Shown in pieces: positions 1-64,000 of a stretch of 64,000 bases of DNA (position 1 is the first letter of the stretch; each line of letters starts with the position of its first letter). The notes under the pieces were generated by a model. It saw nothing but the letters and a program-made list of their open reading frames with translations. It had not been told where the DNA came from and did not search any database. Source of the stretch: Cellulomonas sp. KH9 (GTDB lineage: Bacteria > Actinomycetota > Actinomycetes > Actinomycetales > Cellulomonadaceae); the NCBI RefSeq assembly GCF_900114185.1, contig NZ_FOSE01000003.1, positions 1 to 64,000 on the forward strand, read 5' to 3'. The position numbers and the translations under genes were made by a program.

Positions 1-665
1 TGCCGGTCGTCGAGTCGACGCCGCTGCGCAACCCGTTCTGGGAGTACTCCCGCAACAAGATCGCGTGCGAGGACCTGCTCGTGAGCGCGTACCGCGACAC
101 GGGCCTGCCGATGACGATCGTGCGCCCGTCGCACACCTACGACGCGACGCTCGTGCCGATGGACGGCGGCTGGACGGTGGTCGACCGGATGCGCCGCGGC
201 CTGGAGGTCGTCGTGCCCGGGGACGGGACGTCGCGGTGGACGATCACGCACAGCGCCGACGTCGCGGTCGGGCTGGTCGGGCTGCTGGGGCGCGAGGAGG
301 CGATCGGCGAGGCGTTCCACATCACCGGCGACGAGGCCCCCTCGTGGGACCAGATCTTCCGCGCGATGGCCCGGGCCGCCGGGGTCGACGAGCCGCGCCT
401 GGTGCACGTCGCGTCCGAGGCGATCGCCGCCGCCGACCCCGAGCTCGGTGCCGGGATCCTCGGGGACAAGGCGCACACGATGATCTTCGACAACTCGAAG
501 ATCCGGCGGCTGGTCCCGCAGTTCTCGCCCCGCATCCCGTTCGCGGCCGGCGCCCGCGAGATCGTCGCGTGGCACGACGCGGACCCCGCGCGTCGCGTGG
601 TCGACACGCAGTTCGACGCCCTCACGGAGCGTTTGCTGGAGGCGTACCGGCCCCGGCCGCTGTGA
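1..665 (+). CDS. NAD-dependent epimerase/dehydratase (SDR), 3' part
   Basis: This is the C-terminal part of an extended short-chain dehydrogenase/NAD-dependent epimerase; the start and the Rossmann GxxGxxG region lie before the window. The open frame runs from base 3 and includes the catalytic YSRNK (Tyr-x3-Lys) at about bases 48-62, then IVRPSHTYD and the later FHITGDEAPSWDQIF segment typical of sugar-nucleotide epimerase-like proteins. It ends in a TGA at 663-665. The substrate cannot be told. A weak hairpin (about 667-681) follows. Confidence 0.85.
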   Translation, partial: PVVESTPLRNPFWEYSRNKIACEDLLVSAYRDTGLPMTIVRPSHTYDATLVPMDGGWTVVDRMRRGLEVVVPGDGTSRWTITHSADVAVGLVGLLGREEAIGEAFHITGDEAPSWDQIFRAMARAAGVDEPRLVHVASEAIAAADPELGAGILGDKAHTMIFDNSKIRRLVPQFSPRIPFAAGAREIVAWHDADPARRVVDTQFDALTERLLEAYRPRPL

Positions 666-765
666 CGGGTCAGCCGCTGGGCTGATCGTCACATGTCGTC
701 CTTTCCCGGCGCGGGCGCACGGTCGATGGTGGGGGCGACCGGTGCACCGCGACGGGGGAGGTGCC

Positions 766-1146
766 GTGCTGACGTTCGATCTCATCCGTGCGTCCGTCCA
801 CCCGGACGGGCCGATCGAGGATCACGGTGGCGGCGACGGCCCGATCCCTCGGACCGGCCGCGGCAACCTGCGCGTCGCGTACCTCGACGCGCTCGACCTC
901 CTCGAGGGCGGCGTCGACGCCCTCGCGGCGGACGTGGCGGCGGAGGACGCGGTCCAGGCGGCTTTCCAGCGCGACCTCGCTCTGGACCCGAACGGCGAGC
1001 GGTGGTCATCGAGCTTCGCCGAGCCGCTCGCGTTCGCCGGTGGGGCCCGCCAGGTCGTGCGTCAGCTCGAGATCTGCAGCGCCGCCGTCGCGGAGTCGGC
1101 CGCCCGGACGCCCGCCGACGTCCCGCGCTTCGTCTGCGGGCTGTAG
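766..1146 (+). CDS. hypothetical protein
   Basis: A 126-residue protein of unknown function. I chose the GTG at 766 because a GGGGGAGG ribosome site lies at about 753-760; the frame is open from 742. There is no signal peptide or membrane segment. The middle (AYLDALDLLEGGVDALAADVAAEDAVQ) is acidic and probably helical. I do not recognise a family. It stands alone between the epimerase and the CPBP protease. Confidence 0.5.
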   Translation: MLTFDLIRASVHPDGPIEDHGGGDGPIPRTGRGNLRVAYLDALDLLEGGVDALAADVAAEDAVQAAFQRDLALDPNGERWSSSFAEPLAFAGGARQVVRQLEICSAAVAESAARTPADVPRFVCGL

Positions 1147-1463
1147 CCCGATCCTGTCCCCGCCGCGCGGTCGTTCGCCGCCGGGGACGGTGTCGTCGTG
1201 CTCGTGAACACCGGGCTGCCGGCCGCGCTGAGGATCCTCGTGCAGACGGCCGCCGCCAGCATCCGCACGCTCATGGGGCTGCCCGACCGGTGGGTGGACG
1301 GTGACCTCCCGCTCGGCCACCAGGCCCTGATCGGGACCGTGGTCCAGGCACCTGCGTCGTTGGATGCAACCGCCCACGTTCCACCGTCCGCCCGGCGCGG
1401 CCCGGGGTGTCCGATTCCTACCGTCGAGTCATCGCACAGCGGCTTCGACGAGAGGGCACCCCG
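1147..1463. other. no convincing gene
   Basis: An open frame runs here on the plus strand from 1198, but it has no ribosome site and no recognisable protein content. The stretch probably holds the promoter of the following CPBP gene. Confidence 0.4.
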
Positions 1464-2426
1464 ATGAGCACCGTCACGCACCAGGTACCTGCACCGGCCC
1501 GACGCGGAGGGGTGCTCGACATCGTCCGGCGCCGCCCGCTCACGGCGTTCGTCGTCCTGGCGCTCGCCGCCAGCTGGCTCGCGTGGATCCCGCTGATCCT
1601 GTCGCCCTACGGCCTGGGGATCTGGGACGTCGCCATCCCCGGCGGCGTCGGCGGCTACCAGCTCTTCCTCATGCTGCCCGGCGCCTACCTCGGGCCCATC
1701 GGCGCCGCGCTGTTCGTCACCGCCGTCACCGGCGGCCGAGCCGGCGTGCGGGCGTGGGTGAGGCGGCTGTTCAAGTTCAAGGTCAACTGGCGCTGGTACG
1801 CCGGGATCCTGCTGGGCACCCCCGCGGCCGTCCTGCTGTCGTCGTACCTCTTCTCGGGCGGCGACGTCCAGGCCCCGCCGATGGAGAACCTGATCCAGTA
1901 CCTGCCCGTGCTCGTCATGCAGATGGTGACGACCGGCCTCGCCGAGGAGCCGGGCTGGCGCGACTTCGCCCTGCCCCGCGCCCAGCGCCTCGTCGGGCCG
2001 CTGCGGGCGGCCGCCGGCATCGGTGTCCTGTGGGGCGTGTGGCACCTCCCGCTGTACCTGACCATGTGGGGCGACGCGCCGACCTTCCACCTGCTGCGCG
2101 CCGTGGGGTTCATCGCCTTCTGCGTCACGTTCAACGTCGTCATGACCTGGGTGTTCAACCGGACGGGCCAGAGCCTGCCGATGGCGATGCTGCTGCACGT
2201 GGGCATCAACACGACCGTCGGCCTCTTCGTCGCGTCGATGTTCCCCGTGGTCGGGGCGAGCTACGACCTGACGAACCAGGCGCTGCTGCTGATGGCGACC
2301 GTGGGCGCGGTCATCACGATCGTCGCGACCCGCGGGCGGCTGGGCTACCGGCCCGATCCGGTCGACGAGGCCGTGACCGGCGCCCCGGGGACCACCCGTC
2401 CCCTGGTCGGGGCGCGTGCCGTCTGA
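1464..2426 (+). CDS. CPBP family intramembrane metalloprotease
   Basis: A 320-residue polytopic membrane protein of the CPBP (CAAX protease/bacteriocin-processing) family. The three signature motifs are present: EEPGWR with Glu161, Glu162 and Arg166; WHLP with Trp193-His194; and HVGIN with His245, all expected in or near membrane helices as metal ligands and catalytic residues. About seven hydrophobic segments surround them. The ATG at 1464 follows a GAGAGGG sequence; a longer frame upstream lacks support. In bacteria such proteins process or confer immunity to small peptides, or shed prenylated-like ends; the partner here is unknown. A strong hairpin follows. Confidence 0.85.
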   Translation: MSTVTHQVPAPARRGGVLDIVRRRPLTAFVVLALAASWLAWIPLILSPYGLGIWDVAIPGGVGGYQLFLMLPGAYLGPIGAALFVTAVTGGRAGVRAWVRRLFKFKVNWRWYAGILLGTPAAVLLSSYLFSGGDVQAPPMENLIQYLPVLVMQMVTTGLAEEPGWRDFALPRAQRLVGPLRAAAGIGVLWGVWHLPLYLTMWGDAPTFHLLRAVGFIAFCVTFNVVMTWVFNRTGQSLPMAMLLHVGINTTVGLFVASMFPVVGASYDLTNQALLLMATVGAVITIVATRGRLGYRPDPVDEAVTGAPGTTRPLVGARAV

Positions 2427-2458
2427 CGCACCTGACCGAGCATCCCGCGCACCGCGGA

Positions 2459-2486
2459 CCGCCGGGCGACCTCCGTCGCCCGGCGG
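2459..2486 (+). terminator. hairpin terminator after the CPBP gene
   Basis: A perfect 12-bp inverted repeat (CCGCCGGGCGAC, loop CTCC) lies 33 bases after the stop codon. There is no clear U-tract, as is common in GC-rich actinobacteria. Confidence 0.65.
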
Positions 2487-2698
2487 TTCGCTGCGTCCCG
2501 GGGCCCTCACCGCGAGGCTCGTACGGTGTCGACGGGGCGCTGTCCCACCGGGAGGCCCGGATCGTCGGCCCGGCCCGCTCGCGGGGGAGACGTCAACGGG
2601 CTGACCTGTGGGGACAGGGGGTGGAAGGCCGTGCGACGACGCGCTGTGCGGTGGGCAACCGCGGTCGGCACCCTACGGCCCGGCGGTGACAATGCCGC

Positions 2699-3412
2699 AT
2701 GCGTCTCCTGCTGCTGCGGCACGGCCAGACCCCGTCGAACGTGCGAGGGCTCGTCGACACCGGCATCCCGGGCCCGCGGCTCACCGCGCTGGGCGAGCGT
2801 CAGGCCGCTGCGGTGCCGGCGGCGCTGGAGGGCCGTCGCATCGACGCGATCGCGGTCTCGACCCTGCTGCGCACGGCGCTCACCGCGGCTCCGCTCGCGG
2901 ATCGCCTGAACCTCGCGCCGACGACCTACGACGGGCTGCGGGAGGTGGAGGCCGGCGACCTGGAGATGTCCGGCGGGCACGAGGCGCACCAGGCCTACCT
3001 CTCGACGGTGTTCGCCTGGGCGCGCGGCGACACGCACCGGCGCATGCCGGGCGGGCCCGACGGCGCGACGTTCCTGGCACGGTTCGACGACGCCGTCGCG
3101 CAGGTCGTCTCCGCCGGCGGGAGCACCGCGGTCGTGGTCTCGCACGGAGCCGCCATCCGGTGCTGGGTGGCCGCCCGCGTCGCAGGTCTCGCCGTCGACG
3201 ACGTCGAGCGGACGCCGCTGGACAACACCGGCGCGATCGAGGTCGACGGCGACCCGACCAGCGGATGGCGGCTGATCGCGTGGTCGCCCGACCCTCTGGG
3301 CGGCCCGGCGCTGCGCGACGACGAGGGTGCCGATCCGACGGGCGAGCCGCTCGACGGCTCGGTCGGTGCGGCTCCCAGGTCTGGTCGCGAGGGTCGACCG
3401 GCGGCGCGGTGA
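2699..3412 (+). CDS. histidine phosphatase (phosphoglycerate mutase-like)
   Basis: A 237-residue histidine phosphatase. The catalytic LLRHGQT motif sits at residues 5-11 (His8 accepts the phosphate). VVVSHGAAIR near residue 147 gives the second His, and an acidic EVEAGDLE motif lies between. The substrate is not evident. GACAAT about 6 bases before the ATG looks like an actinobacterial -10 box, so the mRNA may be leaderless. The last residues are odd: codons at 3371-3400 are an exact copy of 30 bases of another gene (7001-7030), so the natural C-terminus may have been replaced. Confidence 0.85.
   Translation: MRLLLLRHGQTPSNVRGLVDTGIPGPRLTALGERQAAAVPAALEGRRIDAIAVSTLLRTALTAAPLADRLNLAPTTYDGLREVEAGDLEMSGGHEAHQAYLSTVFAWARGDTHRRMPGGPDGATFLARFDDAVAQVVSAGGSTAVVVSHGAAIRCWVAARVAGLAVDDVERTPLDNTGAIEVDGDPTSGWRLIAWSPDPLGGPALRDDEGADPTGEPLDGSVGAAPRSGREGRPAAR
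3371..3400 (+). repeat. 30-bp exact repeat, copy 1
   Basis: These 30 bases are identical, in the same orientation, to 7001-7030. On the minus strand they encode VDPRDQTWE, which in copy 2 is the N-terminal part of a small protein gene (6798-7043). Here they lie in the end of the histidine phosphatase gene, so this is probably a scrap of a second copy of that small gene. Confidence 0.8.
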
Positions 3413-3413
3413 C

Positions 3414-3445
3414 GGCGCCCGCCCGGTCGGTACCGGGCGGGCGCC
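3414..3445. terminator. bidirectional terminator
   Basis: A perfect 14-bp stem (GGCGCCCGCCCGGT) with a CGGT loop lies between the converging phosphatase and fasciclin genes, 1 base after one stop and 6 bases from the other. Confidence 0.8.
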
Positions 3446-3451
3446 GGTGGG

Positions 3452-4087
3452 TCACAGGTCGAGCGGGCGCAGCACGAACGAGATCCCGTGCGCGATCTGC
3501 GCGTTGCCGGCGTTGATGTCGAGCTGGCTGCGCACCAGCAGCGGGTTCAGGTCGTTGCGGTCGGCGTCGCGCAGCACGACGATCGGGATCCGCTTGGACA
3601 GGACGTCGACCGTGAAGGTGCCGCCCTGGGCGGTGGTCAGCGCGGCCCCGTCGGACGCCAGTGCGGTGGCGGAGTCGATCGTGGCGCCGGGCACGACGTG
3701 GTAGAGCAGCACCTGCTCGATCGCGTCGATCCCCACGGCCTGTGCGAGGGCCCCGAACACCTTCTCCTCCGAGCCGTACCAGCGGTGCGTCAGGTCGTGC
3801 GCGAGGACCTGGAACGCGCGGTCGTTCGGGAGGAACGCGGTGAGCGGGACCGTGCCGTCCGCGAGCACGGCGACCGGGCTGTCGGGCTTGGCGGCGAGCA
3901 CGGCGGCCACCGCGTTGTCGACGATGTCGTAGTCGTACCAGCTGCGGTCGAACCCTGCACCGTCGGCGGCGAGCACCGAGGCGAGGCTCGTGGTGCCGGC
4001 GGCGGACGCGGCGGGTGCGAGCCCGACGACCGCGCCACCGGCGAGGGCGGTGGCGGCCAGGGACGCTGCGAGACGACGGATCCTCAT
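3452..4087 (-). CDS. secreted fasciclin-domain protein
   Basis: A 211-residue exported protein with one fasciclin (FAS1) domain. A signal peptide (MRIRRLAASLAATALAGG, cleavage near APAASAA) is followed by the FAS1 core with the typical LTAFLPNDRAFQVL, VLLYHVVPGATI and NAQIAHGISFVLRPLDL segments. FAS1 domains mediate adhesion or matrix contact. The ATG at 4087 is preceded by AAGGAG at good distance. The gene is single and ends at a shared terminator. Confidence 0.85.
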   Translation of the reverse strand: MRIRRLAASLAATALAGGAVVGLAPAASAAGTTSLASVLAADGAGFDRSWYDYDIVDNAVAAVLAAKPDSPVAVLADGTVPLTAFLPNDRAFQVLAHDLTHRWYGSEEKVFGALAQAVGIDAIEQVLLYHVVPGATIDSATALASDGAALTTAQGGTFTVDVLSKRIPIVVLRDADRNDLNPLLVRSQLDINAGNAQIAHGISFVLRPLDL

Positions 4088-4237
4088 GGAAGGACTCCTT
4101 GCGGGCGGTCGGGCGGCACGCGGTACGCACCGCAGGCGTCGTCGTCGACGCCCTGCCCCCTCTTCCCCTCCAGGAGCGTTCTCGGATGCACCCGACGTCG
4201 TCCGGTCCTCGGCGGCGCGCTCGTGGCGGGGTGCCGA

Positions 4238-4458
4238 TCAGGGCAGGTGTTCGCTCAGCACCCGGTCGAGCGCCGCGCGTCCCGCAGGCCCCCACGTGGG
4301 CTTCCCGCCGGGCAGGCCGCGGCGCCCGTTCTGGCCCATCAGCATGAGGAAGAGGCTGTGCGGCACCGTGACTCGCACAGCGGCAGGCCGGCCAGGTCGG
4401 GGTGCTGGTCCCGCAGCAGGTCGCGGACGCGGTCCGCGGTGATCTCGGTGAGGGTCAC
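4238..4458 (-). pseudogene. remnant of aminoglycoside phosphotransferase-like gene
   Basis: Only the two ends of a phosphotransferase gene remain. From a GTG at 4458 the frame reads an N-terminus like APH-family proteins (TEITADRVRDLLRDQHPDL). It then loses homology and stops near 4336. In another frame the sequence reads a C-terminus (GQNGRRGLPGGKPTWGP, then a stop at 4238) typical of the same family. About 200 codons are missing, including the catalytic HGD and DWE regions. The GTG overlaps the stop of the RidA-like gene (GTGA), so the intact ancestor was translationally coupled to it. The family assignment of the two ends is from memory. Confidence 0.6.
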
Positions 4459-4868
4459 GCGGAGCCCGGACGACGGAGCGCGACGGCCTCGACCTCGACG
4501 AGCTGGTCGTCGTAGCCGAGGACGGTGACTCCGAGCAGCGTGCTGGGCGGCTCGTGGGCGCCGAACGCCGCGTGGACGACGTCCCAGGCGGCCACCAGGT
4601 CCGACTGCCGGGTCGAGGCGACGTAGACGGTCGTCTTGACGACGTCCGTCAGCTGCGCGCCGGCGGCACGCAGGGCGGTCTCGAGGTTGGCCATCACCTG
4701 GCGGGCCTGGCCGGCGACGTCGCCGACGGCGACCGTCCTGCCGTCGGCGTCGAGCGGGCAGGCGCCGGCGGTGAAGACGAGGTCACCGACCACCGCGGCG
4801 TAGGCGTAGGGCGCCTTCGCCGTCAGTCGCTCGGTTCGGATCAAGGTGATCTCGGGCTCGGGAGGCAT
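4455..4868 (-). CDS. RidA/YjgF-family protein
   Basis: A 137-residue Rid-family protein. The start ATG at 4868 is chosen because family similarity begins there (LTAKAPYAYAAVVGDLVFTAG); the frame is open far upstream without protein-like content. Canonical RidA deaminates enamines and imines using an Arg near the end (PARS motif). Here the corresponding segment reads PPSTLLGV, so that Arg seems absent and the protein may belong to a non-deaminase Rid subgroup. Its stop overlaps the start of a degraded phosphotransferase gene. Confidence 0.8.
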   Translation of the reverse strand: MPPEPEITLIRTERLTAKAPYAYAAVVGDLVFTAGACPLDADGRTVAVGDVAGQARQVMANLETALRAAGAQLTDVVKTTVYVASTRQSDLVAAWDVVHAAFGAHEPPSTLLGVTVLGYDDQLVEVEAVALRRPGSA

Positions 4869-5131
4869 GCGGCCATGATCCAGTCCCGCACCGGGAGCGG
4901 GCCACCCTCCTGTCGCGTCCGAGCCGTCCGGGCCGACGGAGGGCAGGTGTGCCGTGCCGCGCTCGTGCGCACGAGCGACGACGTCGCGGAGGCCTGTCTC
5001 CACGAGGACCTGCGCTGGGCGCGACGCTCGATCCTGACCAGGGTGGAGGACCTGTCGGGGTACGCGACGCCGGGCACGGGTGGGTCCCGAGTGCTCGAGC
5101 CACGGTGGTGCGCCGCTGGTCCTGGGCGTGC
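4869..5131. other. no clear gene
   Basis: The plus-strand frame from about 4875 reads a protein-like stretch (ALVRTSDDVAEACLHEDLRW), but no start, family or stop fits. It may be another decayed fragment. Confidence 0.25.
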
Positions 5132-5924
5132 TCACCGATCCACGAACGCGTCGATCGCCCGACAGGTGAGCTCCGTCTCCACGTCGCCCCCGTGGCCTTC
5201 CGGCTCCACGACGTGCAGCTCGCTGCCCGGCCACGCCTGGTGCAGCTTCCACGCGGTGACGACCGGACTGCTGATGTCCCGACGCCCGTGGACGAGCACG
5301 CCCGGGATCCCCTCGAGCGCGTCCGCGCGTGCCAGGACGCTCGCGTCGCTGGGGAGGAAGCAGTCGTGTGCCCAGTAGTGCGTGACCAGGGTGGCGAAGT
5401 TCGCCCGCTCGCGAGGGTCGTCGTGCAGGGGCCCGGGTTCCCAGCTGGGGTCGAGCGAGATGTGGGTCGACTCCCAGGCGTCCCACGCGTCCGCTGCCGC
5501 GGACCGCACGGCGGGGTCCGGATCACGCGGCCGTCGCGCGTAGTCCTCGACGACGCGCTCACCTGTCGGCGTCGCCCCCGCGAACTGCTGCCACGCCTCG
5601 GGGAAGACCCTGCCGACGCCGTCGGTGATCCAGTCGATCTCCTCGCGGCTCCCGGTCGTCACCGCCGTGAGCACGAGCGCGGTGACGCGGTCCGGATGCG
5701 TCAGCGCGTATGCGAGCGCGAGCGTCGAGCCCCACGACGAGGTAGCGCTGGGGGTCGAACCGGCGACGGTAGCCACCGCCACGCAGTCCGCTGCCGGGCC
5801 CGCCGTGCAGGTAGAGGGCGGGACGGCCCAGGGGGTTGCCCGACGTCTCCCAGTACAGACGGGCACCCCCCGGCCGGCGGATCCACCCGGAGTCGAACGG
5901 CGCGAGGGGAGGGTGCACCCGCAC
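5132..5924 (-). pseudogene. proline iminopeptidase-like alpha/beta hydrolase, internally deleted
   Basis: The gene begins normally (GTG at 5924; YWETSGNP, LYLHGGPGSG oxyanion motif, RRFDPQRYLVV) and then jumps, in another frame, to SWGSTLALAYALTHPDRV, the nucleophile-elbow region. The DQRG-containing stretch of some 55-60 residues between these motifs is gone and the reading frame is broken near 5740. The rest is intact to 5132, including VHGRRD and the GHGGD end. The junction lies in a short TCGTCGTGGGG repeat-like sequence, so a slippage-type deletion is likely. No full enzyme can be made. Confidence 0.75.
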
Positions 5925-6176
5925 ACGCTAGGGGCGCGTGAGTCCGTGTGCGAGGGAGGTCGGCGTCCTCAGCGGCAGGTCGGGAGGCCACGTCGACGTC
6001 GGTTCCGTAGCTCGAGCAGCGTGCAGGCGTTGAGGAGGCAGCGCCCGGCACTGCGAGACGCGCCCCGCGCGAGACCGGGCTTGGCGTCATCTTCGGGTGG
6101 CATTCGGCAGCCGAGCCCGGTCTCGTGCAGCGCTCGTCCCACGTCGTGGGACCGTGTCCTTGTCGGCTCAGTGGTT

Positions 6177-6186
6177 TCGTATACGA
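6177..6186. promoter_or_regulatory. palindrome before toxin-antitoxin genes
   Basis: A perfect 10-bp palindrome, TCGTATACGA, lies one base before the antitoxin ATG in an AT-richer patch. It may be the autoregulatory operator of the ribbon-helix-helix antitoxin and overlap its promoter. Confidence 0.5.
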
Positions 6187-6187
6187 T

Positions 6188-6460
6188 ATGCGCATGACTG
6201 CTCGCGGCGAGATCCACGGCACGCCGGTCGACGACGCCCAGATCCAAGCATGGGCCGACGAAGCCGAAGCCGGGTACGACCCCGCCGCACTGCGACGCCG
6301 CGGACGGCCCACCGCTGGTGAAGGCCCCGGTGTCGTGGTCACCGTCCGGCTCGACGGCCCCACGCTCGCCGCGCTGACGCGGCGCGCGGAGGCTGAAGGG
6401 CTGCCGAACCGGACCGAGGCCATCCGGGCCGCCGTGCGTGCCTGGGCGCACGTCGCGTGA
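6188..6460 (+). CDS. ribbon-helix-helix antitoxin
   Basis: A 90-residue protein whose C-terminal half is a CopG/Arc-like ribbon-helix-helix DNA-binding domain (VVVTVRLDGPTLAALTRRA, then NRTEAIRAAVRAWA). The ATG at 6188, or the one at 6194, is preferred over the GTG at 6125 because the operator-like palindrome lies directly before it. The N-terminal part is acidic and would wrap the toxin. The next gene overlaps by 23 bases and looks like a broken toxin, so this antitoxin may be an orphan. Confidence 0.75.
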   Translation: MRMTARGEIHGTPVDDAQIQAWADEAEAGYDPAALRRRGRPTAGEGPGVVVTVRLDGPTLAALTRRAEAEGLPNRTEAIRAAVRAWAHVA

Positions 6461-6709
6461 CATCCACCCCTCGGCACGCAAGCACTGCTCCCGCGACCGC
6501 CTGACGGACGATCACCTCGGGACGCCGCCGAGGCGCCCGTGTACCGCCGGCCGCTCGACGACGAGGACGACCCGCGACGCTGGTTGCTTCTCGGCTTCGA
6601 CAGCGCCGGTCGGCTGCTCGAGCTCGTGATCCTGCAGTTCGACTCAGGGGACGAACTCATCATCCACGCGATGAAGGCGCGCGAGCAGTACCACTCCTCG
6701 CTGTCCTGA
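6438..6709 (+). pseudogene. toxin partner with single-base frameshift
   Basis: A roughly 90-residue toxin-like protein split by a frameshift near 6517-6521. The first frame, from GTG 6438, reads SARKHCSRDRLTDDHL. One inserted base would give HLRDAAEAPVYRRPLDD, and the second frame then continues through WLLLGFDSAGRLLELVILQF and IIHAMKAREQYHSSLS to a TGA at 6707. The pattern (ARKH at the start, LEL-VI in the middle, IHAMKAR at the end) resembles BrnT-like or HigB-like small toxins that sit beside such antitoxins. A sequencing error is the alternative. Confidence 0.65.
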
Positions 6710-6720
6710 CGACCTTCATC

Positions 6721-6771
6721 GGCGCTCATGGACCCTGCCCACCGGGCGCGCTGGGCAGGTCCCATGAGCGC
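6721..6771. terminator. long hairpin between converging genes
   Basis: A 21-bp inverted repeat (GGCGCTCATGG ... CCATGAGCGCC) with a two-base internal mismatch and a 9-base GC-rich loop. It lies between the toxin remnant and a minus-strand gene, where a bidirectional terminator is expected. Confidence 0.6.
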
Positions 6772-6797
6772 CGCTCGAGCCCCCGGTCGTGTCCCGA

Positions 6798-7043
6798 TCA
6801 GCGCGCGTTCGGGTCGCTGCCCTGGAGACGGACGAGACCCAGCCCGTCGCCGGGGACGCACACGTAGACGACGAACGACCGGCCGGCCCTCTGCGCCTGC
6901 GCCCAGGTCAGCACGTCGACGACGTCGCCGCCGTGCGGCTCGTACTCGTCCGACGCGCCGTCGGCGTCGTGGAGGTACACCCGGTAGCGCGGCTGGTCCA
7001 GCTCCCAGGTCTGGTCGCGAGGGTCGACCGACCTGATGTCCAC
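6798..7043 (-). CDS. small conserved hypothetical protein
   Basis: An 81-residue protein from the GTG at 7043 (the frame is open further up to 7115). It reads VDPRDQTWELDQPRYRVYL near the start, then SDEYEPHGGDVVDVLTWAQA and a hydrophobic FVVYVCVPG-GLGLVRLQGSDP end. I believe similar small proteins are common in actinobacteria but know no function. The first residues are encoded by the 30-bp repeat also found at 3371-3400. Confidence 0.65.
   Translation of the reverse strand: MDIRSVDPRDQTWELDQPRYRVYLHDADGASDEYEPHGGDVVDVLTWAQAQRAGRSFVVYVCVPGDGLGLVRLQGSDPNAR
7001..7030 (+). repeat. 30-bp exact repeat, copy 2
   Basis: Identical to 3371-3400. This copy is inside the 5' part of the small minus-strand gene 6798-7043 and is presumably the source. 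Confidence 0.8.
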
Positions 7044-7068
7044 GCCGCCGATCCTGGCAGGACGGACC

Positions 7069-7953
7069 TCAGGCGCCGCCGAGGAAGTCGTCGACCACCT
7101 CGCGAAGGCGAGCACGGCTCACGCCGATCCAGAACAGGTGCGAGGGTGCCCCGAGGTCGACGAGGCTCGCGCGCGGGATCGTGGAGGCGAGGTCCTCGGC
7201 GTGCGCCCAGGCCACCCCTGCGTCATGGCGCGAGCCGGTGACCAGCGTCCGGCACGCCACGCGCTGCTGCGCCGCGCGCCGGGTCGGTCCCTGGTCGGCG
7301 CCGGCGTGGGCGAGGTCGACGACGAACCCACGTCCGGAGCCCATCGTGGCGAAGAGGTCCCGCATCTGCGCCCGGTCCGCCTCCGTGACCTGCGGGAGCC
7401 ACGTGGCCAGGGGCACCGTCGACAGCGGTGCCAGCATCATGCGCAGGCCGACCTCGGGCGCCCGGCGCAGCAGCGTCCTGGTGGCGCCCCACACGTGCCG
7501 TTCAATCCTCGGGTGGAACATGACCGGTCCGAGCAGCCGCTGCAGCGCGACGTCCGGGTACGGCAGCGTCGACGGGGCGGCCGAGTGCAGGCTCAGCGAG
7601 CGCGCCCGAGCGGGCCGCTGCACGGCGTACTGCACGGCCTGCTGCCCGCCGAACGACGTGCCCACCACCGCCGTGAACCGATCCACCCCGAGCGCAGCAC
7701 GCACCTCGTCGATCTGCGGTGCGAAGTCGGCGGGGGAGAGCGGCCCCACGTCGGTGCCCCCGTACCCCGGGCGTGACACCGCGACGACGCGGTGACCGAG
7801 CTCGACGTACACCCGACAGGCAGGAGCAGCCGCTGCGGACTCGTGCCCCCCGTGGAGGTACAGGACCGTGTCACCCGGCGCATCGGCGTCGGCGCGCACC
7901 ACGACCTCGACGACGCCCGCCGACGTCCGCACCACACGACGCTCGGTGTCCAC
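7069..7953 (-). CDS. alpha/beta hydrolase
   Basis: A 294-residue serine alpha/beta hydrolase. It has the oxyanion LYLHGGHES motif, the nucleophile elbow GTSFGG (Ser near residue 99) and a late APSHLFW segment that provides the catalytic His. The GTG at 7953 is preceded by AAGGAG. No signal peptide is seen, so it acts in the cytoplasm. The substrate is unknown. It is followed downstream by the small hypothetical gene, and the next hydrolase lies upstream in the same direction. Confidence 0.8.
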   Translation of the reverse strand: MDTERRVVRTSAGVVEVVVRADADAPGDTVLYLHGGHESAAAAPACRVYVELGHRVVAVSRPGYGGTDVGPLSPADFAPQIDEVRAALGVDRFTAVVGTSFGGQQAVQYAVQRPARARSLSLHSAAPSTLPYPDVALQRLLGPVMFHPRIERHVWGATRTLLRRAPEVGLRMMLAPLSTVPLATWLPQVTEADRAQMRDLFATMGSGRGFVVDLAHAGADQGPTRRAAQQRVACRTLVTGSRHDAGVAWAHAEDLASTIPRASLVDLGAPSHLFWIGVSRARLREVVDDFLGGA

Positions 7954-8029
7954 ACGTTCTCCTTCTCCGCCCGGCCACCGGAGGCGGCATCCCGGGTCGT
8001 CCCCTGTGCTCCCAGCATGGCGGTGGACG

Positions 8030-8890
8030 TCAGCGGGTCCGCGCCGGACGCGGCTGGGCCGGCTCCCCGAGGAACGCGAGGATCACCTCGGCGAGCCGTT
8101 CGGGCTGGTCCTCGGGGACGAGGGTCGAGGAGTCGGCGATCTCGACCAGCCGTCCGGCGGGGTAGAGGGCCGCGAGGCCGGGTCCGTGGGCGCGCGGCAT
8201 CAGCGGGTCGTCCTGCGCCCACACCACCAGGACGGGACCCGTGAAGTCGGCGAGCCGCTCGGACCAGGCCAGGAGCGTCGCGCGGTCCGGTGCCGAGGAC
8301 GCGAACGCCGCGAAGTCGCGCCGGATCGCCCGGGACCTCCTCGCGGGCGCGATCCAGTCGTCGAACACCTCGTCCGGGATGCCGCGCAGGCTCATGGCGC
8401 CGTAGGCGCGTCGGCTGCGCCGGAACCAGCGGGTGCGCATCAGCTGCACGACCAGCCAGATCCCGCCCGGCACCCGGGCGGCCGCCGCCAGGGCCTTGGC
8501 CGGTGCGGGCGGGAAGTTGTCGAACGCCTCGCACGCCACCAGCACCATCCGCCCGACGCGTTGCGCGCGGCCCTCGGAGACCAGGAACTGCCCACCACCC
8601 CAGTCGTTGAGCACGAGCGTCACGTCCGTGAGGTCCAGCCGCTCGAGGAGCTCGCCGAGCAGCAGCGCCACGCCGCGGTGCGTCAGGTCCGCGCCCGGGC
8701 GCATCGGCTGGCGGTGGCCGCCGAGCGGGAGGGTCGGCAGGATGCACCGGCACCCGGTGAGCAGCGGCACGACCTTGCGCCACTGCGTCTCGTTCATGGG
8801 CACGCCGTGCGCGAGGACGAGCACGGGTCCGTCGCCGCCCGTGTCCTCGTAGTCGATGGGCCCCGCGCTCAGCTCGATGTGATGGCGCAT
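8030..8890 (-). CDS. haloalkane dehalogenase-like alpha/beta hydrolase
   Basis: A 286-residue alpha/beta hydrolase with an Asp nucleophile (LVLNDWGGGQ, near residue 95), as in haloalkane dehalogenases, and an LAHGVPMNETQW oxyanion region. LVVWAQDDPLMP supplies the usual acid. The place where the catalytic His is expected reads DSSTLVPEDQPE, with Ser/Thr instead of His, so it may not be a working dehalogenase. It ends about 75 bases before the next hydrolase in the same direction. Confidence 0.75.
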   Translation of the reverse strand: MRHHIELSAGPIDYEDTGGDGPVLVLAHGVPMNETQWRKVVPLLTGCRCILPTLPLGGHRQPMRPGADLTHRGVALLLGELLERLDLTDVTLVLNDWGGGQFLVSEGRAQRVGRMVLVACEAFDNFPPAPAKALAAAARVPGGIWLVVQLMRTRWFRRSRRAYGAMSLRGIPDEVFDDWIAPARRSRAIRRDFAAFASSAPDRATLLAWSERLADFTGPVLVVWAQDDPLMPRAHGPGLAALYPAGRLVEIADSSTLVPEDQPERLAEVILAFLGEPAQPRPARTR

Positions 8891-8977
8891 GGTTCACGCT
8901 GACACGTCCCGGTGCGGGCCGTCGACCGTCACCGGGCGACCGTCATGAGCGTCACGAGGCGACCGTCGTGGTCAGCG

Positions 8978-9529
8978 TCAGGCGAACCGCGCGGCGATGC
9001 CCGGGTAGTCGAGCACGAGCCCGTACGCGTCGTACGTGAGGACGGCCTCGAACCCGCCCTCCGAGCGGTAGGCGAAGCGGTCGTCGTCCAGCCGTCGGTA
9101 GGACTGGTCGAGCCGACGGACGGTCAGGTCGGCCGCCTGCACGTACACGGCGGGAGTGGCGACCTCCTTCCCGACGGGCAGCGTCAACCGGTGGACCGGC
9201 AACGTGTTCGTGCAGGCGGACGCCTCGAGGTCGACGTCGAGCAGCCCGTCCAGACGGGGTGCCGGTCGGCCGTCGACGGTCCATCTGCCCTGGCCGTCGG
9301 AGAGGAGCTCGGTGATGCGCAGCCCGCCCACGGTGTCGGACGAGACTCGGACCGACCGGGTCCTCCAGCCGGCGTCGAGCGTGATCTCGTACGCGACGGC
9401 GTGCGCCCGGCCGTCCTCGACGGCGGACGTGTGCCCGCGCAACCTGCCGGGTTCGAGGTAGACCACCTCGAACCCGTCGACCGCGTCGACGAACCGCCAG
9501 GCCGCGAACGGCGGGAACGCCCTGTACAC
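8978..9529 (-). CDS. putative glycolipid-binding protein (PF06475-like)
   Basis: A 183-residue protein matching the putative glycolipid-binding family: FAAWRFVDAVDGFEVVYLEP at the start, LDVDLEASACTNTLPVHRL in the middle and LTYDAYGLVLDYPGIAARF at the end. The GTG at 9529 starts just before the conserved region; the frame is open to 9592. The biochemical role is not known. A C-terminal remnant of a second copy lies at 20752-20850. Confidence 0.75.
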   Translation of the reverse strand: MYRAFPPFAAWRFVDAVDGFEVVYLEPGRLRGHTSAVEDGRAHAVAYEITLDAGWRTRSVRVSSDTVGGLRITELLSDGQGRWTVDGRPAPRLDGLLDVDLEASACTNTLPVHRLTLPVGKEVATPAVYVQAADLTVRRLDQSYRRLDDDRFAYRSEGGFEAVLTYDAYGLVLDYPGIAARFA

Positions 9530-9644
9530 CTCTCCAGGGAACCAGCCGGGCGGGCGGCCGCCCAGGCTCGCCGACCGTGACCGGCGCGGCACCGGTCGGC
9601 GTCAGCGAGGCGCCGCACCAGGTGATCGCGGTGACACCGCGGAC

Positions 9645-10853
9645 TCAGCCCACCCTGACCAGCTGCCACTGCTGGTTCGAGCCGTTCCAGTCGCTGTACT
9701 GGACGATGTTCCCGCCGTCGCTGGTGGAGGCGCCCTGCACCTCGACCGCCTTGCCGCTGTTCCGGGCGATCAGCTGGACGTACCCGTCGATCGTCTGGAT
9801 GCTGAACTGCTGGTTGGCGCCGTTGTTGTCGCTCCACTGCTGGATCGCCGCACCGTCGGCGGTGGACCTCGCGGCCACGTCGAGGACCTTGCCCGACAGT
9901 CGCGACTTCACCTTGTAGTAGCCGTTGCCCGTGCTGACGAACTGCCACTGCTGCTGGTTGCCGCCGTTGCGGGACCACTGGGTGATGCGCGCGCCGTCCG
10001 CGGTGGACAGGTTGTACACGTCGATGGCCTTGCCGCTGTTGCGGTTGACGAGCGTGTACCAGGCCGAGGTGTCCACCGGGCCGGAGCTCCCGGGGTTGCC
10101 GGGGGTCGGGCTCGGGGTCGGGTCGGCACCGCCGCCCGCCGGGTTGCCGATGCTCCCCGGCACGGCGCGCAGGGCGGCGTACCAGACGGCCGCCATCTTG
10201 TCGTAGCCGTTCGCGTTGGGGTGCACGCCGTCGGGGAGGTCGGAGAGGCTGACCGCCCGGTTCATGTCGACGAGGTGCACGCGCTTGCCAGCGTTGGCCC
10301 TGCTCGACACGATGCCGGGGATGGCGGAGTTGTAGGACTGCACCTGCGAGTTCGCGTACGAGACCGGGATGAGGGTCGCGACGAAGACGTCGGTCTGCGG
10401 GGAGGTGCTGGTGATCTTGTCGATGACCCCCGCGAGCCGGTTCGGTGCGTTCGCCAGGTCGCGGTTCTGGCTGATGTCGTTGGTGCCGATGTGCAGCAGC
10501 ACGGTGCGCGGCTGGTACGTGCGCACCCAGTTGACGACGTTGGCGTCGATCTGGTCGATCCGCCAGCCCGAGTGCCCCTCGTGGTCGTGGTCCCAGAGAC
10601 TGGCCGGCCCGTTGAAACCGGACCCGACGAAGTCCGTGGTGTAGCCGCCCTGCGCCAGGCGCTGCCACAGCCCGACGCGGTAGCCACCGCCGCCGGTCAT
10701 GCCGATGCCTTCGGTGATCGAGTCGCCCAGGGGCATCACGCGGGTGCCCCCGTTGCTCTCGGCGGAGGCGGGCGCGGACTGTGCCACGACACCTCCGGCC
10801 AGTGCGACGCCGAGCGTGACGGCGAGCATCAGCCTTCGGGCGGTCCGGAGCAT
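9645..10853 (-). CDS. secreted CE3-type acetylxylan esterase with ricin-type (CBM13) domain
   Basis: A 402-residue exported enzyme. After a signal peptide (about 1-32, ending SAPASA) comes a CE3-type SGNH esterase domain (about 38-235) with VMPLGDSITEGIG (Ser), HEGHSGWRIDQI, LLHIGTNDISQN and DGVHPNANGY (Asp and His). A short Pro/Thr/Gly linker follows, then a ricin-B lectin domain with three repeats of the Q-x-W type (QQWQF, NQQFSI, NQQWQLV). CE3 enzymes remove acetyl groups from xylan. The ATG at 10853 has AGGAGG upstream; the frame is open to 10895. Its promoter shares two motifs with the GH30 xylanase gene. Confidence 0.85.
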   Translation of the reverse strand: MLRTARRLMLAVTLGVALAGGVVAQSAPASAESNGGTRVMPLGDSITEGIGMTGGGGYRVGLWQRLAQGGYTTDFVGSGFNGPASLWDHDHEGHSGWRIDQIDANVVNWVRTYQPRTVLLHIGTNDISQNRDLANAPNRLAGVIDKITSTSPQTDVFVATLIPVSYANSQVQSYNSAIPGIVSSRANAGKRVHLVDMNRAVSLSDLPDGVHPNANGYDKMAAVWYAALRAVPGSIGNPAGGGADPTPSPTPGNPGSSGPVDTSAWYTLVNRNSGKAIDVYNLSTADGARITQWSRNGGNQQQWQFVSTGNGYYKVKSRLSGKVLDVAARSTADGAAIQQWSDNNGANQQFSIQTIDGYVQLIARNSGKAVEVQGASTSDGGNIVQYSDWNGSNQQWQLVRVG

Positions 10854-10897
10854 GTCGTCTGCCTCCTGGGATCGAGAGCGCGGCGTGGTCCACATCG

Positions 10898-10911
10898 TTG
10901 TGAACGTTCAC
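10898..10911 (-). promoter_or_regulatory. LacI-type operator before the CE3 gene
   Basis: The minus strand reads GTGAACGTTCACAA, holding the perfect 12-bp palindrome GTGAACGTTCAC, 45 bases before the CE3 start. The form is that of a LacI-family operator. A near-identical site lies before the GH30 gene at 17050-17063. Confidence 0.65.
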
Positions 10912-10963
10912 GCGCCGAGGTCGGGGGTCAGCCTGGCACGGGGCCGGGGCGACGGCGACGGCA

Positions 10964-10977
10964 CAAACGATTAGGTG
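10964..10977 (-). promoter_or_regulatory. upstream promoter motif shared with the GH30 gene
   Basis: The minus strand reads CACCTAATCGTTTG. The same 14 bases stand on the plus strand at 16986-16999. In both places the motif lies about 50 bases upstream of the GTGAxCGTTCACAA site and points toward the xylan-enzyme gene. Confidence 0.6.
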
Positions 10978-11088
10978 GGGTGCCTGACGCCTGAAGCCCG
11001 TCGCGGACGCGCCGCGCGCCACCGACGCCCTGACTCGTCACCCGGGTAGCGGGCCCCCGGGGCGGCGCGTCGGACCTAGGCTCCGGCC

Positions 11089-12228
11089 ATGACGACCGCG
11101 CGCGCGTACCTCACGGGCTTCGGTCGCTACCTTCCCGGCCCCCCGGTCGACAACGACGGCATGGCGGCGCGGCTCGGCGGTGACGACGCCGTCACCGCAC
11201 GCATCCGGGGCAGCATCCTGGCGTCCAACGGCATCAGGCAGCGGCACTACGCCCTCGACGAGCACGGTGAACCCACCGAGCTCAACGAGGAGCTCGCGGT
11301 CAAGGCGCTCACCGCGGCGCTCGACGACCGCGGCATCCGACCGACGGACCTGAGGATGCTCGCGACCGCGACGACGATGGGCGACGTGCTCGTGCCCGGG
11401 TTCGCCGGCATGGTGCACGGCCGGCTCGGCGGCGGGCCGATGCAGCTGCTGTCCGCGTCGGGCGTCTGCGCCTCGAGCATGGCGGCGCTCGACGCGGTGG
11501 TCAGCAAGGTCCGGCTCGGCGACCACCCGCGCGGGGCGGTCGTGGCCTCCGAGCTGCCGAGCCGCAGCCTGCGGCAGCGTCGGTACGAGGGGTTCCGCGC
11601 CGGCATGGACGCGCACTTCCTGCGGTGGATGCTCTCCGACGGGGCGGGGGCCGTCGTCGTCGAGTTCCAGCCGCACCCCACGAGGCTCTCGTTGCGGGTC
11701 GACTGGATCCGGCAGGTGTCGCTCGCCCACGCCCACGCCGTGTGCATGCGCGCCGGCATGAGCGGTGACGAGACCCACGTCGGCGGCACCTGGCAGGACG
11801 TCGCCCTCGCGGACGCGCAGGCCGGGGGCATGTTCGTCCTGCGGCAGGACGTCGGCATGCTCGACGACCTCGCCGAGGCCGGGATCGCGCAGTTCGAGGA
11901 GCTCGTGGACATCGGGCTGGTCGACGTCCGCCACCTCGACCACGTCATCTGCCACTACAGCACCAACGTCTTCCGGGACGTCGCGTTCGACGCGCTGCGT
12001 CGGCGCATCCCCTCCCTCGACACCGACCGGTGGTTCTCCAACCTCGAGACCCGCGGCAACACCGGGTCGGCCAGCATCTTCATCGCCCTCGAGGAGGCGT
12101 GGCGCACGGGCCGGTTCGAACCCGGGGAGACCATCCTGCTCGCCGTGCCGGAGTCCGGCCGCTTCTCGTTCGCCTTCGCCCAGCTCACCGTCGTCGCCCC
12201 GCCCCGTCCGCAAGGAGCATCGTCATGA
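11089..12228 (+). CDS. KAS III (FabH)-like 3-oxoacyl-ACP synthase
   Basis: A 379-residue thiolase-fold condensing enzyme. The KAS III triad is visible: Cys127 in SASGVCASSMAAL, His289 in VICHYST and Asn324 in RGNTGSASIF. KAS III enzymes condense an acyl-CoA or acyl-ACP starter with malonyl-ACP, or act in secondary pathways. It heads a tight operon: the next gene overlaps by four bases (ATGA) and encodes a diiron-type protein, which argues for a specialised lipid or natural-product role rather than housekeeping FabH. TAGGCT six bases before the ATG may be a -10 box of a leaderless mRNA. Confidence 0.85.
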   Translation: MTTARAYLTGFGRYLPGPPVDNDGMAARLGGDDAVTARIRGSILASNGIRQRHYALDEHGEPTELNEELAVKALTAALDDRGIRPTDLRMLATATTMGDVLVPGFAGMVHGRLGGGPMQLLSASGVCASSMAALDAVVSKVRLGDHPRGAVVASELPSRSLRQRRYEGFRAGMDAHFLRWMLSDGAGAVVVEFQPHPTRLSLRVDWIRQVSLAHAHAVCMRAGMSGDETHVGGTWQDVALADAQAGGMFVLRQDVGMLDDLAEAGIAQFEELVDIGLVDVRHLDHVICHYSTNVFRDVAFDALRRRIPSLDTDRWFSNLETRGNTGSASIFIALEEAWRTGRFEPGETILLAVPESGRFSFAFAQLTVVAPPRPQGASS

Positions 12229-12932
12229 CCAGTGCCACCTCGACCGTCCCGTCGACGGCCGGCGGGACGGACGCCGCGGGCGCCTCGCTCCTCGAGCGCC
12301 TCGGCGAGGTCTGGCTCGAGCTCGAGGACCACCTGGCGAAGGTGCCCGTGCTGCAGCGCCTCGACGACGGCACCGTCACGCTCGAGGACTACCTGCGGCT
12401 GCTGTTCAACCTGCGCCAGCAGGTCATCGACGGCTCGCTGTGGATCGCGCGTGCGGCGTCCAACTTCGACATCGACCACTTCGAGCTGCGGGCGGCGGCG
12501 ATCAAGCACGCCGAGGAGGAGCACCGGGACCACTTCCTGCTCGAGGCCGACTACGTCGCGCTCGGCGGGTCGCGCCAGGAGCTGCGGGCCGGGCGCAAGA
12601 ACGTCGGGTCGGAGGCCCTCTCGGGCTACCTCTTCACCTACGCCAGCAGGCCGAACCCCGCGGGTCTGCTCGGTGCGATGTTCGTCATCGAGGGCCTCGG
12701 CGCCCGCCGCGCGGCGCAGTGGGCGGCCCGGTTCCAGGAGGTGCTCGGCCTCGCCGACAACCAGGTCCACTTCATGACGTACCACCAGGAGGCGGACGGC
12801 GCGCACACCGGTGACATGGAGGCGATCCTGACGTCGGGCCTGATCGACGACGCGACCGCAGACGAGATCGTGCGGTGCGCCCAGGTCGTCGCACGGCTCT
12901 ACGCGCTGCAGCTCGAAGAGCTGGATCGCTGA
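12225..12932 (+). CDS. heme-oxygenase-like iron-containing redox enzyme
   Basis: A 235-residue all-helical protein of the iron-containing redox enzyme (heme-oxygenase-like diiron oxidase) group. Candidate metal ligands are the Glu/His residues in KHAEEEHRDHFLLE and HQEADGAHTGDME, plus an EGLGA motif between them. Members include fatty-acid decarboxylases (UndA) and C-C cleaving or N-oxidising enzymes. The ATG overlaps the stop of the KAS III gene and has AAGGAG upstream. A joint role in modifying the KAS III product is an inference. Confidence 0.75.
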   Translation: MTSATSTVPSTAGGTDAAGASLLERLGEVWLELEDHLAKVPVLQRLDDGTVTLEDYLRLLFNLRQQVIDGSLWIARAASNFDIDHFELRAAAIKHAEEEHRDHFLLEADYVALGGSRQELRAGRKNVGSEALSGYLFTYASRPNPAGLLGAMFVIEGLGARRAAQWAARFQEVLGLADNQVHFMTYHQEADGAHTGDMEAILTSGLIDDATADEIVRCAQVVARLYALQLEELDR

Positions 12933-12933
12933 C

Positions 12934-13785
12934 GTGGCGGAGTTCGTCCGCTCCGACCCGAGCATGTGGGAGGCGATCTTCGCCGACCCCTCGGTCCCGC
13001 TCGACCGGGCGGTGGTCCGGCAGATCATCGACGACCAGCGACGTCCGTCCCGACGCTGGCTGTACCCGCTCGCGATGGTGCTCTCGCGGGTGCTCGTCAC
13101 GATCATCCGCGTGCTGAAGCGCGTCCTCCCCTTCCGGTGGATGCCGCTGGGGACGATGGACTTCCTCTGCGTCTGGTTCCTGCGGCGGTGCGTGTCACCC
13201 GACGCCGTGGACCTGCTGCTGCGCCACTTCGTCATCGAGACGAACCTGGTGAACTTCATCATCCGCAACACCCCGGTGGGCATCGAGCCCGTCACGCTGC
13301 GTCCCGAGTCGTTGTCCGAGCTGGGCGACCAGGCCGTCGTCGAGCACGACGTCAACGTGTACGACGTGCTCATCGCGCTGGACGTCGTGCCGCTCGTCGC
13401 CCGTGACCCGCTCGACTTCCGTCAGCTGGACATCCCGCCGCTCGACGCCGAGCGGCATCGCCGGCGACTGGTCCGCCTCGACATCCAGACGGCGCTGTGC
13501 TTCATGAACATCCCGTTCTCGCTGGCGCTCAGCTCGGAGGAGTACCGCCGAGCGGTGCACTCGATGCGGTTCGACGACTCCTTCCTCGAGATCCTCGCCG
13601 TCATCACCGGCGACGACACCTTCCGGCACTGGAAGCTCGCCGGCATGAGCCTGTGGATGGACTCGAACGTCGACGTGCCGCGCATGGTGTACCGCCATGC
13701 TCTCGTCTGCGAGTACGCGCACGCGCAGCTGGTGAAGCTCGCCGGCGGCCAGTACCCGCGGGACACGGCGGTGGAGTTCGACTGA
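12934..13785 (+). CDS. hypothetical protein of the KAS III/diiron operon
   Basis: A 283-residue protein whose family I do not recognise. It starts with a GTG one base after the stop of the diiron gene, so the three genes form one operon. A hydrophobic stretch at about residues 44-65 (LAMVLSRVLVTIIRVLKRVL) could bind the membrane. HFVIETNLVNFII, CFMNIPFSL and HALVCEYAHAQLVKLA are notable, with several His and Glu residues spaced as in helical bundles. It may be a further enzyme or scaffold of the pathway. Confidence 0.6.
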   Translation: MAEFVRSDPSMWEAIFADPSVPLDRAVVRQIIDDQRRPSRRWLYPLAMVLSRVLVTIIRVLKRVLPFRWMPLGTMDFLCVWFLRRCVSPDAVDLLLRHFVIETNLVNFIIRNTPVGIEPVTLRPESLSELGDQAVVEHDVNVYDVLIALDVVPLVARDPLDFRQLDIPPLDAERHRRRLVRLDIQTALCFMNIPFSLALSSEEYRRAVHSMRFDDSFLEILAVITGDDTFRHWKLAGMSLWMDSNVDVPRMVYRHALVCEYAHAQLVKLAGGQYPRDTAVEFD

Positions 13786-13798
13786 TCCGACCGGAGCT

Positions 13799-13945
13799 TC
13801 AGTGACGGGCTCGTCGGATCTCGGCGACGCACTGCGCCACGACCGTCTCGACCTCGAACCCGCCCGGGGCGCTTCCCTCCCACAGGGCGTCCGGGCCCGG
13901 CTTCGACTCGGTCGCCCGCCACGCCCGCCGTCCTGGGACGCGCGT
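13799..13945 (-). pseudogene. C-terminal gene remnant
   Basis: The minus strand here reads a protein-like end, WEGSAPGGFEVETVVAQCVA then EIRRARH and a TGA at 13799, with no start and no continuation upstream of about 13945. I do not know the parent family. From 13946 to 14205 I see no convincing gene. Confidence 0.4.
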
Positions 13946-14205
13946 GGCGCTACGCGACCCCTACCCACCACGGCGCAGGAGAGGTGAGATCGTTCGGGAC
14001 CGCCGCGACCGTGAAACCGTCCGCCCGAGCTCGGAACCTGCACCGGGGCGGGCATCAACACCAGGGAGGCCCTGTGGCGGACGTTCGGATGATCGTCGTC
14101 GCAGCCGGCACCGGCGCTGAAGAGCGATCGCGACCCGGCGCCGATGAGGGATCTCAGCGGCGCCGGATCGGATGTGTCGAGCTCGACGGGGGTACGGAGG
14201 TCAGG

Positions 14206-14427
14206 TCAGGCCGTGCCCGCAGCGGCACGACGGATCGCGGCCACGCCGCCCAGCACGATCGAGACGACACCGAGGCCGCCCAGGACGAGCTGGAGGGGAC
14301 TGGGCGAGTAGGGCAGGTCGAGGGTCTCTTCCGCCGCACTGAAACCGAAGTAGAAGAGCGAACCCGCGGTCAGTAGCAGGGCGGCTCCGAGGAGAGTGAG
14401 GGCCAACGGGATATGACGAGCGGACAT
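14206..14427 (-). CDS. small two-helix membrane protein
   Basis: A 73-residue protein with two hydrophobic segments (about 7-29 and 46-64) and no known family. The ATG at 14427 is preceded by AGGAGC. It follows the DUF2599-like secreted protein gene by 11 bases, so they are probably co-transcribed. Confidence 0.7.
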   Translation of the reverse strand: MSARHIPLALTLLGAALLLTAGSLFYFGFSAAEETLDLPYSPSPLQLVLGGLGVVSIVLGGVAAIRRAAAGTA

Positions 14428-14438
14428 GTCGACAGCTC

Positions 14439-15419
14439 CTAGTTGCAGCCTGAGGCGATGAAGCCCAGATAGCCCTTGTCAGCGCGGTTCGTCTCCAGGT
14501 TCCATGTGGACTTGAACGGGGCGCCCGCGACGTGGCAGATGTACTGGTTCCGCGCGGAAGACCCGAGCCGGTTGCGGTACGTGCTCGACGTCTGCTTGGC
14601 GCGCAGCTCGTCGAAGCCGGGGTTCCCCGCAATCGGGGCTCCGGCGACGTTGCCCGGGTAGACGGCTCTGGCCCAGGCGGTGGGCGTCACGAGGATGCGC
14701 GTGCTGGTCTCCCAACGGTAGGACGACACCATCGCCACCCCCAGGAACGGGTCAGCGACGACAGGATAGGTCGTCTCCGAAGCGAGGTGCTCGACCACCT
14801 GGGTGAAGGAGGTCCCTTCGATCTCGAAGCGCGTGGGCACGGGCGCCCCGGTCGCGTCGTAGGCCCACGGCGGTGCCACACCGCCGACGAGCGCGCCTGC
14901 CGCTGTGAGGACGACGATGGCGCCGCTGGCCTCCTGCTGAAGTCGCGACCCGACCGGAACGTCGAGCTCGTACCTGTACCTCTCGGGAGCGGTCGCGTCG
15001 TGGACGATCGTCAGGATCTGCACGGATGCGTCGTCCTTCACGATGGGGACTGTCGTAGAACCGTCGTTGTTGTCGAACGCGACGACGCCGTCCGTTACCG
15101 TCTGCGCGGCGTCGGCCGTCTCGCCCGACGGAAGGCCTACCGCCAGAGTCGGGCCCGACGCGTGGCTGAGCACGACGTCGCGGGCGGCGTCCTGGGGCAC
15201 CGAGGCGCTGCCGTGCCGGCCCACGTGCGCGGCCGCAACGCCAGGGCGGGCACGTGTCGATGCGACGTCGCTCAGCGCAGCCTCGACCGCCGGAACGTCG
15301 AGGGCGTCGGTGAGTATGTCGAGGACGGGGTCGGGGGTGGCCGCGTGCGCGGCGGAGGCTGGGGCGGCGATCACGGCGAGCATCACTGCGTACGCGAAGC
15401 AGCGCATGGTTCGGGGCAT
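14439..15419 (-). CDS. secreted DUF2599-domain protein
   Basis: A 326-residue exported protein. A signal peptide (about 1-26, cleavage near AAHA) precedes a Thr/Ala-rich region. The last 110 residues look like a DUF2599 domain: YPVVADPFLGVAM, ILVTPTAWARAV, ARNQYICHVAGAP and STWNLETNR before the final Cys-Asn. Two late cysteines could form a disulfide. Such proteins are common in actinobacteria without known function. The gene leads a two-gene operon with a small membrane protein. Confidence 0.75.
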   Translation of the reverse strand: MPRTMRCFAYAVMLAVIAAPASAAHAATPDPVLDILTDALDVPAVEAALSDVASTRARPGVAAAHVGRHGSASVPQDAARDVVLSHASGPTLAVGLPSGETADAAQTVTDGVVAFDNNDGSTTVPIVKDDASVQILTIVHDATAPERYRYELDVPVGSRLQQEASGAIVVLTAAGALVGGVAPPWAYDATGAPVPTRFEIEGTSFTQVVEHLASETTYPVVADPFLGVAMVSSYRWETSTRILVTPTAWARAVYPGNVAGAPIAGNPGFDELRAKQTSSTYRNRLGSSARNQYICHVAGAPFKSTWNLETNRADKGYLGFIASGCN

Positions 15420-15578
15420 CGAAGTTCCTTGTGTCGGGGGAGGGTGCCAGCCGACCGTAGCGGCCCGTTTGGCACGATACGCACCAGTTCATCCGGTTTT
15501 CCCTCGTGTGTGCGACCGCTTCCGCCGGACGGGTGATGCCGGGCTCGCGGCTCTGTCCCGCCCGCTGTCCGGGCACGT

Positions 15579-16262
15579 GTGCCGCACCCCTCCCTGCGCC
15601 GCTACCCGGTCAAGTCGATGGGTGGAGAGGCGCTGGCCTCAGCCGAGCTGGACCATCGCGGGTTCCACGGGGACCGCTGGTACGCCGTCGTGGACGGCGA
15701 CGGCAGGTTCGCGTCGGTCAAGGACACCCGCCGGTTCCGCCGGCGGGACGCCGTGGTGCGCTACACGGCGTCGACGACGGCGGACGGCCAGGTCGAGGTT
15801 CGCTCGGACGACACGAGCTGGCTCGTGGGCGACCCGCTGCTCGACCGGCACCTCACCACCGCCATGGGGAGCGATCAGCGCATCCTGCCCGAGGCTGCCG
15901 TCTCGCACCAGGACGCCGGTGCCGTCTCCCTCGTCGGCACCGCGACGATCGCATGGTGCGCGGCCCGGTGGGGCGGCAGCGACGACCCTCGGCGGCTGCG
16001 CGTCAACATCGTCGTGGAGACGCAGACGCCGTTCGTCGAGGAGACGTGGGTCGGCCACCAGATCGCCCTCGGGTCCGCCGCGCTGACGGTCGTGGAGCGG
16101 ATCCCACGGTGCCGCATGATCGATGTCGAGCAGGACGGGACCAGCCCGCGTGCCCCATGGCTCCGGTCGCTCGGCTCCGAGCGAGATCTGTACCTCGCGG
16201 TCTACGCCGACGTCAGCCGACCGGGTGTGATCACCCTCGGCGACGAGATCTCTGTGCTCTGA
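15579..16262 (+). CDS. MOSC domain-containing protein
   Basis: A 227-residue protein with the MOSC N-terminal beta-barrel (SLRRYPVKSMGGEAL near the start) and the MOSC domain proper (DPRRLRVNIVVET, then VERIPRCRMIDVEQDG with the conserved Cys). MOSC proteins handle molybdenum-cofactor sulfur or act in mARC-type N-reductases. The GTG at 15579 fits the family N-terminus. It stands alone. Confidence 0.8.
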   Translation: MPHPSLRRYPVKSMGGEALASAELDHRGFHGDRWYAVVDGDGRFASVKDTRRFRRRDAVVRYTASTTADGQVEVRSDDTSWLVGDPLLDRHLTTAMGSDQRILPEAAVSHQDAGAVSLVGTATIAWCAARWGGSDDPRRLRVNIVVETQTPFVEETWVGHQIALGSAALTVVERIPRCRMIDVEQDGTSPRAPWLRSLGSERDLYLAVYADVSRPGVITLGDEISVL

Positions 16263-16300
16263 GCCGAGGACGGGCCGCAACATCCACCGGACAGGGTGCG

Positions 16301-16875
16301 TCAGGCGGCCTCAGCCCAGTGCGGGCGCCGCGGTGCTGTGACCTGCGATGGGACTCGCTCGATGCCCAGCAGGTCGGCGGCCGGACATGCTGACGCGACG
16401 CGGACGGGCTCGATGCGAACCCTCAGCAGCGGCTGTAGGAACTCATCCGAGTGGCTCCACGAGATCTGCGGTCGGGCATGCCAGGTGGGTCCGTACGCGC
16501 TGGAGGTCGCGTAGACGACCGGCTCGACGCCGTGGTCGCGCAGGGTCTCGATGAGCGCGGTCAGCTCCGGGCGGACCTGGGAGGAGTCCGGGGGGTCGGC
16601 GTGGAACGTCCCGTAGTACTCGACGTCGATGGCGAGAGGCAGCAGGTCCTCGTCGTCCGGCACCGTCGCGAGCACGTGCTCCGCCTGCGCCCTGCCGCTG
16701 CTCTCGAAGCTGAAGAAGTGGTACGCACCGACCAGCAATCCGGCCTCACGCGCCCCGCGCAGGTTCGCCGATCGACGCGGCGCGGCGCAGTGGCTGCTCG
16801 GCCAGGTCGGGCAGATGCTCGGTGAGCGGGGCGCGCACGAGGTCGGCGTCGACCGCGAGCTCGTCGTCATGCATC
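16301..16875 (-). pseudogene. mosaic of gene fragments (phosphotransferase N-end + GH25 core + unknown tail)
   Basis: Reading the minus strand from 16875: an APH-like phosphotransferase N-terminus (MHDDELAVDADLVR, HLPDLAEQPLRR) runs to about 16770. Then, in another frame, about 290 bases (16481-16769) are near-identical to the core of the GH25 gene at 20867-21604 (GLLVGAYHFFSFESSG, LAIDVEYYGTF). Finally an unrelated tail (ISWSHSDEFLQPLLRV, ACPAADLLGIERVPSQ) ends at 16301. No piece is complete, so this is a patchwork of decayed genes. Confidence 0.65.
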
Positions 16876-16985
16876 CGCGTCGTCACCGCGCGACGGTGGC
16901 ACGGCGGCGCGTGGCGTCGCCACGGGATGAGCCGGCCGCTCTGTCCGCACGCGATCGAGATGGATGCGCCTGGGCGGCCCCGCAG

Positions 16986-16999
16986 CACCTAATCGTTTG
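16986..16999 (+). promoter_or_regulatory. upstream promoter motif shared with the CE3 gene
   Basis: CACCTAATCGTTTG, identical over 14 bases to the motif upstream of the CE3 esterase gene and with the same orientation and spacing relative to the second site. Confidence 0.6.
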
Positions 17000-17049
17000 G
17001 GCGATCGCGTGCCTCTCGAGGCCCGTGCGAGAGTTCGCGGTGCCGGACT

Positions 17050-17063
17050 GTGATCGTTCACAA
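17050..17063 (+). promoter_or_regulatory. LacI-type operator before the GH30 gene
   Basis: GTGATCGTTCACAA differs in one base from the site before the CE3 gene (GTGAACGTTCACAA). It lies 50 bases after the shared upstream motif and 116 bases before the GH30 start. Confidence 0.6.
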
Positions 17064-17179
17064 CTGGCTTTGGACAGGACGGATCCCGCCTCGACACAGT
17101 CACGCAGACCGGCGGATCCGGGTCTTGTCTGCCGACTGTCAGCGGGGACGGTCGCGCGCACATCGGACGACCAACGACG

Positions 17180-18946
17180 ATGGGACGGATCATGCGGAGA
17201 TCTCCAAGATCGCGCCGGACATGGGCGGTCACTCTGGCGGCGGCGACGCTGATCACGGGTGTGACGGTCGCCGAGGCGCCCGTGGCGTCCGCCGCGAGCG
17301 GCTGCCGGGTGGACTACGCCGTCGCCTCGCAGTGGAACAGCGGGTTCACGGCCGGCGTCAAGGTCACCAACCTCGGTGACGCGGTCAGCAGCTGGCTGCT
17401 CACCTGGACCTTCCCCGCAGGTCAGGCCGTGAGCCAGGCCTGGAGCGCCGACGTCACCCAGAGCGGCGCCGCCGTCTCCGCACGGAACGCCTCGTACAAC
17501 GGGTCGCTCGGTACCGGGGCGTCGGCGGAGTTCGGCTTCAACGGGACGTACGGCGGCGCCAACCCGGTGCCCACCTCCTTCGCGCTCAACGGCACCACCT
17601 GCACGGGGTCGGCCAGCGGCACCCCCACGCCGACACCGACGCCGACGGTGGCACCGACCCCCACGCCGTCGGTCACCCGGACGCCGACGCCGACGCCGAC
17701 CCCGCCGGCGGGCGGACCCGCGGACATCACGGTGAACACGGGCACGAAGTACCAGACGATCGACGGCTTCGGTGCCGCCGTGTCGATCTGGGGCGGCGCG
17801 TGGTCGACCGCGGACACGCAGACGCTCGTCGGGATGGGCGACAACCAGCTCGGCCTGTCGATCGTCCGCACCGGGATCTCGCCGGTGTCGAGCGAGTGGG
17901 GCACGCAGGTCAGCGCGCTGCGGACGGCGAAGGCGTACGGCTCGGAGGTCAAGATCCTCGCCTCGCCGTGGACGGGGCCGGCCGCGTGGAAGTCGAACAA
18001 CAGCCGGGTCAACGGCGGCACCCTGCTGACCTCGCGCTACGGCGACTACGCCAACCACCTCAACAGCTACGTGCAGTACATGAAGGGCCAGGGCGTGACG
18101 ATCGACGTCACGTCCGTCCAGAACGAGCCCGACTGGCACCCCGACTACGACTCGATGGCGTGGACGGGCGACGCCCTCCGCAACTTCGTGCGCGACCACG
18201 GCACGAAGATCAAGGACACGAAGCTGATGGTCGCCGAGTCGCTGGGCACGAACCGGGCCTACACCGACCCCACGCTCAACGACGCGACCGCCCGCAACAA
18301 CATCGGGTACATCGGCGGTCACATCTACGGCCAGGAGAACGGGCCGAACCTCTCCCGGTACCCGCTCGCCGCCCAGTACGGCAAGAACCAGTGGATGACC
18401 GAGTGGAACTACCACCAGGCCGACGGCAACGGGTCGAACATCTGGGGCGACCCGTCGAACGCCGCCGTGTGGAACGAGACGCTCGACGTGATCATGCCGT
18501 CGGTCAACCGCACGATGGAGGCGAACTGGAGCGCGTACGTCTGGTGGTACGGACGGCGCTACTACTCCTTCATCGGTGACGGGGAGTCCGCGTTCGGGAC
18601 GACGGGCGGAGCGGTCCTCAAGCGCGGCTGGGCGTTCTCGCAGTACTCCAAGTACGTCCGTCCGGGCGACCAGCGCATCGGCGTGACCGAGAGCTCGAAG
18701 GCGTCGCCGCTGGACATCACGGCCTACCAGGGCGACGGCGGCAAGATCACCCTGGTCATCCTCAACCGCTCGACCAGCGCGGTGAACGGCGCCGTCGTCC
18801 AGGCGCCGCAGGCGGTCGGGTCGGCGCTCCACACGATGACGTCGCAGTACTCCAGCCGGGCACCTCGGACCACGGCCGTCAACGGCAGCCAGGTGACGGT
18901 CGACGTCCCCGCGCGGAGCATCTCCACGGTCGTCCTCACGCTCTGA
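17180..18946 (+). CDS. secreted CBM2-GH30 glucuronoxylanase-like enzyme
   Basis: A 588-residue exported glycoside hydrolase. Order: signal peptide (about 1-39), CBM2 cellulose-binding module (about 41-145, bounded by Cys residues, with exposed Trp), a Pro-Thr linker (about 150-178) and a GH30 domain with its beta-sandwich. IDGFGAAVSIWGGAW opens the barrel; the acid/base Glu316 is in SVQNEPDWH and the nucleophile Glu408 in WMTEWNYH. The pattern fits subfamily 8 glucuronoxylanases, which cut xylan at glucuronate branches. The ATG at 17192 is an alternative start. A terminator hairpin follows, and the promoter is shared in design with the CE3 gene. Confidence 0.85.
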   Translation: MGRIMRRSPRSRRTWAVTLAAATLITGVTVAEAPVASAASGCRVDYAVASQWNSGFTAGVKVTNLGDAVSSWLLTWTFPAGQAVSQAWSADVTQSGAAVSARNASYNGSLGTGASAEFGFNGTYGGANPVPTSFALNGTTCTGSASGTPTPTPTPTVAPTPTPSVTRTPTPTPTPPAGGPADITVNTGTKYQTIDGFGAAVSIWGGAWSTADTQTLVGMGDNQLGLSIVRTGISPVSSEWGTQVSALRTAKAYGSEVKILASPWTGPAAWKSNNSRVNGGTLLTSRYGDYANHLNSYVQYMKGQGVTIDVTSVQNEPDWHPDYDSMAWTGDALRNFVRDHGTKIKDTKLMVAESLGTNRAYTDPTLNDATARNNIGYIGGHIYGQENGPNLSRYPLAAQYGKNQWMTEWNYHQADGNGSNIWGDPSNAAVWNETLDVIMPSVNRTMEANWSAYVWWYGRRYYSFIGDGESAFGTTGGAVLKRGWAFSQYSKYVRPGDQRIGVTESSKASPLDITAYQGDGGKITLVILNRSTSAVNGAVVQAPQAVGSALHTMTSQYSSRAPRTTAVNGSQVTVDVPARSISTVVLTL

Positions 18947-18981
18947 GCGCCTGAGCGGGTCCGGCGCGACTGCCGACGGGC

Positions 18982-19012
18982 GGTGCTCCACGTCGAGCGG
19001 GCGTGGAGCACC
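18982..19012 (+). terminator. hairpin terminator after GH30 gene
   Basis: A perfect 11-bp stem (GGTGCTCCACG/CGTGGAGCACC) with a nine-base loop, 35 bases after the stop codon. Confidence 0.7.
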
Positions 19013-19022
19013 GTCGCCGTCC

Positions 19023-19118
19023 GGCCTACCGCAGGGCGCGCAGGTCGTCGAGGTCGCCGTCGAAGACGTTCATGTCGATGAACGACTCCTCGCCGTCGTA
19101 CCCGTCGAGCCGGTCGCG
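19023..19118 (-). pseudogene. C-terminal remnant of a GH25 gene
   Basis: These 96 bases are nearly identical to the 3' end of the intact GH25 gene (20863-20958) and read DGYDGEESFIDMNVFDGDL then the same stop. The rest of the gene is missing; the amine oxidase gene begins right next to it. Together with the fragment at 16481-16769 this shows that at least one extra GH25 copy once existed here. Confidence 0.8.
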
Positions 19119-19146
19119 GCCCCAGGGAAAGAGCGCAGTCGCCCTG

Positions 19147-20625
19147 TCAGCGGCGGATGCCCAGCACCTGGGTGTCGAGCTGGATGTTCATGCCGCACTT
19201 CTCGACCATCTGGTCCCAGACGTCCTCCCAGCCCTTCGCCCAGGCCGTGACGCCGCTCGTCGAGCCGAACGGCCACGCCATGTCCGGCGTGATCCAGACG
19301 AGGCCGTAGTACGCGGGGATCTTGTCGAGGTCGCCGTACCCCTGCACCTGGTACGCGTACACCAGGTAGCCCGTGAGGACGCCCATGTCGTGGGCGTCCA
19401 GGAACTGCTGGAAGGTCGTCGAGAAGATGCGGTACGGGTCGCGTGTCGGTCTCGAGGGCGGCATGACACCGTCGAGGCTGCGGAAGATCTCCGTGCGCAG
19501 CGCGAGGTAGATCCCGACGGCCACCACGAGCGCGGCGTAGGCGGCGTCGCGTCCCGCGTCGGTGCACGGCCACGTGAGTCCGAGGCGCTGGCACGCGACC
19601 ATCAGCCCGTAGTCGCCGAAGGTCATGACCTCCTCGCGCATGTCCGGCGGGACGCGGGCGACGATGCCGCGCCCGGACCCGTGCGCGACGGGCACGCGGC
19701 AGTTCCCGGCGGTGAACTCGGCGAGCGCCTGCACCATGTCGTCGTACGCGGGGGACAGGTAGCAGGTGCCGAGCTCGGCGATCGTCGTCGCGTTCTGGTC
19801 GGGCACCTGCAGCGAGTGCGTCTTGCCGGCGTACCGGTTCGTCCGCTCCAGCAGCCTGACGTCCGTGAACCCCGCGCCGAGGAAGCGCTGCGCGACGAGC
19901 AGCCCGCTCACGCCGGCGCCGATGACGACGATCGGCTTGCTCTTGTCACCCTTCAGGAGCGCCGGCTTCGCGGCGAGCAGCATGTTGAGGTACGACCAGC
20001 AGTGCAGGACGGACTCGAAGCACGTCGACGCGTGGACGTACACCGTGTCGTTCTCGCCCTGGATGTCGAGCCACGCCCACGGGGCACCGTCCGCGAGGGC
20101 GGTCGCGGGGAACTGGTTGAAGTACGGCGTCAGCAGCGGGTTGACTGCCGGACGGAGCGCGCCGTTCTGGTCCTCGTCGACCTGCACGATCTCGTGGACG
20201 CCGGGCTCGAACGGCCACCACCACGGCGGGTCGTCCAGGAACCTGGTCCGCTGGGCGGCGAGGCCCGCGGGATCCGACGCGCCGCCGATCCCGACCATCT
20301 GGTACGTCGTGACGACGTTCGTCGCGGCACCGTTCGCGGCCGGCAGGCCCCACTGCTTCGCCGTCTCGTTGCGGTACCCCTGCACGAGGCCCGTCTGGGG
20401 CTCCACGAGGTCGGGGGCGAGGATGACGGTCCGGTCCTGCTCGCGACGCGGACGCACGCGCAGGCACGTCGTGTAGAACGTGAAGTTGCGCAGGGAGCCC
20501 AGCAGCCACCGCTCCTGGGGCGTGAAGCTCATGACCGGTCCGAGCGTGCGCGGGTCGCACGCGATCACGAGCAGCGCGGGGTCGACCGTGAGCTGCTTCC
20601 CGCCGGTCAGGTAGGTCACTTCCAT
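19147..20625 (-). CDS. FAD amine oxidase-like protein with swapped halves (circular permutation)
   Basis: A 492-residue NAD(P)/FAD-binding amine oxidase-like protein in unusual order. In this family the FAD-binding IVVIGAGVSGLL stands at the N-terminus; here Gly236-x-Gly238-x-x-Gly241 lies in the middle. The first 205 residues read like the C-terminal half of such enzymes (LLVIACDPRTLGPV, NFTFYTTCLRV, VHASTCFESVLHCWSYLNML). The second half starts at the FAD site and runs AGKTHSLQVP, AELGTCYLSPAYDD to a terminal LDTQVLGIRR, which normally would continue into residue 1. Total length equals one full protein. The ATG at 20625 has GGAGG eight bases upstream, so it could be translated. It may instead be what is left of a tandem duplication. 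Confidence 0.7.
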   Translation of the reverse strand: MEVTYLTGGKQLTVDPALLVIACDPRTLGPVMSFTPQERWLLGSLRNFTFYTTCLRVRPRREQDRTVILAPDLVEPQTGLVQGYRNETAKQWGLPAANGAATNVVTTYQMVGIGGASDPAGLAAQRTRFLDDPPWWWPFEPGVHEIVQVDEDQNGALRPAVNPLLTPYFNQFPATALADGAPWAWLDIQGENDTVYVHASTCFESVLHCWSYLNMLLAAKPALLKGDKSKPIVVIGAGVSGLLVAQRFLGAGFTDVRLLERTNRYAGKTHSLQVPDQNATTIAELGTCYLSPAYDDMVQALAEFTAGNCRVPVAHGSGRGIVARVPPDMREEVMTFGDYGLMVACQRLGLTWPCTDAGRDAAYAALVVAVGIYLALRTEIFRSLDGVMPPSRPTRDPYRIFSTTFQQFLDAHDMGVLTGYLVYAYQVQGYGDLDKIPAYYGLVWITPDMAWPFGSTSGVTAWAKGWEDVWDQMVEKCGMNIQLDTQVLGIRR

Positions 20626-20751
20626 CGTGTGCCTCCGCGCTCGTCCGTCACCTCCCAGAGTGGGGTCCGGGCGGAGGGGTGGACAGGGCCGCGGCGTGCG
20701 GCTGCCCGTTGGTGCGGAGCGTCCGCGGGCGGCGGCGCGTCAAGGAGGGCG

Positions 20752-20850
20752 GTGCTCACGTACGACGACGCCGGGCTCGTGCTCGACCACCCGGGCATCG
20801 CGGTCGGCTTCGTCCAGGGCGAGCGGGAGGCGGACCGGCCCGCTTCGTGA
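20752..20850 (+). pseudogene. C-terminal remnant of a glycolipid-binding-family gene
   Basis: The plus strand reads LTYDDAGLVLDHPGIAVGF and a short tail to a TGA at 20848-20850. This matches the last residues of the intact protein encoded at 8978-9529. No upstream part remains; the amine oxidase gene start is about 130 bases away. Confidence 0.7.
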
Positions 20851-20866
20851 CCTGGCTCCGCCTGGC

Positions 20867-21604
20867 CTACCGCAGGGCGCGCAGGTCGTCGAGGTCGCCG
20901 TCGAAGACGTTCATGTCGATGAAGGACTCCTCGCCGTCGTACCCGTCGAGGCGGTCCCGGTTCGAGTACTGCCAGAAGGTCCACGCCCGGTCGTCCGACA
21001 GGGTGGGCGGCACGGCCACCGACCGGATCCAGATGGGCGTGCCCGGGTAGTGGCCGGCGACGTACCGGTCGTACGCGCTGCCGGTCGCGTAGATGATCGG
21101 CTCGATGCCGTGCTCGCGCAGGGTCGCGATGAGCGCGGTCAGCTCGGGGCGGACCTGCGACGCGTCCGGGGGGTCGGCGAAAAACGTGCCGTAGTACTCG
21201 ACGTCGATCGCGACGGGCAGCAGGTCCTCCTCGTCCGGCACCGTCGCGAGCACGTGCTCCGCCTGCGCCTCGCCGCTGCTCTCGAAGCTGAAGAAGTGGT
21301 ACGCACCGACCAGCAGCCCGGCCTCACGCGCCCCGCGCAGGTTCGCCTCGAACTCCCGGTCGACGAACGACGAGCCCTCGGTGGCCTTCACGTACGCGAA
21401 GTCGACGTCCTGCCGGGCGATCGCCGGCCAGTCGATGGTCCCCTGCCACGCCGAGACGTCGACCCCCCGCACGTCGTAGCGCGCTGCGAACAGACGGTTC
21501 GGCCACACCAGGCCGCGTTCGACGAGCGCGGCCCCGAGCGCGAGGACGACGACCGTCCCCGTCAGGGCGATCAGCAGGACGCGGACGCGACGGCGGCTCG
21601 GCAC
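20867..21604 (-). CDS. membrane-anchored GH25 lysozyme-like muramidase
   Basis: A 245-residue protein: a basic start and one hydrophobic helix (about 8-28), then a GH25 muramidase domain with GVDVSAWQGTIDW, FAYVKATEGSSFVD, LLVGAYHFFSF, the catalytic VAIDVEYYG acidic pair and TFWQYSNRDRLDG near the end. GH25 enzymes cut peptidoglycan glycan chains. I chose the GTG at 21604 because it precedes the basic-hydrophobic N-terminus; the frame is open to 21706. Two partial copies lie at 16481-16769 and 19023-19118. The Tn7-like element starts 200 bases upstream. Confidence 0.8.
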   Translation of the reverse strand: MPSRRRVRVLLIALTGTVVVLALGAALVERGLVWPNRLFAARYDVRGVDVSAWQGTIDWPAIARQDVDFAYVKATEGSSFVDREFEANLRGAREAGLLVGAYHFFSFESSGEAQAEHVLATVPDEEDLLPVAIDVEYYGTFFADPPDASQVRPELTALIATLREHGIEPIIYATGSAYDRYVAGHYPGTPIWIRSVAVPPTLSDDRAWTFWQYSNRDRLDGYDGEESFIDMNVFDGDLDDLRALR

Positions 21605-21803
21605 CGCGCCAGTCTGGCGTCGTCGCGCGTCCTGCGCGCGCCACGTCCACCTGGCCGGCGGCGGACGCTGAGTGCCACCGGCTGGTCGCCGAAGCACGCA
21701 ACGCACCGGTCATCGCGGCTCGTCGGGACCGAGAGGTTCGCGCGCGGCAGACGGCACTTCACCGCGGGCTCCTGCCATCTGGTGACCCACATCGGGCCAC
21801 CGG

Positions 21804-21895
21804 TGTAGGAACTCATTGAACTTGTCCGGAACTTGACGCTCTGACCTGCGTGCGGACAACTAGGTGAGACAGCGGCCGTCTCACCTAGTTGTCCG
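21804..21895 (+). repeat. left end of the transposon with transposase-binding sites
   Basis: The terminal repeat (21804-21828) is followed by a perfect 18-bp palindrome (21853-21870 with 21878-21895, loop AGCGGCC) whose outer ends are CGGACAAC and GTTGTCCG. This gives three copies of the TTGTCCG core: direct at 21822, inverted at 21853, direct at 21889. These are likely TniA/TnsB binding sites. Confidence 0.75.
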
Positions 21896-22118
21896 AATCT
21901 TCAGCCCGGGCAACGTGAAGGCGCGCGGCGACCCGCTGACTGCGGAGACGTCCGACCGATCCGAGTACGCGCGCGGCACTCGCGCCGACTGCTCGGGCTG
22001 ACCCCGACCCGCGCAGCCGTAGGAGGCCGGCTCCGCCTTTGCGTGCCTCGGGCCGCGCCAGCCCATGTCCGGATGATCTGCGCATGACGAGATCCGACGA
22101 GCTCGTCACAACGCCCAG

Positions 22119-23423
22119 TCACGCGTGCCATATGCCGAGCGGAGAGATGCTCTTCGCCAGTGCTTCACCGCCGACGGACAGCGGGCCGTTCCAGGCCAGT
22201 TCGGTGACGTCGATGCCGGCGTCCGTGGCTACCGCCTCGACGAGCGTCCGGCCGACTCCGCGCCGGCGCCACAAGGCGGCCGTGAAAATCACGTTGATGA
22301 CCGGCCGTTCGCGGATCGAACTCTGGGGCTGTGGAGCAGCGTCGAACGCCTGCCATCGGACTGCGATCTCATCGAAGACCGAGACGAAGCCGACGACCCG
22401 ACCGCCGTCGTTCAGCAGGTAGGCGCGCGCGTTCCTGTCGGACGGCTCGCCGTCGCCCACGGCGAATGAGGCGGAGTCATAGTGGTTCTCGCGTCGGGGA
22501 AGGACTGCGCTGGCGTAGGCAAGCCTTCGCCACGCTGGTGGAGACGTTCCGGTCACGAGCGCTACCTGACCGGCTGGCCAGAACACGTTGCGGGGTACTG
22601 GAAGCCCGATCGACCAGTTCAGGTGAGCGCGCCGGTGCTGCAGCTGCTCGAACTCCGCCGGCGCGCGAGCTGTACCGCACGGGCACTCCTGGACTGGCTC
22701 TGGTTTCGACGCGGTTGCGATGGCGACCACAGGAGTCGGCTCGCGCCATGATGCGGGCTCCCGGTCGACCTCAGGGCGAACGGGATCGTCCTCGGACCAC
22801 TCGTGCTGCTCGTAAGGCGCAGGGTCGGTGTACGACTTGAACTGGTCGGGGAACTCGCGGAGAAGCTCGCGACGAGACCGTGGCATCGTCGGCCGGACCC
22901 ACACCGCACCAGGCAATGCTCGTCCGTTGAGCCGCAGACCCCGGGCGTTCGCTTGGGCGCGCAGGTACTTCACGAACGCGGTCGGCGACGTCCAGAAGTC
23001 AATGCCCTGCCGCAGTTCCCGCTCCCCGGGAGCCAGCCAAGCATCGAGTGGCACGGCCATCTGGGACGTCAACGCCCCGATGCCGGTCAAGTCGCCCTCG
23101 AGCTCGGCGGCGCGCAGAGCCTTCGCGGCTTGGTCTGCAAGCTCGAACGGAACGAAGAGCGTGACAAAGCTGGAGCCCGCTCCGTAGAGGAAGTCGCCCG
23201 CGTACCCGTGGACCCACAGGTAGCCGCAAGCAGCGTTCACGCAGCGCTTCGCCGCTGCTGCGAACTCCGGTGCCAGCTCCGCGTCCTCGCGCCCCTCGGC
23301 GGCGGCGCGGTAGGCGTAGTCGTCTCGGTCGAGTGTCACTGTGGCGAACTTCCGCCCCAGCTCGACCTTCACTGTGCGACCCCCATGAGCACCGAGGGGA
23401 TCGACTGCGAAGACGCGGGTCAC
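22119..23423 (-). CDS. cargo protein with zinc-finger-like motif and C-terminal acetyltransferase domain
   Basis: A 434-residue protein. Its last 100 residues are GNAT-like (INVIFTAALWRRRGVGRTLV, then TELAWNGPLSVGGEALAKS). Just before them sits a Cys-x-Cys and His-x3-His pattern (Cys247, Cys249, His263, His267). A zinc finger followed by GNAT recalls ESCO/Eco1 acetyltransferases, but that is only an architectural likeness. The first 200 residues match nothing I know. TATAGA eight bases before the GTG suggests a leaderless mRNA. It is the last cargo gene near the left end. Confidence 0.6.
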   Translation of the reverse strand: MTRVFAVDPLGAHGGRTVKVELGRKFATVTLDRDDYAYRAAAEGREDAELAPEFAAAAKRCVNAACGYLWVHGYAGDFLYGAGSSFVTLFVPFELADQAAKALRAAELEGDLTGIGALTSQMAVPLDAWLAPGERELRQGIDFWTSPTAFVKYLRAQANARGLRLNGRALPGAVWVRPTMPRSRRELLREFPDQFKSYTDPAPYEQHEWSEDDPVRPEVDREPASWREPTPVVAIATASKPEPVQECPCGTARAPAEFEQLQHRRAHLNWSIGLPVPRNVFWPAGQVALVTGTSPPAWRRLAYASAVLPRRENHYDSASFAVGDGEPSDRNARAYLLNDGGRVVGFVSVFDEIAVRWQAFDAAPQPQSSIRERPVINVIFTAALWRRRGVGRTLVEAVATDAGIDVTELAWNGPLSVGGEALAKSISPLGIWHA

Positions 23424-23768
23424 GATTGGTCTCTATAGGTCACGGAGCAAGCGTGCCGCAGCCAGGATCCCGCGTCACGCGCCCACGACCAGCCGCATCG
23501 GGATGCCGGACAGGTCGGCCGCCACGGGGCGTGTGGGAAGTCGAGCGAGCTGTCCGGATTCCCACGCCGTGGCCTGTGGCCTGTCCGAGTTTCAGCGGCG
23601 GAGTGTCGACGTCATCTGCGCGGGTACGGCGGGTACGTCCGAGCGCATAGATCTCATGGAGCGGACGCCGGGCCGTCTGCTGGCGACCTTGGCGCGCACC
23701 GGGGGCGACGGCGCTGAAGCGCTGGCGCAGCGGCGAGGTAGTCCCTCCACTGCCGCGTTGGACGTTGG
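23424..23768. other. intergenic region in the cargo
   Basis: Open frames exist on both strands but none has a ribosome site or family content. The stretch probably holds the promoter of the acetyltransferase-like gene and the 3' region of the proteasome-like pair. Confidence 0.4.
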
Positions 23769-23954
23769 TCAGCCAGCCTTCTTGGGCTCCTTGAGGCGGA
23801 GCGGCTTGCTCGGAGCGGGCAGCTTCCGTGCGGCTGTGAGGGTGCCGGACTGTGAGCGGGGCGCGTCCGTCGCGGTCCACGCAGCACCACGACGACCGGC
23901 CCGGTAGACGTTCTGTGACCGGCTCGCGTTGGCGTTCGTGTCCTCTGAGGTCAC
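23769..23954 (-). CDS. small basic protein coupled to the proteasome-like gene
   Basis: A 61-residue basic, low-complexity protein (many Ser, Ala, Lys, Arg; ending LRLKEPKKAG). Its GTG overlaps the stop of the Ntn-hydrolase gene (GTGA), so it is translated together with it. No family is recognised. The tight coupling suggests a partner, substrate or adaptor of the Ntn hydrolase. Confidence 0.5.
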   Translation of the reverse strand: MTSEDTNANASRSQNVYRAGRRGAAWTATDAPRSQSGTLTAARKLPAPSKPLRLKEPKKAG

Positions 23955-24802
23955 GTCATCTCCATCGGCGGGTTGAGTAGCGGACTGAAGTAGTGCTTCC
24001 GCGAGACCCAGCGGAAGCCCTCGTGCTTCGTGATGCTAGCTACCTCGATCGGTCCCCCCACGGTAGGACTACCAGGTGAGAACCGCACGAACTGGATGGT
24101 CATGTGGACCAGGAAGTCCGCGAGGTCGATGGCGTCCTGGATCGGCATCGCGTCGGCGACGAACGGGATCGCGACCTGCTGCTTGATGATCTCGTTGAAG
24201 AGCGGAGCATCCGTGGCCGGGACCCCGAGGTTGACCAGTGCCTGGGGCAGGGCCTGGCTGACCCCTAGCAGAAGGCGGGTGATCGCCTCTGGTTGACCGT
24301 GCCAGGTTGCACCCGCCCCGCCCGCGAGCACGGGGACCACGGCCGGGGCGTCCGCGAAGTTGATCTCGTACAGCTCCGGCTCGTCGGCACCGGCTGAGTA
24401 TCCACCGATCAGGATGCCGAGGTCGCCCAGCGAAGAGCCGTCTGGCTCGCCGAGCGCGGCGAACTTCTCGTCCTGAAGGAACTCACGCGCTCGTTCCGCG
24501 ACGTCCGCCATCTGGTACGTCCGAAGATCGAGTCGCCAGTCGAGATGGGCGTCGTCGCCCCCCATGAACCGGACCCGAAGGTCCTTCGTGAGGGTCGCGA
24601 TGGAGGACGGACCGATGCTGCCGCGACCCCAGGTCATCGCCCCGACGGGGAGGCCCTTATGAAGGTTGAAGATCTTGTTCGCGTTGTTGTAGATGTTCAG
24701 GACCTGGGTGGTGCCGTCGGCCCCATCCGCGCTCAGTGTCGTCGCGCTGTCGGCGGCAAGCACGAAGCCATCGTTCACCTTGACCGCGACGGCGATGGTC
24801 AT
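23951..24802 (-). CDS. proteasome-like Ntn hydrolase
   Basis: A 283-residue protein resembling 20S proteasome beta subunits. It starts MTIAVAVKVNDGFVLAADS, so removing Met leaves Thr1, and an Asp stands exactly at position 17 (AADS), as in active subunits. NKIFNLHKG gives the Lys that normally follows, about nine residues later than the standard Lys33. GAMTWGRGSIG resembles the next conserved strand. It is much longer than HslV or a typical beta subunit and has no alpha subunit, Mpa or ClpX-like partner beside it. It lies between restriction genes and other cargo, so a defence role is possible but unproven. Confidence 0.65.
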   Translation of the reverse strand: MTIAVAVKVNDGFVLAADSATTLSADGADGTTQVLNIYNNANKIFNLHKGLPVGAMTWGRGSIGPSSIATLTKDLRVRFMGGDDAHLDWRLDLRTYQMADVAERAREFLQDEKFAALGEPDGSSLGDLGILIGGYSAGADEPELYEINFADAPAVVPVLAGGAGATWHGQPEAITRLLLGVSQALPQALVNLGVPATDAPLFNEIIKQQVAIPFVADAMPIQDAIDLADFLVHMTIQFVRFSPGSPTVGGPIEVASITKHEGFRWVSRKHYFSPLLNPPMEMT

Positions 24803-25129
24803 GGTGGCATCGTGGCAGACCAGAGAGCCCGATGTGCCCGTTTCCTGAAGACACGCCGCCCTCCCGGATGAACCCGACTGACCCGGGAGTGCGCAGCCGT
24901 AGTCCCACAGCCCGCCAGATCCTCAGCTGTGGATGACGTGGAGCGTGGGCGACGCAGCGCCGCAGTCGGGCGAGGGTGCCGACGCGACACGTCGCCTCCG
25001 CCCTCTCTTGCGAGCAGACCGCCTCTCCTGTGCTCGCCCGACTTCATCAGGCTTCATCAGTGCCGTCCTGGTAGACCCTGAGATGTCTTGATGGTCAATG
25101 GCCCGGTGCCGCCGCTGTCCATCCAGAGT
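24803..25129. other. intergenic region before the proteasome-like gene
   Basis: No protein-like frame is supported. It contains a short direct repeat (CTTCATCAG twice near 25042-25062) and probably the promoter of the Ntn-hydrolase gene. Confidence 0.4.
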
Positions 25130-25564
25130 TCACGCCGTCGGCCACTGGCGCGGCCGCGACAGCGCTGCCTCGTGGAGACGGGATCGGACGGCACGTAGCG
25201 ACGGCTTCATCTCGAGATGGCGGTAGTCGATGTACGTGTGCCCGGTGGGCAGCGCGTCGTCGCCCGCCGAGTCGTCGACTGCGCGCGTCCCGGCCTCTGC
25301 GATCTCCGAGACGGTGACGCCCCAACTGCCCGCGGTCTGTCCACCGCGGCTTAGGCGCTCCTCGTAGGCAAGCTGGGCGCTGGCCTTCGTTGACCGCGCG
25401 CCGGAGATCTTTCCGTTGTCGCCGGTCGATTCGCAGAACATCTGGACCGACGGGACCCCGCCGTCGAGGTAGCCGGGGTGGCACTGGCGCCAGTAGAACT
25501 CGTCGTCCTGGTCGAGCTCGATCTCGTGCGCCTCGAGAGGCGCGTAGGGGCGTGGCTCGTTCAC
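25130..25564 (-). CDS. conserved hypothetical protein coupled to hsdR
   Basis: A 144-residue protein whose GTG overlaps the hsdR stop (GTGA), making it the last gene of the restriction operon. It reads FYWRQCHPGYLDGGVPSVQM and GKISGARSTKASAQLAYEE, then GSWGVTVSEIAEAG, TYIDYRHLEMKPSLRAVRS and a basic end. The WRQ-H-P pattern and the acidic Asp-Asp segments are striking, but I know no function. Its position argues that it acts with the restriction system, for example as an immunity, control or antirepressor factor. Confidence 0.65.
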   Translation of the reverse strand: MNEPRPYAPLEAHEIELDQDDEFYWRQCHPGYLDGGVPSVQMFCESTGDNGKISGARSTKASAQLAYEERLSRGGQTAGSWGVTVSEIAEAGTRAVDDSAGDDALPTGHTYIDYRHLEMKPSLRAVRSRLHEAALSRPRQWPTA

Positions 25565-28500
25565 GACTTCCCACCCAGCAGCTCGGCGACGACGCGCGCG
25601 GTGGCGTAAGGCTCGGACTGTCGGACTGTGTCCTCGGTGCCGTCGGGGTGGAGCACGAAGATCTCCTGGACGTGGTCGACAAGTGTGACCTCGACCCGCG
25701 GGCTTGGTCCGTGCCATTCGAGCTGTACGCCGCCCGTCGGTGTCGGATAGATCCGCGGCAGGACGACGTGGAACTCGCTGAGCGCTGCGAGGAGTGCGCG
25801 AGCGGCGTGGAGAGATGCGCGGCCGATCGGGGCGCCTTCGCCGTCCAGCCATCCCGCAGGCAGCGCCTCAAGTTCGGCCAGTCGCGCGGACCACGGGGGT
25901 GCCGCGGCGGGTGTACCACTGGTCGGAAGCGCGCTCACCACTGCTGCGTGGAGCATCGCGCCGATCTCGGCGATGACCCGCTGGGAGTCGGCGTGCCCTG
26001 AGGCGATGTAGTCGGCTATGGCGTTGTGGGAGTGCTGGTTGGCGAACACGGCATCGACGACAGCGTCGGACAGGTCCGGCGACTCGAGGAACTGCACGCG
26101 GGAGTTGACCCGTGCCTGCTCGACGAGCGCCTCGTTCTCGAGGAGCACGGCCCCGAGGGTGTCGACGAACCCTTCGACCTGGCTGCGGGAGAACTCGGCG
26201 CCGAACAGGTCGTTGAGCCGGTCGATGACAGCCTGGAACGCGACCAGCACCGGGTCGGGTGCCTTGCCCGATCCGGCCGCGACGACCCCGCGCAGGCCGG
26301 CTCCACTGCCGAGCCCGATGTCCTGCGTCTCGCCGGCCGTGTGCTTGATCTTCTTGAGCACGACGTCGGAGACGTCGATCTCGGCGGTCACCGTCGTCGG
26401 GCGGATGTACCGCTCGAGCAGCCGGAGGAAGATCGCGCGCTTCTCGAGCTGGGTGTCGGCGTAGTCGACGACCTGGCTCATGAAGTCGTAGAGCCGCACG
26501 AACGTGCCGACGTCCTTGCGGAACTGATCGAGCGCCTCGATCTCGGCGGTGTCGTCGCGCCGGACTGCGTCGGTGTAGCGCTTGGCGAACTCGTCACGCG
26601 CTGGCTTGATCGTCGCTGCGAGTGCGTTGTTGCCGGCCCGCCCGACCCACGCGGCAACGCAGGCATCGACCTGCGCCTCGGTGAACACAGCGCCCTGGTC
26701 GAGCTTGGCGGAGATGTCATGGACGACGTTCGGGTCGGTCGTCGTCTCGAGCCGGGCGTCGGTGTAGTACGGCTCGAAGGACTTGCGGATCTCCTCCGGG
26801 TCGTTGACGAAGTCCAGGACGAACGTTACGTCCTTGCGCACCCCCGACGGGGTCCGGTACGTGCGGTTGAGCCTCGACAGGGTCTGCACGGCCAGGACAC
26901 CCGACAGGCGCTTGTCGACGTACATCGCGGTGAGCAGGGGCTGGTCGAACCCGGTCTGGAACTTGTTGGCGACGAGCAACACCTTGTACTCGGGGCCGGA
27001 GAACGCTGAGGCGATCTGTGAGCCGACCTTGGTCGGGTTCATCGAGGACTCGGTGAACTGCCCCGGCCCGGTCTCGGTGTCCTCGACGGAGCCGGAGAAC
27101 GCGACGAGGGTGCCGAGGCCGGTGTACCCGCGCTTGGCGATGTAGGCGTCGATCTGCGTCTTGTACCGGACGGCGGCCTTGCGGGAGTCGGTGACGACCA
27201 TCGCCTTGGCGTGCCCGTCGAGGAGGTGGGCGACGTTCTCGCGGAAGTGCTCGACGATGATGGCGCACTTCTGGCTGATGTTCGTGGGGTGCAGCTTCAC
27301 CCACCGCATCAGGCCCTTCGTCGCCGCGGCCTTGTCGACGAGCATGTCCTCGACCGCCTGCTCGACGGGGCTGTCGTACTCCTCGTCAGGCTGCGAGCCC
27401 TGGGCCGCGACGTTGCGGGCGATCTGGAAGGCCGTGTCGTAGGTCTGGTACCCGCGCAGCACGTCGAGGATGAACTCCTCTTCGATGGCCTGCTTCATCG
27501 TGTACGTGTGGAACGGCCGCGGGATGCCGTCGGCGTCGGGCGTGCCGAACAGCTCGAGGGTCTTGGCCTTCGGGGTGGCGGTGAACGCAAAGAACGACAC
27601 GTTCGGGGTCGTCGCCCGGGCAGTCATCTCGGCTGCGAGCTCGTCCTCGACGGAGACCTCTCCGCCGTCGTCGAGGTCGGCGCGCTCGGTGGCGGACAGG
27701 ATCGTGCGGATCTTCCCCGCGGTGGCGCCCGACTGCGACGAGTGCGCCTCGTCTGCGATGACGGCAAAGGTGCGACCGGCGAGGCCCTTGTTCTCCGCGA
27801 TGGCCTCCATCGCGAACGGGAAGGTCTGCAGCGTGACGACGACGATCAGCTTGCCGCCGGTGAGTGCCTGCGCGAGCGCCTGGGACTTCGACCCAGACTT
27901 GCGGGCCTCGACCTCGTCGACCGTCGTGATGATGCCTTCACCGCTGGACGTGCCGGTGTCGGCGGAGTCGATCTGACGCACAGCGACCTGCAGCTGGTCG
28001 TCGAGCACGGTGCGGTCGGTGACGACGATCACCGTGTCGAACACCTTGTGGTCGTGCTCGTCGAACAGCCGGGCCAGCCGGTGCGCCGTCCATGCGATCG
28101 AGTTGGTCTTCCCTGAGCCGGCCGAGTGCTGGATCAGGTACTTCTGCCCGGGCCCGTGCTCGCGGGCGTGCGCCACCATCGCGGTGACGGCCTCCCACTG
28201 GTGGTAGCGGGGGAACAGCAACGTCGTCGACTTGCTGACCGCGCCGCTGATGGGGTCGCGGGACTGCCGCGTCTCGACGTGGCAGAACTTGCCCAGGATC
28301 GTGAGCCACGCGTCGCGCTCGAGGACTTTCTCCCACAGGTACGACGTTGCTGAACCGCGCGGGTTCGGGGCGTTGCCCTTGCCGCCATGTCCGTCGCCGG
28401 CGTTGAACGGCAGGAAGTGAGTCTTGTCTCCGGCGAGGCGCGTGGTCATCCACACCTCCTCGTTCGACACCGCGAAGTGCACGAGCGCGCGGTTGCCGAA

Positions 28501-29094
28501 GCCGAGCAGCGGCTGCACGTGCCCGCCGGGGTCCTTGGGGAGGCGAGCCTTCTTGTACTGGTCGATCGCCTCAGCGACGGACTGTGTGAAGTCGGTCTTG
28601 AGCTCAAGCGTTGCGACGGGAAGCCCGTTGACGAACAGCACCAGGTCGAGCGAGCGGTTGTCCTTCGTCGAGAAGTGCACCTGCCGCATGACCCGCACGC
28701 GGACCTTGGCGTAGTCCGCCAGTGTCGTCGGGTTCAGCGAGGTCGCCGGCTTGAACTGGCACATCCGGAACGACGACGACACGTGCTTGAACCCGCGCCG
28801 CAGCACGTTCAGCGTGCCCCCGCCCTGTTCCGGCGGGGTGTCGAGCACCTTGCACAAGCGGTCAAGCAACGCGCTCGTCGCGGCTGGCTCCTGCGACGTG
28901 CCGACCTTCACCGACCTGGCGAACTCCTCCGGCTGAGTGTCCTGCAGCCAGCCGAGCACGTCGCCCGGGATGATCGCCCGCTCCCGGTCGTACTCCGCAC
29001 CCGGCTCGTGATCCGTCGGCGAGTACAGCCAACCGTGCGCCGCCAGGTGCGCGCACAGCTCGGACTCGAATGGCTTCTCGTTGTAGTCCGCCAT
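25561..29094 (-). CDS. hsdR: type I restriction enzyme R subunit
   Basis: A 1177-residue motor-nuclease subunit. It has the PD-(D/E)xK nuclease core (ELK at residues 164-166), a Walker A (SAGSGKT, Lys329), a DEAH box from Asp448 (ADEAHSSQSG) and later helicase motifs (FAFTATPK, TGFDQPLLTAMYVDKRL, QTLSRLNRTY). With HsdM and HsdS it translocates and cleaves unmodified foreign DNA. The ATG at 29094 overlaps the hsdS stop; a GTG one codon earlier is possible. The length is normal for the family, so it should be active. Confidence 0.95.
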   Translation of the reverse strand: MADYNEKPFESELCAHLAAHGWLYSPTDHEPGAEYDRERAIIPGDVLGWLQDTQPEEFARSVKVGTSQEPAATSALLDRLCKVLDTPPEQGGGTLNVLRRGFKHVSSSFRMCQFKPATSLNPTTLADYAKVRVRVMRQVHFSTKDNRSLDLVLFVNGLPVATLELKTDFTQSVAEAIDQYKKARLPKDPGGHVQPLLGFGNRALVHFAVSNEEVWMTTRLAGDKTHFLPFNAGDGHGGKGNAPNPRGSATSYLWEKVLERDAWLTILGKFCHVETRQSRDPISGAVSKSTTLLFPRYHQWEAVTAMVAHAREHGPGQKYLIQHSAGSGKTNSIAWTAHRLARLFDEHDHKVFDTVIVVTDRTVLDDQLQVAVRQIDSADTGTSSGEGIITTVDEVEARKSGSKSQALAQALTGGKLIVVVTLQTFPFAMEAIAENKGLAGRTFAVIADEAHSSQSGATAGKIRTILSATERADLDDGGEVSVEDELAAEMTARATTPNVSFFAFTATPKAKTLELFGTPDADGIPRPFHTYTMKQAIEEEFILDVLRGYQTYDTAFQIARNVAAQGSQPDEEYDSPVEQAVEDMLVDKAAATKGLMRWVKLHPTNISQKCAIIVEHFRENVAHLLDGHAKAMVVTDSRKAAVRYKTQIDAYIAKRGYTGLGTLVAFSGSVEDTETGPGQFTESSMNPTKVGSQIASAFSGPEYKVLLVANKFQTGFDQPLLTAMYVDKRLSGVLAVQTLSRLNRTYRTPSGVRKDVTFVLDFVNDPEEIRKSFEPYYTDARLETTTDPNVVHDISAKLDQGAVFTEAQVDACVAAWVGRAGNNALAATIKPARDEFAKRYTDAVRRDDTAEIEALDQFRKDVGTFVRLYDFMSQVVDYADTQLEKRAIFLRLLERYIRPTTVTAEIDVSDVVLKKIKHTAGETQDIGLGSGAGLRGVVAAGSGKAPDPVLVAFQAVIDRLNDLFGAEFSRSQVEGFVDTLGAVLLENEALVEQARVNSRVQFLESPDLSDAVVDAVFANQHSHNAIADYIASGHADSQRVIAEIGAMLHAAVVSALPTSGTPAAAPPWSARLAELEALPAGWLDGEGAPIGRASLHAARALLAALSEFHVVLPRIYPTPTGGVQLEWHGPSPRVEVTLVDHVQEIFVLHPDGTEDTVRQSEPYATARVVAELLGGKS

Positions 29095-30326
29095 CACGCC
29101 ACCCCCTGCGTTGCCCGGCCCGTGGTGCGCACGTCGATCTGGCCGGCGACCGTTGCCGTGATCAGTGCGGTGCGCCGTTCTTTGGCGAGGGCGATGTGGC
29201 GATCTGCTCGTTCGATCAGGAGGTCGATAGTCGCCAGCCGATCATCGAGGTACGTAACGATCTGCCGCTGCTCATCCCGCGGCGGCCTGGCCCAGGGTGC
29301 TGCAGCGAGTTCCTCTCGGTTGATCTTCGGCATCTTGACGCGCGCCGACATCACGGAGACGTAATTGTGAAAGGGAGTCGCGCGCATCCAGTGCGCAATG
29401 AACCGGTGATCGCTTCCCTTGCGGCTTGAGAGCGGATACATGTCAGCGCTGCAAAGGCAGTCCTCGACGGCGATCGCGATCTTGTTCAGCGCCGGCCGGA
29501 TCTTGGAGAACAGAATCTGCCCGCTGGTGGCGAGGTACTTGCCGCTGTCGGCGCCCTGCTCGGCGGCTGACTCTCGACCAAGGATGCGACCTGTTCCGCC
29601 TTCGATGTGGTTGGGCGCCACCAGGGTCATGGCCGCCCACGGGTCGGCGCTTGGGTCAACCTGGCCTTCGTTCACCGCAATCTCCCGGCCGAAGCGGTCT
29701 TGCGACCACCCCTCGGGGATCTGCGGTAGGAACGGGTTGCGGGTCTCCACGAGCGAAGCGCCGTTGAGACCGCGTGTCACGGCCCTGGTGACGACAGCCG
29801 AGCGGCGTTCGCGGAGGGTGGTGATTAGTTGGGTCTGCTTGGCGATCAGCGTGTCGATCCGCGACGTCTGCTCGTCCAGGAAGTCCGCAATCGCCCTCTG
29901 TTCCTCGATATCCGGCGCAGGGATCGCGATGTGAGCGACCTGCCATGAAGACAGATGCTTGACGGTCGTGGCGTACGTCAGGTCGTTGATGACCTTGAGG
30001 TGACGTGGGAGTGCGTACGCAAGGAAGCGTGGATCGCAGTCTGCTCTGCTTCGTAGTGCGCACAGTCGTTGATTGAGTGCGGCGGTCCCTCGGCGCCACA
30101 GTTGTACGTTGAAGTCGCCGTCCATCCCAACAACGACGTCGTCGTTGCGGAGGAGCGCGCCGCCAGGAGCCGTCGCCACGGGGATGTAAGTCTCGAACTC
30201 GTCGGCGAGCAGGTCGCGGATTCGCACTAGAGGCATCTCTTCGGTCGACGAGAAGGTCGCCGCGTCGAACGGGAACCCGTTGAAGAGAGAAGCAAGGTCG
30301 CCGACGCGGCGCGTGCGCCAGGTCAC
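29094..30326 (-). CDS. hsdS: type I restriction enzyme specificity subunit
   Basis: A 410-residue specificity subunit with two target recognition domains and two coiled-coil spacers. The first half ends in IPAPDIEEQRAIADFLDEQ with a coiled coil (TSRIDTLIAKQTQL), and the second ends in RPPRDEQRQIVTYLDDRLA with another. It sets the DNA sequence that is methylated or cut; the sequence itself cannot be told from the protein. The GTG start overlaps the hsdM stop (GTGA). Confidence 0.95.
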   Translation of the reverse strand: MTWRTRRVGDLASLFNGFPFDAATFSSTEEMPLVRIRDLLADEFETYIPVATAPGGALLRNDDVVVGMDGDFNVQLWRRGTAALNQRLCALRSRADCDPRFLAYALPRHLKVINDLTYATTVKHLSSWQVAHIAIPAPDIEEQRAIADFLDEQTSRIDTLIAKQTQLITTLRERRSAVVTRAVTRGLNGASLVETRNPFLPQIPEGWSQDRFGREIAVNEGQVDPSADPWAAMTLVAPNHIEGGTGRILGRESAAEQGADSGKYLATSGQILFSKIRPALNKIAIAVEDCLCSADMYPLSSRKGSDHRFIAHWMRATPFHNYVSVMSARVKMPKINREELAAAPWARPPRDEQRQIVTYLDDRLATIDLLIERADRHIALAKERRTALITATVAGQIDVRTTGRATQGVA

Positions 30327-32293
30327 GCCTCCACCTCTCGCAGCAACTCGAGGATCTCACCCACCAGAACGTCGAGATCGCGGTCGATCTCCTCAAGCGG
30401 TCGCGGAGGCACGTACCTGTAGAAGTGCCGTGTGAACGGGATCTCGTAGCCGACCTTGGTCTTGGTGCGGTCGACCCAGGCGTCGGGCACGTGCGGTAGC
30501 ACCTCGGTCTCCATGTAGGCGTCGATCACGGCCTGCTCGGTGCCGTCGGCGTCGGCCGTCTTGGGGGTCCCGTTCCAGCCGAAGGGGATGTTCTCGGTGT
30601 CGCGCAGCTTGGGGTCGGGCTCGGGGTTGCCCTTGGCGTCGCGGATCTCGTCGGCGGTCTCGTCGCGCTCGCCGATCGTGAGCCACAGCGTGCGGCGCTG
30701 CGGTGTGGTGAGCGCGACGCCGTTCGAGCCGAGGTGCTTGCCGAGGTCCTTCATGAACGCGTCACGGTTGAGGTACACCGACTCGCCGAAGGTGGCGAGC
30801 GCGTCCGCCAGCCGGTCGCGGTCGACGGCCTTGAGCTTCGGCTCGTCGCGCACGAGCGCGACCCGCTCGGGCGTGCAGGCGAACCGCAGGCGCAGGGGCC
30901 GTTCGACGGTGATGGTCCAGTAGCCGAAGTCCTGCGTGTCGAAGATCTTCGACGTCTCGCCGGTCTCGAACGCCGCGTAGTCGGCGAGGATCGCCTTGCG
31001 ATCGACGTCGCTGATCTCGACGCGCTTCGAGCCGAGCGACTTCCGCATCTTGCTAGACCGCCCCGATCCGTCGATGAGTTGCACCTTGCCAGCCCGCTCG
31101 GGCGACTTGGTGTTGTCGAGCACCCACACGTACGTCGAGATCCCAGTGTTGTAGAACATGTCGGCCGGCAGCGCGACGATCGCCTCGACCAGATCCTTCT
31201 CCAGCAGCCAGCGTCGGATCTCCGACTGTCCCGACCCTGCGCCGCCGTTGAACAGAGGGGACCCGTTCATGACGACTCCGACGCGTCCGCCGCCCTGCGA
31301 GGCCGGGCGCATCTTCGACGCGAGGTGCAGCAGGAAGAGCATCTGTCCGTCGCCCACCCCCGGCAGGCCCGGGCCGAAGCGGCCGGCGAACCCGCGCTTG
31401 TGCTCGTCCTTGACGGCCTTCTCCGACGCCTTCCAGTCCACGCCGTACGGCGGGTTTGCGAGGCAGTAGTCAAAGGTCTGGCCGGGGAACTGGTCGTCCG
31501 ACAGGGTGTCCCCGAGCTTGATGTTGTCCGGGTTCTGCCCCTTGGCGAGCAGGTCGGACTTGCAGATTGCGTACGACTGGTCGTTGATCTCCTGCCCGTA
31601 CAGCGTCAGTCGGGCGTCGGGGTTCTGACCGAGCAGGTGCTCCTCGGCGAGCGAGAGCATGCCGCCGGTCCCAGCTGTGGGGTCATAGACAGTGCGAACG
31701 GCGCCCTTCTCGCCGATGGCCTCGTTGTCCTCGGCGAAGATCAGGTCGACGACCAGCCGGACGGCGTCGCGCGGCGTGAAGTGGTCACCGGCCGTGGCGT
31801 TCGAGGCCTCGGCGAAACGGCGGATCAGATCCTCGAACAGGTCGCCCATGTCGGAGTTCGAGATGACGTCCGGGTGGAGGTCGACTTTCGTGAACCGCTC
31901 GACCACGAGGTAGAGCCGGTCCTTCTCGGCGAGCTTGGCGACGACCTCGTCGAACTTGAACCGATCGAAGACGTCGATCGCCGACGAGAACGAGTGCACG
32001 TACTCCACGAGGTTGGCCTGCAGGCCATCGGGGTCCTGCAGGAGGCCGGTCAGCGTGAACTTCGACGTGTTGTAGAACCGCAGGCCGGTCGCCTGGCGGA
32101 CGAGCGACGCCTGACGCATCTCGGAGTCGACGCCGTCGATCAGGCTCGCGATCTGCTCGCGGTGCGGCTCGAGGATCGCGTCCAGCCGACGCAGGATCGT
32201 CATCGGCAGGATGACGGACCCGTACTCGTGCTGCTGATACGGGCCGCGGAGCTGGTCCGCGATCCCCCACACGAAACTGCTGAGCTTGCTCAC
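30323..32293 (-). CDS. hsdM: type I restriction enzyme methylation subunit
   Basis: A 656-residue adenine-N6 methyltransferase subunit. Motif I is DPTAGTGGM (from Asp204) and the catalytic NPPYG starts at Asn280. The N-terminal HsdM helical domain (WGIADQLRGPYQQHEYGSVI) and a long C-terminal region are present. I chose the GTG at 32293, preceded by GAGGG; a TTG at 32308 is possible. It leads the hsdM-hsdS-hsdR-hypothetical operon, all with overlapping ends. Confidence 0.95.
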   Translation of the reverse strand: MSKLSSFVWGIADQLRGPYQQHEYGSVILPMTILRRLDAILEPHREQIASLIDGVDSEMRQASLVRQATGLRFYNTSKFTLTGLLQDPDGLQANLVEYVHSFSSAIDVFDRFKFDEVVAKLAEKDRLYLVVERFTKVDLHPDVISNSDMGDLFEDLIRRFAEASNATAGDHFTPRDAVRLVVDLIFAEDNEAIGEKGAVRTVYDPTAGTGGMLSLAEEHLLGQNPDARLTLYGQEINDQSYAICKSDLLAKGQNPDNIKLGDTLSDDQFPGQTFDYCLANPPYGVDWKASEKAVKDEHKRGFAGRFGPGLPGVGDGQMLFLLHLASKMRPASQGGGRVGVVMNGSPLFNGGAGSGQSEIRRWLLEKDLVEAIVALPADMFYNTGISTYVWVLDNTKSPERAGKVQLIDGSGRSSKMRKSLGSKRVEISDVDRKAILADYAAFETGETSKIFDTQDFGYWTITVERPLRLRFACTPERVALVRDEPKLKAVDRDRLADALATFGESVYLNRDAFMKDLGKHLGSNGVALTTPQRRTLWLTIGERDETADEIRDAKGNPEPDPKLRDTENIPFGWNGTPKTADADGTEQAVIDAYMETEVLPHVPDAWVDRTKTKVGYEIPFTRHFYRYVPPRPLEEIDRDLDVLVGEILELLREVEA

Positions 32294-32444
32294 CGGTAGT
32301 GCCCTCAACTCTCCACACGCTGCGCGGCGAGAGGGGCGTGGCCCCGCGGTCGCCGCTGATCCATCGCGAGGCTACCGCCGACTCGAACCGCGAAATGGAC
32401 GTTCGGCGACTTGCCCCAGTAGTCCGGATCGGAGCGTCGGTTGC

Positions 32445-32666
32445 CTAGAAGTCCAGGTCCCACGGTTCCCGAGTGGCAGCGGGGGTGAGGAGCGTGTGCC
32501 GTACGAGTCCCGCTAGCCGTCCGCGCAACCGGACGACGCGTGGTGCCGTGTCGGTGAGGTCGACGGCATGCCGAAGGGCGTGGTCGACGCCCGGCCCCTC
32601 GCTCTCGCGCCGGCCGCTGGACTGGAGCCAGGAGACGACGGCCGAGACCTCGTCGTCATTAGGCCC
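32445..32666 (-). other. open frame in phase with tniQ after its stop, no start codon
   Basis: Directly after the TGA of tniQ the same frame stays open for 73 codons. It reads a protein-like sequence (NDDEVSAVVSWLQSSG, VDHALRHAVDLTDTAP, TREPWDLDF) to a TAG at 32445, with codon use like its neighbours. It has no ATG, GTG or TTG in a fitting place. Either the TniQ protein was longer and a stop mutation cut it, or the UGA is read through, or the piece starts at an unusual codon. Confidence 0.5.
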
Positions 32667-34388
32667 TCAAGGTGGACGAGCCGATCGGTCGTCGTCTGAG
32701 CACAACCCGAGTTCCTGCCCGATGGCAATGGAGAGACTGCTGGATAGCAGATCGGGCGGTTCTGCGCGTCCCAAGGGCGCCTGGGCGAACGCGGAATGAC
32801 CGCCCGTGTGGTCGAGCCAGAACCGGCACGCCATCGCCTCGGCGGCCCGAGGCCGGGCGGTGTCACCTAACCGATGTGCCGCCTGTCGGCATGCCCTCAG
32901 TAGTTCGTCGACTTCGGCCACTTCGAGACGTCGCCGTTGATAGTCCACGGTCGGCGGTGTTTCATGGATGCGGTGATACAGGTCGTCCAGGGCTGCTAGG
33001 TAGGCTGGCCAGAGCTTGGCGTCATAGATCGCCCACCAGTGAGTTCTGAACTGCGTCGCACTCATCGCCGGGAGCCCGAGCGCGATCGCGAGGCGGCCCC
33101 ACGGTCGGTCGGTGCCGTACCGCGCGAGACACGTCGCTGTGAACGCGCGCCCCAGCGGGGAGTTGATCCCGAGCTCGGGCTTCGCGTCGACGCCGAGCGC
33201 ACCTTCGTCGACGACCTGCGGGATCCAGGCGAGCGGTAGGGCGCTTCGCCCGTCGGAGGCCTGCAGCAGCCGGGTCGTGGGATTCACGCCGTCGGGGTAT
33301 CGCGGTCGCTCCGAGCCGAGTCGGTGACTGAGCTCGGCGCCGAGGCTGAACCTGCCGCGAAGACCGGTGAGTGTGATCGCGACGATCAGCGGGTTACGCG
33401 GCTTGGAGCGCACGTGCGTGTCACTGGCCAGTGGTGCAAGTTCGTTGTTCTGACCGAAGGCTTGCCGCCGCACGGCTTCGCGGCCGGCGGCGACCAGGCT
33501 CGCCGTGCTGAGGACGGCGTCGGCGTCGAGGAGTGCGCCCATGTAGACCTCGAGTCGCGGCGCGCGCGCGGCGTTGACCTTCCGGTCGATGATGGTCAGC
33601 CACGCTTCGAGGACCGTTTGGGCGCGACCCAAGGTGCCGCAGCTCTCCACCAGCCCCTCACGGGCTGTGGCCGCTCTCGCCGCCAGGTCGAACAGGTTCG
33701 CCTGCGCTTTGACGACCTCGGCGAAGACGGTCGGCGCCTCGATCGTCGCGAAGTCGGTGAGGCACCGCCGGCGGTACCGGCCGCCACTCGACAGGGTGTC
33801 GAAGGCGGGGCAGATGGTGACGCCCGTACGACTCGTGTGCCATGCCGTGCCCCCGAACGGCGGCCGATCACACCCCGGGCACTCGACCATCAGCTCGACG
33901 CGGTGCTCGATGCACACGAGGTGCAACGGGTCCGTCCATGACTCGCGCCAGTACCCGTCACGTCGCAGACAGTCCGGGCAGAACTTCGTCCGCGACAGTG
34001 CGGGAGCGCGTGCTTCAAGCCCGAGCTCACGGCGGTACTCGGCGCGGGCATCCGCCAGCGCGCGGCCGATACCGCCGCGGAGGTCGGAGAGGTCGTCGAC
34101 CGTGACAGCGAGTCGTTCCGCGACGACTGAGCGCGCTGGTGCCGGCAGCTTGTCCAAGTGCAGGAACCGTTGGGGGAGTACGTCCACGCCAGCGCTTCGG
34201 AGCAAGTCACGTGGTGACAGGGCGTACCTGTTCGCGAAGCGGACCAGCCAGGACCCCACGTGCTCGTCGTCGTGCCGCGGGACGGCGATGGGCATGCGGT
34301 CGACGACGTAACCGCCGCCCGCCGACCGGAGACGTCGCGCCCCAGCGGCGGGCGGTTCAGCGGCGCGCGGCGCCGGCCTCTGCGGCAT
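32667..34388 (-). CDS. tniQ: TniQ/TnsD-family target-selection protein
   Basis: A protein of up to 573 residues that chooses insertion sites for the transposon. The typical TniQ opening (MPIAVPRHDDEHVGSWLVRF) starts at an ATG at 34295; a longer start at 34388 overlaps tniB by 32 bases. A zinc-finger set follows: CPDC, then CIEH, then CPGC within about 40 residues, as in TniQ/TnsD proteins. The large C-terminal part probably binds the target. An in-phase open frame after the stop may be a lost C-terminus. Confidence 0.85.
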   Translation of the reverse strand: MPQRPAPRAAEPPAAGARRLRSAGGGYVVDRMPIAVPRHDDEHVGSWLVRFANRYALSPRDLLRSAGVDVLPQRFLHLDKLPAPARSVVAERLAVTVDDLSDLRGGIGRALADARAEYRRELGLEARAPALSRTKFCPDCLRRDGYWRESWTDPLHLVCIEHRVELMVECPGCDRPPFGGTAWHTSRTGVTICPAFDTLSSGGRYRRRCLTDFATIEAPTVFAEVVKAQANLFDLAARAATAREGLVESCGTLGRAQTVLEAWLTIIDRKVNAARAPRLEVYMGALLDADAVLSTASLVAAGREAVRRQAFGQNNELAPLASDTHVRSKPRNPLIVAITLTGLRGRFSLGAELSHRLGSERPRYPDGVNPTTRLLQASDGRSALPLAWIPQVVDEGALGVDAKPELGINSPLGRAFTATCLARYGTDRPWGRLAIALGLPAMSATQFRTHWWAIYDAKLWPAYLAALDDLYHRIHETPPTVDYQRRRLEVAEVDELLRACRQAAHRLGDTARPRAAEAMACRFWLDHTGGHSAFAQAPLGRAEPPDLLSSSLSIAIGQELGLCSDDDRSARPP

Positions 34389-35424
34389 TGTCGATCTTGA
34401 CCCGGTCGATGACGTCGCGGTCGATGGTCTCCGAGCCGCTCCTGGTGGCGCGGAGACACGCGCGGTCGAGCAGATTCGTCAGCGAGGCGATGTTGCCCTG
34501 CGTGCGGCGGAAGATCTCGCGGGCGTTGTCGGTGAGCATGCCCTCGCGCGCGTCTGCCAGGACGATGTGCTTCTCGAGGGCCCGGAGCAGCGCCATCCAT
34601 GCTCGGTAGCCGGCCTCGTTGTCGATCCTGAACGCCTCGACCGCGCACCGTGTCGCTCGCCGACTGGTCTGCGCGTAGGCGGCCTGCTCGCCCATCAGCC
34701 CTTCGTCGAAGAACCGCTTCTCGGTGAGGTTCACCCCGGTGTACACGAAAGTCGCGGGCATCTCGTTGACCAGCCACTTGAGGTGGTTCGAGACATCCAT
34801 GCCGTTGCGGTGCTTGAAGTCGATGAAGTGCAGGTCATCGATGATGATCAACTTGGTCTGACAGGACAGCACGCAGTCGACCGCCAACGCGCCCAGCGTC
34901 GAGGTCGAGGCCTTGCGTGCGCCGGGGTGGCCGTAGAACTCCAGGATCTTCATGTTGAGGCCCTTGAGCGTCATACCCGCGGCGAGCGGGACGAAGGCCA
35001 CAGGTAGGCGCTGGTGGCCCTCCTCCGTCAGCGGGCCGTGGCGGGCGTAGACGCGCCGATGGAAGTCCCGCCCGAACTGCGCCGCGATGGTGGTCTTCCC
35101 GTTCCCCGCGGGGGCATCGACGACGGCTGTGCCACGAAGCCGATCGCCGTCGCGTCGCGACGACGCCATGACCTGGTCGAGCACGTCGTACGCGTCCAGG
35201 ACCTGGAAGGTGTTGATGGTCGGGAGATTGGCGTTCCAGACCATGCGGCACTCGTCGTAGAGCGCCCGCTCCTCGTCACCCAAGCGCTCGAGCTCCGTCC
35301 GGTCGAGACGCTCGAGCTGCTCCCGAGGGGCGGCGTTCACGAACGCGTTCCATCCGGACTTGCGTCCCAGCGCGAAGTCCTGCGTGTCGTTGCGCTCGAG
35401 CCACAGCGCCCATCGGTTCGTCAT
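34357..35424 (-). CDS. tniB: TniB/TnsC-like AAA+ transposition regulator
   Basis: A 355-residue ATPase with Walker A (DAPAGNGKTT, about residues 103-112) and Walker B (LIIIDDLHF), in the AAA+ group of transposition regulators that link the target selector to the transposase. Its ATG overlaps the stop of the transposase gene (ATGA). Confidence 0.9.
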   Translation of the reverse strand: MTNRWALWLERNDTQDFALGRKSGWNAFVNAAPREQLERLDRTELERLGDEERALYDECRMVWNANLPTINTFQVLDAYDVLDQVMASSRRDGDRLRGTAVVDAPAGNGKTTIAAQFGRDFHRRVYARHGPLTEEGHQRLPVAFVPLAAGMTLKGLNMKILEFYGHPGARKASTSTLGALAVDCVLSCQTKLIIIDDLHFIDFKHRNGMDVSNHLKWLVNEMPATFVYTGVNLTEKRFFDEGLMGEQAAYAQTSRRATRCAVEAFRIDNEAGYRAWMALLRALEKHIVLADAREGMLTDNAREIFRRTQGNIASLTNLLDRACLRATRSGSETIDRDVIDRVKIDNAAEAGAARR

Positions 35425-37412
35425 CAGTCGAGCACCTCGAACTCGTCGACGGGTTCGTATCGCTCGAAGACATCGAGGTCATCGGCTGGTTGCGACCGCG
35501 CAGCTCGCCGCTCGAGCAGGTTGATGACCCCGGGAAGGGCCGCGATCTGTCTCGCGTCACCATCGACGTCGTGCGAGGGCTGGGCGGCGAGTCGGCGGGC
35601 GAGGCTCTGGTGGCGGCGGGTCGTCACCTCTCCGCGCTGCCAGGCCGCGAGGAGCTCGTGAACCGCGGCGGAGGGGTTGTCGACGTGTGTGCCGTGCAGC
35701 GCTACCCGCTTGGCGTACTCGACCGCCTCGAGACTGAAGGGAGCCTTAAGGGAGGGCGCGTGCTCCCACTTCAACTCGTTCCATGAGTCGTCGCCGGGGT
35801 CGCGGAACCACACGTGTCGCACGTCGTGCACATCGACGTGGAGCGGCCACTTGCCCGCGTACGCGCCGCCGTAGGTCGACTTCAGGTTGCGGTACGGGCT
35901 CAGAGCCTCGCCGTCGTAGCGCAGCCCGTTGACCTCGACCCCGTAGTGCTGGATCGTCCGCCACTTCACGTCCAGGAATTCGAACGCGAGATCCCGGGCC
36001 GCAGGCAGCATCAGCCCGCCGATCCGGGTGAGGCCGATCTCGAACATCTGGGCCGGAGTGAAGCGCGCCCGCGGGATCTCCGCGATCGCCAGCCCGTCGT
36101 GCTCCGTGTGGTGATACACGGTCGCGACCCACTCACGGATGATCTGCTCGAGCTCGGCGACGTAGTAGAAGGCGCCTTGCTCGACGCGCTCGCCGCGCGA
36201 GTAGACGTCTGGCCCCTTGTATCCAGGCAGGTGCTGCAGGAGCGACTCGCGGAGCGTCTTAAAGAACCGTTCGATCGTCGGCTTGTCCGTCGGCTTGTGC
36301 GGGATGGCCGGCTGCACGCAGATCCCGAGGCGTGCGCATGCCCCGATGACGTGGGCGGACATGTACTGCTTGCCGTGGTCGGTCACGATCGTGTCAGGGA
36401 CGATGGCTGGCAGGCCGCCCTGGCGCTCTTGATGCACGCCGTCAGGTTCCTCGGTCCCGACCAGGAGGTTGGATGGGACGCCGTGGTAGGGCCAGGTCTG
36501 TCCCGATCCGCTCTGAGGTAGCAGGCACTGGAACAGCACGTTCGCCACGTCGATCGCCTTCGTCGACACCGGGGTGAGCCGCAGTCCGAGGACACTCCGG
36601 GACATCAGGTCCATCGCGACGGTCAGCTGCACGGGAACCCAGCGTCCCGTCACGGGCTCCATGGCGAAGACGTCGAGGGAGTTGGTGTCGAGCACCACGT
36701 ACTCGCCCGGTCGATCCGCTCGAAGACGCCCGAGCACGCCGTCCGGACGAGCAGCGACAGATCGACGGGCCTTCGCCGAGCCGAACGTGTAGCGGCCCTT
36801 CTCGAGCTCCTTGAGGCGCCGGTAGGCAGTAGCCCGGTGGGGCAGCGCCACGTCGCGGCCGTGCTGCGCGACCACGCGACGGCTGACCTCGTCGATCACA
36901 GCGCCCTGGGTCGGCGTCGACTTGTTCGTGTACTGCTTCAGCACGTCCAGACAGACAGCGTCCCAACGCGGGTCCACGCGCGGAGTGCGTCGCTGTGTCG
37001 CGGTGGCGTTCACGAGCCCAGCGACGCCTCGTTCACGGAATGCCGCCACTCGCCGCCGGACAGTGCGGACGTCGACACCGAGCTCGCGTGCGGCATCGTC
37101 CATCCGTGGTCCCCATGGTCCGTCACCTTCGAGCAGGTGGGTGATGACGCGCGCCGTCTCCTCGACCGAGGCGCGTGCCGACTGCGAGAGCGACGAGAGT
37201 GCGATGGACCCGAGCGGATCGCCGCCGTACTCCGACGCTCCTGGATCGAGGATCCGCAGCCCGTCGATGAGGTTCCCGAAGGGGACACGCGCGACGTTGG
37301 TATCGAGCCGCAGGACAACGTCGTGAGGGTGCACCGCTTCGACCCGCCAGAGCGCGCCCTCCCACCAGACGGTGGAGCCTGGGCGGACCTCGACAGTGCC
37401 GTTCTGCCTCAT
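35424..37412 (-). CDS. tniA: TniA/TnsB-like DDE transposase
   Basis: A 662-residue Mu/Tn7-type transposase. The catalytic triad fits DDE spacing: Asp242 (VVLDTNSLDVF), Asp345 (VTDHGKQY) and Glu381 (KPTIERFFKTL), with 35 residues between the last two. A helix-turn-helix precedes it (DDAARELGVDVRTVRRRVAA) and the Mu-type C-terminal domain follows. The ATG overlaps the tnsA stop (ATGA), which also marks the start because the frame is open much further upstream. Confidence 0.92.
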   Translation of the reverse strand: MRQNGTVEVRPGSTVWWEGALWRVEAVHPHDVVLRLDTNVARVPFGNLIDGLRILDPGASEYGGDPLGSIALSSLSQSARASVEETARVITHLLEGDGPWGPRMDDAARELGVDVRTVRRRVAAFRERGVAGLVNATATQRRTPRVDPRWDAVCLDVLKQYTNKSTPTQGAVIDEVSRRVVAQHGRDVALPHRATAYRRLKELEKGRYTFGSAKARRSVAARPDGVLGRLRADRPGEYVVLDTNSLDVFAMEPVTGRWVPVQLTVAMDLMSRSVLGLRLTPVSTKAIDVANVLFQCLLPQSGSGQTWPYHGVPSNLLVGTEEPDGVHQERQGGLPAIVPDTIVTDHGKQYMSAHVIGACARLGICVQPAIPHKPTDKPTIERFFKTLRESLLQHLPGYKGPDVYSRGERVEQGAFYYVAELEQIIREWVATVYHHTEHDGLAIAEIPRARFTPAQMFEIGLTRIGGLMLPAARDLAFEFLDVKWRTIQHYGVEVNGLRYDGEALSPYRNLKSTYGGAYAGKWPLHVDVHDVRHVWFRDPGDDSWNELKWEHAPSLKAPFSLEAVEYAKRVALHGTHVDNPSAAVHELLAAWQRGEVTTRRHQSLARRLAAQPSHDVDGDARQIAALPGVINLLERRAARSQPADDLDVFERYEPVDEFEVLD

Positions 37413-38128
37413 GCGTGCGTCACCCACGTCCTGGAGTCGAGCGGAGTCGAGAGGTCGCAGCCCAGTCGGTGCCACCAGAGAGCCGCGAGGATCGCCGACC
37501 TCGCGGCGCCCGGCAGGGAACGGCGCAGCTCCTGCTCGAGGTGACCGAGCGCGGCCCCGCCCGGGGGGCAGGCCTCGACGGCGGCCTCGATGAGCGAGGG
37601 GCCGATCAGAACTGACCGTCGTGCGGCACCGAGGAGGCGCACGTTGCGCAAGGTCGCCTTGGGAGCGCCCATCCAGACGAGGTACTCCCACCCCCGCTCC
37701 TGCATGACGCGAGCGGTCCAGTTCAACGACTCACGCACGGCGGGCTTCTTCAGCATCTCCTCGGGCTTCACGTCGACCACGACGACGCGCCCATCGGCCA
37801 TGACGCACAGGAAGTCCGGGTACCGCGTTCTGGTCCGCCCGCCGTCGTCACCGACGACGTAAAGGGGCTGTGCCGCGATCCCGACCACGTCCGGGTCGAA
37901 GTCAGCCAGCCACAGCCACGAGAGCTCGAGCCTGCTCTCGTAGACGACGTGCGCCCGCATCGTCGACGACCAGAACAGGCCCGGGTAGTTCGTCTGCCCG
38001 GCGTACGAGGGCGGGATGCGCACTGGGGTGCCCTGCACCGCCTCGAGGGCGTCGATGCCCGCGAGCGGTGCCTCGCGCTCGAGGCCGTCCGCCGTCAGGT
38101 ACATCGCTCGGGTCACAGCCGTGCCCAC
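37409..38128 (-). CDS. tnsA: TnsA-like endonuclease subunit of the transposase
   Basis: About 239 residues, resembling TnsA, which cuts the 5' ends so that the element moves by cut-and-paste. The nuclease-like core reads YESRLELSWL, TRYPDFLCVM and VVVVDVKPEEML (Glu, Asp and Lys of a restriction-type fold). The start is uncertain: GTG 38128, GTG 38116 or ATG 38104; the frame is open to 38176 in the element end. The innermost transposase site lies just upstream, so the operon may be repressed by its own transposase. Confidence 0.85.
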   Translation of the reverse strand: MGTAVTRAMYLTADGLEREAPLAGIDALEAVQGTPVRIPPSYAGQTNYPGLFWSSTMRAHVVYESRLELSWLWLADFDPDVVGIAAQPLYVVGDDGGRTRTRYPDFLCVMADGRVVVVDVKPEEMLKKPAVRESLNWTARVMQERGWEYLVWMGAPKATLRNVRLLGAARRSVLIGPSLIEAAVEACPPGGAALGHLEQELRRSLPGAARSAILAALWWHRLGCDLSTPLDSRTWVTHA

Positions 38129-38145
38129 CTGCACAGGATGGCGCG

Positions 38146-38220
38146 CGGACACGCTAACGCGACGCCGGACACGCACCGGACACGCTAACGCGAATCGGAC
38201 AAGCCCAATGCGAACCCACA
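38146..38220 (-). repeat. right end of the transposon with four transposase-binding sites
   Basis: CGGAC cores stand at 38146, 38166, 38177 and 38196. Two of them continue as CGGACACGCTAACGCGA exactly. The outermost continues as CGGACAAGCCCAATGCG to the terminal ACA at 38218-38220, matching the left end in inverted form. Four clustered sites at the right end are the Tn7 pattern. Confidence 0.8.
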
Positions 38221-38274
38221 GCCGGCGGTGACAGGACGCGAGGCCACCGGGGGAACAAACTGCGCCCCCCCAAG

Positions 38275-38295
38275 GTTGAGCCCATCAGACTCAAC
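38275..38295. promoter_or_regulatory. HAIR operator 1 for HspR
   Basis: GTTGAG-CCCATCAGA-CTCAAC fits the HspR box (CTTGAGT-N7-ACTCAAG) with complementary arms. It lies 55 bases inside the right flank of the transposon, so the insertion spared it. Confidence 0.75.
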
Positions 38296-38338
38296 TTCCG
38301 CCGTCTCCAGTTGCCCCGGGACCCCGTCCCACCGCAGA

Positions 38339-38359
38339 CTTGAGCCCGGCGGACTCAAG
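38339..38359. promoter_or_regulatory. HAIR operator 2 for HspR
   Basis: CTTGAG-CCCGGCGGA-CTCAAG, a close match to the HAIR consensus with perfect arms, 58 bases before the dnaK start. HspR, encoded as the fourth gene of the operon, should bind here and repress it. Confidence 0.85.
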
Positions 38360-38417
38360 ACGTCTCACAGACCACAGCACGTCGGAGCCCACACGGCTCC
38401 AGGAAGAAGGCACACAC

Positions 38418-40286
38418 ATGGCACGAGCAGTCGGCATCGACCTCGGCACCACGAACTCGGTGGTCGCCACCCTCGAGGGCGGCGAGCCCACCGTCATCGC
38501 GAACGCGGAGGGGTCGCGCACGACTCCGTCCGTGGTCGCGTTCTCCAAGACCGGCGAGGTGCTCGTCGGTGAGGTCGCCAAGCGCCAGGCCGTCACCAAC
38601 GTCGACCGGACCATCTCGTCCGTCAAGCGCCACATGGGCACGGACTGGTCCGTCACCATCGACGACAAGAAGTACACGGCGCAGGAGATCAGCGCCCGCA
38701 TCCTCGGCAAGCTCAAGCGCGACGCCGAGGCGTACCTGGGCGAGCCGGTCACGGACGCGGTCATCACGGTCCCGGCGTACTTCAACGACGCCGAGCGTCA
38801 GGCGACGAAGGACGCGGGCACCATCGCGGGCCTCAACGTCCTGCGCATCATCAACGAGCCCACCGCCGCGGCCCTCGCCTACGGGCTCGAGCGCGGCAAG
38901 GAGGACGAGAACATCCTCGTCTTCGACCTGGGTGGTGGCACGTTCGACGTGTCCCTGCTGGAGGTCGGCAAGGACGACGACGGCTTCTCGACGATCGAGG
39001 TCCGCGCGACCGCCGGTGACAACCGCCTCGGCGGTGACGACTGGGACGCCGCGATCGTGGCGCACCTGGTCACCGAGGTGAAGAACACCACGGGCGTCGA
39101 CCTGTCGAAGGACAAGATCGCCCTGCAGCGTCTGCGTGAGGCGGCGGAGCAGGCCAAGAAGGAGCTGTCGTCCGCGACGAGCACCAACATCTCGCTGCAG
39201 TACCTGTCGATGAGCGAGAACGGCCCCATCCACCTGGACACCAAGCTGACGCGCGCGCAGTTCCAGCAGATGACGCAGTCGCTGCTCGACCGCGTGAAGG
39301 CGCCGTTCCACCAGGTCATCCGCGACGCGGGCATCTCCGTCAAGGACATCGACCACGTCGTGCTCGTCGGTGGCTCGACGCGCATGCCGGCCGTCTCCGA
39401 GGTCGTCACCGAGCTCACGGGCGGCAAGGAGCCCAACAAGGGCGTCAACCCGGACGAGGTCGTGGCCGTCGGTGCCGCGCTGCAGGCCGGCGTCATGAAG
39501 GGCGACCGCAAGGACGTCCTGCTCATCGACGTGACCCCGCTGTCCCTCGGCATCGAGACCAAGGGCGGGGTGATGACCAAGCTCATCGAGCGCAACACGG
39601 CCATCCCCACCAAGCGGTCGGAGATCTTCTCCACGGCCGAGGACAACCAGCCGTCCGTCCTCATCCAGGTGTTCCAGGGTGAGCGCGAGTTCGCCCGGGA
39701 CAACAAGCCGCTGGGCACGTTCGAGCTGACCGGCATCGCGCCGGCCCCACGCGGCATGCCGCAGATCGAGGTCACCTTCGACATCGACGCGAACGGCATC
39801 GTGCACGTGTCCGCCAAGGACCGCGGCACGGGCAAGGAGCAGTCGATGACGATCACCGGCGGGTCGGCCCTCCCCAAGGAGGACATCGACCGCATGGTGA
39901 AGGACGCCGAGGAGCACGCCGCCGAGGACAAGCGCCGCCGCGAGGAGGCCGAGACCCGCAACACCGCGGAGCAGCTCGTCTACCAGACGGAGAAGCTGCT
40001 GGTCGACAACGCGGACAAGCTCTCGGACGACGTCAAGACCGAGGTCCAGACGGCCGTCACCGAGCTGAAGACCGCCCTCGAGGGCACCGACGTCGAGGCC
40101 GTCAAGGCCAAGCACTCGGCGCTGCTCACGGCGAGCCAGAAGATCGGCGAGGCGCTGTACGCCAACCAGTCGGCGGCGCCGGCCGCTGACGAGGCCCCGG
40201 CGGGCGCCGGCTCGACGTCCTCGACGACCTCCGACGAGGACGTCGTCGACGCCGAGATCGTCGACGACGAGGACGACAAGAAGTGA
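38418..40286 (+). CDS. dnaK: chaperone DnaK (Hsp70)
   Basis: A 622-residue Hsp70 with the ATPase signatures [23 protein letters not shown] and [12 protein letters not shown], and the substrate domain ([28 protein letters not shown]). It ends in an acidic tail. The ATG at 38418 follows GAAGAAGG; the frame is open further up without support. It is the first gene of the dnaK-grpE-dnaJ-hspR operon under two HAIR boxes. Confidence 0.98.
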
Positions 40287-40912
40287 CCGAGGAGCGCTCG
40301 GGGTCGGGCACGCCCGACCCCGAGGACACCCCGCGGTTCACCGACAAGCGCCGCGTCGACCCGGAGACGGGCGAGCTGCGCGAGCCGACGCCCGAGGAGG
40401 CCGTGCTGGCCGAGGCCGAGCAGGTCACGACGGAGGCCGAGGAGTCGGTCGTCCTGGAGGGCCTGGTCGAGGCCGAGAAGCTCGCGGCCGAGCGGCTCGA
40501 GGAGCTGCAGCGCGCACAGGCGGCGCTGTACAACCTCGAGCAGCAGTACAACGGCTACGTGAAGCGGTCCAAGGCCGAGACGGTGGCGGCGCACGACCGT
40601 GGCGTCGCGACCGTCGGCGAGGCGCTGATCCCGGTCCTCGACGACATCGACCTGGCCCGTCGCCACGGCGACCTCACCGGTCCGTTCGCGTCGATCGCCG
40701 AGAAGCTGGAGGGCACGCTCTTCCGCCTCGGCATCGAGCGCTACGGCACCGAGGGCGACCCGTTCGACCCGGCCGTGCACGAGGCGCTCATGCACTCGCA
40801 CTCCGACGAGGTCACGGTGGCCACCGTGCAGCAGGTGCTGCAGCCCGGCTACCGCACCCCGGAGCGGATCCTGCGGGCCGCGCGCGTCGCGGTCGTGGAC
40901 CCGGAGGCCTGA
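40283..40912 (+). CDS. grpE: nucleotide exchange factor GrpE
   Basis: A 209-residue GrpE with a long charged coiled-coil region (about 30-105) and the C-terminal beta domain ([56 protein letters not shown]). It releases ADP from DnaK. The GTG overlaps the dnaK stop (GTGA). Confidence 0.96.
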
Positions 40913-40944
40913 GGAGCACCATCATCAGCACCGAGCGACGTGGG

Positions 40945-40972
40945 GGCGGCGGCCGGGCGACCGGCCGCCGCC
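40945..40972 (+). other. intercistronic hairpin between grpE and dnaJ
   Basis: A perfect 12-bp stem (GGCGGCGGCCGG, loop GCGA) in the 124-base gap. It could lower downstream expression or protect the grpE message end; the operon probably reads through because dnaJ has no visible HAIR box. Confidence 0.55.
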
Positions 40973-41036
40973 TCCGCGGCACCAGGAGAACCACCACGAC
41001 CACGCACCACAGCACGCGAACCAGGAGGGAGGCGCC

Positions 41037-42026
41037 GTGACCGGCCAGGACTGGATCGAGAAGGACTTCTACGCCGTGCTCGGCGTCGCCAAGGACGCCG
41101 ACGCCGCGACCATCAAGAAGGCGTACCGCAAGCTCGCCCGCCAGCTGCACCCCGACCAGAACCCGGGTGACGCGAAGGCGGAGGCGCGGTTCAAGGACAT
41201 CGGCGAGGCGTACGCGGTCCTGTCGGACCCCGAGCAGCGCCAGCAGTACGACCAGCTGCGGGCCATGGCCGGCGGCGCCCGCTTCACCGCGGGCGGCCGC
41301 GGGGCCGGCGGCACCGCGGGGTTCGAGGACGTGTTCGGCGGCATGTTCGGCGGCGGGGCCAACGGCCCCGGCGGGCGGGTGCGGTACTCCACCGGCGGCG
41401 CCGGTGGTGCAGGCTTCGAGGACATCCTCGGCGGCCTGTTCGGCGGTGCCGGCGGTTTCGGTGCGGCCCGCGGCCCGCAGCGCGGCACGGACCTCACGGC
41501 CACGACCACGCTGCCGTTCCGCACGGCCGTCGAGGGATCGACCATCTCGCTGTCCGTCGAGGGCCGCACGGTCAACGCCCGCATCCCCGCCGGGGTGCGC
41601 GACGGCCAGAAGATCCGCCTGCGCGGCAAGGGGCGTCCCGGTGACGCCGGCGCGCCCGCGGGTGACCTGGTGATCACGGTGCACGTCGAGCCGCACCCGG
41701 TCTTCAGCATCGACGGCGACAACCTGCGCGTCACCGTGCCCGTCGCCTTCGACGAGGCCGCCCTCGGCGCCACGATCGACGTCCCCACGCTCGACGGCTC
41801 GACCGTGCGCGTGAAGGTCCCGGCCGGGACGCCGTCGGGCCGCACGCTGCGGGTCAAGGGCAAGGGCGTGACGACGTCGCGGCACACGGGCGACCTGCTG
41901 GTGAGCGTGCAGGTCGTCGTGCCGCAGAAGCTGTCCGGCGCGGCCAAGGAGGCCGTGCAGGCGTTCGGCATCGCGACGTCCGGGCAGGACGTACGGGCCG
42001 ACCTGATGGCGCAGGCCAGACGCTGA
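41037..42026 (+). CDS. dnaJ: DnaJ-family co-chaperone without zinc fingers
   Basis: A 329-residue type II J protein. The J domain is at about 9-74 with the HPD motif ([12 protein letters not shown]). A Gly/Phe-rich region (about 78-150) leads to two beta-barrel substrate domains (about 155-320). No cysteine occurs, so the four CxxCxGxG zinc repeats of classical DnaJ are absent, as in CbpA-like proteins. The GTG at 41037 follows GGAGGGA. It lies between grpE and hspR. Confidence 0.9.
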
Positions 42027-42051
42027 CCTGCGGAGCCGGTGAGGAGGCGTG

Positions 42052-42474
42052 ATGGACGAGGACTCCAAGGTCTACGTGATCTCCGTCGCCGCCGAGCTCG
42101 CGGGCATGCACCCGCAGACCCTGCGGCAGTACGACCGCCTCGGCCTGGTGCGGCCGGCGCGCACGCGCGGGCGCGGGCGGCGCTACTCGCCGCGGGACAT
42201 CCGTGCGCTGCGCGAGATCCAGCGGCTGTCCCAGGAGGGCGTCAACCTGGCGGGCATCAAGCGCATCCTCGAGCTCGAGGAGGAGGCCCGCGCGCTGCGC
42301 CGGCAGGTCGAGTTCCTGCGCACGCTGGTCGACCCGGGCCGCCGCGTGTTCCGGGCCGACCCGACCGGCAACGTCGTCGCCGACCGGCTGCACCCGCTGG
42401 CCGAGGCGACCCCGCCGCGGCCCACACGCTGGGTGCCGCGGCAGCTGACGTCGGGCGTGACGCGCCGCGACTGA
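42052..42474 (+). CDS. hspR: heat-shock repressor HspR (MerR family)
   Basis: A 140-residue MerR-type regulator: YVISVAAELAGMHPQTLRQY is the helix-turn-helix, followed by GRGRRYSPRDIRALREIQ and a coiled coil (LELEEEARALRRQVEFL). HspR represses the dnaK operon through HAIR boxes with DnaK as co-repressor. The ATG at 42052 follows GAGGAGG; a GTG one codon earlier is possible. Confidence 0.93.
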   Translation: MDEDSKVYVISVAAELAGMHPQTLRQYDRLGLVRPARTRGRGRRYSPRDIRALREIQRLSQEGVNLAGIKRILELEEEARALRRQVEFLRTLVDPGRRVFRADPTGNVVADRLHPLAEATPPRPTRWVPRQLTSGVTRRD

Positions 42475-42479
42475 GGGCG

Positions 42480-42881
42480 TCAGACCCAGCGCCAGCGCAC
42501 CCGGGCCGGCCCGCCGCCGTTCAGCTCGCGGACCCGACGCGTCGCGTGCGGCAGCCACCGGTAGCGCTCGTAGCCGCCGCGGCCCGTGTCGACGACCCAC
42601 GGCAGCAGCCCGACGAACCGGGCGAGCAGCAGGGCGAGCGCGACGAGCGCGACGATCCACAGCTCGAGCACCACGAGCGCCAGCGCGACGACGACCAGCA
42701 GCAGGGCGACCGCGCCCAGGACCGCGACGACGAGCGCGACGACCCCGCCGAGCAGCTCGGTGCCGCTGAACAGCGCGAAGTCGACGTCCGGACCCTTGTA
42801 GCGGCGTCGCGGCCGCCACGGGAGCACCCGCAGGTCGATCACCGCCGCGGGCTGCGTGGCCGAACCGTCCGTCGTCGTCAT
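42480..42881 (-). CDS. membrane protein, unknown
   Basis: A 133-residue protein with a hydrophilic start, one long or two adjacent hydrophobic segments (about 45-95) and a basic C-terminus (RYRWLPHATRRVRELNGG). GAGGTGGGCGGG precedes the ATG at 42881. The family is unknown. It converges with hspR, six bases apart. Confidence 0.7.
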   Translation of the reverse strand: MTTTDGSATQPAAVIDLRVLPWRPRRRYKGPDVDFALFSGTELLGGVVALVVAVLGAVALLLVVVALALVVLELWIVALVALALLLARFVGLLPWVVDTGRGGYERYRWLPHATRRVRELNGGGPARVRWRWV

Positions 42882-42986
42882 CCCGCCCACCTCTCGTCCG
42901 GAGTCGGGCAGGCTACCGACCGCGGGGCCCGTGACCGAGGAGGCCCGCTCGCGCGTTGGGCCGGACGGGTGACAGCGGGCCGAAGC

Positions 42987-43007
42987 GATTGTTCGAAACG
43001 GACAATC
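42987..43007. promoter_or_regulatory. inverted repeat before the AAA protease gene
   Basis: GATTGTTCGAAACGGACAATC has 9-base arms with one mismatch in a region of otherwise high GC, about 75 bases before the protease start. It may be an operator or part of the promoter. Confidence 0.4.
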
Positions 43008-43082
43008 CGGACGACGATGGCCCGACCACCGCGGCTGCGGCGGCCGGGCACCGCGGGCCGTCGCCTCATGAAGGGTCCGCCC

Positions 43083-44930
43083 GTGACCGACGCCCCCGCC
43101 AGGCCCCTGCTCGGCGCGCACGACATCGCCGTCGACCGCGAGCGGGTGCGTCGTCGCCGCGTGATCCGCCTCTGCCTGGTGGTCCTGGTGCTCGAGGCGT
43201 ACGTCGTGTGGTCGGCGCTCGCCGGTCGGCCGCTGGTGGTGCTGCCCGACGTCGACCCGCTGGTCGTCGCGCCGGTGCTGTTCTTCGTCGCCCTGATCGC
43301 GCTGCTGGTGGGCACCCAGGTCGGTGCCGGGCGGTCCCCGCACGTCACGTACCGCCCGGAGCAGGTCGACGTCACGCTGGACGACGTCGTCGGCATCGAC
43401 CCGATCGTCGACGACGTGCGCCGCTCCATCGACCTGTTCCAGACGCACCGGCGCTTCGCCGACCAGATGGGCGGCACACCGCGACGCGGCATCCTCTTCG
43501 AGGGGCCGCCCGGGACGGGCAAGACGCTGACCGCCAAGGCGATGGCGGCCGAGGCCGGGGTGCCGTTCCTCTTCGTCTCCGCGACGAGCTTCCAGTCCAT
43601 GTACTACGGCGCGACGGCCCGCAAGATCCGGACGTACTTCAAGGCGCTGCGCCAGGCCGCGCGCACCGAGGGCGGCGCGATCGGCTTCATCGAGGAGATC
43701 GACGCGATCGCCCTGCGCCGCGGTGGCCTGCTCGGTGCGGACCCCACGGCGGCGTTCGTGGCGCTGCCGTCGCGGTCGTCGCTGCTGGCGGGCCAGGGGG
43801 TGGTGCGCAACGCGATGGTCTCCGAGGGCACGGGCGGCGTCGTCAACGAGCTGCTGGTCCAGATGCAGTCCTTCGACCAGCCGGTCGGTGCGGACCGCTT
43901 CTACAACGCGCTGGTCGCCGCCGTGAACCTGCTGCTGCCGGCGCAGCGCCAGCTCAAGCAGCGCCGCCCCACGCGCGCGCCGATCCTGCTCATCGCCGCG
44001 ACCAACCGCGCGGACCACCTCGACCCGGCGCTGCTGCGGCCGGGTCGTTTCGACCGGCGGCTGACGTTCAACCCGCCGGACGCGCACGGACGGCGGGCCC
44101 TCGTCGACCACTTCCTCGCCCGGCGTTCCCACCACGCCGAGCTCGACGAGCCCGCCGTCCGTGACCGCGTCGCCGCCGCGACCAACGGGTGGACCCCCGT
44201 CATGGTCGAGCACCTGCTCGACGAGGCGCTCGTCAACGCGCTACGGCGTGGCGACGACGCGATGACGTTCGTCGACGTCGAGCAGGCGCGCATCACCGAG
44301 CTCGTCGGCCTGGGGCACCCCGTGACCTACACCGCGGGGGAGCGTGCGCTCATCGCGACGCACGAGGCCGGCCACGCGGTCACGGCGTGGCTGGTGGCGC
44401 CCAACCGCACGCTCGAGGTGCTGACCATCGTCAAGCGCGGCTCCGCGCTGGGGCTGCTCGCGCACGGCGACTGCGAGGAGGTGTACACCCGCACGCAGGA
44501 CGACCTGCGGGCGCTGGTGCAGATCGCGATGGGCGGCTGGGTGGCCGAGGAGCTGTTCTTCGGCCAGACGACGACCGGCCCGGCGTCCGACCTGGCGGCG
44601 GCGACCCGCACGGCCGCGCAGATGGTCGGCGCGGCGGGGATGACCGGCTCGCTCGTGTCGTTCGCGGCCACCGACCGGGACCTCGTCACCGCGGTGATCG
44701 GCGACCCGGCGGCACGGGCGCGGCTGGAGGACGTGCTGGACAGCGCCCGGGCCACGGTGCGGCGGCTGCTGGCGAGCAACCGGGACCTGGTCGAGGCGCT
44801 GCGCGACGCGCTGCTCGACCGGTACGAGCTGGTCGGCGAGGAGATCACGTCGGTGCTCGAGAAGGCGGTCGCGGCCCGGCCCGACGGTGTGCGACAGGCC
44901 CCGCCGGCGGAGCACCTGCGCATCGCCTGA
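43083..44930 (+). CDS. FtsH-like membrane AAA protease with inserts
   Basis: A 615-residue FtsH relative. Two membrane helices (about 23-42 and 54-75) lead to an AAA domain with Walker A GPPGTGKT (141-148), a Walker B in which IDE is IEE (IGFIEEIDAI), and the second region of homology (AATNRADHLDPALLRPGRFDRR split here as ATNR and PGRFDRR). The M41 zinc site HEAGH starts at His427. Between Walker B and the ATNR motif about 60 extra residues are inserted compared with FtsH. The protein is probably a specialised quality-control protease of the heat-shock locus. The GTG at 43083 has a GAAGGG nearby; ATG 43068 is the alternative. Confidence 0.82.
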   Translation: MTDAPARPLLGAHDIAVDRERVRRRRVIRLCLVVLVLEAYVVWSALAGRPLVVLPDVDPLVVAPVLFFVALIALLVGTQVGAGRSPHVTYRPEQVDVTLDDVVGIDPIVDDVRRSIDLFQTHRRFADQMGGTPRRGILFEGPPGTGKTLTAKAMAAEAGVPFLFVSATSFQSMYYGATARKIRTYFKALRQAARTEGGAIGFIEEIDAIALRRGGLLGADPTAAFVALPSRSSLLAGQGVVRNAMVSEGTGGVVNELLVQMQSFDQPVGADRFYNALVAAVNLLLPAQRQLKQRRPTRAPILLIAATNRADHLDPALLRPGRFDRRLTFNPPDAHGRRALVDHFLARRSHHAELDEPAVRDRVAAATNGWTPVMVEHLLDEALVNALRRGDDAMTFVDVEQARITELVGLGHPVTYTAGERALIATHEAGHAVTAWLVAPNRTLEVLTIVKRGSALGLLAHGDCEEVYTRTQDDLRALVQIAMGGWVAEELFFGQTTTGPASDLAAATRTAAQMVGAAGMTGSLVSFAATDRDLVTAVIGDPAARARLEDVLDSARATVRRLLASNRDLVEALRDALLDRYELVGEEITSVLEKAVAARPDGVRQAPPAEHLRIA

Positions 44931-45057
44931 CGGCGCCCCCAGGCGGGCAGCGGCCCGGGGACGAAGGTCCCGGGTGCCCGCGGGGACCCGTTGGGACCAT
45001 CGAAGGGCCGGTGACCCCGGCACCCCGCTGTCCTCGCACCTACAGGAGCGTGTCGCC

Positions 45058-45288
45058 GTGTCCGCTGTCACCTGGAACCGTCCTGTGACGGCTGCCCGCC
45101 CGCTCCCGCTGCGCACCCGCGTGCGCCACGTGGTGGACACCGTGCGCTGGGCACCGGCGCCGTACTTCGAGGGCTCGGTGCGGCAGCGCGTGCGCTACGT
45201 CGCCTACCTGCTGGGGTCCGTGCTCGCCTGGACGGTCGGCAGCCTCGCCGTGCTGGCCGTGATCGGGCGGGCTCTCGCGTCGGTCTGA
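45058..45288 (+). CDS. small membrane protein, unknown
   Basis: A 76-residue protein with one C-terminal hydrophobic helix (about 50-72) and the segment APYFEGSVRQRVRYVAY. The GTG at 45058 follows CAGGAG; the frame is open to 44887 without support. The family is unknown. Confidence 0.7.
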   Translation: MSAVTWNRPVTAARPLPLRTRVRHVVDTVRWAPAPYFEGSVRQRVRYVAYLLGSVLAWTVGSLAVLAVIGRALASV

Positions 45289-45374
45289 CGCCCTCGACAC
45301 CGTGCCGGGCGTGCAAGGGCGCCCTCCCGGTGCGGCCCGTACCCGTGCGCCGTGACGCGCGCACCGCGGCAGCC

Positions 45375-45409
45375 GTCCGCCTGACCGGGTAGCCCCGGGT
45401 CGGGCGGAC
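45375..45409 (+). terminator. hairpin terminator
   Basis: GTCCGCCTGACC pairs with GGGTCGGGCGGAC apart from one mismatch and one bulge, about 90 bases after the small membrane protein gene. From 45410 to about 45640 I see no gene; this is the leader of the nrd operon. Confidence 0.55.
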
Positions 45410-45643
45410 GGTCGCACAGGGTGTCGCACGCAACTGCGCGCCCGAGGTCCCGGCATAGCGGACAACGCTCCCGAAGTCCCTGTGGACGGGGGTGGGGACG
45501 ACCGGCCCTGCCCTGTGCACGTCGCTGTGGGTCCTCCCGGCGTGTCGTGTGGCGGACGTGCGTCGTCGCACGTCAGCGGCCCCGCGGGATGTCCACAGGC
45601 GGTGGGCCGCGGGCCCCACAGGGTGAAGAATGACACGGCCGTA

Positions 45644-45691
45644 ACACAACACTTAGTGGGTACTTGCGATGTCAGACCCCAGGTGTAGTGT
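45644..45691 (+). promoter_or_regulatory. tandem NrdR boxes before nrdH
   Basis: Two 16-base sites resemble the NrdR consensus ACACwATATnTwGTGT: ACACAACACTTAGTGG at 45644 and ACCCCAGGTGTAGTGT at 45676. Their starts are 32 bases apart, three helical turns, as is usual for NrdR pairs. NrdR would repress the operon when dATP is high. Confidence 0.75.
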
Positions 45692-45865
45692 CTAGCCAGA
45701 CGGCTCGCCCCGAACCACACGGGTGTCATGCAGACCTTCGGCAGCACGACGGACCACCCTCGCAGGGAGGTCCGGAGGCTGACGGGGAGCACGCGGACCC
45801 CGACCCCCGGGTGACGCGGCCGCCACGGCGAGAACCACACGGACCACGAGCTCGGGGGAGCAGAC

Positions 45866-46111
45866 ATGACCATCACGGTGTACAGCAAGCCGGCCTGCGT
45901 GCAGTGCACGGCCACGTACCGCGCCCTCGACAAGCTCGGCCACGAGTACACGGTCGTCGACATCTCGGAGGACGCCGACGCGCGCGACTACGTCATGTCG
46001 CTCGGCCACCTCCAGGCGCCCGTCGTCGTCGCCGGCGGCGAGAACTGGTCGGGCTACCGTCCCGACCGCATCAAGGCGCTCGCGGACAAGCTGGCGACGC
46101 AGGTCGCCTGA
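45866..46111 (+). CDS. nrdH: glutaredoxin-like protein NrdH
   Basis: An 81-residue NrdH redoxin with the CVQC active site ([17 protein letters not shown]) and the WSGYRPD motif that docks thioredoxin reductase. It reduces the NrdEF ribonucleotide reductase. GGGGGAG precedes the ATG. It is the first gene of the nrd operon. Confidence 0.95.
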
Positions 46112-46147
46112 TCGCGGCGGACCTCGTGGTCCGTCGCCCCGCACGCC

Positions 46148-46228
46148 CCGGGCCGACGCACGGCTAGCGCCGCGTCGGCCCGGTGGGCACTCGAGAAAGG
46201 TCCGGCCGGCGCCTCGCGCGCCGGCCGG
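46148..46228 (+). other. two tandem hairpins between nrdH and nrdI
   Basis: A perfect 12-bp stem (CCGGGCCGACGC, 46148-46159 with 46172-46183) is followed 18 bases later by a perfect 11-bp stem (CCGGCCGGCGC, 46202-46212 with 46218-46228). They may act as a partial terminator that gives more nrdH than nrdIEF mRNA. Confidence 0.6.
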
Positions 46229-46319
46229 GCTGCACCCGGCACACACGGAGCGGGCCTCGGCATGCCCGGGTCCGCCGCACGGCGGCAGCACGCACAGGAC
46301 GCGGAGGAGGAGGCGAGCG

Positions 46320-46736
46320 GTGACCGAGCTCGTGTACTTCTCGTCCGCGTCGGGCAACACGCACCGCTTCGTGCAGAAGCTCGGCACGCGGTCGCAGCGG
46401 ATCCCGCTGCGACCGACCGACGGGTTCCTGCACGTCACGGAGCCGTACGTCCTCGTCGTGCCGACCTACGGGGGCGGCAACGAGGGCGGCGCGGTCCCGC
46501 GGCAGGTCGTCAAGTTCCTCAACGACGAGGGCAACCGTGCGCTGATCCGCGGTGTCATCGCGGCCGGCAACACGAACTTCGGTGAGGCGTACTGCATCGC
46601 CGGCGACATCGTGGCCGCCAAGTGCCACGTGCCGTACCTGTACGCCTTCGAGCTCATGGGAACAACCGAGGACGTCACACGCGTCCGCGAAGGATTGGGA
46701 AGATTTTGGCAGCGACAGTCGCAGATACCCGCGTAG
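46320..46736 (+). CDS. nrdI: flavodoxin-like NrdI
   Basis: A 138-residue flavodoxin-like protein: [17 protein letters not shown] binds the FMN phosphate and [18 protein letters not shown] the isoalloxazine. It supplies oxidant to build the manganese-tyrosyl radical cofactor of NrdF. The GTG at 46320 follows a GGAGGAGG-type site. Its end overlaps the start of nrdE by 31 bases. Confidence 0.95.
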
Positions 46737-48853
46737 AGCTGACGGGGCTGGACTACCACGCCCTCAACGCGATGCTCAACCTGTACGACGCGGACGGGAA
46801 GATCCAGTTCGACGCCGACCGGCAGGCCGCGCGCGAGTTCTTCCTGCAGCACGTCAACCAGAACACCGTCTTCTTCCACGACCTGGACGAGAAGCTCGAC
46901 TACCTGGTCGAGAACAAGTACTACGACCCGGCCGTGCTCGCGCAGTACGACCGCGCGTTCGTGAAGTCGCTGTTCCAGCACGCGTATTCGAAGAAGTTCC
47001 GGTTCCAGACCTTCCTCGGCGCGTTCAAGTACTACACCTCGTACACGCTGAAGACGTTCGACGGCAAGCGGTACCTCGAGCGCTTCGAGGACCGCGTGTG
47101 CATGGTCGCGCTCGCCCTGGCGGAGGGTGACCAGCAGTTCGCCATGAACCTGGTCGACGAGATCGTCTCGGGCCGCTTCCAGCCGGCGACGCCGACCTTC
47201 CTCAACCTCGGCAAGGCGCAGCGCGGCGAGCCCGTCTCCTGCTTCCTGCTGCGCATCGAGGACAACATGGAGTCCATCGCGCGCGGCATCAACTCCGCCC
47301 TGCAGCTGTCGAAGCGCGGGGGCGGCGTGGCGCTGCTGCTGTCGAACATCCGTGAGCACGGCGCGCCGATCAAGCACATCGAGAACCAGAGCTCCGGCGT
47401 CATCCCCGTGATGAAGCTGCTCGAGGACTCGTTCTCGTACGCCAACCAGCTCGGGGCCCGCCAGGGCGCCGGCGCGGTGTACCTGCACGCGCACCACCCG
47501 GACATCTACCGCTTCCTCGACACCAAGCGCGAGAACGCGGACGAGAAGATCCGCATCAAGACGCTCTCGCTCGGCGTCGTCATCCCGGACATCACGTTCG
47601 AGCTGGCGAAGAAGAACGAGCCGATGTACCTCTTCTCCCCGTACGACGTCGAGCGCGTCTACGGCGTGCCGTTCGCGGACGTCAACGTCTCGGAGAAGTA
47701 CTACGAGATGGTCGACGACGGGCGCATCCGCAAGACCAAGATCAACGCCCGCGAGTTCTTCCAGACCCTCGCCGAGATCCAGTTCGAGTCCGGGTACCCG
47801 TACGTCATGTTCGAGGACACGGTGAACCGGGCCAACCCGATCGAGGGCAAGATCACGCACTCGAACCTGTGCTCGGAGATCCTGCAGGTCTCGACGCCGT
47901 CGACGTACAACGAGGACCTGTCGTACGCCGAGGTCGGCCGCGACATCTCCTGCAACCTGGGCTCGATGAACATCGCGCTGTCGATGGACTCCCCGGACCT
48001 GGGCAAGACCGTCGAGACCGCGATCCGCGCCCTGACGGCCGTCTCGGACCAGACGAGCATCGAGTCGGTGCCGTCGATCAAGAAGGCGAACGCCGGCGGG
48101 CACGCCATCGGCCTGGGGCAGATGAACCTGCACGGGTACCTGGCGCGCGAGCGGATCTTCTACGGCTCCGACGAGGGCCTGGACTTCACGAACATCTACT
48201 TCTACACCGTGGCGTACCACGCGATCCGTGCGTCGAACCTGCTCGCGCAGGAGCGCAAGGCGTCGTTCTACGGCTTCGAGAAGTCGACGTACGCGACCGG
48301 TGAGTACTTCACGAAGTACATCGAGAAGGAGTGGAAGCCGCGCACCGCGCGCGTGCAGGAGCTCTTCGACACCGCCGGCGTGCGCATCCCCACGCAGGAC
48401 GACTGGCGGCTGCTGGCCGCGCTCGTCGCCGAGCACGGCCTGTACAACCAGAACCTGCAGGCCGTCCCGCCGACCGGCTCGATCTCCTACATCAACCACT
48501 CGACGAGCTCGATCCACCCGATCGCGTCGAAGATCGAGATCCGCAAGGAGGGCAAGATCGGGCGCGTCTACTACCCGGCGCCCTTCATGACGAACGACAA
48601 CCTGGAGTACTACCAGGACGCGTACGAGATCGGCTACGAGAAGGTCATCGACACGTACGCCGAGGCGACGCAGCACGTCGACCAGGGCCTGTCGCTCACG
48701 CTCTTCTTCAAGGACACCGCCACGACCCGCGACCTGAACCGGGCGCAGATCTACGCGTGGAAGAAGGGCATCAAGACGATCTACTACATCCGCCTGCGGC
48801 AGATGGCGCTCGAGGGCACCGAGGTCGAGGGCTGCGTCAGCTGCATGCTCTGA
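46706..48853 (+). CDS. nrdE: class Ib ribonucleotide reductase alpha subunit
   Basis: A 715-residue NrdE. It has the loop and active-site regions ([37 protein letters not shown]) and the C-terminal redox pair EGCVSCML. I place the start at a TTG (46706), as no ATG or GTG fits the family N-terminus ([20 protein letters not shown]); GGGAAG lies just upstream. It reduces ribonucleoside diphosphates with NrdF. Confidence 0.95.
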
Positions 48854-48888
48854 CGCCCAACCTGCGACGACGCCTTCGACGAGACTGA

Positions 48889-49878
<990 letters not shown>

Positions 49879-49894
49879 GTCCTGCGGAACGACG

Positions 49895-49931
49895 CCGCGG
49901 CCCCCGTGACCTGCTGGTCACGGGGCTGCGG
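49895..49931 (+). terminator. hairpin terminator of the nrd operon
   Basis: CCGCGGCCCCCGTGAC pairs with GTCACGGGGCTGCGG apart from one mismatch and one bulge, 16 bases after the nrdF stop. Confidence 0.7.
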
Positions 49932-50007
49932 TGCTGTGAGGGAGCGGCCTGCTCCGCCACCGGGCCCGGGCGTACGCTGGTGGCACAGTGATACCAGGGA
50001 GGTCCGG

Positions 50008-50214
50008 ATGCCGACGATGTCGGTGCGCATGAGTGACGAGGACAGCGCGCTGCTGCGCCGTCTCGCGGAGCGCGAGAACCGGTCGATGAACGACACGGCG
50101 ATCCTGGCGATCCGCCGGCTGGCTGAGCAGACGGTCGTCGAGGACGCCTACGCCGACGCGGTCTCGAAGGTCGCCGAGCGCGACGCCACACTGCTCGACC
50201 TGCTCTCCCGGTGA
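50008..50214 (+). CDS. antitoxin of a Doc-type toxin
   Basis: A 68-residue protein with a ribbon-helix-helix start (SVRMSDEDSALLRRLAEREN, then DTAILAIRRLA) and an acidic C-terminal part. GGGAGG precedes the ATG at 50008. The toxin gene overlaps its stop (GTGA), the classic arrangement. Confidence 0.85.
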   Translation: MPTMSVRMSDEDSALLRRLAERENRSMNDTAILAIRRLAEQTVVEDAYADAVSKVAERDATLLDLLSR

Positions 50215-50585
50215 GCGTCTGGTACCCGACGCTCGACACCGCCAAGCTGATCTGCGACCGGTTCGGCCTCCACATCCGTGACGCCGGCTCGCTCGCGTCG
50301 GCTCTCGCGCGCCCCTCACAGGTTGTCTGGGGCGTCGAGGCGTACGTGGGGATCCACGCGAAGGCGGCGGCTCTCCTCGACGCGGTCAACCGGTCGCACC
50401 CGCTCCACGACGGGAACAAGCGGCTCTCGTGGCTCCTCGTGGCGTCGTTCTACGAGGTGAACGGGTACTCCCTCGTCGTCGACCCGCACGACGGCGACGG
50501 GTTCATCCGCGCCGTCGGAGGTGACGACCACCTGACGCTCGACGCGGTCGCCGACTGGTTGTCGGCGCACGCCGTCGCGCACTGA
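50211..50585 (+). CDS. Fic/Doc-family toxin
   Basis: A 124-residue death-on-curing type protein. The Fic core reads HPLHDGNKRLSW; the usual Phe after HP is Leu, the rest of the motif is intact. Doc phosphorylates elongation factor Tu and stops translation. Its length matches Doc. The start GTG overlaps the antitoxin stop. Confidence 0.87.
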   Translation: MSVWYPTLDTAKLICDRFGLHIRDAGSLASALARPSQVVWGVEAYVGIHAKAAALLDAVNRSHPLHDGNKRLSWLLVASFYEVNGYSLVVDPHDGDGFIRAVGGDDHLTLDAVADWLSAHAVAH

Positions 50586-50678
50586 CGGCTCGACGGCGGT
50601 CGCGGTGGACGAGCGGTGTCGGGCCGGACGTGGGCGGCGTAGCGTCGCGGGAGACCGATCGCCATCGAGGAGAGCCCG

Positions 50679-51572
50679 ATGACCTCTGCCCTTCCGGCCC
50701 TCGTCAGCCCCGAGGAGCTGCACACCGCCGTGGCGGCGGGTGTCGCCGTCGTGGTGCTCGACGCCTCGACCGCCCTGGCCACGCACGGCGAGGCGGAGCC
50801 GTACACGGCCCAGCCGCTGCGCGAGCAGTACCTCGAGGGGCACGTGCCCGGTGCCGCGTTCGTCGACGTGACGAACGAGCTGTCGGACACGTCCGGACCG
50901 CAGCTCTTCGCCGTCCCCGCCCCGGAGGCGCTGGCCGCGGCACTGGGTGCCCTCGGCATCGGCGACGAGACCCATGTCGTCGTCTACGACACCGTCGGTT
51001 CCGCGTGGGCGACGCGCGTGTGGTGGCTGCTGCGCTGGCTGGGCCACGACCACGTGTCGGTCCTCGACGGTGGCCTCGGCGCCTGGCGGGCGGCCGGGCT
51101 GCCCGTCGCGAGCGGGACCGAGGACGACGCGGCCGCCCGTGCCACCCCGGGCCGGCTGACCCCCCGCGTGCGGCCCGAGCTGCTGGCGACGCTGCCGCAG
51201 GTCGAGCAGATCTCGTCCGGTGCCGCCTCCGGGCTGCTCGTCAACGCGCTCGACCCGGCGACGTTCCGCGGCGAGCAGGAGGTCAGCCCGTACCCACGTC
51301 GTGGACGCATCCCCGGCAGCGCCAACCTGCCGCTGTTCACGTTCCTCGACCCCGAGACCGGCCGCTTCCTGCCGCCCGCCGACCTCCGTGGCCTCCTGCA
51401 GGACGGCGGCCTGCTCGACGCCCGGGGTGCCGTGACGTACTGCGGCGGCGGGATCGCGGCGACCGTCCCGGCGTTCGCGGCGTACGTCGCGGCCGGCGTC
51501 GACGTCGCGGTCTACGACGGCTCGCTCTCCGAGTGGACCGCGGACCAGGGACGACCGGTCGAGCTCGGCTGA
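50679..51572 (+). CDS. rhodanese-type sulfurtransferase
   Basis: A 297-residue two-domain sulfurtransferase. The first domain (about 8-140) is inactive in type; the second has the active Cys in VTYCGGGIAAT. It follows the 3-mercaptopyruvate/thiosulfate sulfurtransferase pattern (GHVPGAAFVDV, VLDGGLGAW, GRIPGSANLP). The substrate is thiosulfate or mercaptopyruvate; the CGGG loop does not decide which. Confidence 0.85.
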   Translation: MTSALPALVSPEELHTAVAAGVAVVVLDASTALATHGEAEPYTAQPLREQYLEGHVPGAAFVDVTNELSDTSGPQLFAVPAPEALAAALGALGIGDETHVVVYDTVGSAWATRVWWLLRWLGHDHVSVLDGGLGAWRAAGLPVASGTEDDAAARATPGRLTPRVRPELLATLPQVEQISSGAASGLLVNALDPATFRGEQEVSPYPRRGRIPGSANLPLFTFLDPETGRFLPPADLRGLLQDGGLLDARGAVTYCGGGIAATVPAFAAYVAAGVDVAVYDGSLSEWTADQGRPVELG

Positions 51573-51738
51573 CGCGGGCCACCAGCGGTGAGTCGTGAAG
51601 CGTCGGTGCCGGGATCCGGCAGCAACGCTTCACACCGTCGTGCTGGTCGGTGCGGTCGCGCCGTCGCGCGCGGGACGACGCCTTGCCGAAGATGCAACCA
51701 AGGGGGTGCGTTGCGGGCTCGGCGAGGTGCGGGCCGTC

Positions 51739-51758
51739 GTGCAACAGGAGAGTTGCAC
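51739..51758. promoter_or_regulatory. inverted repeat, possible ArsR-type operator
   Basis: GTGCAA-CAGGAGAG-TTGCAC lies 14 bases before the start of the ArsR/SRPBCC remnant; a similar GCAAC...GTTGC pair stands at about 51693. Such TGCAA repeats are typical of small winged-helix repressors. The regulator gene next to it is broken. Confidence 0.5.
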
Positions 51759-51771
51759 CAAAGAGGCTGCG

Positions 51772-52098
51772 ATGACCGCTCACCAGACCACCGCGTCCGT
51801 CGACGACGCCACGTCGACCGCCACCCGCACCGTCCGGGTCGGCGCACCGCCCGCCCGCGACCTCGGGTGGGACGGCGAGGACGACAGCCCGGTGCGGATC
51901 GAGGCCTACGACCCGCCGCGCCGCTTCGCCTTCGCGTGGCCCGGCTGCGGGGGCGCCCTCGACCCCGCCACCGAGCTCGGGCGCGGCGAGGCATCGGCGT
52001 CCGCACTGGCCGAGCGGCTCCCGGTGACCCGCCAGGCGATCGCCAAGCACCTCGCCGTGCTCGCGCAGGTCGGGCTGGTCGAGCCTGTGCGGGCGGGC
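51772..52098 (+). pseudogene. fused remnants of an SRPBCC (AHSA1) protein and an ArsR-type repressor
   Basis: From the ATG at 51772 the frame starts like an AHSA1/SRPBCC protein (STATRTVRVGAPPARDLGWDG, later VRIEAYDPPRRFAFAWPG). It then passes directly into the DNA-binding helix of an ArsR repressor (LGRGEASASALAERLPVT, RQAIAKHLAVLAQVGLVEP). Both genes lack large parts: the ligand cavity of one and the first helices of the other. The frame stays open into the antisense of the cupin gene. In related genomes the two are usually adjacent genes, so a deletion fused them. Confidence 0.6.
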
Positions 52099-52470
52099 TC
52101 AGCGAGCGACGTCGGCGTTCTCCTGGATCATCACGGGCGACGCGTGGATGCAGATCATCCGCAGGTCGCCGTCCCCGGTGTTGGTGAAGCGGTGCCACGT
52201 GTCGGGCGGGACGACGGCGGTGTCACCGGTGCGCGCGACGACCTCGTGCTCCCCGATCCGGATGGTCGCTTCCCCGTCGATGACGGACCACGTCTCGGAG
52301 TACGGGTGCCGGTGCAGCCCCGGCCCCTGACCAGGGCCGTTGGTGACGAGGAAGAAGCTGACCCCGGACCCGTGGTGCACGCCCTCGAAGCGCAGGGTCC
52401 GGCTGCCGGCCATGCGCAGCCGGTCGGCGGGGACCACGCCGGGGACCGCGGGCTCGTCCTGTACGACCAC
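52099..52470 (-). CDS. cupin-domain protein
   Basis: A 123-residue single-domain cupin. The first motif is GLHRHPYSETWSVIDGEA and the second DTAVVPPDTWHRFTNTG, with the usual His and Glu metal ligands. The GTG at 52470 is chosen because GGGAGG lies upstream and the preceding frame is not protein-like. Its role is unknown. It converges with the SRPBCC/ArsR remnant. Confidence 0.8.
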   Translation of the reverse strand: MVVQDEPAVPGVVPADRLRMAGSRTLRFEGVHHGSGVSFFLVTNGPGQGPGLHRHPYSETWSVIDGEATIRIGEHEVVARTGDTAVVPPDTWHRFTNTGDGDLRMICIHASPVMIQENADVAR

Positions 52471-52585
52471 GGTGACCGCCTCCCTGCGTCGTGCCGCTCG
52501 CGCCCACCGTACGGCGGCAGCGGGCGCGGTGTCAGTGGTTCCGAGGACGATGTGAGGGGTCGACGCCGATCCGAGGGGGACCACC

Positions 52586-52974
52586 ATGCCTGCCACGCTG
52601 TCACCTGACGCGCCCCAGGTCCTGCGGGACTACTACGAGGTCCTGGAGGGCGGTGCCGCCGCCTACGGCGAGGGCGAGGCGATGCGCCGCCTCGTGAGCG
52701 ACCACCTGGACTTCACCGGTGCGCTCGCGGGCCACCGGCCGGACGCGACCGAGGGCTTCCTGCACGGCGCGGCGGGCTTCGTCGCCACGGTCGAGGGGAT
52801 CGAGGTCCTCCAGGACGTGCACGACGGCGCCGGCTCGGCGGTGTGCTCTACACGGCGACGATGCCCGGCGGTCCGATGACGTTCGCCGAGTTCTTCACCT
52901 TCGACGGCGGGCGCATCGCCACCCTGCGCCTGCACTACGACGGCCCGGAGTACCTCGCGAAGGGCGGGCGATGA
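52586..52974 (+). pseudogene. SnoaL-like protein gene with frameshift
   Basis: The first frame (ATG 52586) reads DYYEVLEGGAAAYGEGEAMR to GAGSAV, then shifts. The second frame continues LYTATMPGGPMTFAEFFTFD, GRIATLRLHYDGPEY to a TGA at 52972. Two extra bases (GTGTG for GTG) near 52840-52850 explain the shift. The joined product would be about 128 residues, the size of SnoaL-like or NTF2-like proteins. A sequencing error is possible. Confidence 0.65.
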
Positions 52975-53033
52975 CGCTCGGTCGCCGCGGGCAGCCGAAG
53001 CCCTGACCTCGACGGCAAAGTCACACACTCGTA

Positions 53034-53055
53034 TTCCGACGGCAACCAATCGGAA
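53034..53055. promoter_or_regulatory. inverted repeat before the Nit1 cluster
   Basis: TTCCGA and TCGGAA are separated by ten bases, 24 bases before the first gene of the Nit1 cluster, in the only AT-richer part of the gap. It may bind a regulator of the cluster. No regulator gene lies next to it. Confidence 0.35.
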
Positions 53056-53079
53056 AAGCCTGGCGCCTTCACTTGCTGC

Positions 53080-54147
53080 ATGTCGCCCACCGACCAGCTC
53101 TCGACCCGAGTGAGCATCGCACTGCTCGGGGTGCGCAGCGAGGCCCCCGTCCGCCGCAACGGCGGCGCGGGGCCCAGCGACGACGGACACTTCGTCATCG
53201 GCGGCGCGGGCGCCGCGATCCCGCTCAACCCTGGCAGCCCGTACGTCGTGCGGCAAGGACGGCTCACGCTCGACGGCGCCGACCTGGGGATGGACGTCCA
53301 GCCCGTCACGCGTCCTCGGTTCTACGACCTGACGACGGCCGACGGCACCCCCTACGAGAAGATCGCCAAGCTCCACGGCAAGGACGTGCTCGCCACGACC
53401 GTCGTGCAGACGTGCGTGCGCTACGACGAGTCGCAGCGCTGCCGGTTCTGCGCGATCGAGTCGTCCCTGCGCTCCGGCACGACGGTCGCGGTGAAGACGC
53501 CCGCGATGCTCGCCGAGGTCGCCCGTGCCGCCCGGGACCTCGACGGGGTCTCGCACGTGGTGATGACGACGGGAACGTCGAACGGCTGGGACCGCGGTGC
53601 CAAGCACCTGGCCCGGTGCGTGCGGGCCGTCAAGGACGCCGTGCCGGAGCTCGAGATCCAGGTGCAGTGCGAGCCGCCGGCGGACCTGCAGGCCATCACC
53701 GACCTGTACGACGCGGGCGCCCGGTCCATCGGCATCCACGTGGAGTCGATGGACGACGAGGTCCGCCGCCGCTGGATGCCGGGCAAGGCGACCGTCACAC
53801 TCGACGAGTACCGCGCCGCGTGGCGCGAGGCCGTGCGGGTGTTCGGCCGCAACCAGGTCTCGACGTACCTGCTCGTCGGCCTGGGGGAGGACCCGGACGA
53901 GCTCGTCGCGGCGGCCGCCGAGCTCGTCGACATGGGCGTCTACCCGTTCGTCGTGCCGTTCCGGCCGCTCGCCGGGACGCTCGCCACCGACGTCGACCAC
54001 GTGCCGGCCCCGCACCGCGGACTCGTCGCGGACGTCACGCGTCGTGTCGGTGCGCTGCTGCGCGACGCCGGGATGCGCGGGGCCGACCAGGCCGCCGGCT
54101 GCGCCGCCTGCGGGGCGTGCAGCGCGCTCGCCACGGTGGGGGGCTGA
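53080..54147 (+). CDS. radical SAM protein of the Nit1 cluster (MSMEG_0568 family)
   Basis: A 355-residue radical SAM enzyme. The iron-sulfur cysteines are Cys112, Cys121 and Cys124, a Cx8Cx2C spacing instead of the common Cx3Cx2C. A Cys-rich C-terminus (AAGCAACGACSA) may bind a second cluster. This family occurs only in Nit1 clusters, which have been linked to growth on cyanide as nitrogen source in Pseudomonas; the reaction is unknown. It is the first gene of a nine-gene run. Confidence 0.88.
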   Translation: MSPTDQLSTRVSIALLGVRSEAPVRRNGGAGPSDDGHFVIGGAGAAIPLNPGSPYVVRQGRLTLDGADLGMDVQPVTRPRFYDLTTADGTPYEKIAKLHGKDVLATTVVQTCVRYDESQRCRFCAIESSLRSGTTVAVKTPAMLAEVARAARDLDGVSHVVMTTGTSNGWDRGAKHLARCVRAVKDAVPELEIQVQCEPPADLQAITDLYDAGARSIGIHVESMDDEVRRRWMPGKATVTLDEYRAAWREAVRVFGRNQVSTYLLVGLGEDPDELVAAAAELVDMGVYPFVVPFRPLAGTLATDVDHVPAPHRGLVADVTRRVGALLRDAGMRGADQAAGCAACGACSALATVGG

Positions 54148-54148
54148 C

Positions 54149-55606
54149 GTGCTCGACGTGCCGACGCTCACCGGTCCCGCCGTCCGGCCCGTCGCCCCGG
54201 CCGCCTGGACGGTGCGCACGGCCGACGCCCGGCACGTCGCCGCCTACCGTCGGCTGCGCTCCGAGGTGTTCGTCACCGAGCAGGGCCTGTTCAGCGGCCA
54301 CGACCTCGACCGCGTCGACGAGGACCCGCGCACCGAGGTGCTCGTGGCGGTCGACCGTGACGACCGGGTCCTGGGCGGCGTGCGGATCGCCCCCGCTCCG
54401 GAGGCGCTCGACGCCACGGGCCGGGACATCGGCTGGTGGACGGGCAGCCGGCTCGTCGTCGCCCGGGCGGCGCGCGGGGCCGGCGGGATCGGGGCCGCGC
54501 TCGTGCGCGCCGCGTGCACCCGGGCCGTCGAGGTCGGCGCGCTGCGCTTCGAGGCCACGGTCCAGCAGCCCAACCGGGTGCTCTTCGAGCGGCTCGGCTG
54601 GCACGCGTGGGGCACCTGCGACGTCGAGGGCGTGCCGCACGTGCGGATGCGCTGGCCGGTCACGCGCGTCGCGGACCTCATCGGCTCGACGAAGGCCGCG
54701 CTGGCCGGGCTCGTCGGCCCGCTGCTCGGTGACGCCGGCACGCTGCTGCCGGCCGCGACGCTCGGCGGCACCGGGTTCGTCGGCGACGACGGCGCCCCCG
54801 TGCCCGGCACCGACCTCGTCGCCGCGTGCGACGCGATCCTGCCCGCGCTGCTCGAGCGCGACCCGGAGTGGGCGGGCTGGTGCGCCGTGCTCGTCAACGT
54901 CAACGACCTCACCGCCATGGGGGCGGCCCCCGTCGGGCTGCTCGACGCCGTCGGCGCCCCGACGGTCTCGGCAGCGCACCGCGTCCTCAACGGGCTGCGC
55001 AGCGCCGCCCAGGCCTGGGGCGTGCCGGTGCTCGGCGGGCACACCCAGATCGGCGTCCCGTCGACGCTCTCGGTGACGGCGCTGGGCCGCACGGCGCACC
55101 CCGTGCCCGGCGGCGGCGGGCGCCCCGGCGACACGCTCACCCTCACCGCGGACCTCGGAGGCCGCTGGCGCCGCGGCTTCGAGGGCCGGCAGTGGGACTC
55201 GACGTCCGCACGCAGCGCGGCCGAGCTGCGGCACCTCGCCACCACCGTCGCGACCGCCCGGCCGCGCGCCGCCAAGGACGTCTCGATGGCCGGGGTCGTC
55301 GGCACCACCGCGATGCTCGCCGAGGCGTCGGGGGCCGGCGCGGTGCTCGACGTCGCCGCCGTGCCGACCCCGGACGCCGCGACGACCGGCGACTGGCTCA
55401 CCTGCTTCCCCGGGTTCGCGATGCTCACCGCCGACGCGCCGGGCGCGTCCCGGATGGCCGACGCCGCCGGGGACCTCGCGACGTCCGCCGCCTGCGGGGA
55501 CCTCACCACCGAGCCCGGCGTCCGCCTGCGCTGGCCCGACGGCGTCACCACCGACGCCGCCGGCGCGGCCGCGACCGGCCTCGGCCCGGCCGACGGGACC
55601 GGCTGA
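54149..55606 (+). CDS. fusion of Nit1-cluster GNAT and AIR synthase-like proteins
   Basis: A 485-residue two-domain protein. Residues about 15-165 are a GNAT acetyltransferase (RLRSEVFVTEQGLFSGHDLD, ARGAGGIGAALVRAA) of the MSMEG_0567/Sll0786 type. Residues about 170-460 are an AIR synthase-related ATP-grasp-like PurM domain (VNVNDLTAMGAAPVGLLDAV, LGGHTQIG, DVSMAGVVGTTAMLAE) of the Sll0787 type. In cyanobacteria the two are separate genes (sll0786 and sll0787). The start GTG lies one base after the radical SAM stop. Confidence 0.82.
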   Translation: MLDVPTLTGPAVRPVAPAAWTVRTADARHVAAYRRLRSEVFVTEQGLFSGHDLDRVDEDPRTEVLVAVDRDDRVLGGVRIAPAPEALDATGRDIGWWTGSRLVVARAARGAGGIGAALVRAACTRAVEVGALRFEATVQQPNRVLFERLGWHAWGTCDVEGVPHVRMRWPVTRVADLIGSTKAALAGLVGPLLGDAGTLLPAATLGGTGFVGDDGAPVPGTDLVAACDAILPALLERDPEWAGWCAVLVNVNDLTAMGAAPVGLLDAVGAPTVSAAHRVLNGLRSAAQAWGVPVLGGHTQIGVPSTLSVTALGRTAHPVPGGGGRPGDTLTLTADLGGRWRRGFEGRQWDSTSARSAAELRHLATTVATARPRAAKDVSMAGVVGTTAMLAEASGAGAVLDVAAVPTPDAATTGDWLTCFPGFAMLTADAPGASRMADAAGDLATSAACGDLTTEPGVRLRWPDGVTTDAAGAAATGLGPADGTG

Positions 55607-55685
55607 CCCGACCCCGCGACCGCCCGCTCCACGACCCCCGACCGCACGACCCGACCAGCACGCCCCCACCCCCCGGAGGAGCACC

Positions 55686-56207
55686 ATGCCGTTCGACCCG
55701 CAGATCCAGGCCGCCATCGACGCCTCGCTGGCCGAGATCCCGCACCCGTCGCTGCCCAAGGGCACGAACCTGTACGGCTCGACCAAGATCTTCCCCGACT
55801 ACCAGGCCGAGAACGGCGAGTCCTACTTCACGCTCATCCACGGCATCCCGCACGAGTCGTCGGTCAGCTTCGTCGCGATCCTGCAGGCCACGCGCGCGCT
55901 GCGGAAGGGCTTCGAGTCGGCCATCTACTTCTACGGCCCGGGTGCGCTGGGCTGCGCCGCCAACCGCGGGTTCCCCACCACGGGCGACTCCGGGTTCCCC
56001 GGCGAGCTCAACATGAACGGCTCCCTCGAGACGTTCATCGCCGAGGGCGGCACGGTCTTCTGCTGCCGGTTCGGCATGGCCCTGCACGGCATGCGCGAGG
56101 AGGACCTCATCGCCGGCGTGATCCCCGCGCACCCGCTCGACGTCCAGGACGCGCTCATCCACTACGCGCGCAAGGGCGCCATCATCAACTCGACCTACAA
56201 CCTGTAG
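55686..56207 (+). CDS. Nit1-cluster protein, MSMEG_0572/Sll0783 family
   Basis: A 173-residue DsrE-like protein of the nitrogen-starvation family first seen as Sll0783. It reads TLIHGIPHESSVSFVAILQA, YFYGPGALGCAANRGFPTTG and VFCCRFGMALHGMREEDLI, with conserved cysteines. The biochemical role is unknown. GGAGGAG precedes the ATG. Confidence 0.88.
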   Translation: MPFDPQIQAAIDASLAEIPHPSLPKGTNLYGSTKIFPDYQAENGESYFTLIHGIPHESSVSFVAILQATRALRKGFESAIYFYGPGALGCAANRGFPTTGDSGFPGELNMNGSLETFIAEGGTVFCCRFGMALHGMREEDLIAGVIPAHPLDVQDALIHYARKGAIINSTYNL

Positions 56208-56217
56208 GAGGACGGCC

Positions 56218-57108
56218 GTGACCACCACCGTCGCCGCCGTGTCGGCGAACTTCACGCGTGACCTCGAGCAGAACTACGCCGTCGTGGAGCACATGCTCGA
56301 CGACGCCCGCGCCCGGGGTGCCCGGCTCGTCGTCTTCCCCGAGGCGTCGATCGGCGGGTACCTGTCCTCGCTCGGCAACCACGGCGACACCGTGCGCAAC
56401 CGGTCCCTGCCGCCCGCGGTGCGGATCGACGGCCCGGAGATCCGCCGGGTGCAGGAGCTGGCCGGTGACACGGTCGTCGTCATCGGCTTCTGCGAGCTCG
56501 ACGACGACGGCACCACCCGGTACAACGCCGCCGTCTGCCTCGACGGCGGCCAGGTCTACGGCTCGTACCGCAAGGTGCACCAGCCGCTGGGCGAGAACAT
56601 GTCGTACGCCGCGGGCGACGTCTACCGCGCGTTCGACACCCCCGTCGGCCGCGTGGGCCTGCAGATCTGCTACGACAAGGCGTTCCCCGAGGCCGCGCGG
56701 GTGCTCGCGCTCGACGGTGCGGAGATCATCGCGTCCCTGTCGGCCTGGCCGGCGGCCCGCACCGCGACCGCCGAGAACCTGCAGGAGGACCGGTGGACGT
56801 ACCGGTTCAACCTGTTCGACAGCGCGCGGGCGCTGGACAACCAGGTGTTCTGGATCGCGTCCAACCAGTCCGGCACGTTCGGGTCGCTGCGGTACGTCGC
56901 CAACAGCAAGGTCGTCGACCCGGGTGGCAACGTCCTGGCGACGACGCTGCTCGGCAGCGGCCTCGCCGTGGCGGACATCGACGTCGAGGGAACCTTCCGG
57001 GCGATGCGCGGCGGCATGTTCCACCTGCGCGACCGCCGCCCCGACGCGTACGCGCCGGTCACCGCGGACACGCACGCGCAGGGGTGGCGGGAGCTCGCCC
57101 ATGCCTGA
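56218..57108 (+). CDS. nitrilase of the Nit1 cluster (Sll0784 type)
   Basis: A 296-residue carbon-nitrogen hydrolase with the complete triad Glu42 (FPEASIGGY), Lys119 (YRKVHQPLGE) and Cys151 (LQICYDKAFPEA). It should hydrolyse a nitrile; the natural substrate in this cluster is not certain, though Nit1C clusters were tied to cyanide assimilation. It lies ten bases after the Sll0783-type gene and overlaps the next gene by eight bases. Confidence 0.9.
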   Translation: MTTTVAAVSANFTRDLEQNYAVVEHMLDDARARGARLVVFPEASIGGYLSSLGNHGDTVRNRSLPPAVRIDGPEIRRVQELAGDTVVVIGFCELDDDGTTRYNAAVCLDGGQVYGSYRKVHQPLGENMSYAAGDVYRAFDTPVGRVGLQICYDKAFPEAARVLALDGAEIIASLSAWPAARTATAENLQEDRWTYRFNLFDSARALDNQVFWIASNQSGTFGSLRYVANSKVVDPGGNVLATTLLGSGLAVADIDVEGTFRAMRGGMFHLRDRRPDAYAPVTADTHAQGWRELAHA

Positions 57109-57403
57109 GATGACGTTCGACGTGCGGTGGCCCGACGGCACCGACACCGCGTGCTACTCCCCGAGCCTGGTGATGTGGGACCACCTCGAGGTCGGGGTGA
57201 GCTACCCGGTCACCGAGTTCGTCGAGCGCACGTCGCGGGCGCTGGGCGAGGCGAGCGAGCGGGTGCGCGCCCGGTACGGCATCGGGTGCACCGGTGCCGC
57301 GGAGCAGGAGGCGGCGATCCGTGGCCTCGCCGCCCGGTACCCGGCCGACGCGCCCGTCGAGGTGCTGCGCATGGCACCGCCGCTGCCCGGAGGTGCCGCG
57401 TGA
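57101..57403 (+). CDS. Nit1-cluster small protein, MSMEG_0570 family
   Basis: A 100-residue protein of the family found only in Nit1 clusters (MTFDVRWPDGTDTACYSPS, then YPVTEFVERTSRALGEASER). The function is unknown. Its ATG lies inside the end of the nitrilase gene, and its stop overlaps the next start (GTGA). Confidence 0.85.
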   Translation: MPEMTFDVRWPDGTDTACYSPSLVMWDHLEVGVSYPVTEFVERTSRALGEASERVRARYGIGCTGAAEQEAAIRGLAARYPADAPVEVLRMAPPLPGGAA

Positions 57404-58710
57404 TCCGCGCGGTCGTCACCGACGGTGCGCACCACGAGGTCGTCGTCGTCGGCGGCGGGCAGGCGGGCCTCGCGCTGTCGTACCACCTGGTCGCGGCGGG
57501 GGTCGACCACGTCGTGCTCGAGCGGGACACGGTGGCGCACGAGTGGCGCGACGGGCGCTGGGACGCGTTCACCCTGGTGACGCCCAACTGGCACTGCCGG
57601 CTGCCCGGGTACGCCTACGACGGCCCGGACCCCGACGGGTTCATGGGCCGCGACGAGGTGCACGCCTGGGTCCGCCGGTATGCCGACACGTTCGACGCCC
57701 CGGTGGCCGAGGGCGTCGCCGTGACAGGCCTGGTGCCACGCGACGGCGGCGGGTTCCGGGTGACGACGACGGCGGGGACGCTCACCGCCGACGCGGTCGT
57801 CGCCGCCGTCGGCGGGTACCACACGCCCGTCGTGCCGCCGTGGGCCGCCGACCTGCCGGAGCACGTCGTGCAGATCCACTCGCACCGCTACCGGCACCCC
57901 GACGGGCTCCCGGACGGGCCCGTGCTCGTCGTCGGCACCGGGCAGTCCGGCACCCAGATCGCGGAGGACCTCCTGCTCGCCGGGCGCGAGGTCCACCTGG
58001 CCGCCGGGCGCGCACCCCGCGTGGCCCGCCGGTACCGCGGCAAGGACTGCATGACGTGGCTGGCCGAGATGGGCGTGTACGACCTGCCCGTGGCCACGCG
58101 CGGGCTCGCCAAGCGCGAGTCGACCAACCACTACGTCACCGGCCGCGGCGGCGGACGCGACATCGACCTGCGGGACTTCGCCCGCCGCGGCATGCACCTG
58201 TACGGGCGGGCCACGGGCGTGGACCTGGCCGGCGCACCGGCGGTGACCTTCGCGCCGACGCTCACGGCCGACCTCGACCACGCCGACTCCGTGGCCGAGT
58301 CCATCAAGGACGACATCGACCGGTACGTCGCCGCCCACGGCATCGACGCACCGCACGAGGACCGGTACGTGCCGGTGTGGCGCCCGGACACCGAGCCGGA
58401 GCGGCTGCCGCTCGACCGGGTGGCGTCCGTCGTGTGGTCCGTCGGGTTCCGGGCGGACTGGTCGTGGCTCGGGACGCTCGGGGAGCAGGTGCTCGACGCG
58501 CACGGCCACCCGCGGCACGTGCGGGGCCTGAGCCCCGTCGCGGACCTGGCGTTCCTCGGGCTGCCGTGGCTGCACACGTGGGGATCGGGACGGTTCCACG
58601 GGGTCGCGGCGGACGCCGAGCACCTCGCGGGTGCGCTGCTCGCGCGGCGGGCGGACGGCACGTGGGCAGGTCCGGAGCCCGAGCTCGTCGGGGCGCCGGC
58701 CGGGGTGTGA
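57400..58710 (+). CDS. flavin-dependent oxidoreductase of the Nit1 cluster (MSMEG_0569 family)
   Basis: A 436-residue FAD/NAD(P)H monooxygenase-like protein. The FAD site is VVVGGGQAGLALSYHL (about residues 12-27) and the NADPH site LVVGTGQSGTQIAEDLL (about 170). It resembles flavin-containing monooxygenases. In the cluster it may oxidise the substrate of the nitrilase or its product; this is inferred from context. The GTG at 57400 overlaps the previous stop. Confidence 0.87.
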   Translation: MIRAVVTDGAHHEVVVVGGGQAGLALSYHLVAAGVDHVVLERDTVAHEWRDGRWDAFTLVTPNWHCRLPGYAYDGPDPDGFMGRDEVHAWVRRYADTFDAPVAEGVAVTGLVPRDGGGFRVTTTAGTLTADAVVAAVGGYHTPVVPPWAADLPEHVVQIHSHRYRHPDGLPDGPVLVVGTGQSGTQIAEDLLLAGREVHLAAGRAPRVARRYRGKDCMTWLAEMGVYDLPVATRGLAKRESTNHYVTGRGGGRDIDLRDFARRGMHLYGRATGVDLAGAPAVTFAPTLTADLDHADSVAESIKDDIDRYVAAHGIDAPHEDRYVPVWRPDTEPERLPLDRVASVVWSVGFRADWSWLGTLGEQVLDAHGHPRHVRGLSPVADLAFLGLPWLHTWGSGRFHGVAADAEHLAGALLARRADGTWAGPEPELVGAPAGV

Positions 58711-58762
58711 GGGAGGCATGGGGGAGTGACAGGGGTCCGGTGCGCGTGGCCGAGGTGACGAC

Positions 58763-59638
58763 GTGACGGCGGTGACGATGGGTGCCGTCGCGGCGCACTT
58801 CGGGCGAGACGTCGACCGCACCCTGGCCAAGCTGCCGGGGATCGTGGAGCAGGCGCGCTCGCGGGGCGTCGACCTGCTGGTGCTCCCCGACGCGACGATC
58901 GGTGGGTACCTGCACGAGCTGTACCACCCGGGCGGCAGCGAGCTGCCACCCGCCGTCCACCTCGACGGGCCGGAGGTCGCCGCCGTCGTGGCACTGGCCG
59001 GTGACATGGTCGTGTGCGTCGGGATCGCGGAGCACGCCGTCCACGACGGGCGGCCCGTCCGCCACAACACGGCCGTCGCGGTGCACGGCGACGGCGTCCT
59101 CGGCGTGCACCGCAAGGTGCACCTGCCCCTCGGGGAGGACGAGGTGTACCGGGCCGGCGACGGGTTCGCGGCGTTCGACACCCCCGTCGGCCGCGTCGGC
59201 ATGCTCATCGACTTCGACAAGACGTTCCCCGAGTCCGCGCGGACCCTCGCGCTCGACGGCGCCACGCTGCTGGCCTGCCTCAGCGCGTGGCCGGCGAGCG
59301 TCACCGACCGCTCGGACCGGATCCGCAACGACCGGCAGGCGCACCTGTTCGACCTGTACGACTGCGCGCGGGCCGCGGAGAACCAGGTGTACCTCGTGTC
59401 GTCCAACCAGACCGGCGTGCTCGGCGGCCTGCGGTTCCTCGGGCAGGCGAAGGTCGTCGACCCGGCGGGGGAGATCGTCGCCAAGACGTGGGCGAAGGGC
59501 GGGCTGGCCGTCGCCACCGCCGACGTCGCGTCCGACGTGGCCCGCGCCCGCCGGACCATGCACCACCTGCGCGACCGCGCCGTCGGGGCCTACGGGCTCG
59601 GCGCGTGGACCGGCGCCCGGGACACCGGGGGGCACTGA
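58763..59638 (+). CDS. catalytically altered nitrilase-fold paralogue (pseudoenzyme)
   Basis: A 291-residue protein clearly related to the Nit1 nitrilase along its length (same GGY, PLGE, DTPVGRVG and SNQ-G segments). The active site is changed: Glu42 is Asp43 (LPDATIGGY) and Cys151 is Asp150 (LIDFDKTFPES); only Lys118 is kept. It cannot act as a thiol hydrolase, so it probably has a structural or regulatory role, perhaps pairing with the active nitrilase. MSMEG_0566 may be its counterpart. Confidence 0.8.
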   Translation: MTAVTMGAVAAHFGRDVDRTLAKLPGIVEQARSRGVDLLVLPDATIGGYLHELYHPGGSELPPAVHLDGPEVAAVVALAGDMVVCVGIAEHAVHDGRPVRHNTAVAVHGDGVLGVHRKVHLPLGEDEVYRAGDGFAAFDTPVGRVGMLIDFDKTFPESARTLALDGATLLACLSAWPASVTDRSDRIRNDRQAHLFDLYDCARAAENQVYLVSSNQTGVLGGLRFLGQAKVVDPAGEIVAKTWAKGGLAVATADVASDVARARRTMHHLRDRAVGAYGLGAWTGARDTGGH

Positions 59639-59639
59639 C

Positions 59640-60815
59640 GTGCGCATCGCCCAGATCACCTACTCGACCCGCCCGCGCGGCGGGGTCGTGCACACCCTGG
59701 CACTGTCCGAGGCGCTGGCACGGCGCGGCCACGACGTGACGGTCTGGACGCTGGGACGCGGCGGCGACGGCGCCTTCTTCCGGCCCGTGGACCCCGCCGT
59801 GCGCGTGCGGGTCGTGCCGTTCGAGGCCCGCGACGACGAGTCGGTGGGCGAGCGCATCGAGCGGTCCATCCGTGTGATGGCGCGCTCGCTGCGCGACGCG
59901 GGCACCGCGGGGATCGTCCACGCGCAGGACTGCATCTCGGCCAACGCGGTCGTCGCCGCGGGTGGTGCGTGCGTGCGGACCGTCCACCACCTCGACGAGT
60001 TCACGACCCCCCGGCTCGTCGAGTGCCACGACCTCGCGGTCACCGCCCCCGTCGCGCGGCTGTGCGTCTCGCGGGCCGTCGCGCAGGAGGTGGCCGACGG
60101 CTACGGCGTCGTGCCGACCGTCATCCCCAACGGCGTCGACGCCGCACGGTTCGCCGCCGCCGCGTCCCCGGCGGGTGCCGCAGCGCGCGCGGCCTGGCGG
60201 CTGCGGCTCGGGCCGTACGTGCTCGCCCTCGGTGGCATCGAGCCGCGCAAGGGCTCGATCGACCTGCTGGAGGCGTTCGCGGTGCTGCGCGCCGAGCGCC
60301 CGGACCTCGCCCTGGTCATCGGCGGTGGCGAGACGCTGTTCGACTACCGCGACTACCGCGCGCGGTTCGAGACGCGGGCGCGGGAGCTCGGGGTCGAGCC
60401 GGTCGTGCTCGGCACGCTCGCGGACGACGACGTGCCGCCGCTGGTCGCCGCCGCGTCGGCGCTCGCGATGGTGTCGACCAAGGAGGGGTTCGGGCTCGCG
60501 GCGATGGAGGGGCTCGCGGCCGGGGTGCCCGTCGTCGCGCGGGACCTGCCGGTGACGCGCGAGGTGTTCGGCGGGTGCGTGCGGTACGGCAGGGACGTAC
60601 CGGGGATCGTCGAGGCGGTACGGGCGGCACTCGGTGGTGGGGCCCGGGTCGGCAGCGGTGACGGCGCCGAGGCCGGGCGTGCCCTCGCCCTCGCGCACTC
60701 CTGGGACACCGCCGCCGCCGCGCACGAGCGGTTCTACCGGCACGTCCTGCGGGAAGGGGGCGACGGTGGCGCGGCTGTCCCTCTCACGGATCCTCACGCG
60801 GCTCGCGCAGGCTGA
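59640..60815 (+). CDS. glycosyltransferase of the Nit1 cluster (MSMEG_0565 family)
   Basis: A 391-residue GT4-type glycosyltransferase (RGGVVHTLALSEALARRGHD donor-side start; LALGGIEPRKGSIDLLEAF; STKEGFGLAAMEGLAAGVPV with the EGFG-E motif). A sugar or related unit may be attached to the cluster's product. The GTG lies one base after the previous stop; its end overlaps the next gene by 50 bases. Confidence 0.85.
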   Translation: MRIAQITYSTRPRGGVVHTLALSEALARRGHDVTVWTLGRGGDGAFFRPVDPAVRVRVVPFEARDDESVGERIERSIRVMARSLRDAGTAGIVHAQDCISANAVVAAGGACVRTVHHLDEFTTPRLVECHDLAVTAPVARLCVSRAVAQEVADGYGVVPTVIPNGVDAARFAAAASPAGAAARAAWRLRLGPYVLALGGIEPRKGSIDLLEAFAVLRAERPDLALVIGGGETLFDYRDYRARFETRARELGVEPVVLGTLADDDVPPLVAAASALAMVSTKEGFGLAAMEGLAAGVPVVARDLPVTREVFGGCVRYGRDVPGIVEAVRAALGGGARVGSGDGAEAGRALALAHSWDTAAAAHERFYRHVLREGGDGGAAVPLTDPHAARAG

Positions 60816-62202
60816 TCCCGGGCGGGTCGTGGCCGTGGCGGGGGATGCGCGTCTGACGGCCGCCGGCCTGGAGTCCGCCGCCAACCGCTACGCACGTGAC
60901 CTGCGCGCCCGCGGTGTGCGGCGGGACGACCTGGTGACCCTCCAGCTGCCCACCGGGCTCGGCGCGCTCGTCGCGTGCGCGGGGGTGTGGAAGGCCGGGG
61001 CGACCCCGCAGCCGGTCACGCTCGGGCTGACCGCCGACGAGCGTGCCGCCGTCGTCGCGACCGCGCGGCCCGCGCTCACCGTCGGGTTCAGCGTGCCGGA
61101 CGTGCCCTCCCTGCCCGTCGACCACGAGCCGGAGGCGTCCGACGACGGCCCGCTGCCCGACCGGTGGGCGCGGTCGTGGAAGGCCCCGACGTCGTCCGGG
61201 AGCACCGGGCGGCCCAAGGTGGTCCTCGCCGCCGGACCCGCGCTGCTCGACCCCGACCGCCCGGTCGCACCCTTCCTGCCGCTGCGCGCGACCCAGCTGG
61301 TCAGCGGCCCCCTCATGCACTCGGCCACGTTCACCTACGCGTTCCGCGGGCTGCTCACCGGGCACCGGCTGGTGCTGCTGCCCCGGTTCGAGGAGCACGC
61401 GTGGCTCGACGCGGTCGAGCAGCACACGGTGACGTGGGCGATGGTCGTCCCCACCACCATGCACCGCCTGCTGCGGGTGCCGGCCGCGCAGCGCGACCCC
61501 GTGCGTCTCACGTCCCTGCAGACGGTGCTGCACCTGGGTGCCCCCTGCGCCCCGGACCTCAAGCGGCGCTTCCTCGACTGGGTCGGGCCGCAGCGGGTCG
61601 TCGAGGTGTACGCCGGCTCGGAGTCCAACGGGCTGACGATGATCCGCGGCGACGAGTGGCTGACCCGGCCGGGGAGCGTCGGGCGGCCCGTTGCCGGGAC
61701 GCAGGTCCGGGTGCTGCGGCCGGACGGCACACCCGCCGCGCCCGGCGAGGACGGTCTGGTCTGGCTGCGGCGCGGCGAGCAGCCCGCCTACCGCTACCTC
61801 GGAGCGACCAGCCGACGCACCCCCGACGGCTGGGACACCCTCGGCGACGTCGGGCACGTCGACGCCGACGGCTACCTGTGGATCACCGACCGGGACGACG
61901 ACGTCATCGTGCGCGGCGGGCACAAGGTCCACCCGGTCGAGGTGGAGCGCGTCCTCGAGCAGCACCCCGCGGTGCGTTCCGCCCTCGCCTTCGGCGTCCC
62001 CGACGAGGAGTACGGGCAGCAGGTCGTCGCCGTCGTCGACGGCGCCGGGTCCGACGTCGACGCCGCCGAGGTGCTGGCCTTCGCCGCCCGGCACCTCGAC
62101 GCCGCCCGCCGGCCGGTGCGCGTCCAGGTCGTCGACGAGCCCGTGCGCGACGACGCGGGCAAGGCCCGCCGCCGGGAGTGGGCTGCGCACCACCAGGTGT
62201 GA
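60766..62202 (+). CDS. AMP-binding acyl-CoA synthetase-like enzyme
   Basis: A 478-residue adenylate-forming enzyme. The P-loop SSGSTGRPK is near residue 146 and the hinge region reads WDTLGDVGHVDADGYLWITD, followed by the C-terminal lid with GKARR near the end (conserved Lys). It activates a carboxylate as acyl-AMP. With the glycosyltransferase it suggests that the Nit1 cluster makes a small metabolite. I chose the GTG at 60766, next to GAAGGGGG. Confidence 0.85.
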   Translation: MARLSLSRILTRLAQADPGRVVAVAGDARLTAAGLESAANRYARDLRARGVRRDDLVTLQLPTGLGALVACAGVWKAGATPQPVTLGLTADERAAVVATARPALTVGFSVPDVPSLPVDHEPEASDDGPLPDRWARSWKAPTSSGSTGRPKVVLAAGPALLDPDRPVAPFLPLRATQLVSGPLMHSATFTYAFRGLLTGHRLVLLPRFEEHAWLDAVEQHTVTWAMVVPTTMHRLLRVPAAQRDPVRLTSLQTVLHLGAPCAPDLKRRFLDWVGPQRVVEVYAGSESNGLTMIRGDEWLTRPGSVGRPVAGTQVRVLRPDGTPAAPGEDGLVWLRRGEQPAYRYLGATSRRTPDGWDTLGDVGHVDADGYLWITDRDDDVIVRGGHKVHPVEVERVLEQHPAVRSALAFGVPDEEYGQQVVAVVDGAGSDVDAAEVLAFAARHLDAARRPVRVQVVDEPVRDDAGKARRREWAAHHQV

Positions 62203-62332
62203 GCCGCGGGTCGGCAGCGACGGACCGTCATCTCCTCCCTGCTCGAGCCCATGTCGGACCAGCCGGCCCGGGCACTCGAGGAGGAGTGAGGGGAGAGGCG
62301 GATCGCGCACCCGCATCGCCCCAGCACGCGTC

Positions 62333-62360
62333 GGCGGCCCCGGGTCGTCCCGGAGCCGCC
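62333..62360. terminator. bidirectional terminator
   Basis: GGCGGC and GCCGCC plus an inner CCGGG/CCCGG pair form a hairpin with one mismatch between the converging AMP-ligase and GH43 genes. Confidence 0.6.
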
Positions 62361-62380
62361 GATGTCGCGCTGTGGTGGTG

Positions 62381-64000
62381 TCAGGCCGCGCGGCTCCACT
62401 GGAACGTGCCTGCGGACGTGCACGTGCGCTGCTCGAGCGCGGCGCCGTCGGCGGTCGAGCCGCCGACCACACCGACGCACTTGCCGCTGCTGCGGTTCAC
62501 CAGCTGCTCGTGGCCGTCGCCGGTGGAGCGCCAGGTGAACTGCTGGTTGGTGCCGCCGTGGCAGGTGTACTGGATGAGGCGCGCGCCGTCCGCGGTCGAC
62601 GCACCGCTGACGTCCAGGCACTTGCCGCTGTGGACGCTGCGCACGGTCGAGTAGCCGCCGCCCGCGTCGACCACCTGCCACCGCTGCCACGGCTGGCCGT
62701 TGCTCGTCCACTGGCCGACCACCGCGAGGTCGTCGCGGTTGGGGGCCTGGACGTCCATGACCTTGCCGCTGGCGCGGTTGACGATCCGCACGTCACCGGA
62801 CGGTGGGGTGGGTGTCGGGGTGGGCGTCGGGTCGCCGCCCCCACCGCGCGTGAACTGCCAGCTGGTGACGTTGAACAGGCTGCCGCTGCCCCCGGTGAAC
62901 CGCAGGACCAGGTCCCGGGTGCCGGTCGCGCCGCTGACCGGGCAGCTGACGGTCGTCCACGTCTGCCAGCCGCCGGTGCCGGGCACCGTGCACGTGCCGA
63001 CCACCGGGCCGGACGCGCTGTCCAGGCGCACCTCGATCCGACCTCCGCTCGCGGCTGACGCGACCCGCGCGGTGAACGTGGCCGCGCCCGTGCCGAACGC
63101 GACGCCCTCGACCCGCAGCCAGTCCCCGTTCTCGATCCACCCGACGTTCAGACCGCCCTCGGTGGCCCGTTCCGTCTCCAGGCCGCTGGCCCACGCCATG
63201 GTCTCGGCCTGCTGCGTGACGTACGGGTCGAGCGACTCGATCTGCGGCGGCCCCGCGGCCGTCATGCTCAGCTGCGGGATGGACCCGTCCCCGCCGTAGG
63301 AGAACTGCTCGACGGCGACCGAGCGCGTGAACCCGCCACCGCCCGGCAGGGCGCCGTTGTGGTAGAAGAAGTACGACCTGCCCCGGTAGTCGACCACCCC
63401 GGGATGGTTGGTGAAGCTGCCGCCCTGCGTGGGCATGACCACGCCGCGGTACGTCCACGGACCGGTCGGGCTCGGCGCGGTGGAGTAGCCGATGAACTCG
63501 CCGCAGCACGCTGCCGCGAAGACGTTGTAGTACGTGCCGTTGCGCTCGTAGACCCACGGGCCCTCCTCGTAGAGGGTGGGTCGGTTCGCGACGTTGCCCG
63601 GGCGGGCGCCGAAGCCCGCCGTCGTCAGCGGGATCCGGCTGGGGCTGCCCGCCAACGACACCATGTCCCGGTTGAGCCTCACGTACCAGAGGTTCGGGTT
63701 GCCGTAGTAGAGGTACGCCTGCCCGTCGTCGTCGATCATCACGCTCGGGTCGATCTCGGCGTTGTCGACCAGGGGTCGGCCGATCGCGTCGCGGAACGGC
63801 CCGGTCGGGCTGTCGGACACCCCCACGCCGATGGCGTTGCCGCCGCCGCGCTTGACGACCGGCACGTAGAAGAAGAACTTCCCGTCCCGTTCGACCACCT
63901 GCCCGGCCCAGGCGTCGGACTGCGCCCACGAGAACGTCGCCAGGCTCATGGGGGAGCCGTGGTCGGTCCAGTTCGCCATGTCGGTGGTCGAGTAGACCCG
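62381..64000 (-). CDS. GH43-type hydrolase with CBM6-like and ricin-type domains, 5' cut
   Basis: At least 540 residues, open past the end of the window. The GH43 five-blade region shows MANWTDHG, WAGQVVERDGKFFFYV, DPSVMIDDDGQAYLYYG and EGPWVYERNGTYYN. A CBM6-like module (about 250-375 from the first Met in the window) follows, then a Pro-Thr linker and a ricin-B lectin domain with Q-x-W repeats. GH43 members release arabinose or xylose from xylan, consistent with the CE3 and GH30 enzymes of this window. Its promoter lies outside. Confidence 0.85.
   Translation of the reverse strand, partial: RVYSTTDMANWTDHGSPMSLATFSWAQSDAWAGQVVERDGKFFFYVPVVKRGGGNAIGVGVSDSPTGPFRDAIGRPLVDNAEIDPSVMIDDDGQAYLYYGNPNLWYVRLNRDMVSLAGSPSRIPLTTAGFGARPGNVANRPTLYEEGPWVYERNGTYYNVFAAACCGEFIGYSTAPSPTGPWTYRGVVMPTQGGSFTNHPGVVDYRGRSYFFYHNGALPGGGGFTRSVAVEQFSYGGDGSIPQLSMTAAGPPQIESLDPYVTQQAETMAWASGLETERATEGGLNVGWIENGDWLRVEGVAFGTGAATFTARVASAASGGRIEVRLDSASGPVVGTCTVPGTGGWQTWTTVSCPVSGATGTRDLVLRFTGGSGSLFNVTSWQFTRGGGGDPTPTPTPTPPSGDVRIVNRASGKVMDVQAPNRDDLAVVGQWTSNGQPWQRWQVVDAGGGYSTVRSVHSGKCLDVSGASTADGARLIQYTCHGGTNQQFTWRSTGDGHEQLVNRSSGKCVGVVGGSTADGAALEQRTCTSAGTFQWSRAA

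Follow-up and report, generated by a model that had tools for sequence, protein, structure and literature searches.

A 16,417-bp element at positions 21804-38220 of the window (the whole 64,000-nucleotide stretch of Cellulomonas sp. KH9 DNA analysed here) is very probably a Tn7-like transposon whose long TniQ reads the HAIR operator, inserts about 55 bp upstream of it and stacks units there. The right tip lies 55 bp from HAIR1, the HspR site of dnaK. Comparison of sequences bears out the ends, gene content, position, spacing, orientation and 5-bp duplications of the element. Its features are collected in Table 1.

Table 1. Features of the element and of its target in the window.
Feature	Position	Strand	Basis
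Left flank ACCGG, target-site copy	21799-21803	.	4/5 with 38221-38225; same 5-mer perfect in G011
Left end (L), tip TGTAGGAACTC, three TnsB-type TTGTCCG sites, palindrome 21853-21895	21804-21903	+	Reading and profile
GNAT-like acetyltransferase gene, probably cargo of an older unit	22119-23423	-	Weak Pfam; 91% in G011, where two L ends flank it
Internal left end, degenerate, indicating a second unit	23532-23583	+	10.8 bits, E 0.021 in window
NTN-hydrolase/proteasome-like ORF, by eye	23951-24802	-	No family match
PDC-M32B-like candidate defence protein, C-terminal half of ORF	25130-25852	-	E 4.7e-17
hsdR with PDC-M32A-like C-terminal extension	25561-29097	-	Profile matches
hsdS	29094-30326	-	Profile matches
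hsdM	30323-32308	-	PADLOC MTase_I 5e-267
tniQ (573 aa, the long form), putative target selector	32667-34388	-	Family match, structure model
tnsC (TniB family AAA+)	34357-35424	-	Family match
tnsB (DDE transposase), start 37412 inferred	35424-37412	-	PADLOC, Pfam near cut-off
tnsA (NF033179 TnsA_like_Actin), start 38104 inferred	37409-38104	-	NCBIfam match
Right end (R), four packed TnsB-type sites, tip TGTGGG at 38220	38146-38220	-	Reading and profile
Right 5-bp flank GCCGG	38221-38225	.	Read directly
GGGAAC, which we take to be the sigma-H -35-like element of dnaK	38251-38256	+	Read in sequence
HAIR1 operator TTGAGCCCATCAGACTCAA, candidate target signal, 55 bp from right tip	38276-38294	+	Motif
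HAIR2 operator	38340-38358	+	Motif
dnaK, host gene whose operator is used	38418-40286	+	Gene match

The left end, TGTAGGAACTCATTGAACTTGTCCGG, begins at 21804 and the right end, read inwards as TGTGGGTTCGCATTGGGCTTGTCCGA, terminates at 38220. Direct reading, profile scores and the flanks confirm these boundaries and their TGT tips, which the earlier note had proposed from the sequence; its 21 matching bases of 29 between the terminal repeats became 20/29 on recount. The three spaced left and four packed right sites that it described were located individually. On the left, TTGTCCG stands at 21822(+), 21853(-) and 21889(+), the inverted middle site forming with the third a 43-bp near-perfect palindrome. 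The right sites are all on the minus strand, at 38146, 38166, 38177 (GTGTCCG) and 38196 (TTGTCCG). The number of bare heptamers in the window is no evidence (TTGTCCG, 11 against 7.1 expected; GTGTCCG, 12 against 31 expected); what counts is their arrangement at both ends. A 100-bp left-end profile, with the window itself among its six training loci, scores 90.5 bits at 21804, and a right-end profile, the window again among its rows, 34.8 bits at 38220.

The 5-bp flanks ACCGG/GCCGG are identical in 4/5 bases, and in C. edaphi (G011) the flanks of the left end beside this GNAT gene agree fully (ACCGG/ACCGG). When the joined flanks were compared with 73 loci of the genus, none showed 21803 connected directly to 38221, as an empty site would. 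Seven relatives (G003, G010, G060, G069, G077, G078 and G079) share the GH25 gene on the left; only in G079 does the flank persist up to a few bases from 21803, and there another left end follows. In the own genome, the left flank occurs again on the 22-kb contig C11 (12.2 kb read), where it runs into a further left end and dnaK has no match; this could be a second locus, or the contig could be foreign.

Four transposition genes lie at the right end, as had been noted: TnsA_like_Actin NF033179, TniB (TnsC) and TniQ match above cut-off, and TnsB is called by PADLOC, with Pfam rve and Mu-transpos_C slightly under their cut-offs. The element has the attributes of the Tn7-like class. TnsA, TnsB, TnsC and TniQ/TnsD are encoded in one gene cluster; TGT...ACA tips carry several TnsB sites per end; the 5-bp target duplication is present (4/5 in the window, 5/5 in 8/14 genomes); and insertion is site- and orientation-specific at a conserved chromosomal site. 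The tns genes, ends, placement and flanks together support the reading as a complete Tn7-like transposon. Tn7 proper, with its glmS-directed TnsD, was considered and rejected: the element lies upstream of dnaK, not downstream of glmS. Neither a Cas effector nor an integrase appeared among the family matches of its ten main ORFs. On plasmids, TnsB relatives at E 1e-60 occur in 62 records (30 Rhodococcus, 18 Streptomyces), with a best identity of 66% among the matches listed.

Close TnsB relatives (66-100%, own genome included) occur in 8/81 genomes, all eight beside dnaK in the same orientation. Of 78 named Actinomycetes TnsB loci, 75 were testable for the spacing of HAIR and three lack tnsA, hence fall outside the test; HAIR stands 54-61 bp outside the right end at 29 loci and 46 fail. 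Among the failures, L149 and L152 directly adjoin the left end of another element, and L206, likewise an apparent miss, adjoins another left end. Many Streptomyces loci, whose TniQ is long but of a different type, sit elsewhere, and Rhodococcus-group sister elements, with a TniQ of ~314 aa, occupy sites that have no HAIR. By gene, the 29 HAIR-spaced loci divide into dnaK (25), lon (2) and clpB (2). Since dnaK has HAIR anyway, its 25 loci count through spacing alone; the independent support for HAIR targeting is the four loci at lon and clpB. In 770,836 bases of tns genes and adjoining sequence, a loose HAIR pattern matched five times. We placed dnaK in 22 genomes behind the non-dnaK loci: by matchable coordinates it shares the contig of the locus in Kineosphaera alone, and in Micropruina it is 1.5 Mb away from the TnsB locus.

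A few tips and operators were placed by hand. The tips of L144, L176, L186 and L193 were set 19 bp from the inner CCGACA; those of L132 and L143, missed by the tip pattern, were read from the sequence; for G036, which offers two possible tips, we took the first. L187, which fails the HAIR pattern, was included after inspection by eye (TTGAGTCAGATAAGAGCAA, 56 bp).

Over a set of 29 loci measured at dnaK, the right tip lies 163-267 bp from the start codon, a spread that rules out the start codon as landmark; the operator, not the coding sequence, therefore fits. It is very improbable that the signal is instead the sigma-H -35 element (GGAA). This element and HAIR1 are a constant 25 bp apart in the non-mycobacterial dnaK loci measured, where both fit, and the tip generally stands 29-36 bp from GGAA at dnaK; in the five mycobacterial loci, however, the distance from tip to GGAA falls to 12-14 bp, with HAIR1 still at 54-57 bp. 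We also give very little credence to a safe-harbour filter, by which loose targeting upstream of heat-shock genes would leave only promoter-sparing insertions alive. The insertions do lie just outside the promoter and the exact flanking 5-mer varies among genomes, yet a range of 54-61 bp in fixed orientation, over many genera and three genes, is narrow for mere tolerance, and positions 100 or 300 bp upstream are not obviously forbidden.

The proposed reader of HAIR is TniQ. A model of its whole chain (mean pLDDT 85, pTM 0.79) matches TniQ/TnsD structures, with a best E of 4.7e-3 in Foldseek and, in VIA, a best Z of 12.7 (rmsd 3.5 over 149 residues), the matches falling within residues ~24-373. 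With that model, neither program gave a clear structural match for the C-terminal half. Comparison with PDB sequences returned weak TniQ/TnsD matches, and NCBIfam has no model for these TniQs. Two TniQ lineages, 24-36% identical, share the HAIR site. According to the text of PMC10293859, a TniQ-family protein of more than 400 aa suggests direct target selection.

Alternatively, HspR bound to HAIR could be the landmark, with TniQ or TnsC docking on the protein-DNA complex and insertion tied to the heat-shock state; we consider this unlikely. dnaK, clpB and lon are described as HspR-controlled in actinomycetes, and the insertion spacing follows HAIR. Tn5053-type elements, which depend on resolvase at plasmid resolution sites, offer a precedent. 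Their target is listed in PMC11406308, but the selectors of the TnsD/TniQ kind described there and in PMC10293859 bind DNA, a Cas complex or a partner such as TnsF, and none of the present data indicates contact with HspR.

The same ends recur in other insertions, as the earlier note had suggested looking for. In Cellulomonas we counted 98 copies of the left end in 29 genomes, always in one orientation. An exact left-tip pattern gave 43 matches in 21/81 genomes, and comparison by hand with dnaK positions placed 42 of them upstream of a dnaK copy, in dnaK orientation; the reversed pattern gave none in the 81 genomes. A right end precedes a left end by at most 20 bp in 15/92 cases (0/460 controls), and because a recognisable R stands so near at only these L ends, most intervals from one L end to the next have just one defined boundary. 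Duplications of 5 bp are perfect (5/5) in 8/14 genomes, against a mean of 0.91 and a maximum of 6 in 5,000 shuffles, and reach at least 4/5 in 11/14. Not counted among the 14 are G016 and G039, in which left ends are present but the right tips are doubtful and no match was seen; with them the fractions are 8/16 and 11/16. A 973-bp unit devoid of tns genes is 99% identical, tip to tip, in two species (G077 and G079), at different stack positions. On these comparisons, stacking is established for part of the cases, and so is one mini-unit at two stack positions. Neither the insertion place at the HAIR operator of dnaK nor the stacks in relatives had figured in the earlier note.

Such arrays could also have been built by a recombinase rather than by Tns proteins, the ~100-bp palindromic left end being an integron-like recombination site. 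The single orientation of the 98 L ends would fit, as would the 96 L-bounded stretches (the 87 shorter than 12 kb have a median of 1.6 kb) and stack cargo that includes APH, GNAT and methyltransferase genes. We regard this as highly improbable: L has TnsB-type sites and a transposon tip, with R ends and 5-bp duplications alongside, and the mini-unit common to two species runs from tip to tip. In addition, gene direction is not known to be mixed in integron cassettes, whereas the longest ORFs of the L-bounded stretches point both ways (36 plus, 50 minus).

The transposon reading extends to the window element itself. Everything between the left end and the tns genes had been called cargo; this holds, but the cargo probably comprises two units, which would make the element composite, because a degenerate left end lies immediately inward of the GNAT gene and a clearer one (42 bits) occupies the matching place in G011. 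The naming of hsdMSR is firm, and the gene described as coupled to it is there and can now be given an identity, that of the PDC-M32B candidate. The acetyltransferase is retained as a weak assignment (Pfam E 0.0013, under cut-off), and the name "proteasome-like" is not borne out by any match of its ORF in Pfam, NCBIfam or PADLOC.

We propose the following course of events. TnsA, TnsB and TnsC would carry out cut-and-paste transposition of the Tn7 kind, and the long TniQ would read HAIR, the operator shared by the HspR-controlled heat-shock genes. Insertion would take place right end first, ~55 bp upstream of the first HAIR, and would spare the promoter and operators of the gene concerned (dnaK, lon or clpB), so that the site would be safe and could be used again. 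Later insertions at almost the same base would displace older ones outwards, and units would thus pile up as R - ~5 bp - L. A passing TnsABC-TniQ may mobilise in trans those units that consist of only L, a gene and R, and a whole stack may travel as one composite when an outer L pairs with the R on the dnaK side; we infer that movement continues at present. More tentatively, with chances somewhat short of even, these stacks may represent an integron counterpart built by a transposon: HAIR would be a regulon-wide docking signal, small units would be stacked by heat-shock promoters and whole stacks would move as composites, with docking possibly gated by HspR occupancy and gene capture thus linked to stress.

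A survey (PMC8649781) reports an Actinobacteria-dominated TnsB clade, none of it experimentally characterised, with defence cargo as in the present element. A term search of its main text found no dnaK, promoter or non-autonomous, and one of the main text of PMC10293859 no dnaK, HSP70, heat shock or chaperone. Among the open-licence papers listed in our literature searches, judged by title and abstract start, we found neither HAIR as a Tn7-like target nor such stacks. The chromosomal attachment sites of Tn7-like elements named in the text of PMC11406308 are genes (glmS, tRNA genes, parE, comM, yhiN, guaC, yciA, ffs, rsmJ), with Tn5053 at plasmid resolution sites as the exception. Homing on an operator common to several promoters would differ: one selector, several addresses (dnaK, lon and clpB), and a signal that cells lose with difficulty. 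The stacks suggest that Tn7-like machinery may collect cargo unit by unit, which bears on cargo gain generally. TniQ, with a short, well-known 19-bp operator as its proposed target, offers a ready test system.

Tn7 makes a 5-bp duplication, as here, and both elements combine TnsA, TnsB and TnsC with a TniQ-domain selector. Both have asymmetric ends, the left spaced and the right packed, with the packed end towards the recognised site (PMC11406308 for Tn7). Tn7 is described as reading the end of the glmS coding region and inserting downstream, whereas the present element fits an operator and lies upstream of the promoter; Tn7 has target immunity, whereas the present units lie within a few bp of one another. 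The sites used by Tn5053 are plasmid-borne and bound by resolvase. The likeness is that of a protein-bound non-coding target, the plasmid resolution sites of the Tn5053 type (PMC11406308). The present site differs in being a chromosomal heat-shock operator. Integrons, finally, are growing arrays of short units in one orientation beside a fixed site, with similar kinds of cargo. The stacks described here resemble them in their small units, single orientation and fixed site, and differ in their TnsB-type ends with 5-bp duplications and in the mixed direction of their genes.

Relatives of the window's TnsB at 66–100% identity occur in eight of the 81 Cellulomonas genomes, that of strain KH9 counted. 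In all eight, the element lies directly upstream of dnaK with tnsA on the dnaK side; in one of them (G027) the contig terminates inside tnsB. The right tip is 55–56 bp from the first copy (HAIR1) of HAIR, the operator of the heat-shock regulator HspR, 30–31 bp from the sigma-H −35-like element GGGAA and 178–197 bp from the dnaK start codon. Genome G036 offers two possible right tips, the first of which was taken, as indicated by a 5-bp duplication. More distant TnsB proteins (at most 40% identity) sit elsewhere: on a contig other than dnaK's in G023, and 431 kb from dnaK in G024. The dnaK pair of G040 (see table) is either a true inverted duplication or an assembly artefact.

A search through TnsB gave 78 named loci, of which 75 have a right end searchable from tnsA. 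HAIR lies 54–61 bp outside the right tip in 29 of them (23 by script, five read with the tip set by hand, and L187 by eye): 25 at dnaK, two at lon and two at clpB. The dnaK loci belong to Cellulomonas, Brachybacterium, Isoptericola, Cellulosimicrobium, Ornithinimicrobium, Paraoerskovia, Mobilicoccus, Mycolicibacterium, Mycolicibacter, Mycobacterium, Pseudokineococcus, Kineosphaera, Knoellia, Nostocoides, Brevibacterium, Dermacoccus and one further actinomycete. Excerpts of PMC9775585 give HAIR as CTTGAGT-N7-ACTCAAG and place lon in the HAIR/HspR regulon; excerpts of PMC8223512 put dnaK and clpB under HspR control. As far as we looked, a HAIR-bearing promoter is what the lon and clpB sites have in common with dnaK. 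In five mycobacterial loci, GGAA is 12–14 bp from the tip and HAIR1 54–57 bp; elsewhere the distances are 29–36 bp and 54–61 bp. HAIR is thus the better landmark, as its distance stays when that of GGAA shifts. Among the 46 testable loci that lack this spacing are stacked elements (L149, L152) and numerous Streptomyces loci inserted elsewhere.

In the proposed mechanism, TniQ would read the HAIR operator and direct Tn7-like cut-and-paste insertion. A long, complete TniQ ORF of 560–679 residues (start codons uncertain) is present in 18 of the 29 HAIR loci; it runs off the locus in two (L145, L146) and is shorter or broken in two (L131, 263; L132, 412), these lengths covering 22 of the 29. Two TniQ lineages occupy the same site, with 73–74% versus 24–36% identity to the window's TniQ. 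A single element found at seven loci (L134–L140; six Rhodococcus, one Millisia) has a TnsB 56–57% identical to the window's and a TniQ of only 309–314 residues (216 in one locus). It is young, its tns region being 92–99.9% identical among the matches listed. HAIR is absent at all seven insertion sites, which differ and come from seven species. Since the short-TniQ elements sit at sites without HAIR, a role of the C-terminal part of TniQ as the HAIR reader fits this correlation. The motif GTCACTC, common to four of the seven flanks, suggests that this group may use a separate target.

Direct reading of the window bore out the element boundaries proposed in the earlier note, along with its three TnsB-type sites at the left end, four packed ones at the right and all four transposition genes. 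The terminal repeats do match, by our count in 20 of 29 bases where 21 had been claimed. The flanking 5-mers are ACCGG (left) and GCCGG (right).

Coordinates of features (window positions unless a genome is named; L-numbers are loci found through TnsB)
Feature	Position	Remarks
Left tip	21804	
Near-perfect palindrome	21853-21895	results from inversion of the middle left-end TnsB-type site
Internal left end	23532	degenerate, 10.8 bits (left-end profile)
ORF resembling N-terminal-nucleophile (proteasome-like) hydrolase	23951-24802	cargo; likeness by eye; no match to any family model used
hsdMSR restriction genes		cargo; C-terminal part of HsdR is a PDC-M32A-like extension
hsdR and overlapping PDC-M32B-like ORF	25130-29097	cargo
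Apparent recombination zone in tnsB	35600-36100	between two tns lineages
Weak second right-end-like stretch	38069-38128	13.7 bits, strongly biased composition; within tnsA, immediately interior to the right end
Right tip	38220	
Two dnaK copies, opposite orientations	G040:C4:85163-98866	left end ~10.7 kb upstream of each
Second GH25 gene (L223)	G000:C11:10000-22204	22-kb contig of KH9; 96%, same left flank, then another element's left end
lon loci L146 (Nocardia flavorosea), L155 (Micropruina glycogenica)		NCBIfam-verified
clpB loci L147, L150 (both Nesterenkonia)		NCBIfam-verified; ClpB pieces below full-length cut-off, as loci terminate inside gene

The window element probably comprises two units, because its left end and GNAT gene are followed by a degenerate left end before the restriction genes and tns operon. 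C. edaphi (G011) has the same unit order, and its left end at the corresponding place scores 42 bits. The PDC-M32 module on HsdR seems to come and go among relatives, as hsdR of G014 and G040 aligns only to residues 1071 and 1060, respectively. The tns operon is mosaic. Measured in 250-bp steps, it is 94–100% identical to G036 over 36,100–38,100 and 86–90% over 35,600–36,100. For tnsC the identity to G036 is 73–81%, whereas C. composti (G008) and C. edaphi reach 81–93%.

We obtained dnaK-upstream regions from 73 of the 81 genomes (58 above 15 kb, 13 shorter, two unusable with the start unplaced). With a 100-bp profile of left ends, built from G000 (KH9), G003, G060, G077, G078 and G079, we found 98 left ends of at least 30 bits in 29 genomes, in a single orientation; no independent one reached this cut-off in the other. 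This count misses some: G074, scanned over 1.5 kb, has two exact tips 5–7 kb upstream. In 22 of the 29 genomes there is no TnsB of the window-element family at dnaK. Genome-wide, the exact left-tip pattern has 43 matches in 21 of 81 genomes, its reverse none. Comparison by hand places 42 of the matches at most 32 kb upstream of a dnaK copy, oriented like it; the remaining one is on contig C11 of KH9, either a second locus or a foreign contig.

Of 92 left ends, 15 have a right end (at least 15 bits) in the 20 bp preceding them, versus 0 of 460 control points; the gap is 4–6 bp in nine pairs and zero in two. Stacking is therefore clear in these 15 cases; most left ends lack a recognizable right neighbour. 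Repeats of GCGTCTTCCC directly precede several left ends (G018, G036, G015, G048 and others); they could represent a further type of right end or be unrelated repeats. Right and left ends separated by 5 bp also occur outside the Cellulomonas set, in Kineosphaera and Ornithinimicrobium, and by 4 bp in G412; Kineosphaera and G412 each carry two tns-bearing elements on one contig.

The 14 genomes that combine a right end at dnaK with one or more left ends (52 left ends in total) were examined for target duplications. An identical 5-mer was found in eight genomes and a match of at least four bases in 11; 5,000 shuffles gave means of 0.91 and 2.40, with maxima of 6 and 8. Two more genomes with left ends, G016 and G039, have doubtful right tips and no match; their inclusion gives 8/16 and 11/16. 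Other left ends lie inside the matching one in G036, G011 and G048, so the last move probably took the stack along as cargo. The matching pair in G041 encloses 1.05 kb that carry a SUFU-like gene and lack tns genes, and the genome has no TnsB match.

G077 and G079 share a 973-bp unit, 99% identical, whose one gene is nucleotidyltransferase-like (just below the Pfam cut-off); it adjoins dnaK in G077 and lies ~8 kb further out in G079. Identity runs from the left TGT to a few bases past the right ACA, and the flanks are unlike. G036 and G069 have a second unit in common, tip to tip, at 86%. These two shared units support the existence of units without transposase genes, which would move in trans; several further pairs have only an exact left boundary in common. 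The 96 stretches between left ends (28 genomes) have a median of 1.6 kb over the 87 below 12 kb. Their genes were called as longest ORFs, uncertain in GC-rich DNA. Among ten cargo proteins picked for plausible frames, six score above cut-off to APH, GNAT, methyltransferase, GrpB, SUFU or HEAT, one falls slightly short of it for a nucleotidyltransferase, and three match no family.

A term search of the main texts of PMC8649781, PMC10293859 and PMC11406308 returned neither HAIR/dnaK targeting nor mini-unit stacks, nor did searches of open-licence papers. Comparison of genomes shows where and in which orientation the elements sit, their spacing, the duplications and some of the stacking; TniQ–HAIR binding, activity and trans-mobilisation are predictions. 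Altogether, the system is probably a Tn7-like cut-and-paste element whose TniQ reads the HAIR operator.
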